From positions 6,572,001-6,636,000 of the forward strand of contig OY754476.1 in assembly GCA_963575645.1 (NCBI GenBank): a stretch of DNA of 64,000 bases, in the 5' to 3' direction. The notes beneath the pieces were generated by a model. It searched no databases. It was given only the letters and a program-made list of their open reading frames with translations, and had not been told where the DNA came from. This DNA is from Xanthostigma xanthostigma. Its lineage: Eukaryota > Arthropoda > Insecta > Raphidioptera > Raphidiidae. How positions within the stretch are numbered: position 1 is the first letter of the stretch; each line of letters starts with the position of its first letter. Of the stretch, positions 1 through 64,000 are shown in pieces. The position numbers and the translations under genes were made by a program.

Positions 1-3000
1 CCGCAGCCTTGTATCTCTTTTGGTTTCGGAGATATAGCCATTTTAAAGTGTTTAAATTTTTTTACACTTTAAACCGTCATAGCGTCTAAACTAACAGAGA
101 TACGAATGTGCGCTTGGTCCCATTCGATTCAGCGTACTTTTTTCTATAAGACACGTTACTATTAAGCATATCTAAAAAAATTATATATTTTGCCAAATAT
201 CGCAAAACGTTCATGTTTTCATATGCGTTTTGCAAAAAAGCAACTTTTTAAGACACTAAGCGACTTTTGGACCGTTCTATACTAACCGAACTTATAGAAA
301 ATTTCAAGCTGAATCGATTCCGACAATCCACAACCTTGTATCACTTTTAGTTTCAGAGATATTAGCGTTTATTTATTTTATTTGAGAAAAATTTTAAAGC
401 GCCGTAACTCTTAAACGACTAATGATACAGATGTGGGAGTGGCCGGAATCGATTCAGCGCAACTTTTTACATAAGAATAACCTCAGTTGTAAGTCGTATG
501 AGAACATTATGACAGTGATTTTTGTGTTTTTTTAAAATCGAAAAAAGTAAGAAGGGGGTACCCTTCTTACAAAATTGAAAAATTTTTGAAAAATAGATTC
601 GTTTGATATTATGCATACTTATAGAGAAAGTCATTCTGAATCGATTCCGACCACCCGCAGCCTTGTATCTCTTTTGGTTTCGGAGATATAGCCATTTTAA
701 AGTGTTTAAATTTTTTTACACTTTAAACCGTCATAGCGTCTAAACTAACAGAGATACGAATGTGCGCTTGGTCCCATTCGATTCAGCGTACTTTTTTCTA
801 TAAGACACGTTACTATTAAGCATATCTAAAAAAATTATATATTTTGCCAAATATCGCAAAACGTTCATGTTTTCATATGCGTTTTGCAAAAAAGCAACTT
901 TTTAAGACACTAAGCGACTTTTGGACCGTTCTATACTAACCGAACTTATAGAAAATTTCAAGCTGAATCGATTCCGACAATCCACAACCTTGTATCACTT
1001 TTAGTTTCAGAGATATTAGCGTTTATTTATTTTATTTGAGAAAAATTTTAAAGCGCCGTAACTCTTAAACGACTAATGATACAGATGTGGGAGTGGCCGG
1101 AATCGATTCAGCGCAACTTTTTACATAAGAATAACCTCAGTTGTAAGTCGTATGAGAACATTATGACAGTGATTTTTGTGTTTTTTTAAAATCGAAAAAA
1201 GTAAGAAGGGGGTACCCTTCTTACAAAATTGAAAAATTTTTGAAAAATAGATTCGTTTGATATTATGCATACTTATAGAGAAAGTCATTCTGAATCGATT
1301 CCGACCACCCGCAGCCTTGTATCTCTTTTGGTTTCGGAGATATAGCCATTTTAAAGTGTTTAAATTTTTTTACACTTTAAACCGTCATAGCGTCTAAACT
1401 AACAGAGATACGAATGTGCGCTTGGTCCCATTCGATTCAGCGTACTTTTTCTATAAGACACGTTACTATTAAGCATATCTAAAAAAATTATATATTTTGC
1501 CAAATATCGCAAAACGTTCATGTTTTCATATGCGTTTTGCAAAAAAGCAACTTTTTAAGACACTAAGCGACTTTTGGACCGTTCTATACTAACCGAACTT
1601 ATAGAAAATTTCAAGCTGAATCGATTCCGACAATCCACAACCTTGTATCACTTTTAGTTTCAGAGATATTAGCGTTTATTTATTTTATTTGAGAAAAATT
1701 TTACAGCGCCGTAACTCTTAAACGACTAATGATACAGATGTGGGAGTGGCCGGAATCGATTCAGCGCAACTTTTTACATAAGAATAACCTCAGTTGTAAG
1801 TCGTATGAGAACATTATGACAGTGATTTTTGTGTTTTTTTAAAATCGAAAAAAGTCAGAAGGGGGTACCCTTCTTACAAAATTGAAAAATTTTTGAAAAA
1901 TAGATTCGTTTGATATTATGCATACTTATAGAGAAAGTCATTCTGAATCGATTCCGACCACCCGCAGCCTTGTATCTCTTTTGGTTTCGGAGATATAGCT
2001 ATTTTAAAGTGTTTAAATTTTTTTACACTTTAAACCGTCGTAGCGTCTAAACTAACAGAGATACGAATGTGCGCTTGGTCCCATTCGATTCAGCGTACTT
2101 TTTTCTATAAGACACGTTACTATTAAGCATATCTAAAAAAATTATATATTTTGCCAAATATCGCAAAACGTTCATGTTTTCATATGCGTTTTGCAAAAAA
2201 GCAACTTTTTAAGACACTAAGCGACTTTTGGACCGTTCTATACTAACCGAACTTATAGAAAATTTCAAGCTGAATCGAATCCGACAACCCACAACCTTGT
2301 ATCACTTTTAGTTTCAGAGATATTAGCGTTTATTTATTTTATTTGAGAAAAATTTTAAAGCGCCGTAACTCTTAAACGACTAATGATACAGATGTGGGAG
2401 TGGCCGGAATCGATTCAGCGCAACTTTTTACATAAGAATAACCTCAGTTGTAAGTCGTATGAGAACATTATGACAGTGATTTTTGTGTTTTTTTAAAATC
2501 GAAAAAAGTAAGAAGGGGGTACCCTTCTTACAAAATTGAAAAATTTTTGAAAAATAGATTCGTTTGATATTATGCATACTTATAGAGAAAGTCATTCTGA
2601 ATCGATTCCGACCACCCGCAGCCTTGTATCTCTTTTGGTTTCGGAGATATAGCCATTTTAAAGTGTTTAAATTTTTTTACACTTTAAACCGTCATAGCGT
2701 CTAAACTAACAGAGATACGAATGTGCGCTTGGTCCCATTCGATTCAGCGTACTTTTTTCTATAAGACACGTTACTATTAAGCATATCTAAAAAAATTATA
2801 TATTTTGCCAAATATCGCAAAACGTTCATGTTTTCATATGCGTTTTGCAAAAAAGCAACTTTTTAAGACACTAAGCGACTTTTGGACCGTTCTATACTAA
2901 CCGAACTTATAGAAAATTTCAAGCTGAATCGATTCCGACAATCCACAACCTTGTATCACTTTTAGTTTCAGAGATATTAGCGTTTATTTATTTTATTTGA

Positions 3001-4616
3001 GAAAAATTTTAAAGCGCCGTAACTCTTAAACGACTAATGATACAGATGTGGGAGTGGCCGGAATCGATTCAGCGCAACTTTTTACATAAGAATAACCTCA
3101 GTTGTAAGTCGTATGAGAACATTATGACAGTGATTTTTGTGTTTTTTTAAATTATTGAAAAAAGTAAGAAGGGGGTACCCTTCTTACAAAATTGAAAAAT
3201 TTTTGAAAAATAGATTCGTTTGATATTATGCATACTTATAGAGAAAGTCATTCTGAATCGATTCCGACCACCCGCAGCCTTGTATCTCTTTTGGTTTCGG
3301 AGATATAGCCATTTTAAAGTGTTTAAATTTTTTTACACTTTAAACCGTCATAGCGTCTAAACTAACAGAGATACGAATGTGCGCTTGGTCCCATTCGATT
3401 CAGCGTACTTTTTCTATAAGACACGTTACTATTAAGCATATCTAAAAAAATTATATATTTTGCCAAATATCGCAAAACGTTCATGTTTTCATATGCGTTT
3501 TGCAAAAAAGCAACTTTTTAAGACACTAAGCGACTTTTGGACCGTTCTATACTAACCGAACTTATAGAAAATTTCAAGCTGAATCGATTCCGACAATCCA
3601 CAACCTTGTATCACTTTTAGTTTCAGAGATATTAGCGTTTATTTATTTTATTTGAGAAAAATTTTAAAGCGCCGTAACTCTTAAACGACTAATGATACAG
3701 ATGTGGGAGTGGCCGGAATCGATTCAGCGCAACTTTTTACATAAGAATAACCTCAGTTGTAAGTCGTATGAGAACATTATGACAGTGATTTTTGTGTTTT
3801 TTTAAAATCGAAAAAAGTAAGAAGGGGGTACCCTTCTTACAAAATTGAAAAATTTTTGAAAAATAGATTCGTTTGATATTATGCATACTTATAGAGAAAG
3901 TCATTCTGAATCGATTCCGACCACCCGCAGCCTTGTATCTCTTTTGGTTTCGGAGATATAGCCATTTTAAAGTGTTTAAATTTTTTTACACTTTAAACCG
4001 TCATAGCGTCTAAACTAACAGAGATACGAATGTGCGCTTGGTCCCATTCGATTCAGCGTACTTTTTTCTATAAGACACGTTACTATTAAGCATATCTAAA
4101 AAAATTATATATTTTGCCAAATATCGCAAAACGTTCATGTTTTCATATGCGTTTTGCAAAAAAGCAACTTTTTAAGACACTAAGCGACTTTTGGACCGTT
4201 CTATACTAACCGAACTTATAGAAAATTTCAAGCTGAATCGAATCCGACAACCCACAACCTTGTATCACTTTTAGTTTCAGAGATATTAGCGTTTATTTAT
4301 TTTATTTGAGAAAAATTTTAAAGCGCCGTAACTTTCAAACGACTAATGATACAGATGTGGGAGTGGCCGGAATCGATTCAGCGCAATTTTCTACATAAGA
4401 ATAACCTCAGTTGTAAGTCGTATGCGAACAATATCACAGTGATTTTTGTGTTTTTTTAAAATCGGAAAAAGTAAGAAGGGGGGACCCTTCTTACAAAAAT
4501 GAAAAATTTTTGAAAAATAGATTCGTTTGATATCATGCATACTTATAGAAAAAATCATTCTGAATCGATTCCGACCACCCGCAACCTCGTATCTCTTTTG
4601 GTTTCTGAGATATAGC
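1..4616 (+). repeat. 654-bp satellite array, seven direct units
   Basis: Units start at 1, 655, 1309, 1962, 2616, 3272 and 3925 and an eighth begins at 4579, so lengths are 653-656 bp. The units are nearly identical; differences are single bases and short indels, such as one T lost near 1447 and two bases gained near 3151. Each unit is a pair of diverged monomers of about 327 bp that both begin at a GAATCGATTCCGAC motif. Each monomer also contains a facing inverted half ending in ATTCGATTC or GAATCGATTC. Two hairpins recur in each unit: GCAAAACG/CGTTTTGC (202-209 and 226-233 in the first) and GTAAGAAGGG/CCCTTCTTAC. The array runs off the left edge of the window. No reading frame persists. Confidence 0.97.
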
Positions 4617-5340
4617 CTGAATCGATTGGGCCTACGCCCAAATTCGTATCTCGCTTAGTTTAGACGCTACGACGGTTTAAAAGTGTAAAAAAAATTAAAC
4701 ACTTTAAAATGGCTATATCTCTCCCCTTCTTACTTTTTCCGATTTTAAAAAAACACAAAAATCACTGTGATATTGTTCGCAAACGACTTACAACTGAGGT
4801 TATTCTTATGTAAAAAATCGCGCTGAATCGATTCCGACCACCCCCACATCTGTATCATTAGTCGTTTGAAAGTTACGGCGCTTTTAAATTTTTCTCAAAT
4901 AAAATAAATAAACGCTAATATCTCTGAAACTAAAAGTGATACAAGGTCCTGGATTGTCGGAATCGATTCAGCTTGAAATTTTCTATAAGTTCGGTTAGTA
5001 TAGAACGGTCCAAAAGTCGCTTAGTGTCTTAAAAAGTTGCATTTTTGCAAAACGCATATGAAAACATGAACGTTTTGCGATATTTGGCGAAATATATAAT
5101 TTTTTCAGATATGCTTAATAGTAACGTGTCTTATAGAAAAAAGTACGCTGAATCGATTGGGCCTACGCCCAAATTCGTATCTCGCTTAGTTTAGACGCTA
5201 TGACGGTATAAAGTGTAAAAAAATTAAACACTTTAAAATGGCTATATCTCCGAAACCACTAGAGATACGAGGTTGCGGGTGGTCGGAATCGATTCAGAAT
5301 GATTTTTTCTATAAGTATGCATGATATCAAACGAATCTCT
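4617..5340 (-). repeat. Inverted continuation of the 654-bp satellite
   Basis: From 4617 the same satellite continues in reverse complement. It covers roughly one unit (5340 back to about 4718) and a partial second one. The join near 4717 skips part of a unit. Both inverted segments share a variant, GGGCCTACGCCC at 4628 and 5159, that is absent from the seven direct units, so this block comes from a different sub-family and not from a simple flip of the neighbour. Homology to the satellite stops at about 5340. Confidence 0.93.
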
Positions 5341-7597
5341 TTTTGATTAAGTGTAGTAAATTTCATCATAAAGGTTGAACACTATAATCTTTAACGGCAA
5401 TCTTCATTCTTCATACAAAAAATTTAAATGTAAGAGGAAAGACATTGCAATATAAACTTCTGCACTTATAATTAAAAAATAACAACGAATATGAAAAAGT
5501 AAAATAATTGTTAAAAAGTTCTCCGTTTGTGAAACTTTTACTAAATGCATATTGTATAATAAAATATATATATAAATAGTCATTCATATAATAAAAAGAC
5601 AGTAAATATATTATTAAGTTAGATAGTTTATTAGGTCAAACGTGTCTGTCATTTTGATAAAGTCACTAAATGCGCAACCATTAATTAAAATGTCTTTTGA
5701 CTTAGGGCTCGAATGCGCGAACCTACAATAAACCAAATATATTAGCTCTCTTAATCACTTTCTAGACCGAAAAAGTTTGCCACTTTGTACTGTCACTGTA
5801 TTTTGCGCACATTTTAACTACGAAATTCTTAATCAAATTAGGGCTGCGACGTTGTTTCCACATAAAATGCAGATACATTTTAAAATTAAATAAAACGGCG
5901 TTTTAAATTATTTACTCGTAAGAACTTTATAATGTAAGGACATCATCAAAATTATATATTTTTTTAAACTTATAATGAAGGATGTTATCAGATAAATAGT
6001 GATTTTATTTTTTTTATTGAAATATATAATATGCCTTTACCACGAAATATATCCAAGCTTATTTTATTCTAGCTGTGTAAATTATATGACATTTGATGTC
6101 AAAAATATTCATTGATGTATTGATGTATTTTTGAATGAAAATTCGTAACATTGTACGGATCATTGGTCAATGAATAAATAATAACTGAACATCGAGTTTT
6201 GTAGCAAACGACCTCAATTCTTCAGCGATTTGGCGTAGAATACATAATACAATATCCACGCATAGATGAGATCATGAATGGGGCTAGCGTGAAAGAAGAA
6301 AAAGAAATGTAAAAAATGTGAGACATATTTTGGAGGTTGGTCCCTTTAACGTCGCAATATTACACAGCTCTATAGGGATCTTCGTTTGTATCATTGGCAC
6401 AGAAAATGGACGATGCGTACTGTATCTTAGCAGTGTGCCGAGAATATTTACTATTCCGTAAGTGAGATGAAATGTGGGCTTTTTAAAAACGTTGTCGGTT
6501 GTTTTCGATTTATTTATGTTTTTCTTTTCAAAATAATTAACAAACTTTTATACACAAAATAGATCAAAACAGGAACATATTCGTTTTGAAAACTAATGTA
6601 AAAATGATTCAAATATTAATATTATATTAATTGTGTGGTATTCCAGTTATTAGCACTATAAAAGAAAAGCTAATGGCATTTTAGAGCAAAATTTCAAGCG
6701 GTGTCCTAGTTCAACTCTGATTACAGCTTTTGTTCTGACTTGTTGCGTACTCCAGTCTCTAAGTCAATGGTTTGTGTGTACATATATATATATAATATAT
6801 ATAGGTACACAATGTGTGTGTGTGGGTGGGAGGCTAGAAAGAGAGAGATAATATAATATATATATGCTCGTTTCCACATTTTAGATAAATACAGTATAGT
6901 CTAATTCCTGATGAGTGAGGTTCAATCTTGCTGTTTTACTACTCTAGTTTTGTAATTACTTAATCAGAGTTTTGTTTGTTTTTAAATTTCATTTTTTTTT
7001 TGTTCAAAATGATGACAAAGAAACTAAAAAATGGCCAATTTAGGTACAACATTGTGTCACATTTGGAAACTCTTTGATATAATAACATAAAAATTGGTAG
7101 ATATGTAGTCTTCACGATTCAAAATCGGTTCAGTGTTTTGTTTAGAAACCCATGAGTATTAATAGTTGCAAATATGGAACGGAATTAGTACTTGATTGCT
7201 TAGAAAAAAGTATCTGAAACGCAGCTTTGTATGAATTAAACTACATTTATTTTTAAATGCGAATCTTCGTTGAAACATTGTGGGAAGAGATAATCTCTTA
7301 CACAGATATAATATCATAATGTATTTGGTAGCACTTTAAATGTAGTCTTCGTTTTTTTTTAGATCGAATAATATTCGAAAGACGAAGTCGTTACAGAACG
7401 CATTAGAGTACACGATTATATCGAGATTTTTTACTGAGATTTAAAAATATAGATTGCATTTTATAAGGGTGACACGATTTTAAAAACCTTTTTAAATTTG
7501 TTTTGTTTTTTAATCGGCTTCAAAAAATGAAGTTACCAATTCAACACGTGGGTGTATAATATTGTCCGTTATTATTTGTTTCAATAAATATTCTACA
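5341..7597. other. AT-rich stretch, no gene seen
   Basis: Strongly AT-rich sequence with stops in all frames. I see no coding region, RNA gene or terminal-repeat element, apart from the simple repeats at 6776-6870. Confidence 0.6.
6776..6870. repeat. Compound (TA)n/(TG)n/(GA)n microsatellite
   Basis: Runs of TA, then GTGTGTGTG, then GAGAGAGA, then TA again follow each other within about 95 bases. Confidence 0.8.
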
Positions 7598-7598
7598 T

Positions 7599-7700
7599 TG
7601 AGGGAAAGTTTGGATGAGGAACAACTTAAAAAATGTTTCGACACAAGCGAAATATTGATTAATCTTCTTTTTAAATTGTTCGTCATTCAAACTTTCCCTC
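7599..7700. repeat. Small inverted-repeat (foldback) element
   Basis: GAGGGAAAGTTTGGATGA at 7600 is mirrored by TCATTCAAACTTTCCCTC ending at 7700. Similarity continues inward (AACAACTT against AATTGTT). The total length is about 100 bp with a short unpaired centre, the form of a miniature foldback repeat. I could not identify a clear target duplication. Confidence 0.6.
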
Positions 7701-7731
7701 CACGTCATATAATATTGTTAGAAATTCATAA

Positions 7732-7950
7732 TCTATGCTAATTGCTAATATATAAAGCTGAAGAATTTGTTTGTTTGGTTGAACGCGCTAATCTCAGGAA
7801 CTACTGGTTCGAATTGAAATGTTTTTTTGTTGGATAGCCCATTTTTCGAGGAAGGCTATAGGCTATATAATATCACGCCTCGACCAATAGGAGCGGAGCA
7901 TCAATGAAAAATGTTGCAAAATGTAACTCAAAATTTGTCCGTTCGACAAA
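7732..7950 (+). mobile_element. Helitron-like insect repeat, 5' portion
   Basis: It begins TCTATGCTAATTGC and continues with the motifs GAACGCGCTAATCTCAGG, AACTACTGGTTCGAATTG, AAGGCTATAGGCTATATA and CCAATAGGAGCGGAGCA. From memory these belong to a widespread non-autonomous Helitron-type repeat of moths and other arthropods whose 5' end starts with TC. No matching 3' hairpin with CTAG was found downstream, so the copy is incomplete or its end has decayed. The right limit given is approximate. Confidence 0.6.
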
Positions 7951-9571
7951 AACTTTTGAACGGTAACTCCGATCGTCATGAAATTTGGACACAACATTCA
8001 TCTCGGTAAACTAAGATGAATGTGCGCACTCATGTCCCTCTCCCCCCCATTCGTTCTTTTGCACCCGGGAGTATTTTATAATGCATCTATGTGAACTTCC
8101 TAACAAATCTCAAGTTTTGTGTATAGTATAGTATAGAGCACGTAACAGAACCTAACGGGTTTTCAGAAGTAGGAAGGGTTTTTTTATCTGGATCAGTAGT
8201 AATAAATTTTGGTTTAACAATATTAATTTGAATAAATGTAAACCCAAATAATTTTCTAATTACATTTATTTTCAGGTTTCTACTTTGTTTTCTAAGATTT
8301 TATTGAATTTAGATTTTTTGCCTAGTGCGCATCTTGAGTTTCAATTTTTCATTAGGCGAAGACGTGCTTAAACACCAGGAAAATATAAACATATTATTAT
8401 GGAAAATAAATAATATAATCGATTAAAGATATTACGTACATTTATTGTTATAATCATTCATGATTTATGATTGATTTAAGGGAAACTGTTGAAATAAATG
8501 CTATTTTTGCTAACCGGTAAAATTTAGTCTGTATCTATGTATAAAGGAGTCAATTTGTATTCTTCCTCACCAAGCATGAGAATGGTTAGAATATGTACCT
8601 ACATGCGCTCAGACAAACGCGTGCTTACGAACAGGACACACGGGTGGGTCGAAAATGAAAAGTGCCATTCGGCCCATAGCCCCACTAGGTCCTAGGATCG
8701 TATATAGTATTATTCTTCACTGATCAAAGACATATAAAAATACAGGCGGCTCTATTTCGGTATTTGGAGAACAGCTTGATGTCACTATTAAAGTGGCTGC
8801 CTTTTGGATCAAACCGTCGTAGTTTTGAATCCCACTTTGTACGTTTTGTGATGTCGTTTAATTTAATTTGATTTAATAAGACTATAATTAACCTTTTTTT
8901 TGCGCGTCTATGATCAACAATTTATAAATGCTTGAAAAATGCTAATTTTAATCTAAAATTCGTATTTAGCATCTGAAGATCATTCAAATAATTAATTAGA
9001 ACTTAATTTTTGGCTATCGTCTTGAATTTTAAGGGCCTGCGAATAAATATACATACTGATCTTTAGGGAATGCTATTTCTTCACTCCAAATAAAAATAGA
9101 TCAGTTCGTTGATTTTTCGAGTTAAGGTTATTCGACTATAAGAACAATGTTAAGTTATAAAAATATATAATTTTTTAATGTTGTTTATGGGTATCGAACA
9201 CATTCAACTATTTTTTTTAAATATTAGACGTCTATTTTTCAAGTAATTAATTATTAAGGTCATTTTTAACATGTTAAATGAGAGACTCACGGGAAATAGA
9301 TTTTACAATTATTAAAACTAGACCAAATTGAATTCAGAAAAATTCGGAAGTTTAATTCTTTCAGTTAACATAAAAAAATAAACTTTCGCGTGCAGTTTTG
9401 AGAAAATATCATTTAAAAATTGCCGAAAGAACAAGCTCTCAGCCATGTTTGAACTATATCTGTCTCTGTCAGAGAGATTATGTACATACTATATGAAATA
9501 CACTATTCTTGTCTAATTATGACTAATGTTGAATTATTGAAATTATTAATAAATTTATGTGTGATCTATAG
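7951..9571. other. No gene seen
   Basis: AT-rich intergenic-type sequence. A short richer patch at 8560-8700 has no recognisable coding or repeat signature. Confidence 0.5.
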
Positions 9572-9838
9572 CAGGCCCGCAGTAGACTTTTGTTATAAAT
9601 GATTATTAAGAGCGAATATAATTTGGCGCATAAAAAAAAATTGGATAACTAGAAAATTGCAAGGGCCACAACAGACGAAAAAAGACCTTTTAGTTGCGGA
9701 AATCAGACCTTTTTTTTTTGCTCTTCAAATTTTTGTTGCGGACATAAAAGGACCTTTTTTTTCTCTCCAAATTTTTGGCCCACGGTCAAATTTTCATCAG
9801 CAATGTGGCCCGACGATCAAAAGATTTGCCCGCCCCTG
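9572..9838. mobile_element. hAT-type miniature element with 8-bp target duplication
   Basis: The element starts CAGGCCCGCAG and ends CGCCCCTG, and is flanked on both sides by ATCTATAG (9564-9571 and 9839-9846). An 8-bp duplication with CAG...CTG ends is the hallmark of hAT transposons. At 267 bp it cannot encode a transposase. A 60-codon open frame at 9657-9839 runs through internal T-rich near-duplications and is not a gene. Confidence 0.85.
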
Positions 9839-9977
9839 ATCTATAGGATTTGAATAAGAAATAATAATTCCTAAAACATGTAACATTTTCTTACGACAAA
9901 ATTTGTCCGCAAATACTATTAATACGGTAGTAGGCTAATAACCTTAAATTACTGCACTAACGAACTAGAATCTTTTA

Positions 9978-12208
9978 GTCCGGGAGCTGTCGATCTAAAA
10001 AGCCCCCTCATATGTGCATACACTTTTTTTTATGTAAATTAATAGTTTAAAAGTATATAAACAAGAAACGCTTGGTTTGCGTTGATTTAAATAGCCGAAA
10101 AAATGTTTAAAAAAATTAATTATAAAAAAATGACATTAATGTTTCTCCTACATCACGGATATTGGTTGCTAGCATCCAATTTTACAAAAAATGTCGTGCT
10201 TTTTAAGAAAACATTCGCGCAAACCAATTTTTTTTGCCGAGAGAGTCAGGCAACCCTCTTAAAGTTTGTGATGAGGGAGAAAATTTCACCGTCATTCGTA
10301 ACATAATTTTTTTTTTTTTCATTTTATTCGTTTTAATGTGAATTTTAAGAATATGTAGGTTTGCGGGCTCTAAAATTGCCGGAAATACTCCGCAAACCAG
10401 TTTTAAATGCGCTAGCTCCAAGCTTATTTCCCACTAGTAATATTTAAATCAATAAATTTATATTAAAATAAATGTTATATAAAATTAAATATTGATTTTT
10501 TTTTTAGATTTATAATTATGAAAGGATATATATGATCATGACACAATAGACTGAAGGGACTAGTCAGCTGCAACATTCAAAAATGCTATAGGACAACCAT
10601 TACCTTTACCAAAAAAAAGAAATGCTTATACAGGGTGAGTCAGACCACCCGTATCAGTCGTTTTTTTCAAAAACGGTTAGTCGTAGAGAGTTGTGTCAAA
10701 AATCTGTATTATAAAAGCCCTAATGAAGAATCGAATGGTGATATTTTTTCCCCCCGGAAAGTTCGGCTTCCCTGTTAGTTTGCTCCGGAATGTTCAGAAC
10801 TCCGGAATGTTAAATGGCACGATAGGTCGAAAATGGTATTGTTGAAAAGATCTTTAAAAAATAAGCAAGTTTTGTAGGACATTTTTTTTTGTTACTGCCA
10901 CCCCTGTTAAGTAATATTCGTTTTAAATTATTAAATTAACATGTCAGAATAACAAACTTAATTTTAAAAGTCGGAATTTAAAATCTAGTTACCTAATTAA
11001 ACAATGTCACAAATGTTCAAACTGACTTCAATTTACTTCTAAACACCGCGGAGCTCTTCAAGATATGTTATGAGTACCTGGAAGTATTTTCCGACCAAAA
11101 AAAAACAATTGCAATTATTGAAAACTTATTGGGACATAGTTTAATTAGGTAACTAGATTTTAAATGCCGACTTTTAAAATTAAGTTTGTTATTCTGACAT
11201 GTTAATTTAATAATTTCAAACGAATATTACTTAACAGGGGTGGCAGTAACAAAAAAAAATGTCCTACAAAACTTGCTTATTTTTTAAAGATCTTTTCAAC
11301 AATACCACTTTCGACCTATCGTGCCATTTAACATTCCGGAGTTCTGAACATTCCGGAGCAAACTAACAGAGAAGCCGCCCTTTCCGGGGGGAAAAAATAT
11401 CACCATTCGATTCTTCATTAGGGCTTTTATAATACAGATTTTTGACACAACTCTCTACGACTAACCGTTTTCGAAAAAAACGACTGATACGGGTGGTCTG
11501 ACTCACCCTGTATATCTCCTCTCTGTCTTAAAGTATTATGTATACCCTATAGCAGATGCAGGTAAATTTCAAGCGTACAGGTTATTCCACTGCAGCAACT
11601 GTATCATGTATAAAAAAAAAAGAAAAATTAAATTTTGTAAGAAACAAAATCAATATTAATATAACAAACAAGATTATAATAATTGTGGAACAACAGTAGT
11701 TCTACAAAAAACATTTATTTTAATATAAATTTATTGATTTAAATATTACTAGTGGAAAATAAGCTTGGAGCTAGCGCATTTAAAACTGGTTTGCGGAGTA
11801 TTTCCGGCAATTTTAGAGCCCGCAAACCTACATATTCTTAAAATTCACATTAAAACGAATAAAATGAAAAAAAAAAAATTATGTTACGAATGACGGTGAA
11901 ATTTTCTCCCTCATCACAAACTTTAAGAGGGTTGCCTGACTCTCTCGGCAAAAAAAATTGGTTTGCGCGAATGTTTTCTTAAAAAGCACGACATTTTTTG
12001 TAAAATTGGATGCTAGCAACCAATATCCGTGATGTAGGAGAAACATTAATGTCATTTTTTTATAATTAATTTTTTTAAACATTTTTTCGGCTATTTAAAT
12101 CAACGCAAACCAAGCGTTTCTTGTTTATATACTTTTAAACTATTAATTTACATAAAAAAAATTGCATGCACAATATGAGGGGGCTTTTTAGATCGACAGC
12201 TCCCGGAC
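9978..12208. mobile_element. Long-arm foldback transposon flanked by TA
   Basis: The ends are GTCCGGGAGCTGTCGATC and its reverse complement, flanked by TA on both sides (9976-9977 and 12209-12210), as expected for a Tc1/mariner-type insertion. The terminal inverted repeats are about 500 bp each (9978-10475 and 11710-12208) and almost identical. The arms contain the same 67-codon frame in opposite orientation (10103-10306 plus strand, 11879-12082 minus strand). This results from the inverted repeat and is not evidence of a gene. A second foldback element sits between the arms; without it the element would be about 1.35 kb. Confidence 0.85.
10629..11512. mobile_element. Nested foldback element, TACAGGGTG ends
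   Basis: The terminal inverted repeat starts TACAGGGTGAGTCAGACC at 10629 and is mirrored to 11512. The outside bases are TA on each side (10627-10628 and 11513-11514). Arms run about 375 bp (10629-11003 and 11139-11512) around a central segment of about 135 bp. The arms differ at only a few sites, so insertion was fairly recent. It lies inside the larger foldback at 9978-12208 and so is younger than it. There is no coding capacity. Confidence 0.88.
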
Positions 12209-12520
12209 TATTTGTTGTAGGTTCACCCATAGCTTCACAAATAAGTTGTTTATCTATATGGAACAACCTGTGCATATTTAGAAAGACTGAAGAAGTACAT
12301 GTATTCTATAGACGGAGTTAGTCTTTATTTTAAATTCGGCTTTGAGAATAAAAAGGGTGTCTGGCGTCAAGCGGAACTGAGTCTACCGCGCTAGTGTAGT
12401 GTACGACATATACATATATGTTCTGTACGATCCTTAACTATCTCTACCACAATGAAGAAAAAAAAATAACTTAAACGTTATTAATTACTGTTAGTAGAAG
12501 TATTGTTCCAAAAATCATCA

Positions 12521-12986
12521 TCATATATATTAATACGCTAAGGTTTAAGATGTTTGTCTCCCTTAGAAAAAACAACACAATTTCTCCACATAAATTATAT
12601 ATCATTTTACAGATAATTGCTTGCTCTACTGACATCAACAACTAAAAAATTTATTATTGCTATTGTTTTTGTAAATTAATTAAACTCTGAACAACGTCTG
12701 CCATCTGACGGCGTAACGTTAACACTTCGATCTGTCATCTGACCTTCATAGTGTAAATACTGCATACTGCCATCTGACGGGCAACGCTGAACAACGCTTT
12801 TGCTACTTGCGCCTCTATATAACAATTTTAGTAAAATATTTCTTTTACAACAAAAAGAAGAACGTTATAAGCAGTGTGCAAAATTAGAAACGAATTGAAT
12901 ACCTGCAATCATATTTAAAAAATAATTTTGTAAAGTGATAATTATTATACTTATTTAGTGCGAATACTTCGCACAGGTCACGCTAG
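12521..12986 (+). mobile_element. Complete non-autonomous Helitron
   Basis: The 5' end is TCATATATATTAATACGC, directly after an A at 12520. The 3' end is a GTGCGAA-TAC-TTCGCAC hairpin at 12958-12974, eight further bases, then CTAG at 12983-12986 followed by T. TC start, subterminal hairpin, CTRR end and insertion between A and T are the defining Helitron features. Repeated CCATCTGACGG motifs lie inside. Related copies occur at 39949-40420 and 56552-57140 in the opposite orientation. Confidence 0.9.
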
Positions 12987-13590
12987 TATGTATTATTTAT
13001 TTGGTTGAGGAACAATTGAAAAATAAGCTTATTAGTTACTAGTGGTTCAGTTTGTCTTCACCAGGCGCATTATTTAAGTTCAAGAATACAAAATAACGTC
13101 TTTCGTTTACGTATAATCTAAAAGTTAACATATTTTTAGAAGGTCCTTCTGTGTTTTTGTCTCCAGGAAAAAAAATCGACATTGTTAGGTACTGTCTTCT
13201 GCATACGACAAGTGTACAAAGTTTCAGCTTCTTGGGCTAACGGGGACCTTCATATGGAAGTTAACGTGCTTTTTTGAAAAGCCCATCTTGTTTCCGGAAA
13301 GAAAATCTCAAATCCGGCTATGTTAGGTTCTGTCTCGTGTCCTATGACTTGTGTGACTGTTAAAACTCGCTGGGCGCTCGTTTTTCCCTAACATCACACT
13401 GCATCATAAAATAATAATTCAAGCACTTGATATGTAACCAACTTTCATATTTTAATTTTTTAAATCTTTATTATTTGACGGTGGCTATCAGATCTTGGTT
13501 GTTTTCATAAGTTTTGTTTGAAATAGAATAACAGTATCTGTTGCCCTGGAAACGCGTGTTAGTCCCAAAAAAGACGGGTTGCACTCCGGG
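12987..13590. other. Probable old repeat remnants, no gene
   Basis: Contains two loosely similar blocks around TTGTTAGGTACTGTC and ATGTTAGGTTCTGTC (about 13180 and 13330), each followed by a motif resembling GACAAGTGT or GACTTGTGT. This suggests a decayed tandem or transposon-derived sequence. No open frame of note. Confidence 0.4.
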
Positions 13591-13600
13591 AGTGCCGGCA

Positions 13601-13833
13601 GAAGTGAAAACTTGAATATTAACGTCTTACGAATTTTCGATCAGGTCACGTGTCCTGACGCGAGTTTAACATTTTTTACCCATTACAAAAAAAGTGTACA
13701 AAAGTTTTCGTCTTACGAATTTTGTCTTACGCATTTTCGATCAGGTCTTACGAATTTTCGATCTGACGCGAGTTTAACATTTTTTACCCATTACAAAAAA
13801 AGTGTACAACGCCGCTAAAGAAGTTTTCACTTC
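13601..13833. repeat. Short inverted-end element with internal 108-bp duplication
   Basis: GAAGTGAAAACTT at 13601-13613 is mirrored at 13821-13833. Between them a block with CTGACGCGAGTTTAAC, ACCCATTAC and AGTGTACAA occurs at 13655-13701 and again at 13763-13809. TCTTACGAATTTT or a close variant occurs several times between. The 79-codon frame at 13579-13818 follows this duplication and is not convincing as a gene. The upstream GC-rich motif TGCACTCCGGGAGTGCCGGC resembles a repeat I recall from insect genomes. Confidence 0.6.
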
Positions 13834-14429
13834 AAAAATGCATTATTTTATCGCGATGGGACGCTACTAGACCCTGAGAACGTAGCGAACATCGCTTAGC
13901 CTATATAGAACTGTCGTTTAAATCGGTTAACTTCGGACAGTGTATATTTCGCGAACGATTCATGGGTACGTAGTTATTATGTAAGGTACCTTTACATACG
14001 GAAATATGTGAGTATCGTATTGCGAAGGCGAAATGCGTATTTGAACTTTATCATAGCGGAGTGGCTTCTATGATAAGTTATTGTCGCCGTGACTACTGAC
14101 TGCTGCCATAACCGCACTGACACCCCCCTCCCCCCTCTCCTATCATACCTCACGGCTGTCTCTTTTTGAGAGGAAAACCCCCCGCACCGCTTGTACCTCT
14201 CCCATGGGCGCATTAATATTAAAAAAGAGATTTTCTAAGAAAAAGATATTTATTATAGTTTATATAATTTAAATTAACATACTTAACATCAGTAGCGGCT
14301 CGCAAGGGTAGAAAAAATAGACGTAAAAACTAAAAACGTTCAATTTCATCTCTCCAAATATTAAAAAAACGCATCGCACGATTCGTATTCAATGCTAAAC
14401 TTTTATAAGATTTTTTGAATTAAATTTTC
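13834..14429. other. No gene seen
   Basis: Includes a C-rich patch at 14110-14215 on the plus strand. An open frame on the minus strand (13992-14213) is low complexity and has no recognisable domain. Confidence 0.45.
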
Positions 14430-14692
14430 TGAAATAAATAAATTTCTCGATCAATTTTTCAGACAAATAGGTATATTAACAAAAAATATATAAATTCAAT
14501 ACATTAACGTTTCGGTCCGGATTTGGACCTTCTTAATTAATAATTAGTTTCAAATTAAAAAAAAATCGCTGCAAGTTTTTAATTATCAAACATTGAATTT
14601 ATATATTTTTTGTTAATATATTTGTCTAAAAAATTAGTCGAGAATTTTATTTATTGAAGAGTTCTGATCAGACGTTAATCAAAGATTTAAAT
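14430..14692 (-). mobile_element. Inverted-repeat element with hammerhead-like core (diverged copy)
   Basis: Inverted arms of about 50 bp (14449-14500 and 14594-14643) flank a minus-strand motif at 14506-14536. There GGTCC and GGACC can pair, followed by GAAACGTT. The homologous copy at 56228-56536 has GATCC/GGATC at the same place, so the pair shows one compensatory base-pair change. The catalytic-type CTGA of that copy is changed to ATTA or TTAA here, so this copy should be inactive. Homology with the other copy extends through 14692. Hammerhead motifs of this form are known from Penelope-like retroelements; assignment here is inference. Confidence 0.5.
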
Positions 14693-16404
14693 TTTCTGCA
14701 GAATCTTCTCAAAAAAATATTTTGCTTGTGCTGTGCTGCCACCGTGTACGAAATAAAAACAAACTAATTTTTTACTCAAAAAAATTTTACACCTTAATAA
14801 GTATATTTGAAATATTTTTGACTGTTCTGACTCGGCCATATTGATATCTATCTGGGCTGTTCAGCGCCTACTTTGCTTTTTTGACATAGATATAACTATT
14901 GTATTGATAAAACTGCATTACTTTTGGTCTACTTTACGCACCCGTGCGAAAAAAGATTATTTTACTACCGCTATACAGACAAAAAAGTAGATATTTTATA
15001 GAGGTCGCGCAAAAGCTGGTTTTCACTCCAAACAATATTCATGTTACAATTTCGAATAGTACAAATGCAATTAAAGTTGTTATTTTACTCATTATCAAAT
15101 CGATAAATTCGATTTCTAATAATAAAATTATCTGCGTCTGATTATTCCATTATTGTATCTGATTTCACATAAATACGCCGGTACATATAACTAATTCAAT
15201 TTATGTCCAAAGTGTAGTAAAAAAACATTGTTAATTTGTAAATGCCCCTGTCTATATAATGTTCCTATAGAAAAACTTACCAAGAATTAAAATTCTAGTT
15301 GCTATCCATTTGTGAAACAATTTTTGTTAGCGTATGACTTGCTTTGTTGTTTTGACTCTCCAAAAAATAAATAGATTGTCCATATTTCATATTCGTATGT
15401 TGAAAAAAATAGCTAAGTCACCATTTTAGATTATCGGATAATCGGTATAAACATGGTAAGTCAGGTATACATAATCCTATGCGGTTTTTATATTGTTTTC
15501 ATATTATTACGCTATCAAAATGATTGTCTAAATTTGAAACAGATACCCAATTTTTTTTATTAATAATAGGCAAGTTTATATCGAAAATGAGAACGCTTTC
15601 GAAAAAATGTTTCAGCCACAAGTTGGTTAGTTCGATTACTCTACAACTGGAAAATAATTATACTTGCTGACCATTTTTTTTTTATACTGGGACCCTCTGT
15701 TTTTAATTCTGAACTTAATTGTCAATAGAAACTATAGGGGAAGCCATAGTCATATTTTTTACTTTTTTAGGACATTTCAATATAAGCCTATTTTTAAAAA
15801 GATTTTTTACTAATATTTTAACACTTATATTTTTTCAATAAAAATATTTTGATGAATCGACTCGACTCGAAAAACTCCAGTAAATAATTGGATCACTTGA
15901 TTTGCTTCATATGAACTTGTTGCTTATTTAAAAGAGTGAAAATATTTCATTGCTTAATTTTGAAAATCGCAAGGAATTTGACAAAATTCAAAAAAATAAT
16001 GAACACTGAATTATGTTGATCTTTTTTTTTTGCTTTATTTCACTCCCTCAGCAACATTTTCTTCTAACTCTATTGTTGCTGAGGAGATTGCAATCAAGCA
16101 AGGAAATGTTCAACGCAACTCAGTCTGGGTGCATGGCAGTGCACCAAGTCGAGTACTGCCCAACTACCTTTTCTCGAAACGATTCGACATATTTTTGAAC
16201 CCTCGTAACTTCGGTCTGGGTAATACTTCAAGTTTCAAATTTCAGGATCGGGTGGAGTTTTCAAGCGCAATTCTATTGCAGTACTACTTTAGATTTCATC
16301 ACTCACTTATGTTCATCAAAATGCTTGGACACTATCCCTACTTCTAGAAAGCTGAAAGGTATACAGGCTCGGTTTTAAGTGCAAATAACGAGAAAATTAA
16401 AAAA
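14693..16404. other. No supported gene
   Basis: AT-rich. The longest open frame (16030-16347, 105 codons, plus strand) has no recognisable domain and overlaps another frame of similar length. A moderately GC-richer segment at 16060-16350 may be an old transposon fragment, but I could not name it. Confidence 0.45.
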
Positions 16405-16817
16405 ATGTGAGTAACTTCCAGATGATCGGCTCCAGGCAATGTCTTATGTGATATTGTAAGTTTGTAACAACATGATTACTTTGATTAGATGCTGCAGCAT
16501 CGCCTTACCTGACTCGTTAGCTTCATTAAAATGGCCTTAATGAATAGGTTATAGATAATTGATGATCTAGGTTTTTTGATGGGTCAGGAAAGAGAAATGA
16601 GACGTGACGTAGTTATTTTTAATTTTATCTTGTTAAATGCAATAAATTACAATAAATAACGAAAGAAAATAATATTGTTGCTGGCAAATTTCATACAAAT
16701 TTTCAAATAAAATTTTCGTTCAATGAAAATTTATTTTCTTGGTGCGTGCACGGGCCCTTAGTCGATGCGGGGCTCCTAGGCAGTTGCCTACTCTGCCTAA
16801 TGATTAATCCAGCACTG
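16405..16817. mobile_element. hAT miniature element, left end missing
   Basis: It matches the complete copy at 63254-63694 from GTGAGTAACTTCCAGATG through CTAGGCAGTTGCC to the terminal CCAGCACTG. The first 70 or so bases, including the left CAGGGCCGG terminus, are absent. An extra segment near 16600-16690 is present here and missing in the other copy. Confidence 0.82.
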
Positions 16818-17517
16818 GTCTAGTAGTCCTAGTAAACTGAAATATGTTATACAGGCTGAGTGCAAGTAGTGAAAACGGGTTTCTTTTTTTAAATAATTAA
16901 TTTTTATTTGAATTTTGTTCAATTCCATGCGATTTTCAAGATTAATAAAACTATTGATACGAATATTCCATTATTTCTTTGTTTACTTAATCGCCGAGAT
17001 GAAAGCTTCATGTGTTGGCTATAACATAATATACTATGGCCATAGTAACCTTGGTCAGACCAACTTCAGGTCAGGTATTTACGCCTCCACCGATTAGGGG
17101 TCGCTGGTACGGACAGCCGACGAGCGTATACATGTGAATGGGATGCACGCTTGGATATGCTTTGCCCCTCTCTCATACATTATTCCAGAAACATTGATCT
17201 CGCGTTGGTATCTAGCCAAAGCAGCTACTACTGGGTAAAATGGCCGAGTCAGCACGAATACTGAAGTAGATGTTAGTGTATTTTGGTTCACTTGCTGTTC
17301 TAGTTCCCTTTCTCACGCGGCACCCAACTCCAAACTTCGTTGCAGAAATAATACTGTTTGTAATAATTATGACAGATTTCTTTTTAAACAATAATGTGTT
17401 TAACGTTCGTTTCATTACTGCCTCATAACAAACGCTAATCGCACTAATTCTGTCAATTGTTCACATTAGTTTTTGTACTCTTTAATAATAATTCTCGACG
17501 ACTATAAATTGTAAATG
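16818..17517. other. No supported gene
   Basis: The sequence at 17040-17350 is less AT-rich than its surroundings and open on the minus strand in two overlapping frames (17094-17291 and 17212-17415). Neither resembles a known protein. It could be an old transposon or exon scrap. Confidence 0.35.
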
Positions 17518-17754
17518 AACTGGCCAAGTGCGAGTCGGACTTACGCACTAAAGATTCCGTATTGTGCGAGCCCTTATTTATTAATATAACTTAGATGATG
17601 ACTGTCATAAATCTATTAATATACCTAGCCGAGATTTTGCTAGTGTGCGTGTCAAAATTTTATTTACAAATATCCATTGTATAAATATAGAATATGCTAT
17701 GTCATACACAAGGGCTCTGTTTTTGGATCCTTTAAGAACAGAACCCTAAAAACT
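17518..17754. mobile_element. Insect interspersed repeat (GGCCAAGTGCGAGTCGGAC type)
   Basis: It begins ACTGGCCAAGTGCGAGTCGG and ends AGAACAGAACCCTAAAAA. Both ends match, from memory, an abundant non-coding repeat of insect genomes, especially moths. The copy is diverged and about 240 bp long. Confidence 0.55.
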
Positions 17755-19689
17755 AACTTATTAATATAAAAGCTACAAGCCATATAATACGTATATAACT
17801 ATGCGAGAACGTGTCCTTTCTCTGCATCTGGGAGTTGATACGAGATGATACAGACTGTACAATATGTGACTCTATGTAGATGAAACGCTACAAAGTATGT
17901 TGAGAGAGAGAAATTAGAATAATGCATCCTATTAAGATTTGGAAAGAAAATATGTTTAAGTCCTTGTAAAAACCAATCTTGCTGAAATTACAGAAGAAAA
18001 GCACCGAAGACCTTGGTTAAAATATTTCAAAACGTAAAAAATTGCCAATAACTTGGAGAGATCTGCTTTAAGGTGACCAACATACTACAAACATAGCGAC
18101 TGCTGAAAAATAGAAGTGTTTATTTTTCGGTGCAATATAAATTGACCTTAAGACACCACATTCCTAATATGCAAGCAACATGAAGTACAATTCCAAGTAA
18201 ATTCCTTGATCAACGTTTATTTTTATTTAATTTTACACTTATTTCTGGTCCAATAATAATTACCATAGCGGTCGATTTTCGTTGTGCTTTAATATAAGCA
18301 ATAAAAACAAAATTACACACTATCAAGAACGGTACTAGAAATTCACCGTTTTAAGTTTTATTCGATAGTTACACGTAAATGATGAATGTAACAAAATTGA
18401 TTCAGCATTCATTTTAAATTCAAGAGCACCATTATTTTGAAAGTATTCAGATCAGAAGGCCTATAATTAATATAATCATTTATTTCATATTCGACAGAAA
18501 GTGTTTCTCACAAAAGAAAATAAAGAATATTGCATTATATATGGATGAAACTTTAAAAAAAGAACATGCCAACATTTATAGACGTTGTTAGTAATTCTGT
18601 CGTCCTGTCGATACAGTTTCGATGGCCAACTTGGTTGTTGCTTGTTTTATCTGTCTGTATTTTTGACAGAGCACTTTACCTTTATTAAATTACAATAACG
18701 TAACAGCAAGTATATATATAAATAATATAAAAGTCAATATGTTATTGCGCTTAAAGAAATTCACCGATAAAATAATACGTTGTTACAAGAAAAAACACCT
18801 TTCGTCAGTTTTTTTTTTTGTAATTTTTATATCTTTAGATCACTCGCATATAATTATGAACCAAATGGGTTATTGCTCAGCAGCGTTATTGTCCAGTGAA
18901 CTTAAATTCGACCAAAATGAGGCCGACATTTTTGTCGAATCCTAATGTTGAATTTTCCGAATCAACTGTGGTTCTATTACCTTATTTAAATGTACAACTT
19001 TTGTAAAAATAAAATGGGGTAATTACCCCCCCAGGACCATAATAATTAAAAATAAAACTGAAAACACTACGAATACCTAACTAAAAAACAAAATTTAGAC
19101 AAGATTGCAACAGCGTATTTTGTAACATTATTACTTTGGGAATTAATGTTTTGCTTGACACCTTCCTTCGTGAGTATTCTTGTTTGATATTACTAAAACT
19201 TAAAAAAATATTGACTGTTTTTTGTTTCACCCTCCCCCCAAGAAAAAAAAATATCTACGCCCTTGCTTAGATATGTTATAATATACTTATATACTTACTA
19301 CAAACATTATAAAGCTATGTTGTATAAACATTATACAGATTTATTCCATAAAGGAGCTATTTAACATTTTCAAGTAAATGATTATGGTGTGAAATGAAAT
19401 TTAAGTACTGACATTAATGCGGCCTTAAGCCGGATCTGGGATTTGCAGAAGAAAAAGGCCGTACGAACCCCGATTAGAGTAAAGGCTAGGGATCTTAATG
19501 TGCGTAATCTCTTAAGCAGCTGGAGATAGGGTAATAGTTCCAAAAGATAAAGATGCTATACTGTAGCATAGACTGCGGCCTATACCTCGTGTCTCGTTCG
19601 TTTTCTCTTCTTTACATCACGTCACGCCATGCTACAGACTGTACGCCATCCCACGCCAACATTAGGTCCTTTGATACAGCGCCTTTAAG
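17755..19689. other. No supported gene
   Basis: AT-rich throughout. A 68-codon frame at 18739-18945 has no recognisable domain. Confidence 0.45.
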
Positions 19690-20200
19690 CAAGGCCGTAG
19701 CCAGGAATTCACTTCGGGGGGGTGGGGGTCGAGCTCTGGACCAGAGACAATAAGTAACAACTTTATTTATGTAAAATTATAATATATGCTTGTTAAATTT
19801 AACATAAATAAATAATTTAATTAAAAGGCAACTGACACGGATTGTCACCAGAAATAAAGTGCGTGGCAACGATCTCTGAACTGATCTCGACATCACGATG
19901 AACGCTTATCAAGGCTAATCCAGTCAGTCGTGACTGTCCCATGCTGTTTCTCAAAAATGTTTTTAGCTTCCTCAACGAGGCAAAAGTACGCTCTGGTGTC
20001 GTCGTCGACACAGGTAGTGTCACGAGTATTGACAGTAGCTTGTCAATCATGGGAAACATCATTGCGTTACAGCTGTCCAGCGCTTCTAGTGGTGCAGCGG
20101 GCCATTCCGCAGCAACTATTTTTGACCACTTCGCTCGCCACACCGATAATTCTCCATCAAAACTTGTTTGATTTGACAAGTTTACCAAACACTTTCATGA
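19690..20200 (-). mobile_element. hAT transposon remnant, 3' end
   Basis: The outer end reads CAAGGCCGTAGCCAGGA at 19690, a hAT-type terminus. It lies about 110 bp beyond the stop codon of the transposase fragment at 19817-20188, the right position for the transposon's 3' end. No opposite terminus was found, so the rest of the element is lost or too decayed to see. Confidence 0.7.
19817..20188 (-). pseudogene. hAT-family transposase, C-terminal dimerisation region
   Basis: The frame encodes 123 residues ending in a natural stop. Residues around 54-95 contain the hAT C-terminal dimerisation signature: LPVSTTTPERTFASLRKLK followed by LRNSMGQSRLTGLALISVHR. This is characteristic of hAT transposases and of domesticated relatives such as ZMYM proteins and the 52-kDa repressor of the inhibitor of the protein kinase. 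In a working transposase this region mediates dimerisation and completes the RNase H-like fold. Everything N-terminal (zinc finger, catalytic DDE residues) is missing. The first methionine is only the first in-frame one after the truncation and is not a real start. A hAT-type terminal repeat just downstream supports a transposon fragment over a host gene. Confidence 0.85.
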
Positions 20201-20284
20201 ATCCGTATTATTTGTAAATGTAATTGTTAGTTACGAAAAAACTTATTTAACCTTGTACCAACTGACTTGCGATCAAAGCCAAAG

Positions 20285-20380
20285 CGGCATATGATATGAA
20301 ATGTAACAATGAAATATGAGTGAGAGAGATGGAGCATTTCTGTCACTCATCCTTCATTGTTACATTTCAGATGGATGCCG
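20285..20380. repeat. 96-nt hairpin, miniature element or pre-miRNA-like
   Basis: CGGCAT...GAAATGTAACAATGAA...GAGTGA is mirrored by TCACTC...TTCATTGTTACATTTC...ATGCCG. Arms are about 38 bp with few mismatches and the loop is about 18 bases. The size and shape fit either a minute foldback repeat or a microRNA precursor; the sequence alone does not decide. Confidence 0.6.
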
Positions 20381-21091
20381 AAAAAAAACAAATAATAAAA
20401 TAAAAAATTCCACAAAGTCTGATGCACACACGTCCGATTAAATATTTATGCTACGTCACACCTGTCTCACCAGTATAATTATGGCGTCGGATTCATGACG
20501 TCATTAGTACTAGCCAATATACTTGTCACTGGGTTATATTTTAGAACACACCCATAACAAACTGTTACATTACATTACGTAACAGGTATAAAGTCAGTGT
20601 GTTTGGTGACTTATTTGGCTACATAATATAATTTCTTCTGTTGCAATAAATAAAAACCGACAAGTTCCCTTACTTTTAAAGGACCGAACTGACCACTAAT
20701 CTTCTAATAGATAACATCAACTTTCACGTTTTGATTCTCGACCTATTTATTTATCCATCAATATATATAGGATCATCGATAAAGGATTGATGACTAATTG
20801 ATTATTAAATGAAATTTTCCCGTCACGCGTCTATCAAGATATAAATTGATTTTATTCAGAAATTAACTTTTCAGAAGTTTGTATAATAAAAAAAGATTTT
20901 GTAATGCTCAATTTTATATCTTTTACATTTGATCGTTACTCCCATAGGCATAGCTCTATTCTTCTGGAATATTAAATTTTTAAAATGTATGCCATTCATA
21001 GCTCTAGTGTCTATAGACATATCCGAGATAGCAAAGTGCTAGTGATTGATATAATATGCTGCAGTTCCAATTATTCACATTTAAAAATCGT
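20381..21091. other. No gene seen
   Basis: AT-rich sequence without a recognisable element. Confidence 0.45.
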
Positions 21092-21318
21092 CGTGGGATG
21101 CCTGGCAGATGTGGAACATATTGTGAAGCGGTGAACGTGTCAAGTATACTATAGTCGGATAGAAAGGCACACGCACTACACAGCTCACACAGAGAACCAA
21201 CGAAGTGTATAGTATACGCGCGCGCATACACACGGGAGTCGAGAGCGATGTCGTAGAGGGGGTATGACGGCATAAGCGTCATGCCGTTTGGCAACGGTTT
21301 TACTGCCAGGGCGTGCCA
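21092..21318. mobile_element. Miniature element, ends CGTGGGATGCCTGGCAG
   Basis: The left end CGTGGGATGCCTGGCAG is approximately mirrored by CTGCCAGGGCGTGCCA at 21303-21318. A second copy of the family is at 55008-55309. Shared internal motifs are a run of CGCGCG and GGGAGTCGAGA, and CATGCCGTT near the right end. The minus-strand frame 21004-21294 lies mostly inside this element and is not a gene. Confidence 0.65.
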
Positions 21319-23624
21319 AAAGATGTTTCACATCAAAATTTAAAATCTCTATGCAAAACATATTTTTCTTCTGTGCTCTAATTTAACCCCAAAACAGCGC
21401 TGTAATTGGCGATATCAACTTTTAGATTTTAGAATGGTTTAAATAGACTTTGCTGTAATTAAATTAGGTAAAAGTTTTTTTTTACCACGTTTCTATTATT
21501 AATCGCGTTAAGATGCATCTTATAAGATAAGATCGGCTAAATAGACGTTCTCACATGGGCTGGAGAAGTTAACTACGCATGTCTGCATATTTGATAGGAC
21601 AAAAGGGTAATATGGGGTAAATGTGTTCAAAAGGAGGAGTGTTCTACCTCAAATGGAGAACGGTTAACGGCCCTATAACTGAACAAAGTATATAATTAAT
21701 AGAGTTGCCGACAGGGTTGGTATACAGAAATTGTCTTTGCTGCAAATACGCACCTGATTTTTTTCAATGTATTTTCTTGGTAACTTTTTAACATTACTTA
21801 CCTTAGTAATAGGTACTTCTAATGAAATGTTTTTTATTAAAATGTAACTTTATTGCTCACATAAATTTTCTATTCAATAATCGTTCATTGCTTAATTTTT
21901 TTTCCAGTTATTTACATATTCTATATAGTCTCAGATCGTTTGTGTACGGACACTACAATAAAAGAGACACTAATTTTAAAGTCCTTAGACGTTTTTTTTA
22001 TGCAATTACCGTAATTATCATATAATTAACATATATTTGTATTCCACTCAATTTATTGGTGATAACTGATAAGTTATTAATCAAATTATTAAAGGAACAA
22101 AATGCAGATTGTTCGTTGTTAGTTTTCCCAATTGTATTTTTTATTCATTTAAAAAAGAGGTTATCAATTCAACATGACGTGTTTATATGCATCGGTTTTG
22201 GATCAGAATGTTTTTTTAAAAACTACCTATACTATTGCAAAGCCACTAAAAATAAAAATTAAAAAACTTCATTCAAAGAAGCCAGTAAAAAGTGTAAAAT
22301 TTAACAAATATAACTTTTTTGTGTACTTATGTATTAAATCGATGCCGATCTCAAAACTTTATTATTTACGCTTTAATTGTTTTTTTGACGATTCAATTTT
22401 TCTTTTGTTATATAAAGTTTTCTTGGCATTGCCTTCTGTGTTCGGTTTTTAGATGAAATATATTTTCAGGGTAAATGTTAAACGGGTAAACAGGTACATA
22501 AATTAACGTGTATCGTCAATCCATTCTAAAGGTGCACACTGTATTTATAGTTTAACATTATCTCTGGAGTTTATATTGCAAATTACAACAGCAAGGAATG
22601 AAATAGATCTTAAAAAGGCTTTATACTACAGTTTAATGAACTATACCAGTACAAAGATACTTTACGTGGGTTGTTCCTGACATGAATACCTCCTGGAACC
22701 ATGGCATCTATTGGACAGGTTTTCTATCTGTTCCTAAAACACGCACTAGCATGCAAGTATTATGCATATTATTATAATCCGATTTTGATTATTATTCTCT
22801 CAATGATAACAAAAGCCTAGCGATCAAAAGCTGAGGAGCCCCGATGATGCACGATTGTACGAACATACCCCGCATACGTTTTTAAGTAACTTTCATCTCG
22901 CACCAGCACCCCTTCGCGGGAAATTCTCATACTGCGAGAAACACTGTCTCTGCGAAAAACAAATCGTTGGTTTGATTAGGGAATGTCCATTAATTACGTG
23001 TGCTCAAGATAAGAAAGGGGGGGGGGGGCAAAATCTCACCACCAAACCTCATTTAAAGAAAGGGGGGTCAATGAAAATCTCACATGTTGATTTTTAGACT
23101 ATTTACCTCTTTACACTCTCTGAAGGGGTTATTTTTGAAAAAGCATGAAACACGACTTAAGTTATTATTATTATTATACGTACATTTTCAATCTCAAGAA
23201 TCGATTTTATCCTACCGTGACAAAAGAAGTTTCACTTCAAAAAGAAATCAAAGATGTGCCGGATAGTGTGAAACGGGGTATTCATGTATGTTTAAATAGA
23301 GTCAATATTGTAGGTTTACACAACCTTTGATTATAGAGTTCTAAATCACACTTTATTCAAACGTGACTTCGTTTACTAACAGCTTTGAGTTCTCGCGTGC
23401 GAAATGCGTCGCTGCCGAGTCATTAACCAGTTGTTAAATCTAACTACAGTTGCTACAATTGGTTTAGGCAACCTACAATTGTACGGGCCGAAGTCTCTTA
23501 TTTACCAATAACTCGACCAATTATGTTTTCATTTAAGCTTGTTGCCCAGAGTTGGTCATATTTAATAATATAATAACTTTTTTCGTTGTGATAAAATGTG
23601 GTCAACCTAAAAATAAGATAATAA
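21319..23624. other. No supported gene
   Basis: AT-rich. Several 60-92 codon frames between 21822 and 22452 are biased to Phe, Leu, Ile and Lys, as expected by chance in AT-rich DNA. A poly-G patch lies near 23019. Confidence 0.45.
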
Positions 23625-23771
23625 GTTCAAAAACTAAAACCTGACTACTGAAAAGTATAAAACAAAAAAAAATATTTTCATCTGAGGATAGCCGTGGTCA
23701 TATGCCACCTATCCTAACAAAACATTACATTTTAACAGTAGTAAGCGATCATAAGCTCTAGGGCAAAGTGC
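23625..23771 (-). mobile_element. One half of a split miniature element
   Basis: It begins with the terminal repeat GTTCAAAAACTAAAACC seen at both ends of the intact copy at 61857-62102, and matches that copy's reverse complement as far as GCGATCATAAGCTCTAGGGC...GTGCATC. There the match stops exactly where direct repeat A starts. The remaining half is at 44032-44152, directly after direct repeat B. Confidence 0.8.
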
Positions 23772-23988
23772 ATCGAAGAATCTCGTTAGAGATTCTTTTC
23801 TGTGCTAAATGCCGACGTATCTCTAACGTATTCTTATACATTGATTTTGCCTAGCTCCCATATAACGCCGTGTATATGAGACCAGTTTCCAAGTTTTATA
23901 GTTCTGTGACCACGTGACTTTCATAGGACCGATTTTTCGTATCACCCATATATACTTCTGTACCACAATAACAGCTTGCACTGCGTGT

Positions 23989-24067
23989 GTGCCTGTGGAC
24001 TAACGGTTACGACGTTAGACTAGTAATAACACTAATACAGGGTCTCGGGTTCGATTCCCGCCGGCAT
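23989..24067 (+). ncRNA. tRNA(Ser)-like pol III unit in repeat A
   Basis: A 79-nt tRNA-like sequence. GTGCCTG and CCGGCAT can form an acceptor-type stem with one mismatch. The D-arm-like part is GGACTAACGGTTACGAC, and the B box GGGTTCGATTCCC at 24047-24059 is perfect. The anticodon arm is damaged and the variable region is long, as in tRNA-Ser or tRNA-Leu. A run of ten T, a pol III terminator, follows at 24077. It is better read as a tRNA-derived promoter head than as a functional tRNA gene. Confidence 0.65.
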
Positions 24068-24631
24068 CATTGGAAATTTTTTTTTTCTACTCCATTTTAT
24101 TTCCACTTGATATTTATATAATATAATCATATTTTTTATTTTTTTTTTAATTTTAATTTTTTTTTTATATTTTTAATTGTTTTTTTTATTTTTAATTTAT
24201 TTTCTCAATTTTTTTCTCATATACATATTTTTATTTCTTTTTTAATTTTTATATTTTTTTTTCTTGTTTTTTGAAAAATACACTTTCGTCAAATTTTTTA
24301 TTAAAAAATAACAAAATATATGATTGAAGTTAGATTTAAATAATTTAATTTATTAAAAAACATATTTATCATAAAAAGTGCAACAAAAATTAAAAAGAGG
24401 AAAGTTTTCAAAGTGAAACTTCTTTTTTAATGCAAAATAAGTATTTTACAAATGATATGAAAAAATTTTTGTATTTTTAATGGTTGGTCTTGTTCATTGA
24501 TTTTTTTTCATGCCTTCAAAATTGGCCTTCATGGAATCTGTGGCCTCTTAATTCTAAAAATGCACATATGTTTATTTTTTGGAGAAAAAATAAAAATAAT
24601 GTCTCACACTTTGGAAAAAGACGTGAAATCT

Positions 24632-25182
24632 TAAAAAAAAAACTTCGGAGAAGTAAAAACTTCGTTCTGTGCTAAATTCAAAAACTTGAGGCGACTGAAT
24701 CTCAGAATTATAACTTAAAAAAAAAAGAATTTCGAGGCAGACAAGAAATTGAAATCAAGCTCGAAATTCTGTGCCTAAGACGTCGAAAAAAAAAAGAATT
24801 TTGAGGCAGACAAGGAATTGAAATCCAACTTCGAAATTTTGTGCTTATAAAAGCTACAAGAGCAACAGCAAAAAAAAGTGCACAGACGGCGTTTTTTTAG
24901 TGGTAACTAAAGGAGTTATGCGAACACCGTCTTTGCATTTTTTTGCTGTTGCTCTTGTAGCTTTTATAAGCACACAATTTCGAAGTTGGATTTCAATTCC
25001 TTGTCTGCCTCAAAATTCTTTTTTTTTTTCGACGTCTTAGGCACAGAATTTCGAGCTTAATTTCAATTTATTGTCTGCCTCGAAATTCTTTTTTTTTTAA
25101 GTTATAATTCTGAGATTCAGTCGCCTCAAGTTTTTGAATTTAGCACAGAACGAAGTTTTTACTTCTCCGAAGTTTTTTTTTT
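24632..25182. repeat. Foldback part of repeat A
   Basis: The arm beginning AAACTTCGGAGAAGTAAAAA at 24640 is mirrored to 25182 with a centre near 24905. Within each arm the segment AATTTCGAGGCAGACAAG occurs twice in slightly different forms, so the arms contain an internal duplication. The palindrome is nearly perfect over about 260 bp per side. Confidence 0.88.
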
Positions 25183-26600
25183 ATATACTATACTATAATA
25201 TTTTCGAGCAACGGTGCACATAGTAGCTGAACTCTGTTCCACACCACCCCAGGTAGAGGTCGAGCTCAAGGCGCGTTTTTTTAACGTGGTTTCCCCGGTA
25301 GGCCTAATCCACTTGTCGGCGGCAACTAGCTAATATGCCGATGTTCGCGAACTCTGCTATTTACACTGTTTCTCGAAAATAAACATTCAACATACCAAAT
25401 TCTAGATTTTTCCTCGCAGTGTAAGTTTGGTAATAAACATGTTTTCCCGCACGTGTTACTCATTCAGAGAAAATTGAGAAAACCCATTTGTTGCGACTCA
25501 TTTTCAACTTTGGTTTAAAATGCCGTATCTATTTTTTTTGTAGAGCCAATAGAAGCTGAGATATTAAATAAAAAAAATAAGATCCGACCTCGTTCATCAT
25601 ACATATTAATCGGACTAACAAAGCGATGCAAATTGTTTAAAACTTAATGTTTATAGAAATTTTGGTTACGTTTCTCGAATCTTGGAAGAATTTTTAGTTT
25701 AATTTTTAATACCGATATCTTCATTTATCACGTAGTAATTGGATAAACTTTTCTTTTATTGTATGTAAAGAAATTTTTCATTAAAACACTGTAAAATAAT
25801 AAAATTCGAGTACATATAAATATAAAATTCGACTGGTTTATCAATCGAAAAACTAAATTTTAGCTCAATAATAGAGCCAAATAATATTACGAAAAAATGA
25901 TTAGTAATTAGTAAACATTCTAATCAATTTTATGCCTTGCGCCCCCAAGAGACAGTCTCACAGTGTTTTAAACTACAACTGCGAGTTGTACCCGGAGGAG
26001 ATTTTACATAATACCAAAAATCATGCACAGTGTGGGATCAGGGTTTTTTTCGGGCCCATAGGAGGGCCCACAGGGAATTGACGCGCGCGATTCATCTGCA
26101 GAAAATGCGACGACCACTTTGGTTATAATAAACGACGTACCTAAAACAAGCCTACGAATTTAAAAACTGATTTGACTTGCAACATTAAACTATATATTAG
26201 AATTAAAAAATATATACAACCTACCAAGAACATGTAGCTACATTTAAAATAAACAAACTTTATCAAAACAGAAGTTAAAAAAAGCAATAAACTAACTTTT
26301 AAATATGTATGCAAAAAATATTAATGAAATTCATTCTATAAGCAAAAAAATCGCGACATTAAAAATCAAAATCTTTAAAAAGGTCGTTGGAACAGAGGAC
26401 GATGGCTTGTCCCTCCGTTCGGCTGAAAAAAAGGCTGAAGGAGAAATTGAGATATCGTAATCGATCATAAATAATTTGGAAACTAGTTTTTACCTACTAT
26501 TTACTGATGACTTAGTAGCATATTTATAGGCCCATCAATAAGCTACTACATCGTATTGTCAATTAGTGAAAAAAAATGATTCTCATTGAAATATTACAAC
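25183..26600. other. No supported gene
   Basis: A GC-richer patch at 25200-25370 and another at 25970-26120 break the AT-rich background. Neither shows a coding or RNA signature that I recognise. Confidence 0.4.
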
Positions 26601-27400
26601 AAAGCCGAAATATTATTTGAAAGTTTTCTTAATAAGAGAACCACTGATAAAAAATTTATTTCTCCTTCAGTTGGGTCAGGCAACAATTTGTCCACCTACC
26701 ACCGTTGGAACTCCCGTTGCGAGAGAGTCCTTTAGGAAATCAGAATTCCCTGGCGTTTTTGCTTTAACACCAAAACATTCATACAGAAGAACACATGGAA
26801 CACACGGACAGAAAGGATAAAAGGTAAAGGAATTAAAGGTACCCTACCGAGCCCATAAGTAAGAACATTCACACTTGTCGGGCCCCTAAAACAGAGGATG
26901 GCCGGGTTAGGAATTTTTTATCACTGAATATGGTTGGATAGAGCACACCTTGTTGTCTATCACCGCTGGTATAGTTGGGCAGAGGACTTGAACTGTCGCT
27001 CCACCTTTGTTGGAACCCCCGCACTGAAGGGGTCCGTCACGGTCTCACGGAGGAATCGGTTTGTTGTAGTGTGTGTATAGTGTTCACTTTAATGATCGAG
27101 CTCTACTCGGACCACCTCCGCCCCTGGATCAACTATGGCTGTTGCTTACATGACCCAAGGCCTCCTACTTACGCGAGCCAGTGGTCCAACCCTAGGTCCT
27201 GTCCTAGAGATACCTACAAACCGCGCAAGGACCTTGTGCGTTCAAAAAACCAGCTAAGCTAACGCGAAAGCTGCGATGGTCTCACAAGAATGGGGAACTA
27301 TGCTAACGAGACCGGATACCGAACCCTACAGAGCAGCCCGCAACGCACACTGACTGCTTCCCAAAACCCCTAGACGCGCCCCAGTGTAATTTTTGGTGAT
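26601..27400. other. GC-richer island, probable decayed retroelement
   Basis: Base composition changes sharply here, with motifs such as GGAACCCCCGCACTGAAGGG and CTCACGGAGGAATCGG. Two plus-strand frames (26617-26820 and 26975-27262, 67 and 95 codons) lie inside, but neither has a recognisable domain. The composition resembles the untranslated or N-terminal region of an insect non-LTR retrotransposon. I cannot name the family. Confidence 0.35.
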
Positions 27401-27417
27401 ACTAAATATTTCAAAGG

Positions 27418-27464
27418 GAACGTATTTTCAATATCTCAAACACAGAAATATTGAAAATATGTTC
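27418..27464. repeat. Perfect hairpin, 17-bp arms
   Basis: GAACGTATTTTCAATAT at 27418-27434 is mirrored by ATATTGAAAATATGTTC at 27448-27464 around a 13-base loop. Confidence 0.75.
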
Positions 27465-29696
27465 GGACGCAAAAAGGTCTATACTAAAACATTGCAAATT
27501 TCAACATTGAAAGACAATACTGATGGTAGTTGTGAATGTTTCACGTGATTAAGAAATGTCGAAGTTTGCATTGCGTTAAAATTATACAGAAAAATACCTG
27601 AAAAAAAAATGTCACGGAGACCCTATCTGAAATTTAACGCGTCGCGAAAGATAGAAGAGGAACGATGGATCCCAATATAATTACCACAACCAAAAAATCT
27701 GCAGTCTGAGTTGTTCCAGTCAATAGAAAACATCCTTTCAAGTTAATCGAAGTTTATTTATTAAAGAATTTCTATTGGCTAGAAGCTCAAGATCACAGAA
27801 AAATTTTTAAAAACTCACCAAAGCAGATTCATTACAAGTTGATATCTGAAACAAAAGACACATTTTCTGTTAATTTGCATTCCATTATTTACATAAAAAA
27901 ATAGTAAAGGCGTTTTACACCAGGTGGGACCGAATTCAATTTCTTTTTCGGGAATCAGTTCAGGAGAGCGTACTGATTATGAAAACATATGTTACCAGGC
28001 GGAAATCTGGTCTGATATTGTCTAAAACAATTATTTATAACAATAAGAAGAAAAATTTCAATCAACAATATTTTTTTTATTTTTTGGCCTTTTTTCAAAG
28101 GGAAATGACCAAAACTTTTTTCGTAAAGTTAATACTTTTAATGGTATTAATTTTTTAAAAGTTGAAAAAATGCCAATTTCCCGCTTCTTTTTTTTTGAAG
28201 AAATGGTAACAAAAATTATCGATAATTAATCAACGTGTTAGCACTGAAAAAAAGACAGATAAGTACATATAATTCACCAAAGCAAAATGACAAGTCAAGC
28301 CATTTATTCGTGGCAAGCCTAAATCCACAAAATTATACACGACCCCTCTCCCACACCAACACAGCTATCATTCTCATCAGCGGGTGTAGGCTACTATAAA
28401 ATTTTATTAACGAATGTATTACCCGAAATAATAAAAAATTAACCTCTTTCCCTTTAAAAAAGATTACGTAGTTTTATATTATATTAATGTTTTTTTTCAA
28501 AAAAATAGTAGAATATGCTGCGTTGGTACTTTTAAATGTGCAATTTTGAAATTATTTGTTTAAAAAAAAATAAAATGCATTTCTTATCAATCAATAATGA
28601 TAACAGCATCAATTGTATACAAAATTTAATCTTTTAAAAAAATTTGTGGATAAAAAACAATGAAGTATTGCTTCGACATTTGCAGATTTATCAAATGCCT
28701 TGTTAAAGGAAAGCAATACAAATCAAGAAAATATTGTAATACATACCAACTTGTGAAGAATGACGAATCTCTGTAAGGCCCTGGATCCTGTTTTGCACAC
28801 GAGTTGAAAGTCGCGCACTGACTATACTGTTACTTTATTGATTATTTAGACACTGCACTGGAGTCTCTGTTTTATTATATCAATTTATTTAAATACATAA
28901 CGAGTTAAAAGTCGCGAATTCTTATTAAATTTTTATTTTTAACACTGTCACTCGACTGGTCGATGGTGATCCCTTCAATCTGGTTGGCCGTGTCGTTGTC
29001 CTGTAGATTCTAGTGGCAGCAGAAAGATTATTCGGTTTAATGATTTGAATTTTTATTTAAACACTTACTCGCGCGAACACGGAGCCGGGGGACGAATCAA
29101 CCCGCAGCGTCGTCTTGGAAGAAAAATGTGAGTGCTACAGGTCAATACCAAAATTATTCGTGTTTACACGATGTAAAATGTTGTGCACTGTTTAAATTTA
29201 ATATAAGCATTCTACCTTAAGACAACACTGTCTCGACTCAACCGAAAACGTAGGCACTCCCGCACATTCTGAAACACGAGAGCCAGTAACCGACGCCACG
29301 CACTACCGACTCAAAAAGCGAAAAACGGAAATATTTTATTAGTACACAAAATATTTTTCATGTTATTGTAATTTTAATGTTAAAAAAAGGTTTTCGACAG
29401 ATTTTACCTTTTCGACTTTCGAGACACTTTCATTTTTACTGAATTTAATGTGGGTTCCCTTCAGAGGAAAGGGAACGTCTGATACCAACCTCCGTTCTGG
29501 TTGACCCCCATTCTGATAATGTCGCAAGGAGGATTAACCCCATTGTGACTCTATCGATTGGAGGGACCACCCCTCTGTATCAGCCTGACCTCACCAAAAG
29601 TGTAAAACTAACAAACATTGAAAGAATACCCTCAAACGAGTGTCTATACAAAAACAAATTAATTTCGTCAAAATACTGAACATTTGAGGGTTACAT
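27465..29696. other. No supported gene; patches of higher GC
   Basis: AT-rich to about 28760. At 28780-29310 and 29440-29600 GC-richer blocks contain GCGCACTGACTATACTG, GAGCCGGGGGACGAATCAAC and a small hairpin GTTCCCTTCAGAGGAAAGGGAA. These could be a promoter/leader of a host gene or a retroelement LTR. There is no frame to support either reading. Confidence 0.35.
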
Positions 29697-31990
29697 TCTA
29701 CAAAGAACTGCCAGGGCGGCATTTTTGTTTTAAATAGTGTCAAACAACAATTTTAATTTTCAATTTTGACTTTCATTAGAAAATTATCAAAACAGTGAAA
29801 AGGAAAGAACACTTTAAAGCGACATTCTATTGACCGTTGCCTCCATATTATTACGCCTACCATCACAGCCAGTCTCGCCCGAACAGGATACAGGGGAGCT
29901 TTAGCAATATATGGGTGTCGCCGGAGGTTGAAGTATAGAATGATCCAGCGATCTAGTGTCTCCCTAAACCGTTTGCACCATAAATAGTCAATGAAAAACG
30001 AATTATTTGGAGTTGGATCACACTTCGTTTTAATTTTATTTTGTATTGCATGCCGACACTTTTTTATTTTACCAGCTCGGCTATTCATGTGTAAAATGTA
30101 TAGTGTAGTTTTACATTACTTTATTACTCTAATTTTTATATAAACCAATTAAAAAAAATCGCAGATCACTTCATTGTTACCATTTACTTAACCTAACAAC
30201 CGATGATCGTAGTTCCAATTTTAGTTTTAATACTGCCTGTCATCTGCATTTTTCATGTCATTGTAATTTTACTGCAAGGATGTTCAACAAAGAGCAGCCG
30301 GCGGCATTTTTGTTTTAAATAGTGTCAAACAGCAATTTTAATTTTCAATTTTGACTTTCATTAGAAAATTATCAAAACAGTGAAAAGGAAAGAACACTTT
30401 AAAGCGACATTCTATTGACCGTTGCCTCCATATTATTACGCCTACCATCACAGCCAGTCTCGCCCGAACAGGATACAGGGGAGCTTTAGCAATATATGGG
30501 TGTCGCCGGAGGTTGAAGTATAGAATGATCCAGCGATTTAGTGTCTTCCTAAACCGTTTGCACCATAAATAGTCAATGAAAAACGAATTATTTGGAGTTG
30601 GATCACACTTCGTTTTAATTTTATCTTGAATTGCATGTCGACACTTTTTTATTTTACCAGCTCGGCTATTCATGTGTAAAATGTATAGTGTAGTTTTACA
30701 TTACTTTATTACTCTAATTTTTATATAAACCAATTTAAAAAAATCGCAGATCACTTCATTGTTACCATTTACTTAACCTAACAACCGATGATCGTAGTTC
30801 CAATTGTAGTTTTAGTACTGCCTGTCATCTGCATTTTTCATGTCATTGTAATTTTACTGCAAGGATGTTCGACAAAGAGCAGCCGGCGGCATTTTTGTTT
30901 TAAATAGTGTCAAACAGCAATTTTAGTTTTCAATTTTGACTTTCATTAGAAAATTATCAAAACAGTGAAAAGGAAAGAACACTTTAAAGCGACATTCTAT
31001 TGACCGTTGCCTCCATATTATTACGCCTACCATCACAGCCAGTCTCGCCCGAACAGGATACAGGGGAGCTTTAGCAATATATGGGTGTCGCCGGAGGTTG
31101 AAGTATAGAATGATCCAGCGATCTAGTGTCTCCCTAAACCGTTTGCACCATAAATAGTCAATGAAAAACGAATTATTTGGAGTTGGATCACACTTCGTTT
31201 TAATTTTATTTTGTATTGCATGCCGACACTTTTTTATTTTACCAGCTCGGCTATTCATGTGTAAAATGTATAGTGTAGTTTTACATTACTTTATTACTCT
31301 AATTTTTATATAAACCAATTAAAAAAAATCGCAGATCACTTCATTGTTACCATTTACTTAACCTAACAACCGATGATCGTAGTTCCAATTGTAGTTTTAA
31401 TACTGCCTGTCATCTGCATTTTTCATGTCATTGTAATTTTACTGCAAGGATGTTCAACAAAGAGCAGCCGGCGGCATTTTTGTTTTAAATAGTGTCAAAC
31501 AGCAATTTTAATTTTCAATTTTGACTTTCATTAGAAAATTATCAAAACAGTGAAAAGGAAAGAACACTTTAAAGCGACATTCTATTGACCGTTGCCTCCA
31601 TATTATTACGCCTACCATCACAGCCAGTCTCGCCCGAACAGGATACAGGGGAGCTTTAGCAATATATGGGTGTCGCCGGAGGTTGAAGTATAGAATGATC
31701 CAGCGATCTAGTGTCTCCCTAAACCGTTTGCACCATAAATAGTCAATGAAAAACGAATTATTTGGAGTTGGATCACACTTCGTTTTAATTTTATTTTGTA
31801 TTGCATGCCGACACTTTTTTATTTTACCAGCTCGGCTATTCATGTGTAAAATGTATAGTGTAGTTTTACATTACTTTATTACTCTAATTTTTATATAAAC
31901 CAATTTTAAAAAATTGCAGATCACTTCATTGTTACCATTTACTTAACCTAACAACCGATGATCGTAGTTACAATTGCAGTTACAATACGC
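29697..31990. repeat. 585-bp tandem repeat, about 3.9 units
   Basis: Equivalent points recur exactly every 585 bp (29753, 30338, 30923, 31508). Each unit carries the same 111-codon minus-strand frame (29753-30088, 30338-30673, 30923-31258 and 31508-31843). The predicted proteins of units 1, 3 and 4 are identical; unit 2 differs at three residues. The unit is 195 codons long, so one frame can stay in register across units. Within the frame unit 2 differs from unit 1 at five bases: three change the residue and two do not. That is what neutral drift gives, so coding is not supported. The protein is basic, with no domain I recognise. Similarity decays at both array edges. Confidence 0.93.
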
Positions 31991-33708
31991 AGCTATTTAT
32001 TCGTAAAATGAATGCCTAATGAATTTAGACCTGCTTTCAATGCCAAAAAATAAAAATATTTGCAGGTCATTTCACTCTAATCTCTGCAATTTAAGTTCGC
32101 AGTATCAAATCGTAGTCCAATCACACATATGGCATAGATGCTAATAATTTCAGCTGTCGAGTGCCTATAATTTCTCTAACTCCTCTCATTTCGGTCCATT
32201 GTGCGTATTTTAGGTCGAATTAGCTAGCGTCGTCCAGTCCCACGATGCCTGAAACAAAAAGCAAAAAAACATTAAAATACCAATCACAACGATGCTAAAG
32301 CGGCACCGCAAGAAAAGAAGTGTAAGTTGGGCCAAAATCACGCTTCACTCCTCACAATGCCGCGTTTTCAGTTTTAAGGCGCTGAAAATTCGCCCTCACC
32401 CTTTTTTACTTTAAAAGGATTTGCTGGCAGAGCTGACTAATTTTCAGTAGACATTACCTAGGATTTGTAGGGCATGTCTATAATAGACAACAATAAATTC
32501 CCTCTAGGGTCCGTACCAGCCTTCCCCCTCCTCCTTTTGTGAAAACCTGGGCTTGGGACCGGCTTAGGCGGAGTTAGGTACATTGAAATTATAACAAGTG
32601 TATTTCAGATTCATTTTTTTGATATCGGAATATCAATAATGTCATAATTTGAGAACTATTAGCGCTGCAAAAGATTAAATCCCGTTAACGAAGACTTTAA
32701 AATTGGATTAGATTCAAAGTTAAAAAGTACGGTATTTTCAAATAGTTGCAATAATATGTTTATTAATAAATGATAGTAAATATAATAAAGGCGTGTAAAT
32801 AATATTAAGTTTTCACGTTGCTTTAGTAGCACATCGTAGCGTTATACAAAGCACGAAAGGTGTGTATTTTAAACTAACATAGTAATCAAATATTTTTAAA
32901 TTGTTGCATTTTGTTTGAAAATTGAACTTGCATTTTCATAGCGGTCCGTTGCTAGTAACAAGATAGCACGATTTTTAAATAACGTTCCAAAATCATTGAA
33001 ATCCGATATCAAAGTAACTCTTTTATTTAATAATAATAATTTGTTTAATAATTTGTCTACTTACCTTTCATTCAATAAACGCATAACAATAACTTATTTT
33101 TGGTTTTCGTCATTACAAGTGAAATGAAAAAAAGTCGATTAGTCTCTAGTCAGACCTATCAGTATCACCGGTTAAAGTCGTACAGAAGGTTTACTGGTCA
33201 CCTGTACACACATATTTTATGTCTATGGCTAATCATGCAATTGGGCTTTTGAATGAAATTTTTTTTTGTCATAAATGGAAAGATCGTATATAAGTTTTAT
33301 AACAAAACTATTTTTCTTTTTTTTATTTTCGTTATAATTCAAAAGTTATATCAAATTAAAAATAAATTTTTGTACCCAGTTCCGAGAACGCGCCGACATT
33401 TCCCGAACATAATGTGACGTCATAATGTTTTAGTCAATTGTAGAAGCCATTGATAGTATACTGCGTATATACATTTTACCATTATGACGTCACAACTGTC
33501 AAAAACAATTTTAGTGCGTTTGCAGTCACGTGATTTTTTTTAATATTTTATCAATTTTAAATTGCTTATAATAAATTTAAAAAAAGTTTTTTGAAAGTTT
33601 TTCGCATCGATTATCAATATTATTTATAATAAAGTTTTAAAATACAATAAGAAAATCGATAATTTTTTTTTTTTCAAAAGCCTAATTGCGATTTTCGTGC
33701 TATATGCA
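31991..33708. other. No supported gene
   Basis: Mostly AT-rich. A segment at 33380-33530 has two facing TGACGTCATAATG/ATTATGACGTCA motifs, suggesting a worn miniature inverted-repeat element. A GC-richer patch at 32360-32580 is unassigned. Confidence 0.4.
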
Positions 33709-33744
33709 GTATCATATTATATGAAATTCTATATAATATGATAC
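33709..33744. repeat. Perfect hairpin, 14-bp arms
   Basis: GTATCATATTATAT at 33709-33722 pairs with ATATAATATGATAC at 33731-33744 around an 8-base loop. Confidence 0.8.
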
Positions 33745-34018
33745 AGGTAATTAAACTGAAAAACGCACTTAAGAAAATTTTAATTATTGTATTTTAGCGG
33801 GACTACTTTGACTTCTAAACAACACCTTAATTAAGTATCGTTTATGTTTGTTTTTTTCACAATGTTAGAGCAAAACCGTCTGTCGCATAAAAAGTGTTGT
33901 ATGTGTAAGTCGAAGTGAATGCGCATACCTGAAAATATAGACGTAGTCATTTGTGACGATTTTGAAAGAAATATAAATTTAGGGCTCATGTTGATCTGGC
34001 GCCATCGTGACAGTCATT

Positions 34019-34048
34019 AATAGATAGATAGACAGATAGATAGATATA
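34019..34048. repeat. (GATA)n microsatellite
   Basis: About seven GATA-type units, one of them interrupted (GACA). Confidence 0.85.
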
Positions 34049-34092
34049 CATTTATGTGCGGAGCTATTATAAAAGTGATACAAAACGTCATA

Positions 34093-34199
34093 TATATGTT
34101 ACCGGCCAAACCCGATTTCAGGACAAACTAGTTCAGCCTAGGCCAAACTGGTTTGTAGAACTAGTTTGGCCTAAAATCGGGTTTGGCCGGTAACATATA
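34093..34199. mobile_element. 107-bp hairpin miniature element
   Basis: TATGTTACCGGCCAAACCCG at the left is mirrored by CGGGTTTGGCCGGTAACATA at the right. The arms continue inward through AAACTAGTT/AACTAGTTT to a centre with CAGCCTAGGCC. Nearly the whole length can fold into one stem. Confidence 0.8.
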
Positions 34200-34757
34200 C
34201 AAAAAACACAATAATATTATGGTGACATCAAATCATTTAGATTGTAGATCATAATGCACAGATTGTAAAAAGTAATGCTTTAGATTTTTTTATAATCGAA
34301 ACTTTTTGCTTGGATATTGTCACTGCAGCATGCACTTTATTATATGGTGCTGGAATCGATGACTCTATGTAAGTTAAAAAAAAAAAAATTTTTACATGTT
34401 ATTTGAATGTAAATCTTTAATCGCGTTTTTCTCGAAACAACGGTTTTGAAATCGGTGGTCACGATTTCTCGAAAAATTATGAACCGATCTCTTTGAAATT
34501 TTGCACACTTCTTCAAAATAACATTATCTCGTGCTTGAACGAAGGATTTTTTTTTCTATTTTAAGTGATTTTTCAAGGCCATGAAAGGTGCAAATTTTAC
34601 TCAAAAAAAGGGTTTTTTTGTTCTCAACGCCGCCAAAAACGCAATTTTATTTATTTTTTTCCTTTGTCCAAGCACAAGCTTAGCATCTACTAACAGAAAA
34701 TTTTTGGTTTTTACATTTCTGATGAATCTGTCATGAGTTATCCTGACCACGCCGATA
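34200..34757. other. No gene seen
   Basis: AT-rich. The sequence from 34430 contains the kind of low-information repeat text (GAACCGATCTCTTTGAAATT) common in arthropod interspersed repeats. Confidence 0.4.
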
Positions 34758-34765
34758 GCACTTTT

Positions 34766-36073
34766 GGGTCCAGTACGATAACACTATGCACCCAAATTTT
34801 GAAATTTTTTTTTTTAAGTCATAGAAAACGCTAAATTTTGACGTTCAAAAAAAAAAACTTTGCGGATTATTCACAAATTTCCTCAAAAATACGTGAAAAA
34901 AATGGAACTACTTTTCGTCTTTCACTGTCATTTTTTGAATCTAACCAATCAAAAATCACAAATACACGTCATAGCAACTGGTGTAGAATTATTGTGTAAC
35001 TGTCACTTTGTTTGCAGCTTTCGATTGTGTTATGGAAGCAGGGTCGTATTTAGATATTTATAATATTTGTTATGCTATATTTGCTTAACTTTTCAGTATA
35101 GTTTATTCTTCGATATTCAACACTACGAAAACATCTGAACACTTCACAGAATGAGCATAGGTATTTTTCGCGAATTTTTAGACGCACAAACCCTCTATTG
35201 CTATCGGACAGTAAAAGAAATCATTTCCTTTTGAAACACATTTTTTTTCATTACTTTTTTTTCTGATTTTCTAAAAAACATATATTTAATTGACTATCAA
35301 TTAAATATACATTTTTGAGAAAACGCAGTTCTATTCAAACAATTAACTATCTAATTCGCATACCCCGTTATCGTTCACCCCGGAATTGTTTTTTTAAAAA
35401 CTCAACATTTGCCCCTTCCCGTTTCACTGCGAGACAATTCGCATACCCCTTTATCGTTCACCCCAGAATTACAATTCGCATACCCGTTTATCGTTCACCC
35501 CGGAATTGTTTTTTTAAAAACTCCACATTTGCCCTTTCCCGTTTCACTGCGAGAAAATTCGCATACCCGTTTATCGTTCACCTCAGAATTACAATTCGCA
35601 TACCCGTTTATCGTTCACTCCGGAATTGTTTTTTTAAAAACTCCACATTTGCCCCTTCCCGTTTCACTGCGAGACAATTCGCATACCCCTTTATCAAAAA
35701 AAGCGGTGGTTTTCAATCTTCATGAAAATGTGAGTTTTAAATTTAAAATTCGTTTTATAAATTAAAATTTCCAAATACGACTCTGCCCTGAACGTTCAAT
35801 TGTATTTCATTCCAACCAATTGATATTTCTATCTTTGTTTATCATAGATACAGGTATATAACTTTCTCTTTTCTTATCACTATATGAGACAAGATAGCGA
35901 TCGCTATATACTCTAAAATCAACTTACTATACCATATTTAATTTTTTTAAATTAATTTTTAAAAATTAATTTTCCGCACTTAAAACGACCAATAACGCTG
36001 TTATATGTTATATAAAACAATAATTGTGAATTTCCAGTGGATATTTTGCATAGCAAGTTATCGTACTCTTACC
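34766..36073 (+). mobile_element. Non-autonomous DNA transposon with internal 120-bp repeats, copy 1
   Basis: The left end is GGGTCCAGTACGATAAC and the right end is the inverse of GGTAAGAGTACGATAAC. The flanks carry an 8-bp target duplication GCACTTTT (34758-34765 and 36074-36081). Terminal repeats are short and imperfect, sharing AGTNCGATAAC. The interior holds three 120-bp tandem units. Compared with copy 2 (48143-49163, opposite orientation) about 300 bp at 35058-35357 is extra here, starting after TTTAGAT and ending at ATCTAA. An 8-bp duplication fits hAT or P-type transposons, but the termini do not match a family I know. No transposase is encoded. Confidence 0.85.
35354..35698. repeat. 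120-bp tandem repeat, three units (copy 1)
   Basis: The motif ATTCGCATACCC...TTATCGTTCACC recurs at exact 120-bp steps, with TTTCACTGCGAGA in each unit. The period is a multiple of three, so long open frames (35315-35725 and 35409-35765) appear in more than one frame. Two overlapping open frames over the same repeat argue against coding. Confidence 0.92.
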
Positions 36074-36081
36074 GCACTTTT

Positions 36082-37728
36082 TTTTTAAGGGGTTACAGGA
36101 AACGACGTGTCCACGCCTTAATTTTCAATATTTTTTAATGAAAATTTCACAAACTACTTATGAAATATATACTTTTTATATGGTAAATTGATGGAATGAA
36201 ATATTTTGTTGGTTAAATAAAAAAAAATTCGTAAAAATGTACCTGTTTTGAGCCTTTGAAACCCACTTAATCCCTTAAAACAAGTTCGATAACACGTTGT
36301 TGCCCTGCTGATTTGAGTCACCAAACATCATATTCCTGTGGACCCCACATTGCTGTAGCAGATCACTAGGGCTGGATCTTTGACCTGTCCTCCAGTCTTC
36401 TGTTCATCGTTTAGATGACAACTTGTCACCGTGCGGGCGGGATCTTCTTAATTCTGCTACTCAGGCTTGAACCCCGTAAGCCTCCATCTGAAATTAAAAA
36501 AAAAATAATAATAAAAAATCCTGTAGTAAAAAAAACAATACAAAATAGTGATGGGTCGATTGTCTGTAATTTCGGTTTCTTACGTAGTTTGAGCTATTTG
36601 GTATGACAAACAAGAATAAGTGGTTTTAGATTTTTTGTCTGTTTGTACCTACCAGTATTACTCGAGATTAGCTGAAATGATTTTTATGAAACTTGGTACA
36701 ATATTTACACGACCTTAAACTTAAAATATAGGATGTTTACGAATTTCCGGTTAGATAAGAATCTTCATATAAAACTGACGCTAATGAGAACAACGCCGCG
36801 GGTGCAGGCTAGTATAAAAATGCATAGCTCCAGTCCATAGGACCACGTTAAGTAACTTAAAATAACATACATTTTTTTAAATATTATTTCCATATAAAAC
36901 CAGGAAACGATATAGTATTTTAAATTATACAAATCTATGTTTATGTTATGCATTTTTCATTTGAACGAAAAAAAAAACACAAAAGTGGTTTAAAATAGCT
37001 CACCATGCTAACTGTCAAATTTGTAGCGAAGTCATTTGCTTATAAAACGTGAAAAAAATATGATTTCACATAAAATATTTATATCAAAATAATCTAAAAC
37101 ACTTCTAGAAACTGATTATCATAATCTTTAATATTATTTAGAAAATTTTACTGCTTAATTTTGTATTTTGTGATTTCGAAAATAGCGAAGCGTCTGAAAA
37201 CAAAAACGTGCTCTCTCTTGTCTGCTGCACTAGCCGTGCGTCATAGTCATTGCCTAGCCTACTATGTTAGATAATGCAGGTCGATGCGTTGCGAATATTT
37301 TTCAAAAATATATAAAGCTATTTATACGAAGCTATTTATGCAATGAGAATTGTATATATTATTATTTTATAATTAATAATTAATACATTTTTTGACGTTT
37401 TTAATACATATACAGTGTGAGACAAGGAGCTTGTACTAAAGGGAAGTGGTCCGCTGTCTGATAAATTTAAGGGAGATACGCTCGGAATATTATATGTAGG
37501 TAGCTACTTTTATATCTCTTTTATCCACGAAAATTGTGCTGCATTAATATAATCCACTTTATCTCTTGTTTTCAAAGTGCAAGCAATATTTCTTGCGTTG
37601 AAATTAATTGAGTTTCCTTTCATATACAATCCTTCAACTACGATTTACTGCGCAGTCTAGTAACTATTATCAAATAAGGTATAGAACGTGCAACTCTGAT
37701 CCATATAATACGCAACACTAAGGGCTAG
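36082..37728. other. No supported gene
   Basis: AT-rich. A 63-codon frame at 36415-36606 follows a GC-richer patch (36280-36490) that I cannot assign. Confidence 0.4.
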
Positions 37729-37731
37729 CTC

Positions 37732-38348
37732 ACATGAAGAGCGTTAATCGCGCATTGACATTTATACCACTGTTCACATGGTTACCGATTATACGCGTTA
37801 AGAGCGCGTTTATTTTATAGTTTATACGCTAGTTGAGTGTTGTATTCTGTCAAAGATGGCCGTTGCAGATGCAATCTGTTTATGGATGCTATATCGAAGA
37901 AGACAGCGTCATAGAAAAAATCGAAAATATTGGGTTCATCCTATTTTACAAAATAGAGTTATCTCAAGCTTGTACATTACACTTTATCCGAGTCTAAGGA
38001 ATTATGAACCTAAATTTTTCAACTACTATTTCGTCGATGAATAGATCATAGTCAAATTCTTCTCCATCCATTTTTTATTTTAAGGAAAACTTTTTAGAAA
38101 AAATAATCGAAAATATTGGACAGCAGGAACCTATCGCTTCAAATCGCGCGTTGCATCTGAACACATCAATGCTAATCAATGTTTAGTTAGACATGATCTA
38201 AGCGCGCGTTGACGCGCGTAGACAGGGTATTTGAGTTATCGTGGCGTTGAACGCGCGTTATCATATAAACAGTTATATGCAATTGTATTGAAATTGTAAA
38301 CGCGCGTTTGGCTAACGCGCGCTTAACGCCTCTCATGTAAACCTAGCC
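37732..38348 (+). mobile_element. PIF/Harbinger transposon relic with TAA target duplication
   Basis: The left end GGGCTAGCTCACATGA is approximately mirrored by TCATGTAAACCTAGCC at the right end. The flanks are TAA on both sides (37729-37731 and 38349-38351), the 3-bp duplication typical of PIF/Harbinger. Many GCGCGTT/AACGCGC motifs lie near the ends, which may be transposase-binding sites. At 617 bp it is an internally deleted copy that keeps the start of its transposase gene. Confidence 0.88.
37856..38044 (+). pseudogene. Harbinger transposase, N-terminal 62 residues
   Basis: The frame begins MAVADAICLWMLYRRRQR, continues with KYWVHPILQNR and ends with EPKFFNYYF, followed by VDE and a stop. 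The WVHPIL...LYPSLRNYEPKFFNYYF pattern is the conserved N-terminus of PIF/Harbinger transposases and of the host protein HARBI1. In a complete protein of roughly 350 residues it precedes the DDE nuclease domain that cuts and joins DNA. Here the frame ends right after FNYYF and none of the catalytic region remains. The start ATG is believable because it is where family members begin and it lies about 120 bp inside the terminal repeat. It is a remnant within a deleted element and not a working gene. Confidence 0.85.
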
Positions 38349-38351
38349 TAA

Positions 38352-39418
38352 TTCAGCGCTAGAGGTCTGGATTTGCTGACCAGCATATTTATTTATTCCC
38401 AAAATATTAGCTAATCCTTTACACAAATATCACAATTGTTGACCACCAGTTCTTTGACAATAAATATGATAAATATTTAATACAACTCTGTTCATATTGT
38501 AAACTGTTTAACTTGAGGATAAACTTAAAAAAACAAGGTGTGGATTGTATAACAGACAACGCCTTAACTATTTCGAAGAACGGATTAAGAAAAATGTCAG
38601 CATTACAACATTTGTACGGAAAATATTGTTTTGGTGTGTCCACAGCAAGCAACAATGGCCTAGTAGTCAGTCGTAATTGGTATCGTACGCGTAGGTCCAA
38701 TTCCAAACCACTATTAGTGTTTAGCGTTGTATATTTATGTGAAAAATTACCATAATCGTGTGATTGATACAATAAGCTCTCACTTGGCAAAAGAGGCCAA
38801 GACGATTTTAAACAAACCTATGCCTACTTATTTGGCTTGTCAATAAAGAATCGTAGATATGTCAAGTACTACTCAACGATACCAGATAAACTATGTCACA
38901 AAATCGAGATTTAGGCACAAATTTACATATTTAAAAAGAAAACTTAGGTCTGAACATATTAAAAAAGATATACTTACAGAAGTAGTGTCAAAAATTACGC
39001 GTGTCGTTCCAATCGAAATTAGTAGAAAATCGGGACGTTAACTCTGATACTATTTCATGATTTGAAAAGATACTATGCTTTTACGGTCTCTCATAATGTG
39101 ATGGTGTAATAATCGTTTATTGTTAAACATCTAGGTCAAGTTGTTATTTTCAATAATCATTCCTTCATTTAGAATATATTTTCCGAATAGCTCAAAACAC
39201 GAAGAACAGTCGCGACTGGCGGGGAATTACTGTATATGAAAAAGATATGCCGCGGGTTCCCGAGGCGATCTTCTAATATTGGGTTATTTAGCAATACAAG
39301 ACTTCAAACAAAATGCACCGCGGTAGCGACAGACGAACTACTCTTGATCTGTTACAAATTATTCAAACAGTAATATTGTTTAGAAACAACATGGGCGTCA
39401 ATGTGGAAATGTTTTTTT
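38352..39418. other. Unassigned sequence with open frames on both strands
   Basis: A 123-codon minus frame (38419-38790) and an 80-codon plus frame (38513-38755) overlap. A further 60-codon plus frame lies at 38859-39041 and is rich in Lys and Arg. No domain is recognised in any of them. The stretch follows the Harbinger relic but lies outside its target duplication. Confidence 0.35.
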
Positions 39419-39746
39419 CTTCATACCTCGATCGAAAGTACATACTTTCGGTATCAATTGCAAGGCAGAAAATCTAACATTTACGCATTGGTGTGATTAC
39501 ACTCACTTATGCGGGAAGTACGCACGTTCGGGCGGCAGTAATGAAAAAATCACTTATCAACTGTTGCTGAGATGTCGTTTCCATAGCAACCCTATTACAT
39601 TTTAGCTAATAGTCGCGAACAACTGTCATTCGTGTTTTTGCGTATGCCCTCAAAGCTGCTTGCTTTGAATTTATCTGTGTTTTTATGTAATTAATAACTA
39701 ATTAATTAATGTATTTAATAAGCGTACTTACGATCGAGGTATGAAG
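39419..39746. mobile_element. Miniature element, ends CTTCATACCTCGATCG
   Basis: CTTCATACCTCGATCG at 39419-39434, followed by AAAGTAC, is mirrored by GTACTTACGATCGAGG...ATGAAG ending at 39746. Length is 328 bp, with no coding frame. Confidence 0.72.
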
Positions 39747-39759
39747 ACAAACTGTGTAC

Positions 39760-39848
39760 ACCACACTGGCCGAAAGTTTGATATCGCGTTGCACTAGGAG
39801 TCATGATGCCCGAGGCGAGAAGAATATCAAACTTTCGGCCCTTGTGGG
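39760..39848. repeat. Foldback repeat, about 25-bp arms
   Basis: CCACACTGGCCGAAAGTTTG, followed by ATAT, is mirrored by ATAT and CAAACTTTCGGCCCTTGTGG. The centre carries TCATGATGCCCGAGG; a similar GATGCCCGAGG occurs alone near 42281. Confidence 0.75.
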
Positions 39849-39948
39849 GTAATATACTAATTATCATCGAAAAGTCGATTTCAATTTCGAAAAACCATTG
39901 ACGTAATGGTGTTTAGGGATCATCCATAAGTTGTGTCACTCTTTGAGG

Positions 39949-40420
39949 AACGTTCTTCTTTTTGTTGTATTACAATATGAAGCTCAGATGACAGATCGAA
40001 GAAATATTTTACTAAAATTATCATATAGAGGCGCAAGTAGCAAAAGCGTTGAGCTAAGCCAGATGGCATCATGCAGCATTGCTGTGACGTTGTTCAGCGT
40101 TGCTCGCTGTTTCACAATTAAAACCGTCAGATGGCAGTATGCAGTATTGTGTCTGTTGTATTACAATATGAAGGTCAGATGACAGATCGAAGTGTTGACG
40201 TTGTTTCAAAATTAAAGTCGTTAGATGGCAGACGTTGTTCAGCGTTGCTGTATTTTAATTAATTTACAAAAACAAAAGCAATAATACATTTTTTAGTTGT
40301 CGATGTCAGTAGAGCAAGCAATTATCTGTAAAATGATATATAATTTATGTGGAGAAATTGTGAGGTTTTTTCTAAAAAGGGAGGCAAACATCTTTAACCT
40401 TAGCTTATTAATATATATGA
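39949..40420 (-). mobile_element. Helitron copy, 3' end lost
   Basis: Reverse-strand relative of the Helitron at 12521-12986. Its 5' terminus, TCATATATATTAATAAGC on the minus strand, ends at 40420. The match stops near 39949, so the 3' hairpin and CTAG are missing. The internal block with CAGATGGCAG and GTCAGATGACAG motifs is expanded relative to the complete copy. The frame 39931-40182 is inside it and is not a gene. Confidence 0.82.
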
Positions 40421-41862
40421 TTTATTGATGTCTCAAATACCTTTCGTTGGAACACGATTAGCATTTACAATGTTTTGTTACAAATATATTCGCGGTGTAA
40501 ACAGAGTTCATGCAACGACACTGTTTAACCGTCAACTCAAACTTGGAACCTGCTGTTTAGTTCGATCATAAATTGTTTTATGCCTCATAACTTGTAATGG
40601 CACCTTTTCTACGCGTGATCAACTACCGTGAACTTCTATAATTTATAATTTTATATTTTACCATAAATCTAAATTTTTGACACGCCTTTTTATATATTTC
40701 ATATAGAAAAACAGTGTTAATATATGTATTTTCAAATTCAACGAATATTTTATAAGTGGCTGTTAAAGGAGCTAATTTAATTAGATAACCACAAATCGAT
40801 AGATAGATAATTTGTTTTTTTTACAATTAAAAACAATTAGTTAGACTTGTTATACATAAAAATCGTGAATGTTTTTAGTATTATATTTATATGTAAATAT
40901 AAGATTGTAAATCTTGAATGAAAGTCTAGCAAACGTCAGTGGCGGGTTATTTAAAGTAAACAAAAATGTTAATAATGACGGAGTTTACACAATTCACTTT
41001 TTTTCACTTTGCGTGGCTTAATACAAAAAAATGCATATTTAAAAATTATCGATTATTTTGCTGCGCATTTAAAGAACTCGCTCTACCCTGGCATTCCGCC
41101 ATTGCAAGACAAAGAATTTTTTCAGAATGAATGAGAAAACTGTAGAATTTAGATTATTCTGTTTCTGTATCAAATTCACAAGAATTTTTATACGTGTGCG
41201 CTGTAATAAATTTTGAATGAAAGATGATTCAAAACAATTTTCATTCATAAATTCACCGAAAAATGTACATAAATGACAGCTCTCGTTTTTTTTTGTGTAC
41301 GATAATTTTTGAGACTTTTGCAAGTTCATTGTTCGCATATTTTAGGCTTGCATACAATTGACCCTGAAAATTATACATAATTTATAAATAATAAAATACA
41401 TACAAGTTTTTATAGCACCTTGACACTGAACTATTTTAAATTTTTGTATTGCAGATAAGAAATTTATGATTGTCTAAAACAATAATTTAGTGATTTATGT
41501 GCTCTGTTATGTCGCAATGAATTTGACATTAGATAAAATATGAATTTTAACAAGAAATTTTTATTTTTTTTGTAACCTGCATATTATGCATATCTATATG
41601 TTGAATGGCTAATGATAGAAAGCAGGAAAAATTTCGTTAAATTCGAGCGTAAAAAGGGTCAACGTGCCTCTTTTTTACCCGGCTGCAGTACACCAAGGAA
41701 GGGGATATTGTGTTTGTCAGTCTACGGATGTGTGCATGTATGGATGTTAGGCTCTAGAGCTAGAACGAATAGAGTGATAGACCTAAAGGGACAAATAACT
41801 AATAAGGTGTCGTTAGCATAGTCTTGACTCTCCAAATGTCCTAGGATATTTATGATGTCACG
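40421..41862. other. No supported gene
   Basis: AT-rich. The frames at 41069-41338 (minus) and 41612-41821 (plus) have no recognisable domain. Confidence 0.45.
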
Positions 41863-42040
41863 AATATTTTAATATGGCGGTCAAGATTTGCCATATAGGC
41901 TATTTCCCAACGTGAAAAAAAAATAAAAATCCCATTGAAACGGGTAGACCTATACTTATAGGTCTACCCGTTTTCTAATTTGTTTTTTCACGTTGGGCAA
42001 TAGCCTATATGACGAATCTTGACCACCATATTAAAATATT
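41863..42040. mobile_element. 178-bp hairpin miniature element
   Basis: AATATTTTAATATGG at 41863 is mirrored by CCATATTAAAATATT ending at 42040. The arms continue inward through CAAGATT, ATATAGGCTATT, AACGTGAAAAA and CGGGTAGACCTATA to a 2-4 base centre near 41955. Virtually the whole element is one long stem. Confidence 0.87.
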
Positions 42041-42606
42041 AATAATGATAGTTAAAATATCCGCACGCTTCATTCAAAAAAGTTGCTTCACAACTAAAAA
42101 TCGTAAAGTAAAAGAACAAAAAAGTCGACTGTAGTAAAAAGATATTATCCTATGTTTTAATGTTTTTCAGTAGTAAGATGTTGCCATAGAAACAAAAACA
42201 ATGTTTCAGTGTAATAAATACTCACTATATTATATTATGTGAATTATTTTCATTGCGTATATATATACATTTTCATTTGATGCCCGAGGGCAAACCTAAT
42301 AATTATTATGTCAATGTAATCTGATTTGAATATAAATGTTTCAATCACATTTATCTTGTTTATATGATAAACCATGTGCATATTTATGTACATACATATT
42401 TAATTATTCTTTTTTACATAGGTAAAACAATATACTATAGTCGATATAAATATACAGTTGTTTCTCTCTATATATATATAATATATATATATAATATATA
42501 TATATACGCATCATTGCGTCTTAGGTCTTAGGCCCAGCGTAGACATCCTACTTGTTTTTGTTTTATTAACGAACACAAAAAAAAACTAAAGGTACATCGT
42601 CCATCT
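42041..42606. other. No gene; simple repeats
   Basis: AT-rich, including the (TA)n tract at 42468-42508. Confidence 0.5.
42468..42508. repeat. (TA)n microsatellite
   Basis: About 40 bases of nearly uninterrupted TA. Confidence 0.9.
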
Positions 42607-42823
42607 ATCGAAGAATCTCGTTAGAGATTCTTTTCTGTGCTAAATGCCGACGTATCTCTAACGTATTCTTATACATTGATTTTGCCTAGCTCCCATATAA
42701 CGCCGTGTATATGAGACGAGTTTCCAAGTTTTATAGTTCTGTGACCACGTGACTTTCATAGGACCGATTTTTCGTATCACCCATATATACTTCTGTACCA
42801 CAATAACAGCTTATACTACGAGG

Positions 42824-42903
42824 GTGCCCGTGGACGAGTGGTTACGACGTTAGACTAGTAATAACACTAATAACAGGGTCTCGGGTTCGATTCCCAGCAG
42901 CAT
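42824..42903 (+). ncRNA. tRNA(Ser)-like pol III unit in repeat B
   Basis: The D-arm region reads GGACGAGTGGTTACGAC, closer to a true tRNA-Ser D-arm than copy A. The B box GGGTTCGATTCCC at 42883-42895 is intact, and a T-run follows at 42915. The 3' acceptor side CAGCAGCAT pairs less well with the 5' side than in copy A. The anticodon region is the same damaged form. Confidence 0.65.
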
Positions 42904-43483
42904 CATTGGAAAAGTTTTTTTTTTCTACTCCATTTTATTTCCACTTGATATTTATATATAATCATATATTTTTTTTTAATTTTTAATTTTTTTTTAATTT
43001 TTAATTTTTTTACATTTTTCATTGTTTTTTTTATTTTTAATTTATTTTCTCAATTTTTTTCTCATATACCTACATATTTTTATTTCTTTTTTAATTTTTA
43101 ATTTTTTATTTTCTTGTTTTTTGAAAAATACACTTTCGTCAAATTTTTTATTAAAAAATAACAAAATATATGATTGAAGTTAGATTTAAATAATTTAATT
43201 TATTAAAAAACATATTTATCATATAAAGTGCAACAAAAATTAAAAAGTGGAAAGTTTTCAAAGTGAAACTTCTTTTTTTAATGCAAAAGAAGTATTTTAC
43301 AAATGATATGAAAAAAATTTTGTATTTTTAATGGTTGGCCTTGTTCATTGATTTTTTTTTCATGCCTTCAAAATTGGCCTTCATGGAATCTGTGGCCTCT
43401 TAATTCTAAAAATGCACATATGTTTATTTTTTGGAGAAAAAATAAAAATAATGTCTCACACTTTGGAAAAAGACGTGAAATCT

Positions 43484-44031
43484 TAAAAAAAAAACTTCGG
43501 AGAAGTAAAAACTTCGTTCTGTGCTAAATTCAAAAACTTGAGGCGACTGAATCTCAGAATTATAACTTAAAAAAAAAAGAATTTCGAGGCAGACAAGAAA
43601 TTAAAATCAAGCTCGAAATTCTGTGCCTAAGACGTCGAAAAAAAAATGAATTTCGAGGCAGACAAGGAATTGAAATCCAACTTCGAAATTCTGTGCTTAT
43701 AAAAGCTACAAAGCAACAGCAAAAAAAAGTGCACAGACGGCGTTTTTTTAGTGGTAACTAAAGGAGTTATGCGAACACCGTCTTTGCATTTTTTTTGCTG
43801 TTGCTTTGTAGCTTTTATAAGCACAGAATTTCGAAGTTGGATTTCAATTCCTTGTCTGCCTCGAAATTCATTTTTTTTCGACGTCTTAGGCACAGAATTT
43901 CGAGCTTGATTTCAATTTCTTGTCTGCCTCGAAATTCTTTTTTTTTTAAGTTATAATTCTGAGATTCAGTCGCCTCAAATTTTTGAATTTAGCACAGAAC
44001 GAAGTTTTTACTTCTCCGAAGTTTTTTTTTT
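43484..44031. repeat. Foldback part of repeat B
   Basis: A palindrome of about 540 bp centred near 43757, the counterpart of 24632-25182. The minus frame at 43627-43893 reads through one arm and is not a gene. Confidence 0.87.
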
Positions 44032-44152
44032 AAGATTATGCTATACATCCAGAGGGGCCTCATATATATGAGATGGCATACGACCACGGCTAACCTGAGA
44101 TGAGAATATTTTCTTGTTTCATACTTTTCAGTAGTCGGGTACAGTTTTTAAA
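44032..44152 (-). mobile_element. Other half of the split miniature element
   Basis: Starting ATTATGCTATACATCC, it matches the reverse complement of the intact copy at 61857-62102 from the point where 23625-23771 stops, through GGCATACGACCACGGCT, to the terminal repeat ending near 44152. Confidence 0.8.
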
Positions 44153-44209
44153 CTTATTTTTTATTTAATTTTTTTTTCTTATTTTTTATGTTTTCAATTT
44201 GCTGCTCTC

Positions 44210-44403
44210 TGGGACCAAAATTCGAAAATAAATGTAGCCTATGTTACCGGGGCCATAATAACAAATCGATTGACACCTTATTTATCAAAATCGGATGGAT
44301 AGTTTAGGCGCTACGGTGGAACATCAGTAAATATAAACATACATACCATAGACTGCTAAACTCATAACCCTTCCTTTTGGCTTCGCCGTAGTCGGGTAAA
44401 AAG
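44210..44403 (+). mobile_element. 3' tail of a non-LTR retrotransposon (RTE-like)
   Basis: The motifs AGCCTATGTTACCGGGG, AAATCGGATGGATAGTTTAG, GCGCTACGGTGGAACA and GGCTTCGCCGTAGTCGGG match, from memory, the 3' untranslated end of RTE-type or related insect retroelements. No coding part is attached. A shorter version of the last segment is at 62103-62165. Confidence 0.5.
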
Positions 44404-44859
44404 GTTTTATCACTGACGTTGACAGAAAATATTCTCATAGGGGCAGGAATTAAAAAAAAATGATGATTAAAAATGAACCAAAAGAAGAAAAATCCAATAC
44501 TTAGTTTTATGAAACCGTGTTTAAAGTTGTTTACCAAGGGACTAAATATATTTTCTTAGCCTGAAAAAGCCGAAAAATTGGTTTTTAAAATTTTAACAAA
44601 ATTGTCCAAACTTTATAAAAACACTAATTTGTAAATAGTTAATTATCTTCTGTGTTCAATTTGAAGTAGATAAACAGTTAACTAAATGCTTGCCGATTAT
44701 CGAAATTGGCAAAAAAATATTAATCATTTATTCAGAATACTTTAATATAATATAGTACTTGAATATTTTTTGCACTAATTCTATAAATTAGTTGCTTTAC
44801 ATGCATGTAAAGTAACACATTACGTACTAGTAAAGTAAAGTAAACAAAACTGGTCGTGC
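44404..44859. other. No gene seen
   Basis: AT-rich. Confidence 0.4.
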
Positions 44860-45110
44860 TATACCAAATTCAAAGTAAACCTTGCCCGTCTGCCAGTTGT
44901 TTTTTATAACCTATTAGAAGTTACGTTTATTCAAAAGTGCACTGTCAAAAATTTTGAAAATGAGGTGAAAACTAGTTATTTTACACGTGCAAAAAATATC
45001 ACATTTCATGCTTGATGGTATTACAACTCGTTAAAACTCGCTTGCGTTCGTAATATAACTCATTACGGCACTAGGTGTACAATCTACTATTAAAGCCCTT
45101 TTCTAAGCAC
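44860..45110. repeat. Diverged interspersed repeat, paired with 55930-56140
   Basis: Shared blocks with 55930-56140 include TTTTTTATAACCTA, TTAAAAATTTTGA-type text, AGTTATTTTA, GTGCAAAAAA and a following dyad with TCATGTGA or ACTCGTT. Similarity is moderate and broken by indels. Confidence 0.45.
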
Positions 45111-47710
45111 TCTCTTCTATTTGTCATATTATTTTACAATAGCTTTTGATCAACGAATACGTCATAGGTAAAACATCTTCAAATACCGCAAGTGCTGAAG
45201 GCTTCCTTCAGAATGTTAAGTCATGTATGCTGACAACCATTATCCACAATTCAGCGAATACGCATTGATGTGGAATACCCCCTTTAAGTTCAACGTACAC
45301 TGTGAAGAACATCCTGTATATTTCACCCTCACGTGTCTGGTAAATCACTAACCTTCACCAGCGAATTCGCTTTCCTTAATACCGGTTTTGACTGAAACCT
45401 TATCTTGATCCGAAAGTAACCGGACGAAAAGACTTTAGGCTTGTAGCCTTTGTTAGAGTAGAAAGTGGCATCTAAGCGAGAACTTTCACAGAACCTAATA
45501 TCGGTTTTGACATAGACCTTATTTTAACACAGTTGGGTCAAAAGTAGCTCTTACTTTGGATACCAGTTTAGTTAAAATATAAACAGACGATTTTAAATAT
45601 TAGTATCGATTGATTAACAAAGTATTTCAAAAATCACATCAACTCCTGGTTATTATTACGCATCTTGTAGCATCCTGTATGTACGGAAAGGAGTATAGTA
45701 TACAGTCAATATGACCCCTTAAATGGTAATAGCTGGGTCGTGCCATGTGTAGATGTAATGTCTGGCAAGAATATTTACAAACAAACGACAGACGGACTTC
45801 GATGGAAGGGGGAAGAAGAATGGGGGAAAGAAAGAAGCACAGTCTTCTGCCATTTAGACGGCTTGTTCCTTTTTCGTTTCAGACGTCTTTTATTTACACT
45901 GAAGTCCAATATCTTTGTTCGTAGCCGCGTTCATATTGTTCTACAAAGCAGCTCAATAAGGCTCCTCAATTCGTTATATAATTGACTATGTCGCAGACTC
46001 TTCGGTACACTATTCCACGTCAAAATTTATTGTTATACTTCAATCTCAAAGAAATATCCTACAAGGCAATAATAAATATTGGATATTAGAAAATTGCATT
46101 GTTTTACTAGCTCTTGTATAGGATTTTCTCCTGTCCTAGTATTGATCACCCACCTTAAATATAAATATTCAGCCAGTTGACGTTAAATGAAAAGTTCATT
46201 GATAAAAATGCATTATGTTTATAAAAAATCATTGAGAGAACAGAAAATTTGTAATATTCAGGGATACCAGCTTAGGGGTTTCCCCCTAATTTCTTTAGTC
46301 TTCTATTTTTGTTAAGTGCGTCATAATGTTTTAAAAATAGAAAAAAACTCTAAATTAATTTTTAATTTCTTTGTTTCAGGTAAAGAAAACAAACTAACAA
46401 ATTATCGAGGGTCTTATTATTTCAACTAGCTAAAAAGGTAATGTAAATAATTGTGAACCATTCATTATCTATAAAAACTTCAAACAATCACATTCAGATG
46501 TATTCGCTAGCATAAGTTCACTTTGGTGTTTTTGTACAAATGAGCAATGTCGTTTATATGCATGAGACATTTATTATTTTTCTTCAATTTATCAATTCGC
46601 GACATTTTCACACGAAAACTGAGTAATATTAGAGCGTTTTTATCATTATTTATCGTGGCAATATTCATGTGAGGAAATTAACTTTTATATAAGCCATTAT
46701 ATTAACGCCTTTTTTGTATTTCATTTCGAAACACAAAAATTTTGACAACAAACATTTTAATCTAGATTTTTTTATTATAGGTTTTACTGGCTTTTGTTTT
46801 CAGTAACAGTTACCCACGACAAATATTTATTTATTATTTAACCATAATTTCTTAAAACTAATTAATTAGACAGGGACACAATAGAGGGATGGACCATAAA
46901 AATCTAGATTTTTAAACTTATTTTATTTACGACCACTTTATATAACATGAATTTGTAAGTGAAGCTTGGTGTCACATTTTGAGCAATTTTCTCTGACAAA
47001 TTAATAGTAATCAAAAATATGATTTTTGTAATCATATTGTATAAATATTGCCCACATTTACTACTAAATGACCTATCATGTAGACAATTTAATAATGATC
47101 GTTTTTAATTCAATTATTAATGTTTGCTGTAAAAAAATCAAGAGAGCACGAAATTGCAAATTTATGATTTTACATGTTTAATCCCTGTTCACACATCATG
47201 AGCAGTTCACGACCCCCTAATTGATCTATATTTAATATTTTCATTATTATAACGTTTTATTTGGGCCTTAAACTAAATAAATAATTACATTTGTTGCAAC
47301 CCCAGAATATTTTTCACAATCTACAATTTATTTCACAACCTATAATCGAGATTTGAGAACACATTGTATGATTACTAACCGCTCTTTTATCGTCTCAAAA
47401 GTTTTAAAAATAAATCTCTATACTATGAACAATTCTATACAGGGCCTAAGAATAGCCGAAATAATAGAAAATTTGTTGTTTATAATGCGTTTCCTTAACT
47501 CATTTATTATTACATTAACTAAGAAATCACCTGTGAAAGCTAAACAGTCTAATTTCCGAACACATCGTATATTAATTCTGCGATGAATATGAATAACATT
47601 GCACACACACCATAATAATGGCACGAATGAGTTGCTGGTTGCTTGAAGATAACCTATGAGAATATTGATCATCATAAAATTGTAAAAACAAGACGAGAGT
47701 TTCAATTAAT
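45111..47710. other. No supported gene; weak direct repeat at 45379-45525
   Basis: The segment CGGTTTTGAC, four bases, then ACCTTAT occurs at about 45381 and 45502, in similar surroundings, as two diverged copies about 120 bp apart. The rest is AT-rich with chance frames (45740-45985, 47353-47586 and 47418-47705). Confidence 0.4.
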
Positions 47711-47898
47711 CCAAAATAATAATAACAATTTATTATAGAGTAGCTACTGTTTGCTACAATTGTTAAGAAACACCCATTGTTACAACGCTATCAACATAGA
47801 AAAATTTGTTTATTTTTTCAAACAATGTCACCGTCGGGATACGAACCCCGAATCTTTCCACTCTCGCGGCGGACTGAGTTACATTACACCACAGTGAC
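47711..47898 (-). mobile_element. tRNA-derived SINE
   Basis: On the minus strand it begins with a 72-nt tRNA-like head (47827-47898) whose seven-base ends GTCACTG and CGGTGAC pair fully, with one G-U. An anticodon-type stem TCCGC/GTGGA closes a seven-base loop, and a B box GGGTTCGTATCCC follows. The body then reads CATTGTTTGAAAAAATAAAC and CAATGGGTGTTTCTTAAC, ending in a (TTA)-rich tail near 47711. A second copy of the same family, on the plus strand, is split at 48135-49290. The loop base before the anticodon is G and not the invariant T, so this is not a working tRNA gene. Confidence 0.8.
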
Positions 47899-48134
47899 AC
47901 AACTATCAAACTATCATTCTTATATTTACAGCATTGGTAACAGATTTTTTCACATCATGCGAGAGCCAATTATATTAGTTAACGCTAGATATGAACCATC
48001 ACAGTAGTGAGAGCTATGAGTGAATCGAAGGTGAAATTGTTTCCTTACATTAAATAATCCCAAGTCACAAACGTCTTTTCTATATCGTCAGGAATGTTAA
48101 TAGTGGAAACTTCTTGTTTCTTATGGAAAGATTC
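47899..48134. other. Short unassigned spacer
   Basis: No gene. The last bases (TGGAAAGATTCGGGG) already belong to the split SINE. Confidence 0.5.
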
Positions 48135-48142
48135 GGGGTTCG

Positions 48143-49163
48143 GGTAAGAGTACGATAACTTGCTATGCAAAATATCCACTGGAAATTCACAATTATTGTT
48201 TTATATAACATATAACAGCGTTATTGGTCGTTTTAAGTGCGGAAAAATAATTTTTAAAAATTAATTTAAAAAAATTAAATATGGTATAGTATGTTGATTT
48301 AGAGTATATTATTTACAATAGCGATCGCTATCTTGTCTCATATAGTGATAAGAAAAGAGAAAGTTATATATACCTGTATCTATGATAAACAAAGATAGAA
48401 ATATCAATTGGTTGGAATGAAATACAATTGAACGTTCAGGGCAGAGTCGTATTTGGAAATTTTTTTTTATAAAACGAATTTTAAATTTAAAACTCACATT
48501 TTCATGAAGATTGAAAACCACCGCTTTTTTTGATAAAGGTGTATGCGAATTGTCTCGCAGTGAAACGGGAAGGGGCAAATGTGGAGTTTTTAAAAAAACA
48601 ATTCCGGGGTGAACGATAAACGGGTATGCGAATTGTAATTCTGGGGTGAACGATAAAGGGGTATGCGAATTGTCTCGCAGTGAAACGGGAAGGGGCAAAT
48701 GTGGAGTTTTTAAAAAAACAATTCCGGGGTGAACGATAAACGGGTATGCGAATTGTAATTCTGGGGTGAACGATAAAGGGGTATGCGAATTGTCTCGCAG
48801 TGAAACGGGAAGGGGCAAATGTTGAGTTTTTAAAAAAACAATTCCGGGGTGAACGATAAACGGGTATGCGAATCTAAATACAACCCTGCTTCCATAACAC
48901 AATCGAAAGCTGCATACAAAGTCAGATAGTTATACAATAATTCTACACCAGTTGCTATGACGTGTATTTGTGATTTTTGATTGGTTAGATTCAAAAAATG
49001 ACAGTGAAAGACGAAAAGTAGTTCCATTTTTTTCACGTATTTTTGAGGAAATTTGTGAATAATCCGCAAAGTTTTTTTTTTTGAACGTCAAAATTTAGCG
49101 TTTTCTATGACTTAAAAAAAAATTTTTCAAAATTTGGGTGCATAGTGTTATCGAACTGGACCC
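48143..49163 (-). mobile_element. Non-autonomous DNA transposon with 120-bp repeats, copy 2
   Basis: Same element as 34766-36073 in the opposite orientation, with ends GGTAAGAGTACGATAAC and GTTATCGAACTGGACCC. It is flanked by GGGGTTCG on both sides (48135-48142 and 49165-49172), an 8-9 bp target duplication that lies within the B box of a SINE. The 300-bp segment present in copy 1 is absent. The 197-codon minus frame (48309-48902) exists because the internal repeat is 120 bp long; I do not regard it as a gene. Confidence 0.87.
48535..48873. repeat. 120-bp tandem repeat, three units (copy 2)
   Basis: Exact 120-bp steps from 48541 to 48661 to 48781. These units are more alike than those of copy 1, which suggests that homogenisation acted separately in the two copies. 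Confidence 0.92.
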
Positions 49164-49290
49164 CGGGGTTCGTATCCCGATGGTGACATTGTTTGAAAAA
49201 ATAAACTAATTTTTCTATGTTGATAGCGTTGTAACAATGGGTGTTTCTTAACAATTGTAGCAAACAGTAGCTACTCTATAATATATTATA
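49164..49290 (+). mobile_element. 3' part of the SINE split by transposon copy 2
   Basis: It resumes at GGGGTTCGTATCCCGATGG and follows the SINE body of 47711-47898 in reverse complement through CAATGGGTGTTTCTTAAC to the tail. Left of the transposon only GTGGAAA-like text (48125-48142) of the SINE is recognisable, so the tRNA head is missing. Confidence 0.75.
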
Positions 49291-49504
49291 TAATTACTAA
49301 CTGTAACTAAACTCATTTAAATTATAATAATATAATAATAATAATGCGTTTAACGCCCGTTCCTCGACTTTATGTCATAACAGACGCCATTCGTACCATT
49401 ACAATTTTTTTTCTACCGCACTTCCCGTTATTTTCTACAATTTTTGAACTTCAACTTAATTAATAGCAATGAGCGAATGAAGGAATTTTTAGAAAATCAG
49501 GATA

Positions 49505-49747
49505 AGGTAGGCAAATTTTGAGCATAGGAGTTTGACAGATATTGGCCATGGTCTTTTGAATAAGCAACCATCTCGATATTTATTTGGAATTGTTGAGGGA
49601 AACCATGGAAAACCTCAACAAGATGGCCGGTACAGGAATTACCGTTTCTCGGCAAGAGGTAGTGGGAAAAACTCCCAGCCACATCTGCCACCGGTATCTC
49701 CCGAATGCGAGTCTAGTGTTCTCACCGCTACGCCACGCCGCTCGGTC
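49505..49747 (-). mobile_element. tRNA-derived SINE of a second family
   Basis: On the minus strand it has an intact A box TGGCGTAGCGG (49725-49735), then ACTAGACTCGCATTCGGGAG, a decayed B box, and a body with GAGGTTTTCCATGGTTTCCC and GAGATGGTTGC. From memory the body (GGTTTTCC.TGGTTTCCCT...GGGATGGTT) belongs to a SINE family found in Orthoptera, cockroaches and Hemiptera. The overlapping frames 49497-49766 are products of this element. Confidence 0.72.
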
Positions 49748-50832
49748 AATTAATCCAAAATGCTAAAATCATATTTATCAATCAAAATAAGAACTTGCAT
49801 TCAAATGTGAATGTTCAGGACCCATAACTAGGCAGAATATAATAATGCAGTAAAGGCTAGCATATTAAAGTTAGAGAAGTCAGCAGTTGACCAGATAGTG
49901 ACCACCGGATAGCAATGTGGCAGATTGTAGTGGAAGCAGCGGTTCGGTTTCAGGTGTAACTGCATGGAGTCCTCGTAGTCGTGGTACAGAAGGCTGATGA
50001 AGAGGGACGGCTGGAATCATAAGTCTGGTCCATCCACCTCACGACTAGCAATAAATCACTAGAATTGATGGGTTTCAAGTTGATTCTCCTCTCTCTTTCT
50101 CTCTCACACACACTTCACGTGTATATACCGTATACAGAATGCTTCATAACGAATCAAATTTCAAAAGTATATTCCTGAGATACAATTTGATTCCGACTGG
50201 AGGCTAGTTTTTGGGCGAAACCTATGCCGAACTTTGGTTTTTTCCTCAAATTCGTCCGAAGTCGAAGGTTTTGTATCGTCATAAAAAATTAGACAAACTA
50301 ATTAGTACCTATTCGAATGCTAGATCGTGAAATATTTTTTTGACGTGATAACGTCTTATAAATTGATGAATCACGTCAATATAAAAAGATGAAACACCGG
50401 CTGCATGCACGAAAAAGTGTAACGTTCCGCCTGACCCTGTGCGTGATTATTAAATATGATATTCGAGCGGAATACGCTATCACGTAAAACTATCGTCCGT
50501 AAACCGACTTTACAGACAACCAATTTTTTTTTTATTTCTTGTTTTTAGTGTTCTGTATCGAAATTGGAAAAACGGAACGCATATAGCTTCACTCTAGGGG
50601 TCTGTGCGTTTGACCGCCTGTCTGTCATAAGCTCTCAGAGCCAAACGGTACAAGCTAGAGACTTGAAATTTGGCACAGTTAAAGCTTGTTATGACCCGAT
50701 CATGTGGTTTAAATAAGAATAATTTATAAGGATTATTATAAAATATAACTCCATCAAGTGGGCTGTATAATGAAAGCCAGTATCCTATAGAATAGAATAG
50801 AATCTTTATAGAGAACCAGAATCGGTATTTAA
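49748..50832. other. No supported gene; insect repeat text at 50590-50690
   Basis: The segment with CTCTCAGAGCCAAACGG and AGCTAGAGACTTGAAATTTG resembles insect interspersed repeats. The minus frame 50594-50845 runs through it. The remainder is unassigned. Confidence 0.4.
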
Positions 50833-51281
50833 GATCACTGCACACGAGGCTAAAAACGCTGCCAGGAGTTCTGCTAGCCAGTAGACTGGGTACGAAGCTG
50901 GAAATGACGTCACTGCGGGCTTGCCTGCTAACTCACAAGATAGGTTTTTAAATTAGAACAGGGGCTATTTCCCTGCTAGATCTCCTGCTAGGTATGAGTA
51001 AGAACCAATCAGGAAGCAGTATCTTGTCACGTGGGCACTTGAACAAACGCCCACAAACCAACATGGCGTCATTCTGCTCAGAGTCAGACAACAGACACGT
51101 TTTGCTCTGTGTTTATATTCGAATTGTCACTGCGCGCGCATCAGATCTATCCACAAAACAAGTTTAAAAAATACTTTCGTGTGAAGCGAGCACTTAACAG
51201 CAATCAAGACAACCAGCGCTAGAAAACTAGTAGGCAAACCTAGCAAGGAATCTAGCGTTTCTAGCTTCGTGTGCAGCGGTC
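50833..51281. mobile_element. TTAA-flanked DNA transposon relic
   Basis: The left end GATCACTGCACACGAGGCTA is mirrored by TAGCTTCGTGTGCAGCGGTC. TTAA occurs on both sides (50829-50832 and 51282-51285). The inverted similarity continues inward as AAACGCT/AGCGTTT. TTAA duplication points to piggyBac or Kolobok types; a TTA reading would allow PIF. The interior is markedly GC-richer than its surroundings. It has a possible transposase start, a short frame beginning MASFCSESD near 51063, that ends after about 34 codons. Confidence 0.78.
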
Positions 51282-52086
51282 TTAATAGCGTCAAGAGAAT
51301 CAAATAATAGCACTTAAAATACGATTATCTTTTTTTTTAATAATAAAAATAAATAAATAAAAATGAAAATTGTACGGACATGCATTATATATTATTTTGA
51401 TCAAACTAAGGAGGAAAGCATTTCAAATCTCTGTATTTCTTAAAGTAGTAAGTCTAATATTGCCGTATTACATGCAGAATGATTTACACCAGGAAACGAA
51501 AAATGAAAATTTGCGTTGATGATTGTATTCTAGGCATAGAATGTAAAATAACTTTTTTTTTGTTCGATCTTTGTTTTAGAAACATCGATGTTCAAACTTT
51601 TAAAGATGCAAGTTCAATTCTCATAAGAAACTAATATGAAAACTTTATTTTCTCTCTGTAATGATAATACAGAATATTTTAACTTAAACGCATTTTCAAA
51701 AAATCCATCGCCAGCCGCGGTGAAAGTCTGGTATAGTGAAACCACTGAATTTATAAACGATATTGTTATTTCTCAAATACGAATTTTCATTCTTCGTCTC
51801 CTGATGTAAATCACAATACTGTACAGCTTTTTTTCTATCAATTGATCTCAGGATTTTTTTTTAACTTGAGTCGTTTCGTCATGAACCACTTTGTATATAA
51901 AACATACGGCGTATCTTTCTTCAATCTTGGTATGTTTGTACGAAGTAGTTCGTAGTAGAGAGTTATCAAAAAAGATGCATATTATATGTAACTAAAGGTT
52001 AAGCTACGTCATATTCCAATGTCTTTAAGCAAGTAAAAACAAGCTAAAAAATAAAAGTTAATTATTAAAAAAAAAAACAAAAAATC
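51282..52086. other. No gene seen
   Basis: AT-rich. Confidence 0.45.
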
Positions 52087-52246
52087 TGACGGCACAAAAA
52101 TTAATCTAACTAAAAAAAAAAGAAAGAAAGTCGGAAAGCCTCAACACACAGCAGGCAAGGACCTATTTGCTTCTTCTGCATGTTGAGGTTTTCCGACTTG
52201 TTATCTTCTTTTTTTAGTTATTAGATTCATTTTTGTGCAGTCGAGT
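52087..52246. mobile_element. 160-bp foldback element
   Basis: GACGGCACAAAAATTAATCT...GTCGGAAA.CCTCAACA is mirrored by TGTTGAGG.TTTCCGAC...AGATTCATTTTTGTGC.GTC, with arms of about 62 bp around a 30-base centre. Confidence 0.82.
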
Positions 52247-52437
52247 TTATTATTTTAGTTTAAATAATTACTTTCTTTCTTTTAGTAAATCGTTTTTACG
52301 CTTTCGAGTTTTTTCTTTAAAAACATTTTTTTTTGTAGTTTGTGTCAAAATGGTGTTCAAAGTTTGTTTAATCTTGTTTTTAAAAATGCTTTTTACTATT
52401 AATTTTTTAAACAATACATTCAACAATATTACAAGTA

Positions 52438-53010
52438 CACCCATCCCCCGATTTACACGGTACTTGTTTTACACGTTTTCGCTTTTACACGGTTTTCCAA
52501 ATAAGTTTTTTTTTGTTTTTATCGCACTCTACTAAATGCTACTGTGATTGAACACGTGCGCTGTGTACACATCTCACGGGGAATCCCGAGCTTATGTGCT
52601 GACTTGCTGCACACGCACACTATGTCTGTATTTCTTCGCATAAAATTAAAGTTTTATCTACGGAAAATTGTATTTGAGTGAAAGTTTCACAGTTTCAGAA
52701 AGATTTAATTTTCCATATTCGTAAATTACAAGTGAGTGCATAATTTAGATTATTATAAATTAACGGCTGTGATTAAAGTAAAATTCAGAGGGAAAAAATG
52801 CGGGAAATTTTGGGGGGAAATGATGGCAATTTACCAAATAGGTTTAATTAAAATAAAAAAATTAAAACATTTCATCACAACTGTTAAATAGCAAAATTAT
52901 GCATTTTCTGCAAGCTTTTCGATTTACACGGTTTTGACTTGAAAATTTTTAATTTTCGATTTACACGTTTTTCTCAGGAACGTATCTACCGTGTAAATCG
53001 GGGATAGGTG
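52438..53010. mobile_element. TA-flanked pogo/Tigger-like element
   Basis: The left end CACCCATCCCCCGATTTACA is mirrored by TGTAAATCGGGGATAGGTG, with TA on both sides (52436-52437 and 53011-53012). CGATTTACACGG recurs several times near both ends, possibly as repeated binding sites. Termini with CCCCGATTTAC are typical of pogo/Tigger members of the Tc1/mariner group. There is no transposase; the frame 52233-52535 overlaps the left edge and is not a gene. Confidence 0.8.
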
Positions 53011-53012
53011 TA

Positions 53013-54267
53013 TTTATTTATTTTGAAGGTACTTTTCTAAATATTCTCACTTCGTAAATATAAGTGATTTTAAAAATCCTACAAAATCCCTATTACGCGA
53101 ACCCCGATTATGATGGATGAATTGATGTTTCTATATTTATATAAGCGTCGTAGAGAATAGCACATGTACGATGGGTACAGTGTTGTAACAGACATAATAT
53201 TTTGTGTATCGATTTAAATGCAATGCAGGCTTTACGTGTTTCCGGTGAAACTTCTGCGCCACCAAATTATATCATAGTACGAATACTACATGGTAAGCTG
53301 ATTTACTATGCTCACAGTTGAGTCGAGATTACTTGAACCTCACTGTCAGTATCAATATTGCCAAACCAAAATTGAAAGCATTTATTTTTTACAAAATTTG
53401 CCAAAATCGTCAATCGGGATACATTTTTATTGTTTTCCAAGCAATTTATATAGGGCTAGTTGTATTAGCAGGAATATGTTGTCCAAATCTTTGACTCTGA
53501 TCTTATTAATTTGGGGAATACGTTGTGTCTATATAATTAAAGTGTTATATTAGTTCTGTTCCAAGCTGCCTGAGAACGGTAACAAAATCGTCATAGGTCA
53601 CCTTTCTTTAGTCTTTTAAGCTTAAAACAGTCACTAACACTGAGTTCAATTGTTCCAAAACTATGACATTACAATACCTTACCAGAACTTATTCATGGTT
53701 TCCCGCCATGAAAAAGTTCTGGTAACATTTGTGGTGGGAGTGACGGGATATTACAATGATAAAAGAACTGATTAGGTAAATTAGATCCTAATAAAAAATT
53801 CTATTCTCATTCGAAATTTACAAGATTTGACTCTAACAAACTAACTAACTAACATTTGAGGTTAAGATGTAAAAAGAAATGAAAAAATATCAATTTGCAT
53901 CTCAGGTAAAAATTTGTGGCTTGCTGTGTAACTCAAGTGGGGCAAAATTGAATTGCAAGAATTGGCCCTAAATAACAAACTAAGTTAATAAAAACCTTTT
54001 AAGATTATTGAAGTGAAACTTCTTTAGCGATCGATTTGATATTTTCTGTGACGTTAAAGGGTAAATAATTCACCAGCGGAAAAATATAACATTAACCTTG
54101 AGGGCGAAGAAGGAAGGGTTGCCTAATGGCAACAAAAAAATAAATGTTATTATTGTTCTTATTATTATTAATCGTATACATATACACATTAGGCGTTTGT
54201 ATCGGTTTTTTGAGCTACTGCGCAAGACTGTGACCAAATTTTGGCTGAAAATGAATCAGGGATGGTA
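53013..54267. other. No supported gene; one hairpin
   Basis: AT-rich, with the hairpin at 53680-53724. An 81-codon frame at 53308-53553 has no recognisable domain. Confidence 0.45.
53680..53724. repeat. Hairpin, 19-bp arms
   Basis: TACCAGAACTTATTCATGG at 53680-53698 pairs, with one or two mismatches, with CCATGAAAAAGTTCTGGTA at 53706-53724 around a 7-base loop. Confidence 0.78.
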
Positions 54268-54795
54268 AGTTGCGATTGAAAAAACAGTGTTTATGCTTAA
54301 TTGTTGTTGAAATAGAAAAATAGAATCCTGTATTCTAAGTTGCGATTGCTGTCGAAATAGAATCTTGTAAGTACTTTAAGTTACGGTTGGATAAGAATTG
54401 TCTATTTTCTCTGCATTAAGCTGCTATTGAAAAAGAATTTTGTCAAGTAGGTAACTTGCGGTGAAAAAAAAGCTTCTAAGTTTAGTTACTAATAAAATCG
54501 AATCGACAATGCCAAGTTGCTGTTTAAATTAAATTTTTTGACAAATTATTGAATTTCGTGGTTAAAATATGACTCGTGTCAGATTTTGGTTGGAAAAAAA
54601 GTTCTATGCTATGTTGCGTTCCATGTTCTCTGTTGCGGTTAAAATGAAAACTTGAGTGATAAAGTCTGTTAGACATAGAATAATATGTGTTAAATTGTGG
54701 TTGACATGAATAATGAGGGCTTAGTTGCACTATAAACGCAATACTTTGAGGTTAAAATGGATTTATAATTTTCTAAATTGCGATTTAGATCAATA
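54268..54795 (+). repeat. Degenerate minisatellite, core AAGTTGCGGTTGAAATAGAAT
   Basis: At least a dozen variants of TAAGTTGCGGTTGAAA.AGAAT recur at uneven steps of about 30-50 bp, for example near 54268, 54337, 54380, 54417, 54452, 54512, 54550, 54630 and 54776. The copies are strongly diverged, so the array is old. Confidence 0.7.
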
Positions 54796-55007
54796 GCACT
54801 GACTGAGACAGTCCGTTTGATCTACCTACATGGATAGGTATTAGATATGTTTGGGTTGCATAACCAACGCGGTTTGAAATCGTCAAAAGCATATTATACA
54901 GACTGTTTTTTTTTAAATATATTTAATCTTTACTATATTCGTTGCATAAAAATTCTAAAATATAATTTCTTTTAGAAGGCCTGACATATTTAAAAAAAAA
55001 TAGCCGC
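54796..55007. other. Short AT-rich spacer
   Basis: Nothing recognised. Confidence 0.4.
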
Positions 55008-55309
55008 CGTGGGACGCCTGGCAGATGTGAAACATACATTTATGCGAAATTCGAGTAACTAAATTTCACTCTGTAACTAAATGTCGTCCTGTCATATTAA
55101 AAATACGCGCGCGCGCACGCAAGGGAGTCGAGACGGCATAATAATAATAATAATTTTATTCGTCAAATGTAGAATACAGGTTTGACATGTCATTATAAAA
55201 GTATCCAATAAATACTCACTTTAAAAAATCATTGACAATATAAAATTCTCCTTTATGTAATAAGAGGGCGCCATGCCGTTGGGTTTGGTTTTACTGCCAA
55301 GGCGTGCCA
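55008..55309. mobile_element. Miniature element, second copy, interrupted
   Basis: Its ends are CGTGGGACGCCTGGCAG and CTGCCAAGGCGTGCCA, matching 21092-21318. Between GACGGCAT and CATGCCGTT it carries about 120 extra bases that look like a retrotransposon tail. Confidence 0.68.
55139..55262 (-). mobile_element. 3' end of a non-LTR retrotransposon, (TTA)n tail
   Basis: On the minus strand the segment ends GACGAATAAAATTATTATTA and continues in TTA units, the usual tail of CR1/Jockey-like elements. It is inserted in the miniature element at 55008-55309, which lacks this segment at 21092-21318. Confidence 0.6.
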
Positions 55310-55929
55310 ATAGATGTTTCACATTAAAGATTTGCTGAAAAAATTTGTCAGTACAATTTCTCCTCGACAAATATTTGCCAATGTAAACTTAATTTTGATG
55401 AAAAAAAATGAAAATGAAACCGCATTTTTAAAAACATCGTGTATAGATGAAGGTTACAGTTCATTCTGCCAATGGCCGACGCTAGCCAATCAAACAGAAG
55501 CTCACATTTGGAGGCAATGGTCCGGAACCACTATAACAATACGATAATACCGAAAGAGGCCATCAGCGCCATCTCTCGAGCGTAAACAATACTATTTGTT
55601 CAGCCAGATATCAGATAACAGTAAATAAATAAATCTGACTCATGGACATTCGATATAAATGTGAGATACTTTATATGAGTACCTATACCGTTTGTGAGGA
55701 TAAATGCAGTCAAAGCTGTGACTTTACGCATTATCAGACTACACATAAATGTGATCTTTTGTTTGTCTGTATGAAGTTTAAACTCACATTTCGGCGTATA
55801 TTGCTTAGTTGCTGCGCGTCTATAAAAAAAATCGGTTGTCGTTGACACTCCGAAAATAGTTTAGTGGTTGTCGTACAAATTGCAGCTAAAAACGATAAAA
55901 CTATAAAATAGCCACGTAAAGTGACCTAT
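55310..55929. other. No supported gene
   Basis: The frames 55314-55547, 55600-55848 and 55642-55845 lie here; two overlap on opposite strands and none has a recognisable domain. Confidence 0.4.
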
Positions 55930-56140
55930 TACGCACTGCTGTGGTGTAAATTATACTACTGTTTGTCAGATGTTTTTTTATAACCTACGGTTAGTATTAA
56001 CGTTCGTTTAATTTTTAAAAATTTTGAGAATATCAGTTATTTTATAGGGGATATGTGCAAAAAAATACTATTTGACTCTCGTGCGTGATAATATACCTCA
56101 TGTGACTGTTTTACATAATGTCAGATTCGCATAGTATAGT
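55930..56140. repeat. Diverged interspersed repeat, paired with 44860-45110
   Basis: See the blocks shared with 44860-45110: TTTTTTTATAACCTA, ATTTTGAGAAT, AGTTATTTTA and GTGCAAAAAAATA. The family is unassigned. Confidence 0.45.
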
Positions 56141-56227
56141 AGTATACTATATTTTGTCAATGGAAATGTGATACATTTATTTGGTATGTCATGCTTAAAA
56201 GCTTAAAGTTGCGAATATACAAAATAT

Positions 56228-56536
56228 GTTAATCTTTGATTAACGTCTGAATAGAACTCTTTAAATAAATAAAATTGTCGACTAATTTTTCTCAGACCAA
56301 TACATTGACAAAATTTTTCATTAATTCTTTTGATTCTTTCAAAAATATTCAATCATCGTGCATTCTTTATTAAATATTAATTAACTAATACTAATAATTT
56401 TTATATTTTTTAGATTTTTCTGAAGAAGATCCCAATCCGGATCGAAACGTCATCTTGTGTTATATTGATTTGTTATTTTTTTATTTTTTGTCAATATATT
56501 GGTCTGAGAAAAATTGGGTGACAATTTTATTTATTA
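56228..56536 (+). mobile_element. Inverted-repeat element with hammerhead-like core
   Basis: Inverted arms around CAGACCAATA...TTGACAAAA (about 56268-56315) and TTTTGTCAATATATTGGTCTG (ending about 56507) flank a motif at 56420-56450. That motif reads CTGAAGA, then GATCC and GGATC able to form a 5-bp stem, then GAAACGT. CTGANGA, stem II and GAAA are the catalytic core of hammerhead ribozymes, which are known in Penelope-like retroelements. One extra A sits between the core and the stem, so activity is doubtful. The copy at 14430-14692 supports the stem by covariation. Confidence 0.55.
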
Positions 56537-56551
56537 CAAAATATGCATTAA

Positions 56552-57140
56552 CTAGAGTGACCTGTGCGAATTATTCGCACTAAATAAGTATAATAATTAT
56601 TACTACACAAAATTATTTTTTAAATATGATTGCAGGTATTCAATTCGTTTCTAATTTTGCACACTGCTTATAACATTCTTCTTTTTGTTGTATTACAATA
56701 TGAAGCTCAGATGACAGATCGAAGAAATATTTTACTAAAATTGTCATATAGAGGCGCAAGTAGCAAAAGCGTTGAGCTAAGCCGTCAGATGGCGCATTGC
56801 TGTGACGTTGTTCAGCGTTGCTCGCTGTTTCAAAATAAAGCCGTCAGATGGCAGTATGCAATATTGTGTCTGTTGTATTACAATATGAAGGTCAGATGAC
56901 AGATCAAAGTGTTGACGTTGTTTCAAAATTAAAGCCGTCAGATGGCAGACGTTGTTCAGCGTTGCTGTATTTTAATTAATTTACAAAAACAAAAGCAATA
57001 ATATATTTTTTAGTTGTCGATGTCAATAGAGCAAGCAATTATCTGTAAAATGATATATAATTTATGTGCAGAAATAGTGAGGTTTTTTCTAAAAAGGGAG
57101 GCAAACATCTTAAACCTTAGCGTATTAACATAATATATGA
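56552..57140 (-). mobile_element. Complete non-autonomous Helitron
   Basis: On the minus strand the 5' end TCATATATTATG ends at 57140 after an A, and the 3' end is the hairpin GTGCGAATAATTCGCAC (56564-56580) followed by CTAG (56552-56555) and T. It has the same internal CAGATGGCAG-type repeats as the copy at 12521-12986 and is about 120 bp longer. The frame 56630-56899 is inside it and is not a gene. Confidence 0.9.
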
Positions 57141-57151
57141 TGTTATAAAAT

Positions 57152-57463
57152 TCAGGTAGAACTAAGAATTGTTTTATTTTTTTTATATGTCGTTAGAGAA
57201 CTTACATTTCTATATACTGTGGGCAGTTTGTTATAAGCTTGGATTGCGAAATTGAAGGGACTATTTAAAAATTTTATATGTCCTTTCGGTCTTATTAATA
57301 AATTGTTGTGACGGATGTTATGATCATGTACAGTATTTGTTCTTGCATAGTAAGTGATGCGAACGAGTTTTTTTAGTATAAAAATATCTTTGGAATGTGA
57401 GCTATTGCTCCGAGCCATTACAGAAACCGTGTTGTGAATCAGAAATAAATTTATTGTCATCAC
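57152..57463 (-). pseudogene. Non-LTR retrotransposon reverse transcriptase, C-terminal scraps
   Basis: The 103-residue frame contains SNSSHSKDIFILKKLVRI, the motif that follows the polymerase core in Jockey/CR1-type reverse transcriptases. It is then joined directly to HDHNIRHNNLLIRP and SPFNFAIQAYNKLP, which match the extreme C-terminal region (NTR...SP...KLYNKLP) of the same proteins. In an intact protein about 60-100 residues separate these motifs, so an internal deletion kept the frame. The frame then runs through VYRNVSSLTTYKK to a stop. The polymerase and endonuclease domains are absent. The first methionine is incidental. It is a dead fragment directly beside the Helitron at 56552-57140. 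Confidence 0.75.
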
Positions 57464-57485
57464 GCATTAGGAAGGCGACGTTTAA

Positions 57486-58679
57486 TTATAATATATAATA
57501 CGCTCCGCGGATCTAAAAGGTTCGGAAGTCACAAAAAGCGTCGCAAAGGCACATTTTAGAACCGTTGAGACTCCCACCACCTCCCAGCTACGTGCACGGT
57601 ATGGAGGGTAGAGGTAAGGAGGACAATCTTATAGGGGAGAAAAGTTGAAAAATTATCCATCAAAATGGACTAAATAACAGTTCAAAAATCGTCCGGAAAG
57701 CGCGGCACCCGGGTATGAAATGAATTTTGCAGTTGTTTACCCTCCTTGGTAGTTATAAACGAATTGAAAAATTTAGTAATTATCTCTGGTATTTGTAATG
57801 ATTAGAGTCTCTTATAGCACTGCTGTGAGAATTTTTTAGTTATTTTATAGTTTTTACTTTTATAAAACTTTTTAAAATACTAGAACAATAATGGGAAAAA
57901 TTTGTGCTGTGAAAAGTTGCTCAAGTGGGCGTAAAATAAAAAATAATACACCTCAGTCTGTATCTTTTTTCCAGCCAACTTTTTACAAAATATTTATTCG
58001 ATTAACGCTTTTAAATTTATATAATTTTTTTAATAAATTAAAAAATCTACATTTTTTTGTTTACGTATATTTTACAGACACCAGCAAGATTTGTCACTTT
58101 CATAAATCTATTTATTAAAAACAAATTGTATAAATTATCTGACGTTTGTTCATATCGGTATAATCCTTTATTTATTACTAAATGCATAATAGCACGTTTA
58201 AAAATGACATTTAAATCAAAAATTAATTTTATATCATATTGTTGACTTTACTTTCGAAAAGTGCGCCATGAAAAAGCGAAAATTCTGCTTTCTTCGTTTA
58301 CTTTTTTATCCTACTCTAATCATTTTTGCCCTCCATTATATGCTTCATACGCTTGCTTTAAAACATCCTCCATACTTTAAGATTTACCCTTTTGCAACAG
58401 TGGCGGTCCCCTAATTTATGGCTTTTTGACGGACAGTTTTTCGTACACAGAGATGGTTCTCCTTAAACCTCTACCCTCCATACTGCAGGGAACGTGCGCT
58501 CGTCGGTGATTGGCCGTGATCGCTCGTTGCCTTTGTCACTTGACTCTTTCCTGCTTTAAAGTACAGTCGAGTACGCTATTGTCAAGTTGTTCTTGTAGTT
58601 TTTCAACAGACTGTACAAGTGCAAGCCCGCATTCGCATCTATCTTCCGAGCCTTTTAGATTCGGGGCGCGTATTATACT
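57486..58679 (+). mobile_element. TTAA-flanked transposon relic carrying a THAP start
   Basis: The left end has ATACGCTCCGCGGATCTAAA, then AGGTTCGGAAG (about 57497-57527). It is mirrored on the right by CTTCCGAGCCTTTTAGATTC, then GGGGCGCGTAT (58643-58673). Further inside, GTATGGAGGGTAGAGGT on the left (about 57599) is mirrored by ACCTCTACCCTCCATAC on the right (about 58468), so there is a second, subterminal inverted pair. TTAA lies outside both ends (57482-57485 and 58680-58683). The interior holds the THAP-like frame at 57891. P elements and Kolobok elements both carry THAP domains; TTAA favours Kolobok, but the exact termini differ between the two sides. Confidence 0.65.
57891..58118 (+). 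pseudogene. THAP-type zinc finger, N-terminal fragment
   Basis: The frame starts MGKICAVKSC, with Cys5 and Cys10, contains SVSFF at 23-27, and has SKICHFH (Cys68, His71) near its end. This gives the C-x4-C...C-x2-H pattern of THAP DNA-binding domains, which always sit at the N-terminus, so the ATG is plausible. The gap of 57 residues between the second and third ligands is somewhat longer than usual. The middle is AT-driven (Phe, Ile, Leu, Asn), and the invariant Trp and the C-terminal AVPTIF-like part are not visible. An unspliced intron ending at TTTTACAG (58078) could explain the odd middle. In transposases this domain recognises the terminal repeats. The frame lies between the inverted ends of a transposon relic, so it is probably the start of that element's transposase. 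Confidence 0.5.
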
Positions 58680-58683
58680 TTAA

Positions 58684-59609
58684 TTTTTTGATAAAACCAA
58701 TTTTATTCGGGACTCGTTTATGAAAAACTGAACTGGGAATTTCGGTTTTTATAGTACTATTCAAAGTTTTTAATTGATATCCAAATAATCTTTGTATCTG
58801 CTGATCTTTAATAAAATACTAAATAATAAAAAATCGAATATCTACACCAATAATTAATTTTGAGTTTAGCTCGATCCCGGATATAAAGAAATCTGTGCTT
58901 AAAATTGTTGGAAATACTTTTTATCAAATTGTTATTTGTAGTATATTTACTAAGAAACTTATGACTCAGCTGTATCTACCTAAACTATTGGTTTTATTGC
59001 ATACGCATTTTATTAAATATTCAACAAATTTATATATAAATTATTCAAAATATTAAAGTAACGGTAAACGCGTTTCAAATAGCTAAAGTTGGTACCTCCT
59101 ATATACAAGGCCAACTTACATTTTATACGTGCTTATTTATACAGGGTGGTGAACTGCTCCTATAAAATCAAATATATACTATTTTCTGCTTTCCTGTGAA
59201 ACCATAAATTCTAATTTTATTTTTGAACTTCTGAAATTTAAATAAATATTCTTTTTTAATTGAACACGTATTGTTAATATCTTTAGATGTTTTTACAAGA
59301 ATAAACTTTTAAACTGAAAAATACTTTTTTCTCTTGAAATTGACTCCAACAGTTTTGAAAAAAATTTGCACAGAGGGAGGACGGAGTACAAGTATAAAAA
59401 TAATAAAAGCTGGAAGTTTAAAAATTGTAGAAGTACTAGCAACCCGGTTCGGCATCGCCTGAATTAGTAGACTATTGCTGTTTTTTCATCGACTTGCGTT
59501 GCAAAATTTTTAATGATAGTTTCTTGTCCACAGAATTATTTCAATAATAATAGTTGTTGTTTATGTCATTATAAAGAAACTATTTGAACGCTTCTTTTTA
59601 ACAAGCTTG
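58684..59609. other. No supported gene
   Basis: AT-rich. An isolated TACAGGGTGGTGAAC near 59148 resembles a single transposon end, but no partner was seen. Confidence 0.45.
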
Positions 59610-59855
59610 CATAGGCGTACGCACGAGGAATATCAGGGATGCCATGGCACCTATACAATTAAACTCGGTATACTCGTAAAAAAATAATAAAAAATGATCT
59701 CTAAACAGAACGAAATATATTGGCAACACCTTTTTCCTCTTTTATAATATGTGTATAGAATATTCTCCCTGTCTGGCATTATGAGTATTATTGTTACTAT
59801 TCTCTATTCCAACCCTATAGGCACCCCTAATTCCGGGATCCTGCGTACCACTATG
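59610..59855. mobile_element. hAT-like miniature element
   Basis: CATAGGCGTACGCAC at the left is mirrored by CTGCGTACCACTATG at the right, and subterminal blocks GATGCC..GGCACCTAT and ATAGGCACC are related. The ends resemble hAT termini (CAnRGGCGTACGCA). Flanking 8-mers differ (CAAGCTTG and TACGTATT), so no duplication remains. The frame 59751-59942 crosses its edge and is not a gene. Confidence 0.5.
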
Positions 59856-61025
59856 TACGTATTAATTGGGTTTCATCGACACTGCTCGTCGAGAAGTCCA
59901 GAACGAGCAACCATACAAATACGAGTTTATTTTACTCTATAACCGTTTGAAAAAGACGAAAACAAAAAATCAGTTGTTCCGAATTATTTCTTTATAATAA
60001 TATAAATTGTTGACAATTTGAAATATCTTTACTCCGTCAAATTTCGATGGTTTATAAAAGGGCGACTTTGTTTCAGAACAGTCTGTATATCTGATGAACT
60101 AAAACGTTCAACAATGAGACTTGAAATACATTAAATTACACTTAATTTACTCAATTCTCTTGAATGAAAAACAACATTAAAACGGAGACGAGGGTTGATA
60201 ATAATTCACTGGTTCACTAACCGATTCCACAGGAGTATAGACGAGACTAAACATGTTTAAAAATATCTTTGACTTGTTAAACAAAAGCTAGCGAAGAAAC
60301 AATAGAACATCGTACTGCAGTACAACCATTATAAGAAATGTTTTTAATTTCTTTTGCTATAGTTTAATGTTGATCTTAAAACTAATTATGATACAACTAG
60401 TAACATAGAGTCGTACAACATGCTACTGTTTGTAAATATGTTTAAATAAGTTCAATAATTTATAGTGGATTATTTTGTTAACTTATAATACTATCGCAAT
60501 GTGTAAAATAATGTATTTAAAAATTGAACATAGGTACTTAGAGTAGAGATTGGTCAAAACTTATTTAGAAAAGGGCACAGGAAATCGATTAAGCACACGT
60601 AGAGGCCGATATTACTTTTAGATTAGAAGTTACGGCGTTTAAAAATCGTATCAATTTTGGTTTAGAAGTTATAAAATTTAAAAAAAGTCTGGTTGTATCT
60701 TTAAAGATGATAAATATTTTAAAAACCCATATCTCCCAAACTAAGAGGAATTTAGAGACCGAACATTAAAAAATCAGGCAGAGTCGATTAAATATACGCG
60801 CCGGAAATGTTAAAACTGCTGTATCTTGGTGTAAATGGTTATATTTTTCTAACATTACAATAATTAATTTTGGTATAATATTGCGGTATATAACCGCGGA
60901 TTCAGTAATATTTCTAAATTTTCTCAGGTATTTTTGTTCTTCTATACGCCGGCCGTCTAGCTCCGGGTCGTATTTATTATTTTTATTGAACAACACACTC
61001 GTAGTGAATTCTGTGATTCCCATTA
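59856..61025. other. No supported gene; satellite-like text at 60600-60850
   Basis: The minus frame 60766-61080 (104 codons) has no recognisable domain and runs into the pogo-like element. Phrases such as AGAAGTTACGGCG, CATATCTCCCAAACTAAGAG and GGAAATG...CTGTATCTTGG recall the style of the 654-bp satellite at 1-5340 without being a clear copy. Confidence 0.4.
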
Positions 61026-61164
61026 CAGTAAAATCTTGTTTATCCGAGGCAATGTAGGGAGGAGTTAACTCGGATAACACGAACGAAAATTTTAGTCATT
61101 TTCTATATACAATGTTCATTCAGCCGTTTTATTAATCGAAGGCCGGATAAATGAGGTTTTACTG
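61026..61164. mobile_element. 139-bp pogo/Tigger-like miniature element
   Basis: CAGTAAAATCTTGTTTATCC at the left is mirrored by GGATAAATGAGGTTTTACTG at the right, flanked by TA on each side (61024-61025 and 61165-61166). The CAGTAAAACCTC..TTATCCG terminus is typical of pogo/Tigger elements. Confidence 0.82.
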
Positions 61165-61166
61165 TA

Positions 61167-61856
61167 CAAACATTATATTATAAATTATCCAATGGCACCA
61201 GCAATGTTACCTTCAATTTTTTCATCACTATTCAGTGTCTAAATTGAGTGAAAATCATAAAATGTACTTGTGTTGAATCACAGAAGTTTCGGAATAAAAT
61301 TCAAAAAAGTGGAGACCACGTTTTTTAAATATAAATCTCACGCATGGAAGCTATGTGCTTTTTTACGATTTTAAGAGTGGATTGACAGAAAAAGAGCACC
61401 ATTTGAAATGGATCGGAAATGTGTTCAGCGAAGAAACCTTACATTTGGTATAGTGAATTCAAAAGAGACTGAACATATTTAGAAGATGAAGAAAAGGTTG
61501 GGCGCATTCACATTGAACTGACAAAACAAAATTTATTATAAAGATTTTTTTTATTTTCACTAGTTTTATCTACTAAAATTATTAAAATTTTAATGTTCAG
61601 CTGTATAGAGTTACATGTAATTAAATTCCTTTATTTTGGTTTTATTTTTTAGTGTACATCTTTGTATGACTTGAAAGTAATTTCAAGCTAGATTACAATA
61701 TTTTGCTAGAAGAAACGTTTAAAATGCACGAGCAAGTGTATTTTCTTTGAATTTACTTTTAAATGTATTCGTCTAGTTTACCGTACACAAATACACAACT
61801 GTGAAAATACTTGTTCCACTTTTATCTTACTTCCAAACGTTAAAAATACAAATTAA
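61167..61856. other. No gene seen
   Basis: AT-rich. Confidence 0.45.
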
Positions 61857-62102
61857 GTTCAAAAACTAAAACCCGACTGCTGAAAAGTATGAAACTAGAA
61901 AATATTTTCATCTGAGGACAGCCGTGGTCGTATGCCACATAATATATATGATCATATGGCACCCTCTATAGATGTATAGCATGATGCATTTTGCTCTAAA
62001 GCTTATGATCGCTAATCAACTGTCAAATGTATTGTTTTGTACGGCTATCCTCAGACGAGAATATTTTCTTACTTTTCAATAGTCGGGTTTTAGTTTTCGA
62101 AC
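61857..62102. mobile_element. Intact miniature element (reference for the split copy)
   Basis: Terminal inverted repeats of about 65 bp start GTTCAAAAACTAAAACCCG and end CGGGTTTTAGTTTTCGAAC. The 246-bp interior is continuous through GCATGATGCATTTTG, the point at which the other copy is divided between 23771 and 44032. Confidence 0.85.
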
Positions 62103-62165
62103 ATACATACATACCGGTCAAACACATTACCCTCCTTTTGCTTCGCCGTAGTCGGGCAATACATT
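62103..62165 (+). mobile_element. Retrotransposon tail fragment
   Basis: ACATACATACC...CCTCCTTTTGCTTCGCCG and TAGTCGGGC match the end of the fragment at 44210-44403. Confidence 0.5.
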
Positions 62166-63245
62166 TTCAAATTGAATACATTTTCATACAATTTGATTTT
62201 TTCGTCGCAAAATTTAACCCAAAATTTACGTCGACAGAAACTGAATTAATTACTCGAGAAGATGGTTGAAAATACAAAGAGTATCCAGTAATGGCACAAA
62301 GAGTGAAAAAATAACATATTATGATTGAATCACATCTTACTAAAGCTATTCGAAAACGCCTTGTTATAGTGGTGGGAGAGACGGGTCAGAAATATCATAC
62401 TGACAAATAATTTTACATTTTGTTGCCGCATTACAAAAAGGTGAATTTATATGTCACATGATGTAAATATATGCTATTAATATATTCTGTGAATAAATCA
62501 TAGCGTGGTATTTATTATATATTTATACGATATATCGCCAATGGTATATTTTGGTGGCGTAGGTGCCGGGTAGGCACTCTAAAAATACATTTAGTTGTAA
62601 CAAGATTATTATGCAATATTGATTTCACATTTACTAACAAGATAATTCCTAAGTTTTTTTTGTCAGGAAATTAGTAACAATCGTATCTTTTTTGAGATCG
62701 TTAGCTTCTTTCACTATGAAATTTTTAGCAATAGAATATTTACACCCTGGAACAAAAATTTCACATGTACTGATCGCAATTTTAAATGGATCGCCTTAAC
62801 TTTTTTTGGTTCGTTTGTTATAAGTAGTAGTAATCTTTTTATATTATTTTTAACCGATAACTAAGTGTTTTTTTCGCAACAGTTGGTTATTAAATGTAAT
62901 TAAGTTATCTTCCTTGTATTTCATTGATTCAACATTTTTTCAAGATCGTTCTTAATTAAAAAATGTACGGTGGTTGAAACTATTAAAAAAAAATAAAGAA
63001 AGGATCAAAATGACTGAATTAAAAATGCATTTAGTTTAGTTTTTGCTGAAGGTGGGATTATAACTCTTGAAATGTACATTTACTAATAAAATAATTGTAC
63101 TAGTTGAGAAGTGACTAAATTTCTATTTTTTATACTTCCTAATTATATTGATTAAAGTGTGTTTTTTTGTCCTTTTGCTGTTATTATTTTAGCAAAAAAA
63201 TTGCTATAACCGGTTATGTTTTGTGACCATTGGAGATGCTTTTCT
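62166..63245. other. No gene seen
   Basis: AT-rich. Confidence 0.45.
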
Positions 63246-63253
63246 GCTCTAAC

Positions 63254-63694
63254 CAGGGCCGGATTAACCCTCTCTGGACCCCTAGGGAATGTAATCAGGT
63301 CTTTTCAAGTTCACGAAGGGATGTGAGTAACTTCCAGATGATCGGCTCCAGGCATTCTGTTACTTCAATGTCTTATGTGCTATTGTAACAACATGATTAC
63401 TTTGACTAGATGCTGCAGCATCGCCTTACCTGACTCGTTAGCTTTATTGAAATGGTCTTAATGAATAGGTTATAGATAATTGATGATTCAGGTTTTTTGA
63501 TGGGTCAGGAAGAGAAATGAAACGTTTAAATTTTATCTTATTAAATGCAATAAATTACAATAATTTCATACAAATTTTCAAATAAAATTTTCGTTCAATG
63601 AAAAGTTTTTTTTTCTTGGTGCGTGCACGGGCCCCTAGTCGATGCGGGGCTCCTAGGCAGTTGCCTTCTCTGCCTAATGATTAATCCGGCACTG
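63254..63694. mobile_element. Complete hAT miniature element with 8-bp target duplication
   Basis: It starts CAGGGCCGGATTAA, ends TTAATCCGGCACTG, and is flanked by GCTCTAAC on both sides (63246-63253 and 63695-63702). At 441 bp it is non-autonomous. The left-truncated relative is at 16405-16817. Confidence 0.92.
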
Positions 63695-63702
63695 GCTCTA
63701 AC

Positions 63703-64000
63703 ACTAAACATATGCAAATATACGTACAAAACGTCAATTCAGTAACATATTAGGATGTATTCTAAATCACGAAACATATGGAAAACGGTACAATTTTCAC
63801 TTCCGTCAGTTGTGAAGTAATAGAGTTAGTAGGTAGGATGCTGTGGGTAGTGGATCGCGAGTTGTATTGTGGGAGGTAAACCGACATATAAACATATACA
63901 GGATGTTTATTGAAACGAGAAGAAAATACATTTCAAGTGGTACGTGTAAATTGCAACAATACTTACTTGTTTTCACAGACAAAAATCGACATGTCAATAA
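63703..64000. other. No supported gene
   Basis: The minus frame 63806-63997 has no recognisable domain. ATACAGGATGTTTATTG near 63895 resembles a transposon end, with no partner inside the window. Confidence 0.4.

What the first reader, a model, noticed from the sequence alone, without database searches (positions are those of the whole stretch)
23625..44152. 20.3-kb block bracketed by 1.4-kb direct repeats and sitting inside one miniature element
Repeats A (23772-25182) and B (42607-44031) have the same orientation and the same end points. Left of A lies one half of a miniature element; right of B lies exactly the other half, in the same orientation, with the break at the same base context as in the intact copy (61857-62102). 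The simplest reading is one insertion, or a duplication within one element, that now carries 17.4 kb between two copies. It resembles a giant composite or LTR-like unit, but no transposase or reverse transcriptase is visible inside. A 3-base ATC/ATT may be a target duplication.
Basis: partly seen in the sequence, partly recalled or inferred. Interest (0 to 1): 0.78.

Follow-up and report, generated by a model that had tools for sequence, protein, structure and literature searches.

The report
Young 20-kb composite jumping element
Two copies of a small jumping DNA element appear to move together as one 20-kb unit, carrying 17 kb of ordinary chromosome between them, and the same chromosome still holds a version of the carried piece without them.

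Summary
In detail: A and B are 95.4% identical direct repeats and the block splits one miniature element at one base. The 1.4-kb unit ("X") is a dispersed family (250 exact 5' ends), so A and B are X copies; yet the block is also one mobile unit. It was found at six sites, all on contig C13, with unrelated flanks and cargo 0.12-0.31% apart. Four of six run from the A end to the B end (one lacks 740 bp inside); the other two are deleted. All five readable pairs of outer ends obey the rule of solo X: A^T, no duplication, ATAC soon after. A seventh C13 locus holds the cargo without X, both X target sites empty.

Best reading: two X copies landed 17.4 kb apart; transposition then used A's 5' end, ignored A's 3' end and stopped at B's 3' end, as in Helitron end bypass. 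Unit movement is well supported. Rolling-circle machinery is inferred: X has TC, a 5' hairpin and A^T targets, but no CTRR, no significant 3' hairpin and no known partner. It is not LTR-like.

The parts
23625..23772 (.). Left half of the miniature TIR element that was the target; last base A
   Evidence: alignment to the intact copy 61857-62102; left base A in 28 of 28 X/giant insertions
23773..44035 (+). Composite mobile unit: X_A + cargo + X_B, inserted between A and T
   Evidence: same unit, whole or partly deleted, at five further C13 sites; paralogous empty site
23773..25183 (+). X_A, 1.41-kb non-autonomous element; starts TCGAAGAATC, ends T10+A (short form of the usual T10AAGA)
   Evidence: boundaries from solo copies and the empty site in L052
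23776..23797 (+). 5' terminal hairpin of X_A (9-bp stem, GTTA loop)
   Evidence: folds (0 of 300 shuffles as stable)
23798..23810 (+). 13-bp asymmetric inverted repeat TTCTGTGCTAAAT; partner at 25138-25150
   Evidence: 2 of 2000 shuffles of X_A ends reach 13 bp; the 13-bp pair is present in 17 of 20 solo copies with both ends, and in X_A and X_B
24632..25183 (+). 550-bp palindromic 3' domain of X_A with 69-bp sub-repeats
25152..25182 (+). 3' end region of X_A: two overlapping 5-bp stems (GAAGT-TTTT-ACTTC, the one predicted, and ACTTC-TCC-GAAGT), then T10; not more stable than chance
   Evidence: 35 of 300 shuffles as stable
25184..42607 (.). Cargo, 17,424 bp, no convincing gene; X-free version at C13 about 11.297-11.315 Mb
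29696..31988 (.). 585-bp tandem repeat in the cargo; copy number differs between giants (+0, +0, +1, +2, +2 units relative to the window)
33232..33690 (.). Member of a high-copy dispersed repeat inside the cargo (limits approximate)
   Evidence: partial matches on many contigs; 1497 first-look candidates, 40 scored
42608..44035 (+). X_B of the window, carrying the signature of another X subfamily (B1) than the B end of the other giants (B2); ends T10AAGA
44036..44152 (.). Right half of the miniature element; begins T, then ATAC after 6 bases
61857..62102 (.). Intact copy of the miniature element (paralogous empty site)

Best explanation
X is a high-copy non-autonomous transposon that inserts between A and T without target duplication, preferring A^T N5-6 ATAC. 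On contig C13 one X (A) inserted at one such site and another X at a site about 17.4 kb downstream, in the same orientation. A transposition event then used A's outer 5' end, ignored A's own 3' end, continued through the cargo and ended at the 3' end of the downstream X. The resulting A-cargo-B unit now sits at six sites on C13, one of them inside the miniature element of this window. The likely machinery is a Helitron-type rolling-circle (RepHel) transposase supplied in trans, and the event type is end bypass with termination at a downstream element. Shown: the six copies, the ends, the target rule, the empty sites, an X-free version of the cargo locus, and that A and B were different X copies. 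Inferred: that this X-free locus stands for the source, rolling-circle chemistry, identity of the transposase, and whether the B end arose once or more often.
For: (1) Six C13 sites begin at the same base with unrelated flanks. A probe near the right end (5 candidates, all scored) and a 25-base junction probe (up to 2 mismatches, whole count) are each found at exactly five places: four giants and the X-free locus. A mid-cargo probe matches over its full length at seven: six giants and that locus (40 of 1497 candidates scored). (2) Left base A in 28 of 28 insertions (22 solo X, 6 giants); right base T in 25 of 25 with a readable 3' end; ATAC follows in 23 of 25, after 5-6 bases in 21 and 8 in 2. 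A^T N5-6 ATAC occurs about once per kb on the + strand of this window. (3) Empty sites: the miniature element, matched along both sides; the X-free locus at X_A (AAAA^TATACTATAC) and at X_B (CATCTA^TTGCATATAC), no X remnant beside them; and, weaker, C4:45888455-45888483 for the 8.40-Mb giant. (4) A-A 0-0.4%, B2-B2 0.3-0.7%, A-B 2.1-4.2%, solo-solo 2.0% on average; cargo 0.12-0.31% between giants: the block spread as a unit, recently. (5) X starts with TC and has a significant 5' hairpin, a 13-bp asymmetric inverted repeat and a T-rich 3' end. The genome holds many open RepHel frames (89 matches; 44 in frames of at least 1,400 aa by my count). (6) End bypass to a downstream Helitron signal is a stated model (passages of PMC6431247, PMC4778049, PMC4067079).
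Against: X lacks the 3' CTRR of canonical Helitrons and the TT target of Helentrons, and its possible 3' hairpin is no better than chance (35 and 57 of 300 shuffles as stable for X_A and X_B). The 3' tail varies (AAGA, AAG, AA, A), unlike a fixed Helitron end. No autonomous partner was found: stretches beside two RepHel genes show no X ends. The window's B carries another X subfamily signature than the B of the other giants, and the B junction lies at two positions 13 bp apart, so one event does not explain every copy. No locus with A and B still at the source was found. The C4 empty site matches only 13 AT-rich bases right of the junction and has a 48-bp difference 16 bases to its left; no empty site was found for the 7.78-Mb giant, and none was sought for 12.74 and 13.13 Mb.
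Confidence: 0.62

Rival explanations
1. Homologous recombination: a circle carrying cargo plus one X recombined into resident solo X copies, so that the X target signature at each site was made earlier by a solo X.
For: X is abundant. The window's B carries the signature of another X subfamily, as expected if the 3' part of B was a resident X in the miniature element. In about the first 210 bases of B no base is absent from the 20 solo copies compared, which leaves room for a crossover.
Against: At 7.78, 8.40 and 12.74 Mb both A (0-0.4%) and B (0.3-0.7%) match between sites, while solo copies differ by 2.0% on average; resident copies would differ from site to site. The 447-base B tail at 13.13 Mb is 0.9-1.3% from these and 5.1% from the window's B, and shares their extra 70-bp unit, though one solo copy is as close (0.8%).
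Confidence: 0.17
2. X is moved by an unrecognised non-Helitron mechanism that also inserts at A^T without duplication; the composite arises because that enzyme uses the outer ends of two X copies.
For: No CTRR, no significant 3' hairpin, variable A-rich 3' tail, unusual downstream ATAC preference, 550-bp terminal palindrome, no partner found.
Against: TC start, 5' hairpin, asymmetric inverted repeat, A^T and absence of duplication each occur in the Helitron1/Helitron2 range (passages of PMC5148889, PMC4067079).
Confidence: 0.13
3. Ordinary segmental duplication, or an assembly artefact, spread the 20-kb block.
For: All six copies lie on one 18.4-Mb contig; no read data could be examined.
Against: Copies start at the same base, have unrelated flanks, sit at the X target motif, lie in both orientations and carry their own indels; the window copy has a clear paralogous empty site.
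Confidence: 0.06
4. LTR retrotransposon or another element with terminal direct repeats copied from one template.
For: Direct 1.4-kb terminal repeats; no other support.
Against: A and B of one copy differ by 2-4% while A copies at different sites differ by 0-0.4%. No target duplication. X also exists alone, with its own target rule. No RT or integrase match in the cargo.
Confidence: 0.01

Closest known systems
Helitron end bypass / 3' transduction (Helraiser, PMC4778049; 'downstream Helitron' signal, PMC6431247)
   Same: 5' end kept, own 3' terminator skipped, flanking host DNA carried to new A^T sites without duplication.
   Different: Here 17.4 kb is carried, the stop is the 3' end of a second full X copy, an X-free version of the cargo locus is still present, and the unit has multiplied to six copies. 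X lacks CTRR and a significant 3' hairpin.
Helitron2 / Helentron / HINE non-autonomous elements (PMC4067079, PMC5148889)
   Same: Asymmetric subterminal inverted repeats, 5' hairpin, T-rich 3' end, no target modification.
   Different: Target is A^T with ATAC downstream, not TT; the inverted repeat lies 25 nt from the 5' end, not 2-4; a 550-bp palindrome fills the 3' third.
Foldback-bounded composite TE of Drosophila (Ising TE; mentioned in a passage of PMC6431247)
   Same: Large host segment moved between two copies of a foldback (palindromic) element.
   Different: Far larger there. Foldback elements make target duplications (recalled); X does not.
Bacterial composite transposons and ISCR/IS91 one-ended transposition (recalled)
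   Same: Two copies of one element mobilise what lies between, or one-ended read-through does.
   Different: Eukaryotic; no enzyme in the unit; bacterial-type transposases were not sought beyond the Pfam scan of the cargo.

Membership tests
Canonical Helitron (Helitron1) | Starts with TC | tested here: met
   TCGAAG at the start of all 28 insertions shown (22 of 22 printed)
Canonical Helitron (Helitron1) | Inserts between A and T, no target duplication | tested here: met
   empty sites (and, weaker, 67)
Canonical Helitron (Helitron1) | Hairpin about 10-12 nt from the 3' end | tested here: inconclusive
   two alternative 5-bp stems; the predicted one ends 18 nt (X_A) or 21 nt (X_B) from the end, the other 10 or 13 nt; stability not beyond chance
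Canonical Helitron (Helitron1) | Ends in CTRR | tested here: not met
   ends AAGA, AAG, AA or A after a T run
Canonical Helitron (Helitron1) | RepHel partner with the same ends | tested here: inconclusive
   RepHel frames abundant; stretches beside two examined, no X ends
Helitron2/Helentron/HINE | Asymmetric subterminal inverted repeats | tested here: met
   13-bp pair in 17 of 20 solo copies (L026 10 bp, L035 8 bp, L037 none) and in X_A and X_B; 2 of 2000 shuffles reach 13 bp
Helitron2/Helentron/HINE | Hairpins at the termini | tested here: inconclusive
   5' hairpin significant (0 of 300 shuffles), 3' not
Helitron2/Helentron/HINE | Insertion within TT / T-rich target | tested here: not met
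   left base A in 28 of 28
LTR retrotransposon | Two LTRs of one copy more alike than LTRs of different copies | tested here: not met
LTR retrotransposon | Short target duplication | tested here: not met
LTR retrotransposon | RT/integrase or relation to a coding relative | tested here: inconclusive
   no such Pfam match in the cargo; X itself was not scanned, and a non-autonomous form could lack them
tRNA-derived SINE | tRNA-like head at the 5' end, poly-A or LINE tail | tested here: not met
   a tRNA-like stretch lies about 220 nt inside X (read by eye, box consensus recalled); the end is T10AAGA; ARAGORN found no tRNA

The most novel reading that the evidence does not exclude
X belongs to an undescribed class of duplication-free transposons (TC start, T10AAGA end, 550-bp terminal palindrome, target A^T N5-6 ATAC) whose enzyme routinely mobilises whatever lies between two same-orientation copies. 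The 17.4-kb unit is then one example of a general 'any two X copies make a vehicle' mechanism that builds chromosome-specific large repeats on C13.
Probability: 0.17. Interest if true: 0.75.

Novelty: new variant of a known kind. Interest (0 to 1): 0.5.

Why it matters
Capture of host DNA between two neighbouring non-autonomous elements is a stated model for Helitrons. Here a version of the carried locus without elements, both original insertion sites, several near-identical daughter copies and an empty target survive in one assembly. That makes the order of events testable, and suggests that 17 kb of non-coding DNA, tandem arrays included, can become mobile without any gene of its own. It also offers a simple route by which one chromosome gains private repeats.

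Tried and rejected
LTR reading: rejected on A-B versus A-A divergence and lack of duplication. Target duplication ATC/ATT: rejected. Genes in the cargo: Pfam over all six frames (stops read as Q/W) gave CARME (E 5e-14, 52.7 bits), RICTOR_M (27.1 bits) and GM_CSF (25.1 bits). All three are above their curated whole-protein cut-offs, but each is a partial match inside the 585-bp tandem region, with no single stretch passing alone; I take them as sums over repeat units read through stops. The 120-aa frame of that repeat was not tested further, and X was not scanned. Rfam: 0 matches at gathering score in the window; ARAGORN: 0 tRNAs. Autonomous partner: 2 kb beside one RepHel gene and 1.5 kb on each side of a 2.5-kaa RepHel gene showed no X ends; one search gave only short AT-rich matches. 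Two loci similar to the cargo's left part, at 10.53 and 9.08 Mb: no X motif in about 1 kb at the expected start and 3 kb at the expected end. An X-X dimer on C3 was suspected from the spacing of two matches; the 600 bases read show foreign DNA inside X instead. Empty site of the 7.78-Mb giant: no match across the junction. The 11.81-Mb copy breaks off at the equivalent of 39686 and is followed by about 58 bp of other DNA and a 148-bp inverted copy of its left flank; unexplained. My first statement of a 3' hairpin did not survive a shuffle test; confidence in the rolling-circle reading was lowered from 0.66 to 0.62, and the non-Helitron rival (0.10 to 0.13) and the novel case (0.15 to 0.17) were raised. 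One search gives 4% between the X-free locus and the giants at the right end; that MAFFT figure seems to include stray misplaced bases, and BLAST over the same 0.7 kb has about 6 substitutions plus 41 gap positions in 703 columns. Papers: five full-text searches; in the listed rows (15, 15, 15, 12 and 10 of 74, 2558, 179, 73 and 68) nothing was recognisable as this element. Of five papers I saw passages only.
Full report
What the window is. The window is C13:6572001-6636000 of a 623-Mb, 28-contig assembly without a name. It is AT-rich, has one frame of 150 aa or more, which lies in a tandem repeat, and holds many repeats.

Observation. A and B are direct repeats of about 1.43 kb, 95.4% identical. 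The DNA left of A joined to the DNA right of B aligns along an intact miniature element elsewhere in the window (reverse complement of 61857-62102). The break lies at GCA^TCATGCTATAC. The supposed 3-base duplication disappears once the ends are placed: the element starts TC and ends AAGA, and the host bases are A on the left and T on the right.

X is a family. A 301-base probe from A gave 41 matches on 11 contigs (1440 first-look candidates, 40 scored). An exact 49-base X start occurs 250 times, its reversed control 0 times. I read 22 solo copies, all outside C13, out of those 41 matches; they are among the ones most like A. Every one is preceded by A (22 of 22). Of the 20 whose 3' end could be read, all are followed by T (two of them judged by eye) and 18 have ATAC after 5-8 further bases. 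With the six giants the counts are 28 of 28, 25 of 25 and 23 of 25. The 3' tail is AAGA in most, but AAG, AA or A in others.

The block is a unit. Five more places on C13 (11.81, 12.74, 13.13, 7.78 and 8.40 Mb) begin at the same base as A and continue through the cargo, most pieces at 98-99.6% identity to the window. Three of them and the window reach the 3' end of B; of these the 7.78-Mb copy lacks 740 bp inside and the 8.40-Mb copy has 452 bp more. The 13.13-Mb copy has lost about 4.8 kb inside but keeps the 3' end. The 11.81-Mb copy stops at the equivalent of 39686. A probe near the right end and a 25-base junction probe match at five places, four giants and one X-free locus, with no cap reached. 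A mid-cargo probe matches over its full length at seven, the six giants and that locus, among 40 scored of 1497 candidates. The flanks of the six sites are unrelated apart from scattered repeats (3 kb each side). Empty sites: the miniature element is clear. For the 8.40-Mb insertion a C4 locus matches 29 bases straight through the junction, but only 13 of them on the right, and with a 48-bp difference 16 bases to the left. For the 7.78-Mb insertion none was found.

The X-free locus. The extra C13 locus (about 11.297-11.315 Mb) has the cargo but no X. At the place of A it reads AAAA^TATACTATAC and at the place of B CATCTA^TTGCATATAC. Both fit the X target rule, and no trace of X lies beside them. 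Over the left 2.9 kb it differs from the giants by 0.55-0.75% substitutions, while giants differ from one another by 0.12-0.31% over the cargo (0.10-0.28% without the tandem array). At the right end it has about 6 substitutions but 41 gap positions over 0.7 kb, and two probes match it at 99% and 96%. Between these pieces its sequence was not read. It may be the source itself in a state or haplotype without X, or a close relative of the source.

History. A copies differ by 0-0.4%, B copies at 7.78, 8.40 and 12.74 Mb by 0.3-0.7%, and A from B by 2.1-4.2%; solo copies differ by 2.0% on average. A and B were therefore distinct X copies that spread together. Nine cargo sites are informative (columns next to gaps were skipped). 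Three lie outside the tandem array and are nested: the window and 11.81 Mb keep the base of the X-free locus at 26990, the other four share a change, and 8.40, 12.74 and 13.13 Mb share two more, at 26753 and (without an outgroup base) 38582. Six lie in the array, and some of them conflict with this order. The B end is not uniform. The window's B carries one X subfamily signature (4 exact places, 14 within one mismatch) and the others carry another (13 exact, three of them giants; 37 within one mismatch). In the window and 7.78 Mb, B follows CATCTA. In 8.40 and 12.74 Mb it follows 13 further bases of the X-free locus, at T^TATTCTATAC, the next target-like site. Two X insertions side by side at the source, with recombination between them giving the 7.78-Mb form, could explain this; so could later exchange with other X copies. 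I cannot choose between them.

Mechanism. The outer ends behave like the two ends of one X, so the machinery of X most likely moved the unit. It used the 5' end of A and the 3' end of B and ignored the two inner ends. This is what one-ended rolling-circle transposition does when its terminator is missed and the next one downstream is used; passages I read in PMC4778049, PMC6431247 and PMC4067079 describe this for Helitrons. A's own 3' tail is the shortest form (A instead of AAGA) in all six giants; that this weakened termination is a guess. X has a TC start, a significant 5' hairpin, a 13-bp asymmetric inverted repeat in 17 of 20 solo copies, a T run, an A^T target and no duplication, which lies between Helitron1 and Helitron2 as described in PMC5148889. 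But CTRR and the TT target are both absent and the 3' hairpin is not significant, so I do not file it as a member of either. The genome carries many RepHel genes; none was shown to share X ends.

Standing. Firm: the repeated unit, its ends, its target rule, the X-free locus. Likely: rolling-circle end bypass. Open: the enzyme, the B-end history, why all copies found are on C13, and the host, which no tool here names.

Noticed in passing
window 1-5344: Array of a 654-bp satellite (7 units, mostly near-identical) followed by an inverted unit.
   Followed up: no
window 34766-36073 and 48143-49163: Inverted pair about 97% alike, each with a 120-bp tandem repeat; one lies inside the mobile unit, the other outside it.
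   Followed up: no
window 9976-12210: Long palindrome-like element (outer arms about 99% complementary).
   Followed up: no
window 24632-25183 and 43479-44037: The 550-bp palindromic end of X has 69-bp sub-units; the B2 form carries an extra unit in one or both arms.
   Followed up: partly
window 23996-24058: tRNA-like stretch (A- and B-box-like motifs, recalled consensus) inside X; its A-box-like part looks closer to the consensus in the window's B.
   Followed up: partly
window 29696-31988: 585-bp tandem repeat with a 120-aa frame on the minus strand in each of four units; three partial Pfam matches fall here.
   Followed up: partly
G000 C16:25398, 49277, 74286; C2:24891614, 24918389, 24945246: RepHel transposase genes spaced about 24-27 kb apart in the same orientation, possible tandem Helitrons.
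   Followed up: no
G000 C13:11809001-11839000 (L015-L017): The truncated giant is followed by a 148-bp inverted copy of its own left flank, 98.6% alike.
   Followed up: partly
G000 C13: All six giants found lie between 6.6 and 13.2 Mb of an 18.4-Mb contig that is 3% of the assembly; local hopping or a poorly recombining chromosome could explain it.
   Followed up: no
G000 C3:18983301-18983900 (L064): An X copy apparently interrupted by about 1.47 kb of foreign DNA.
   Followed up: partly
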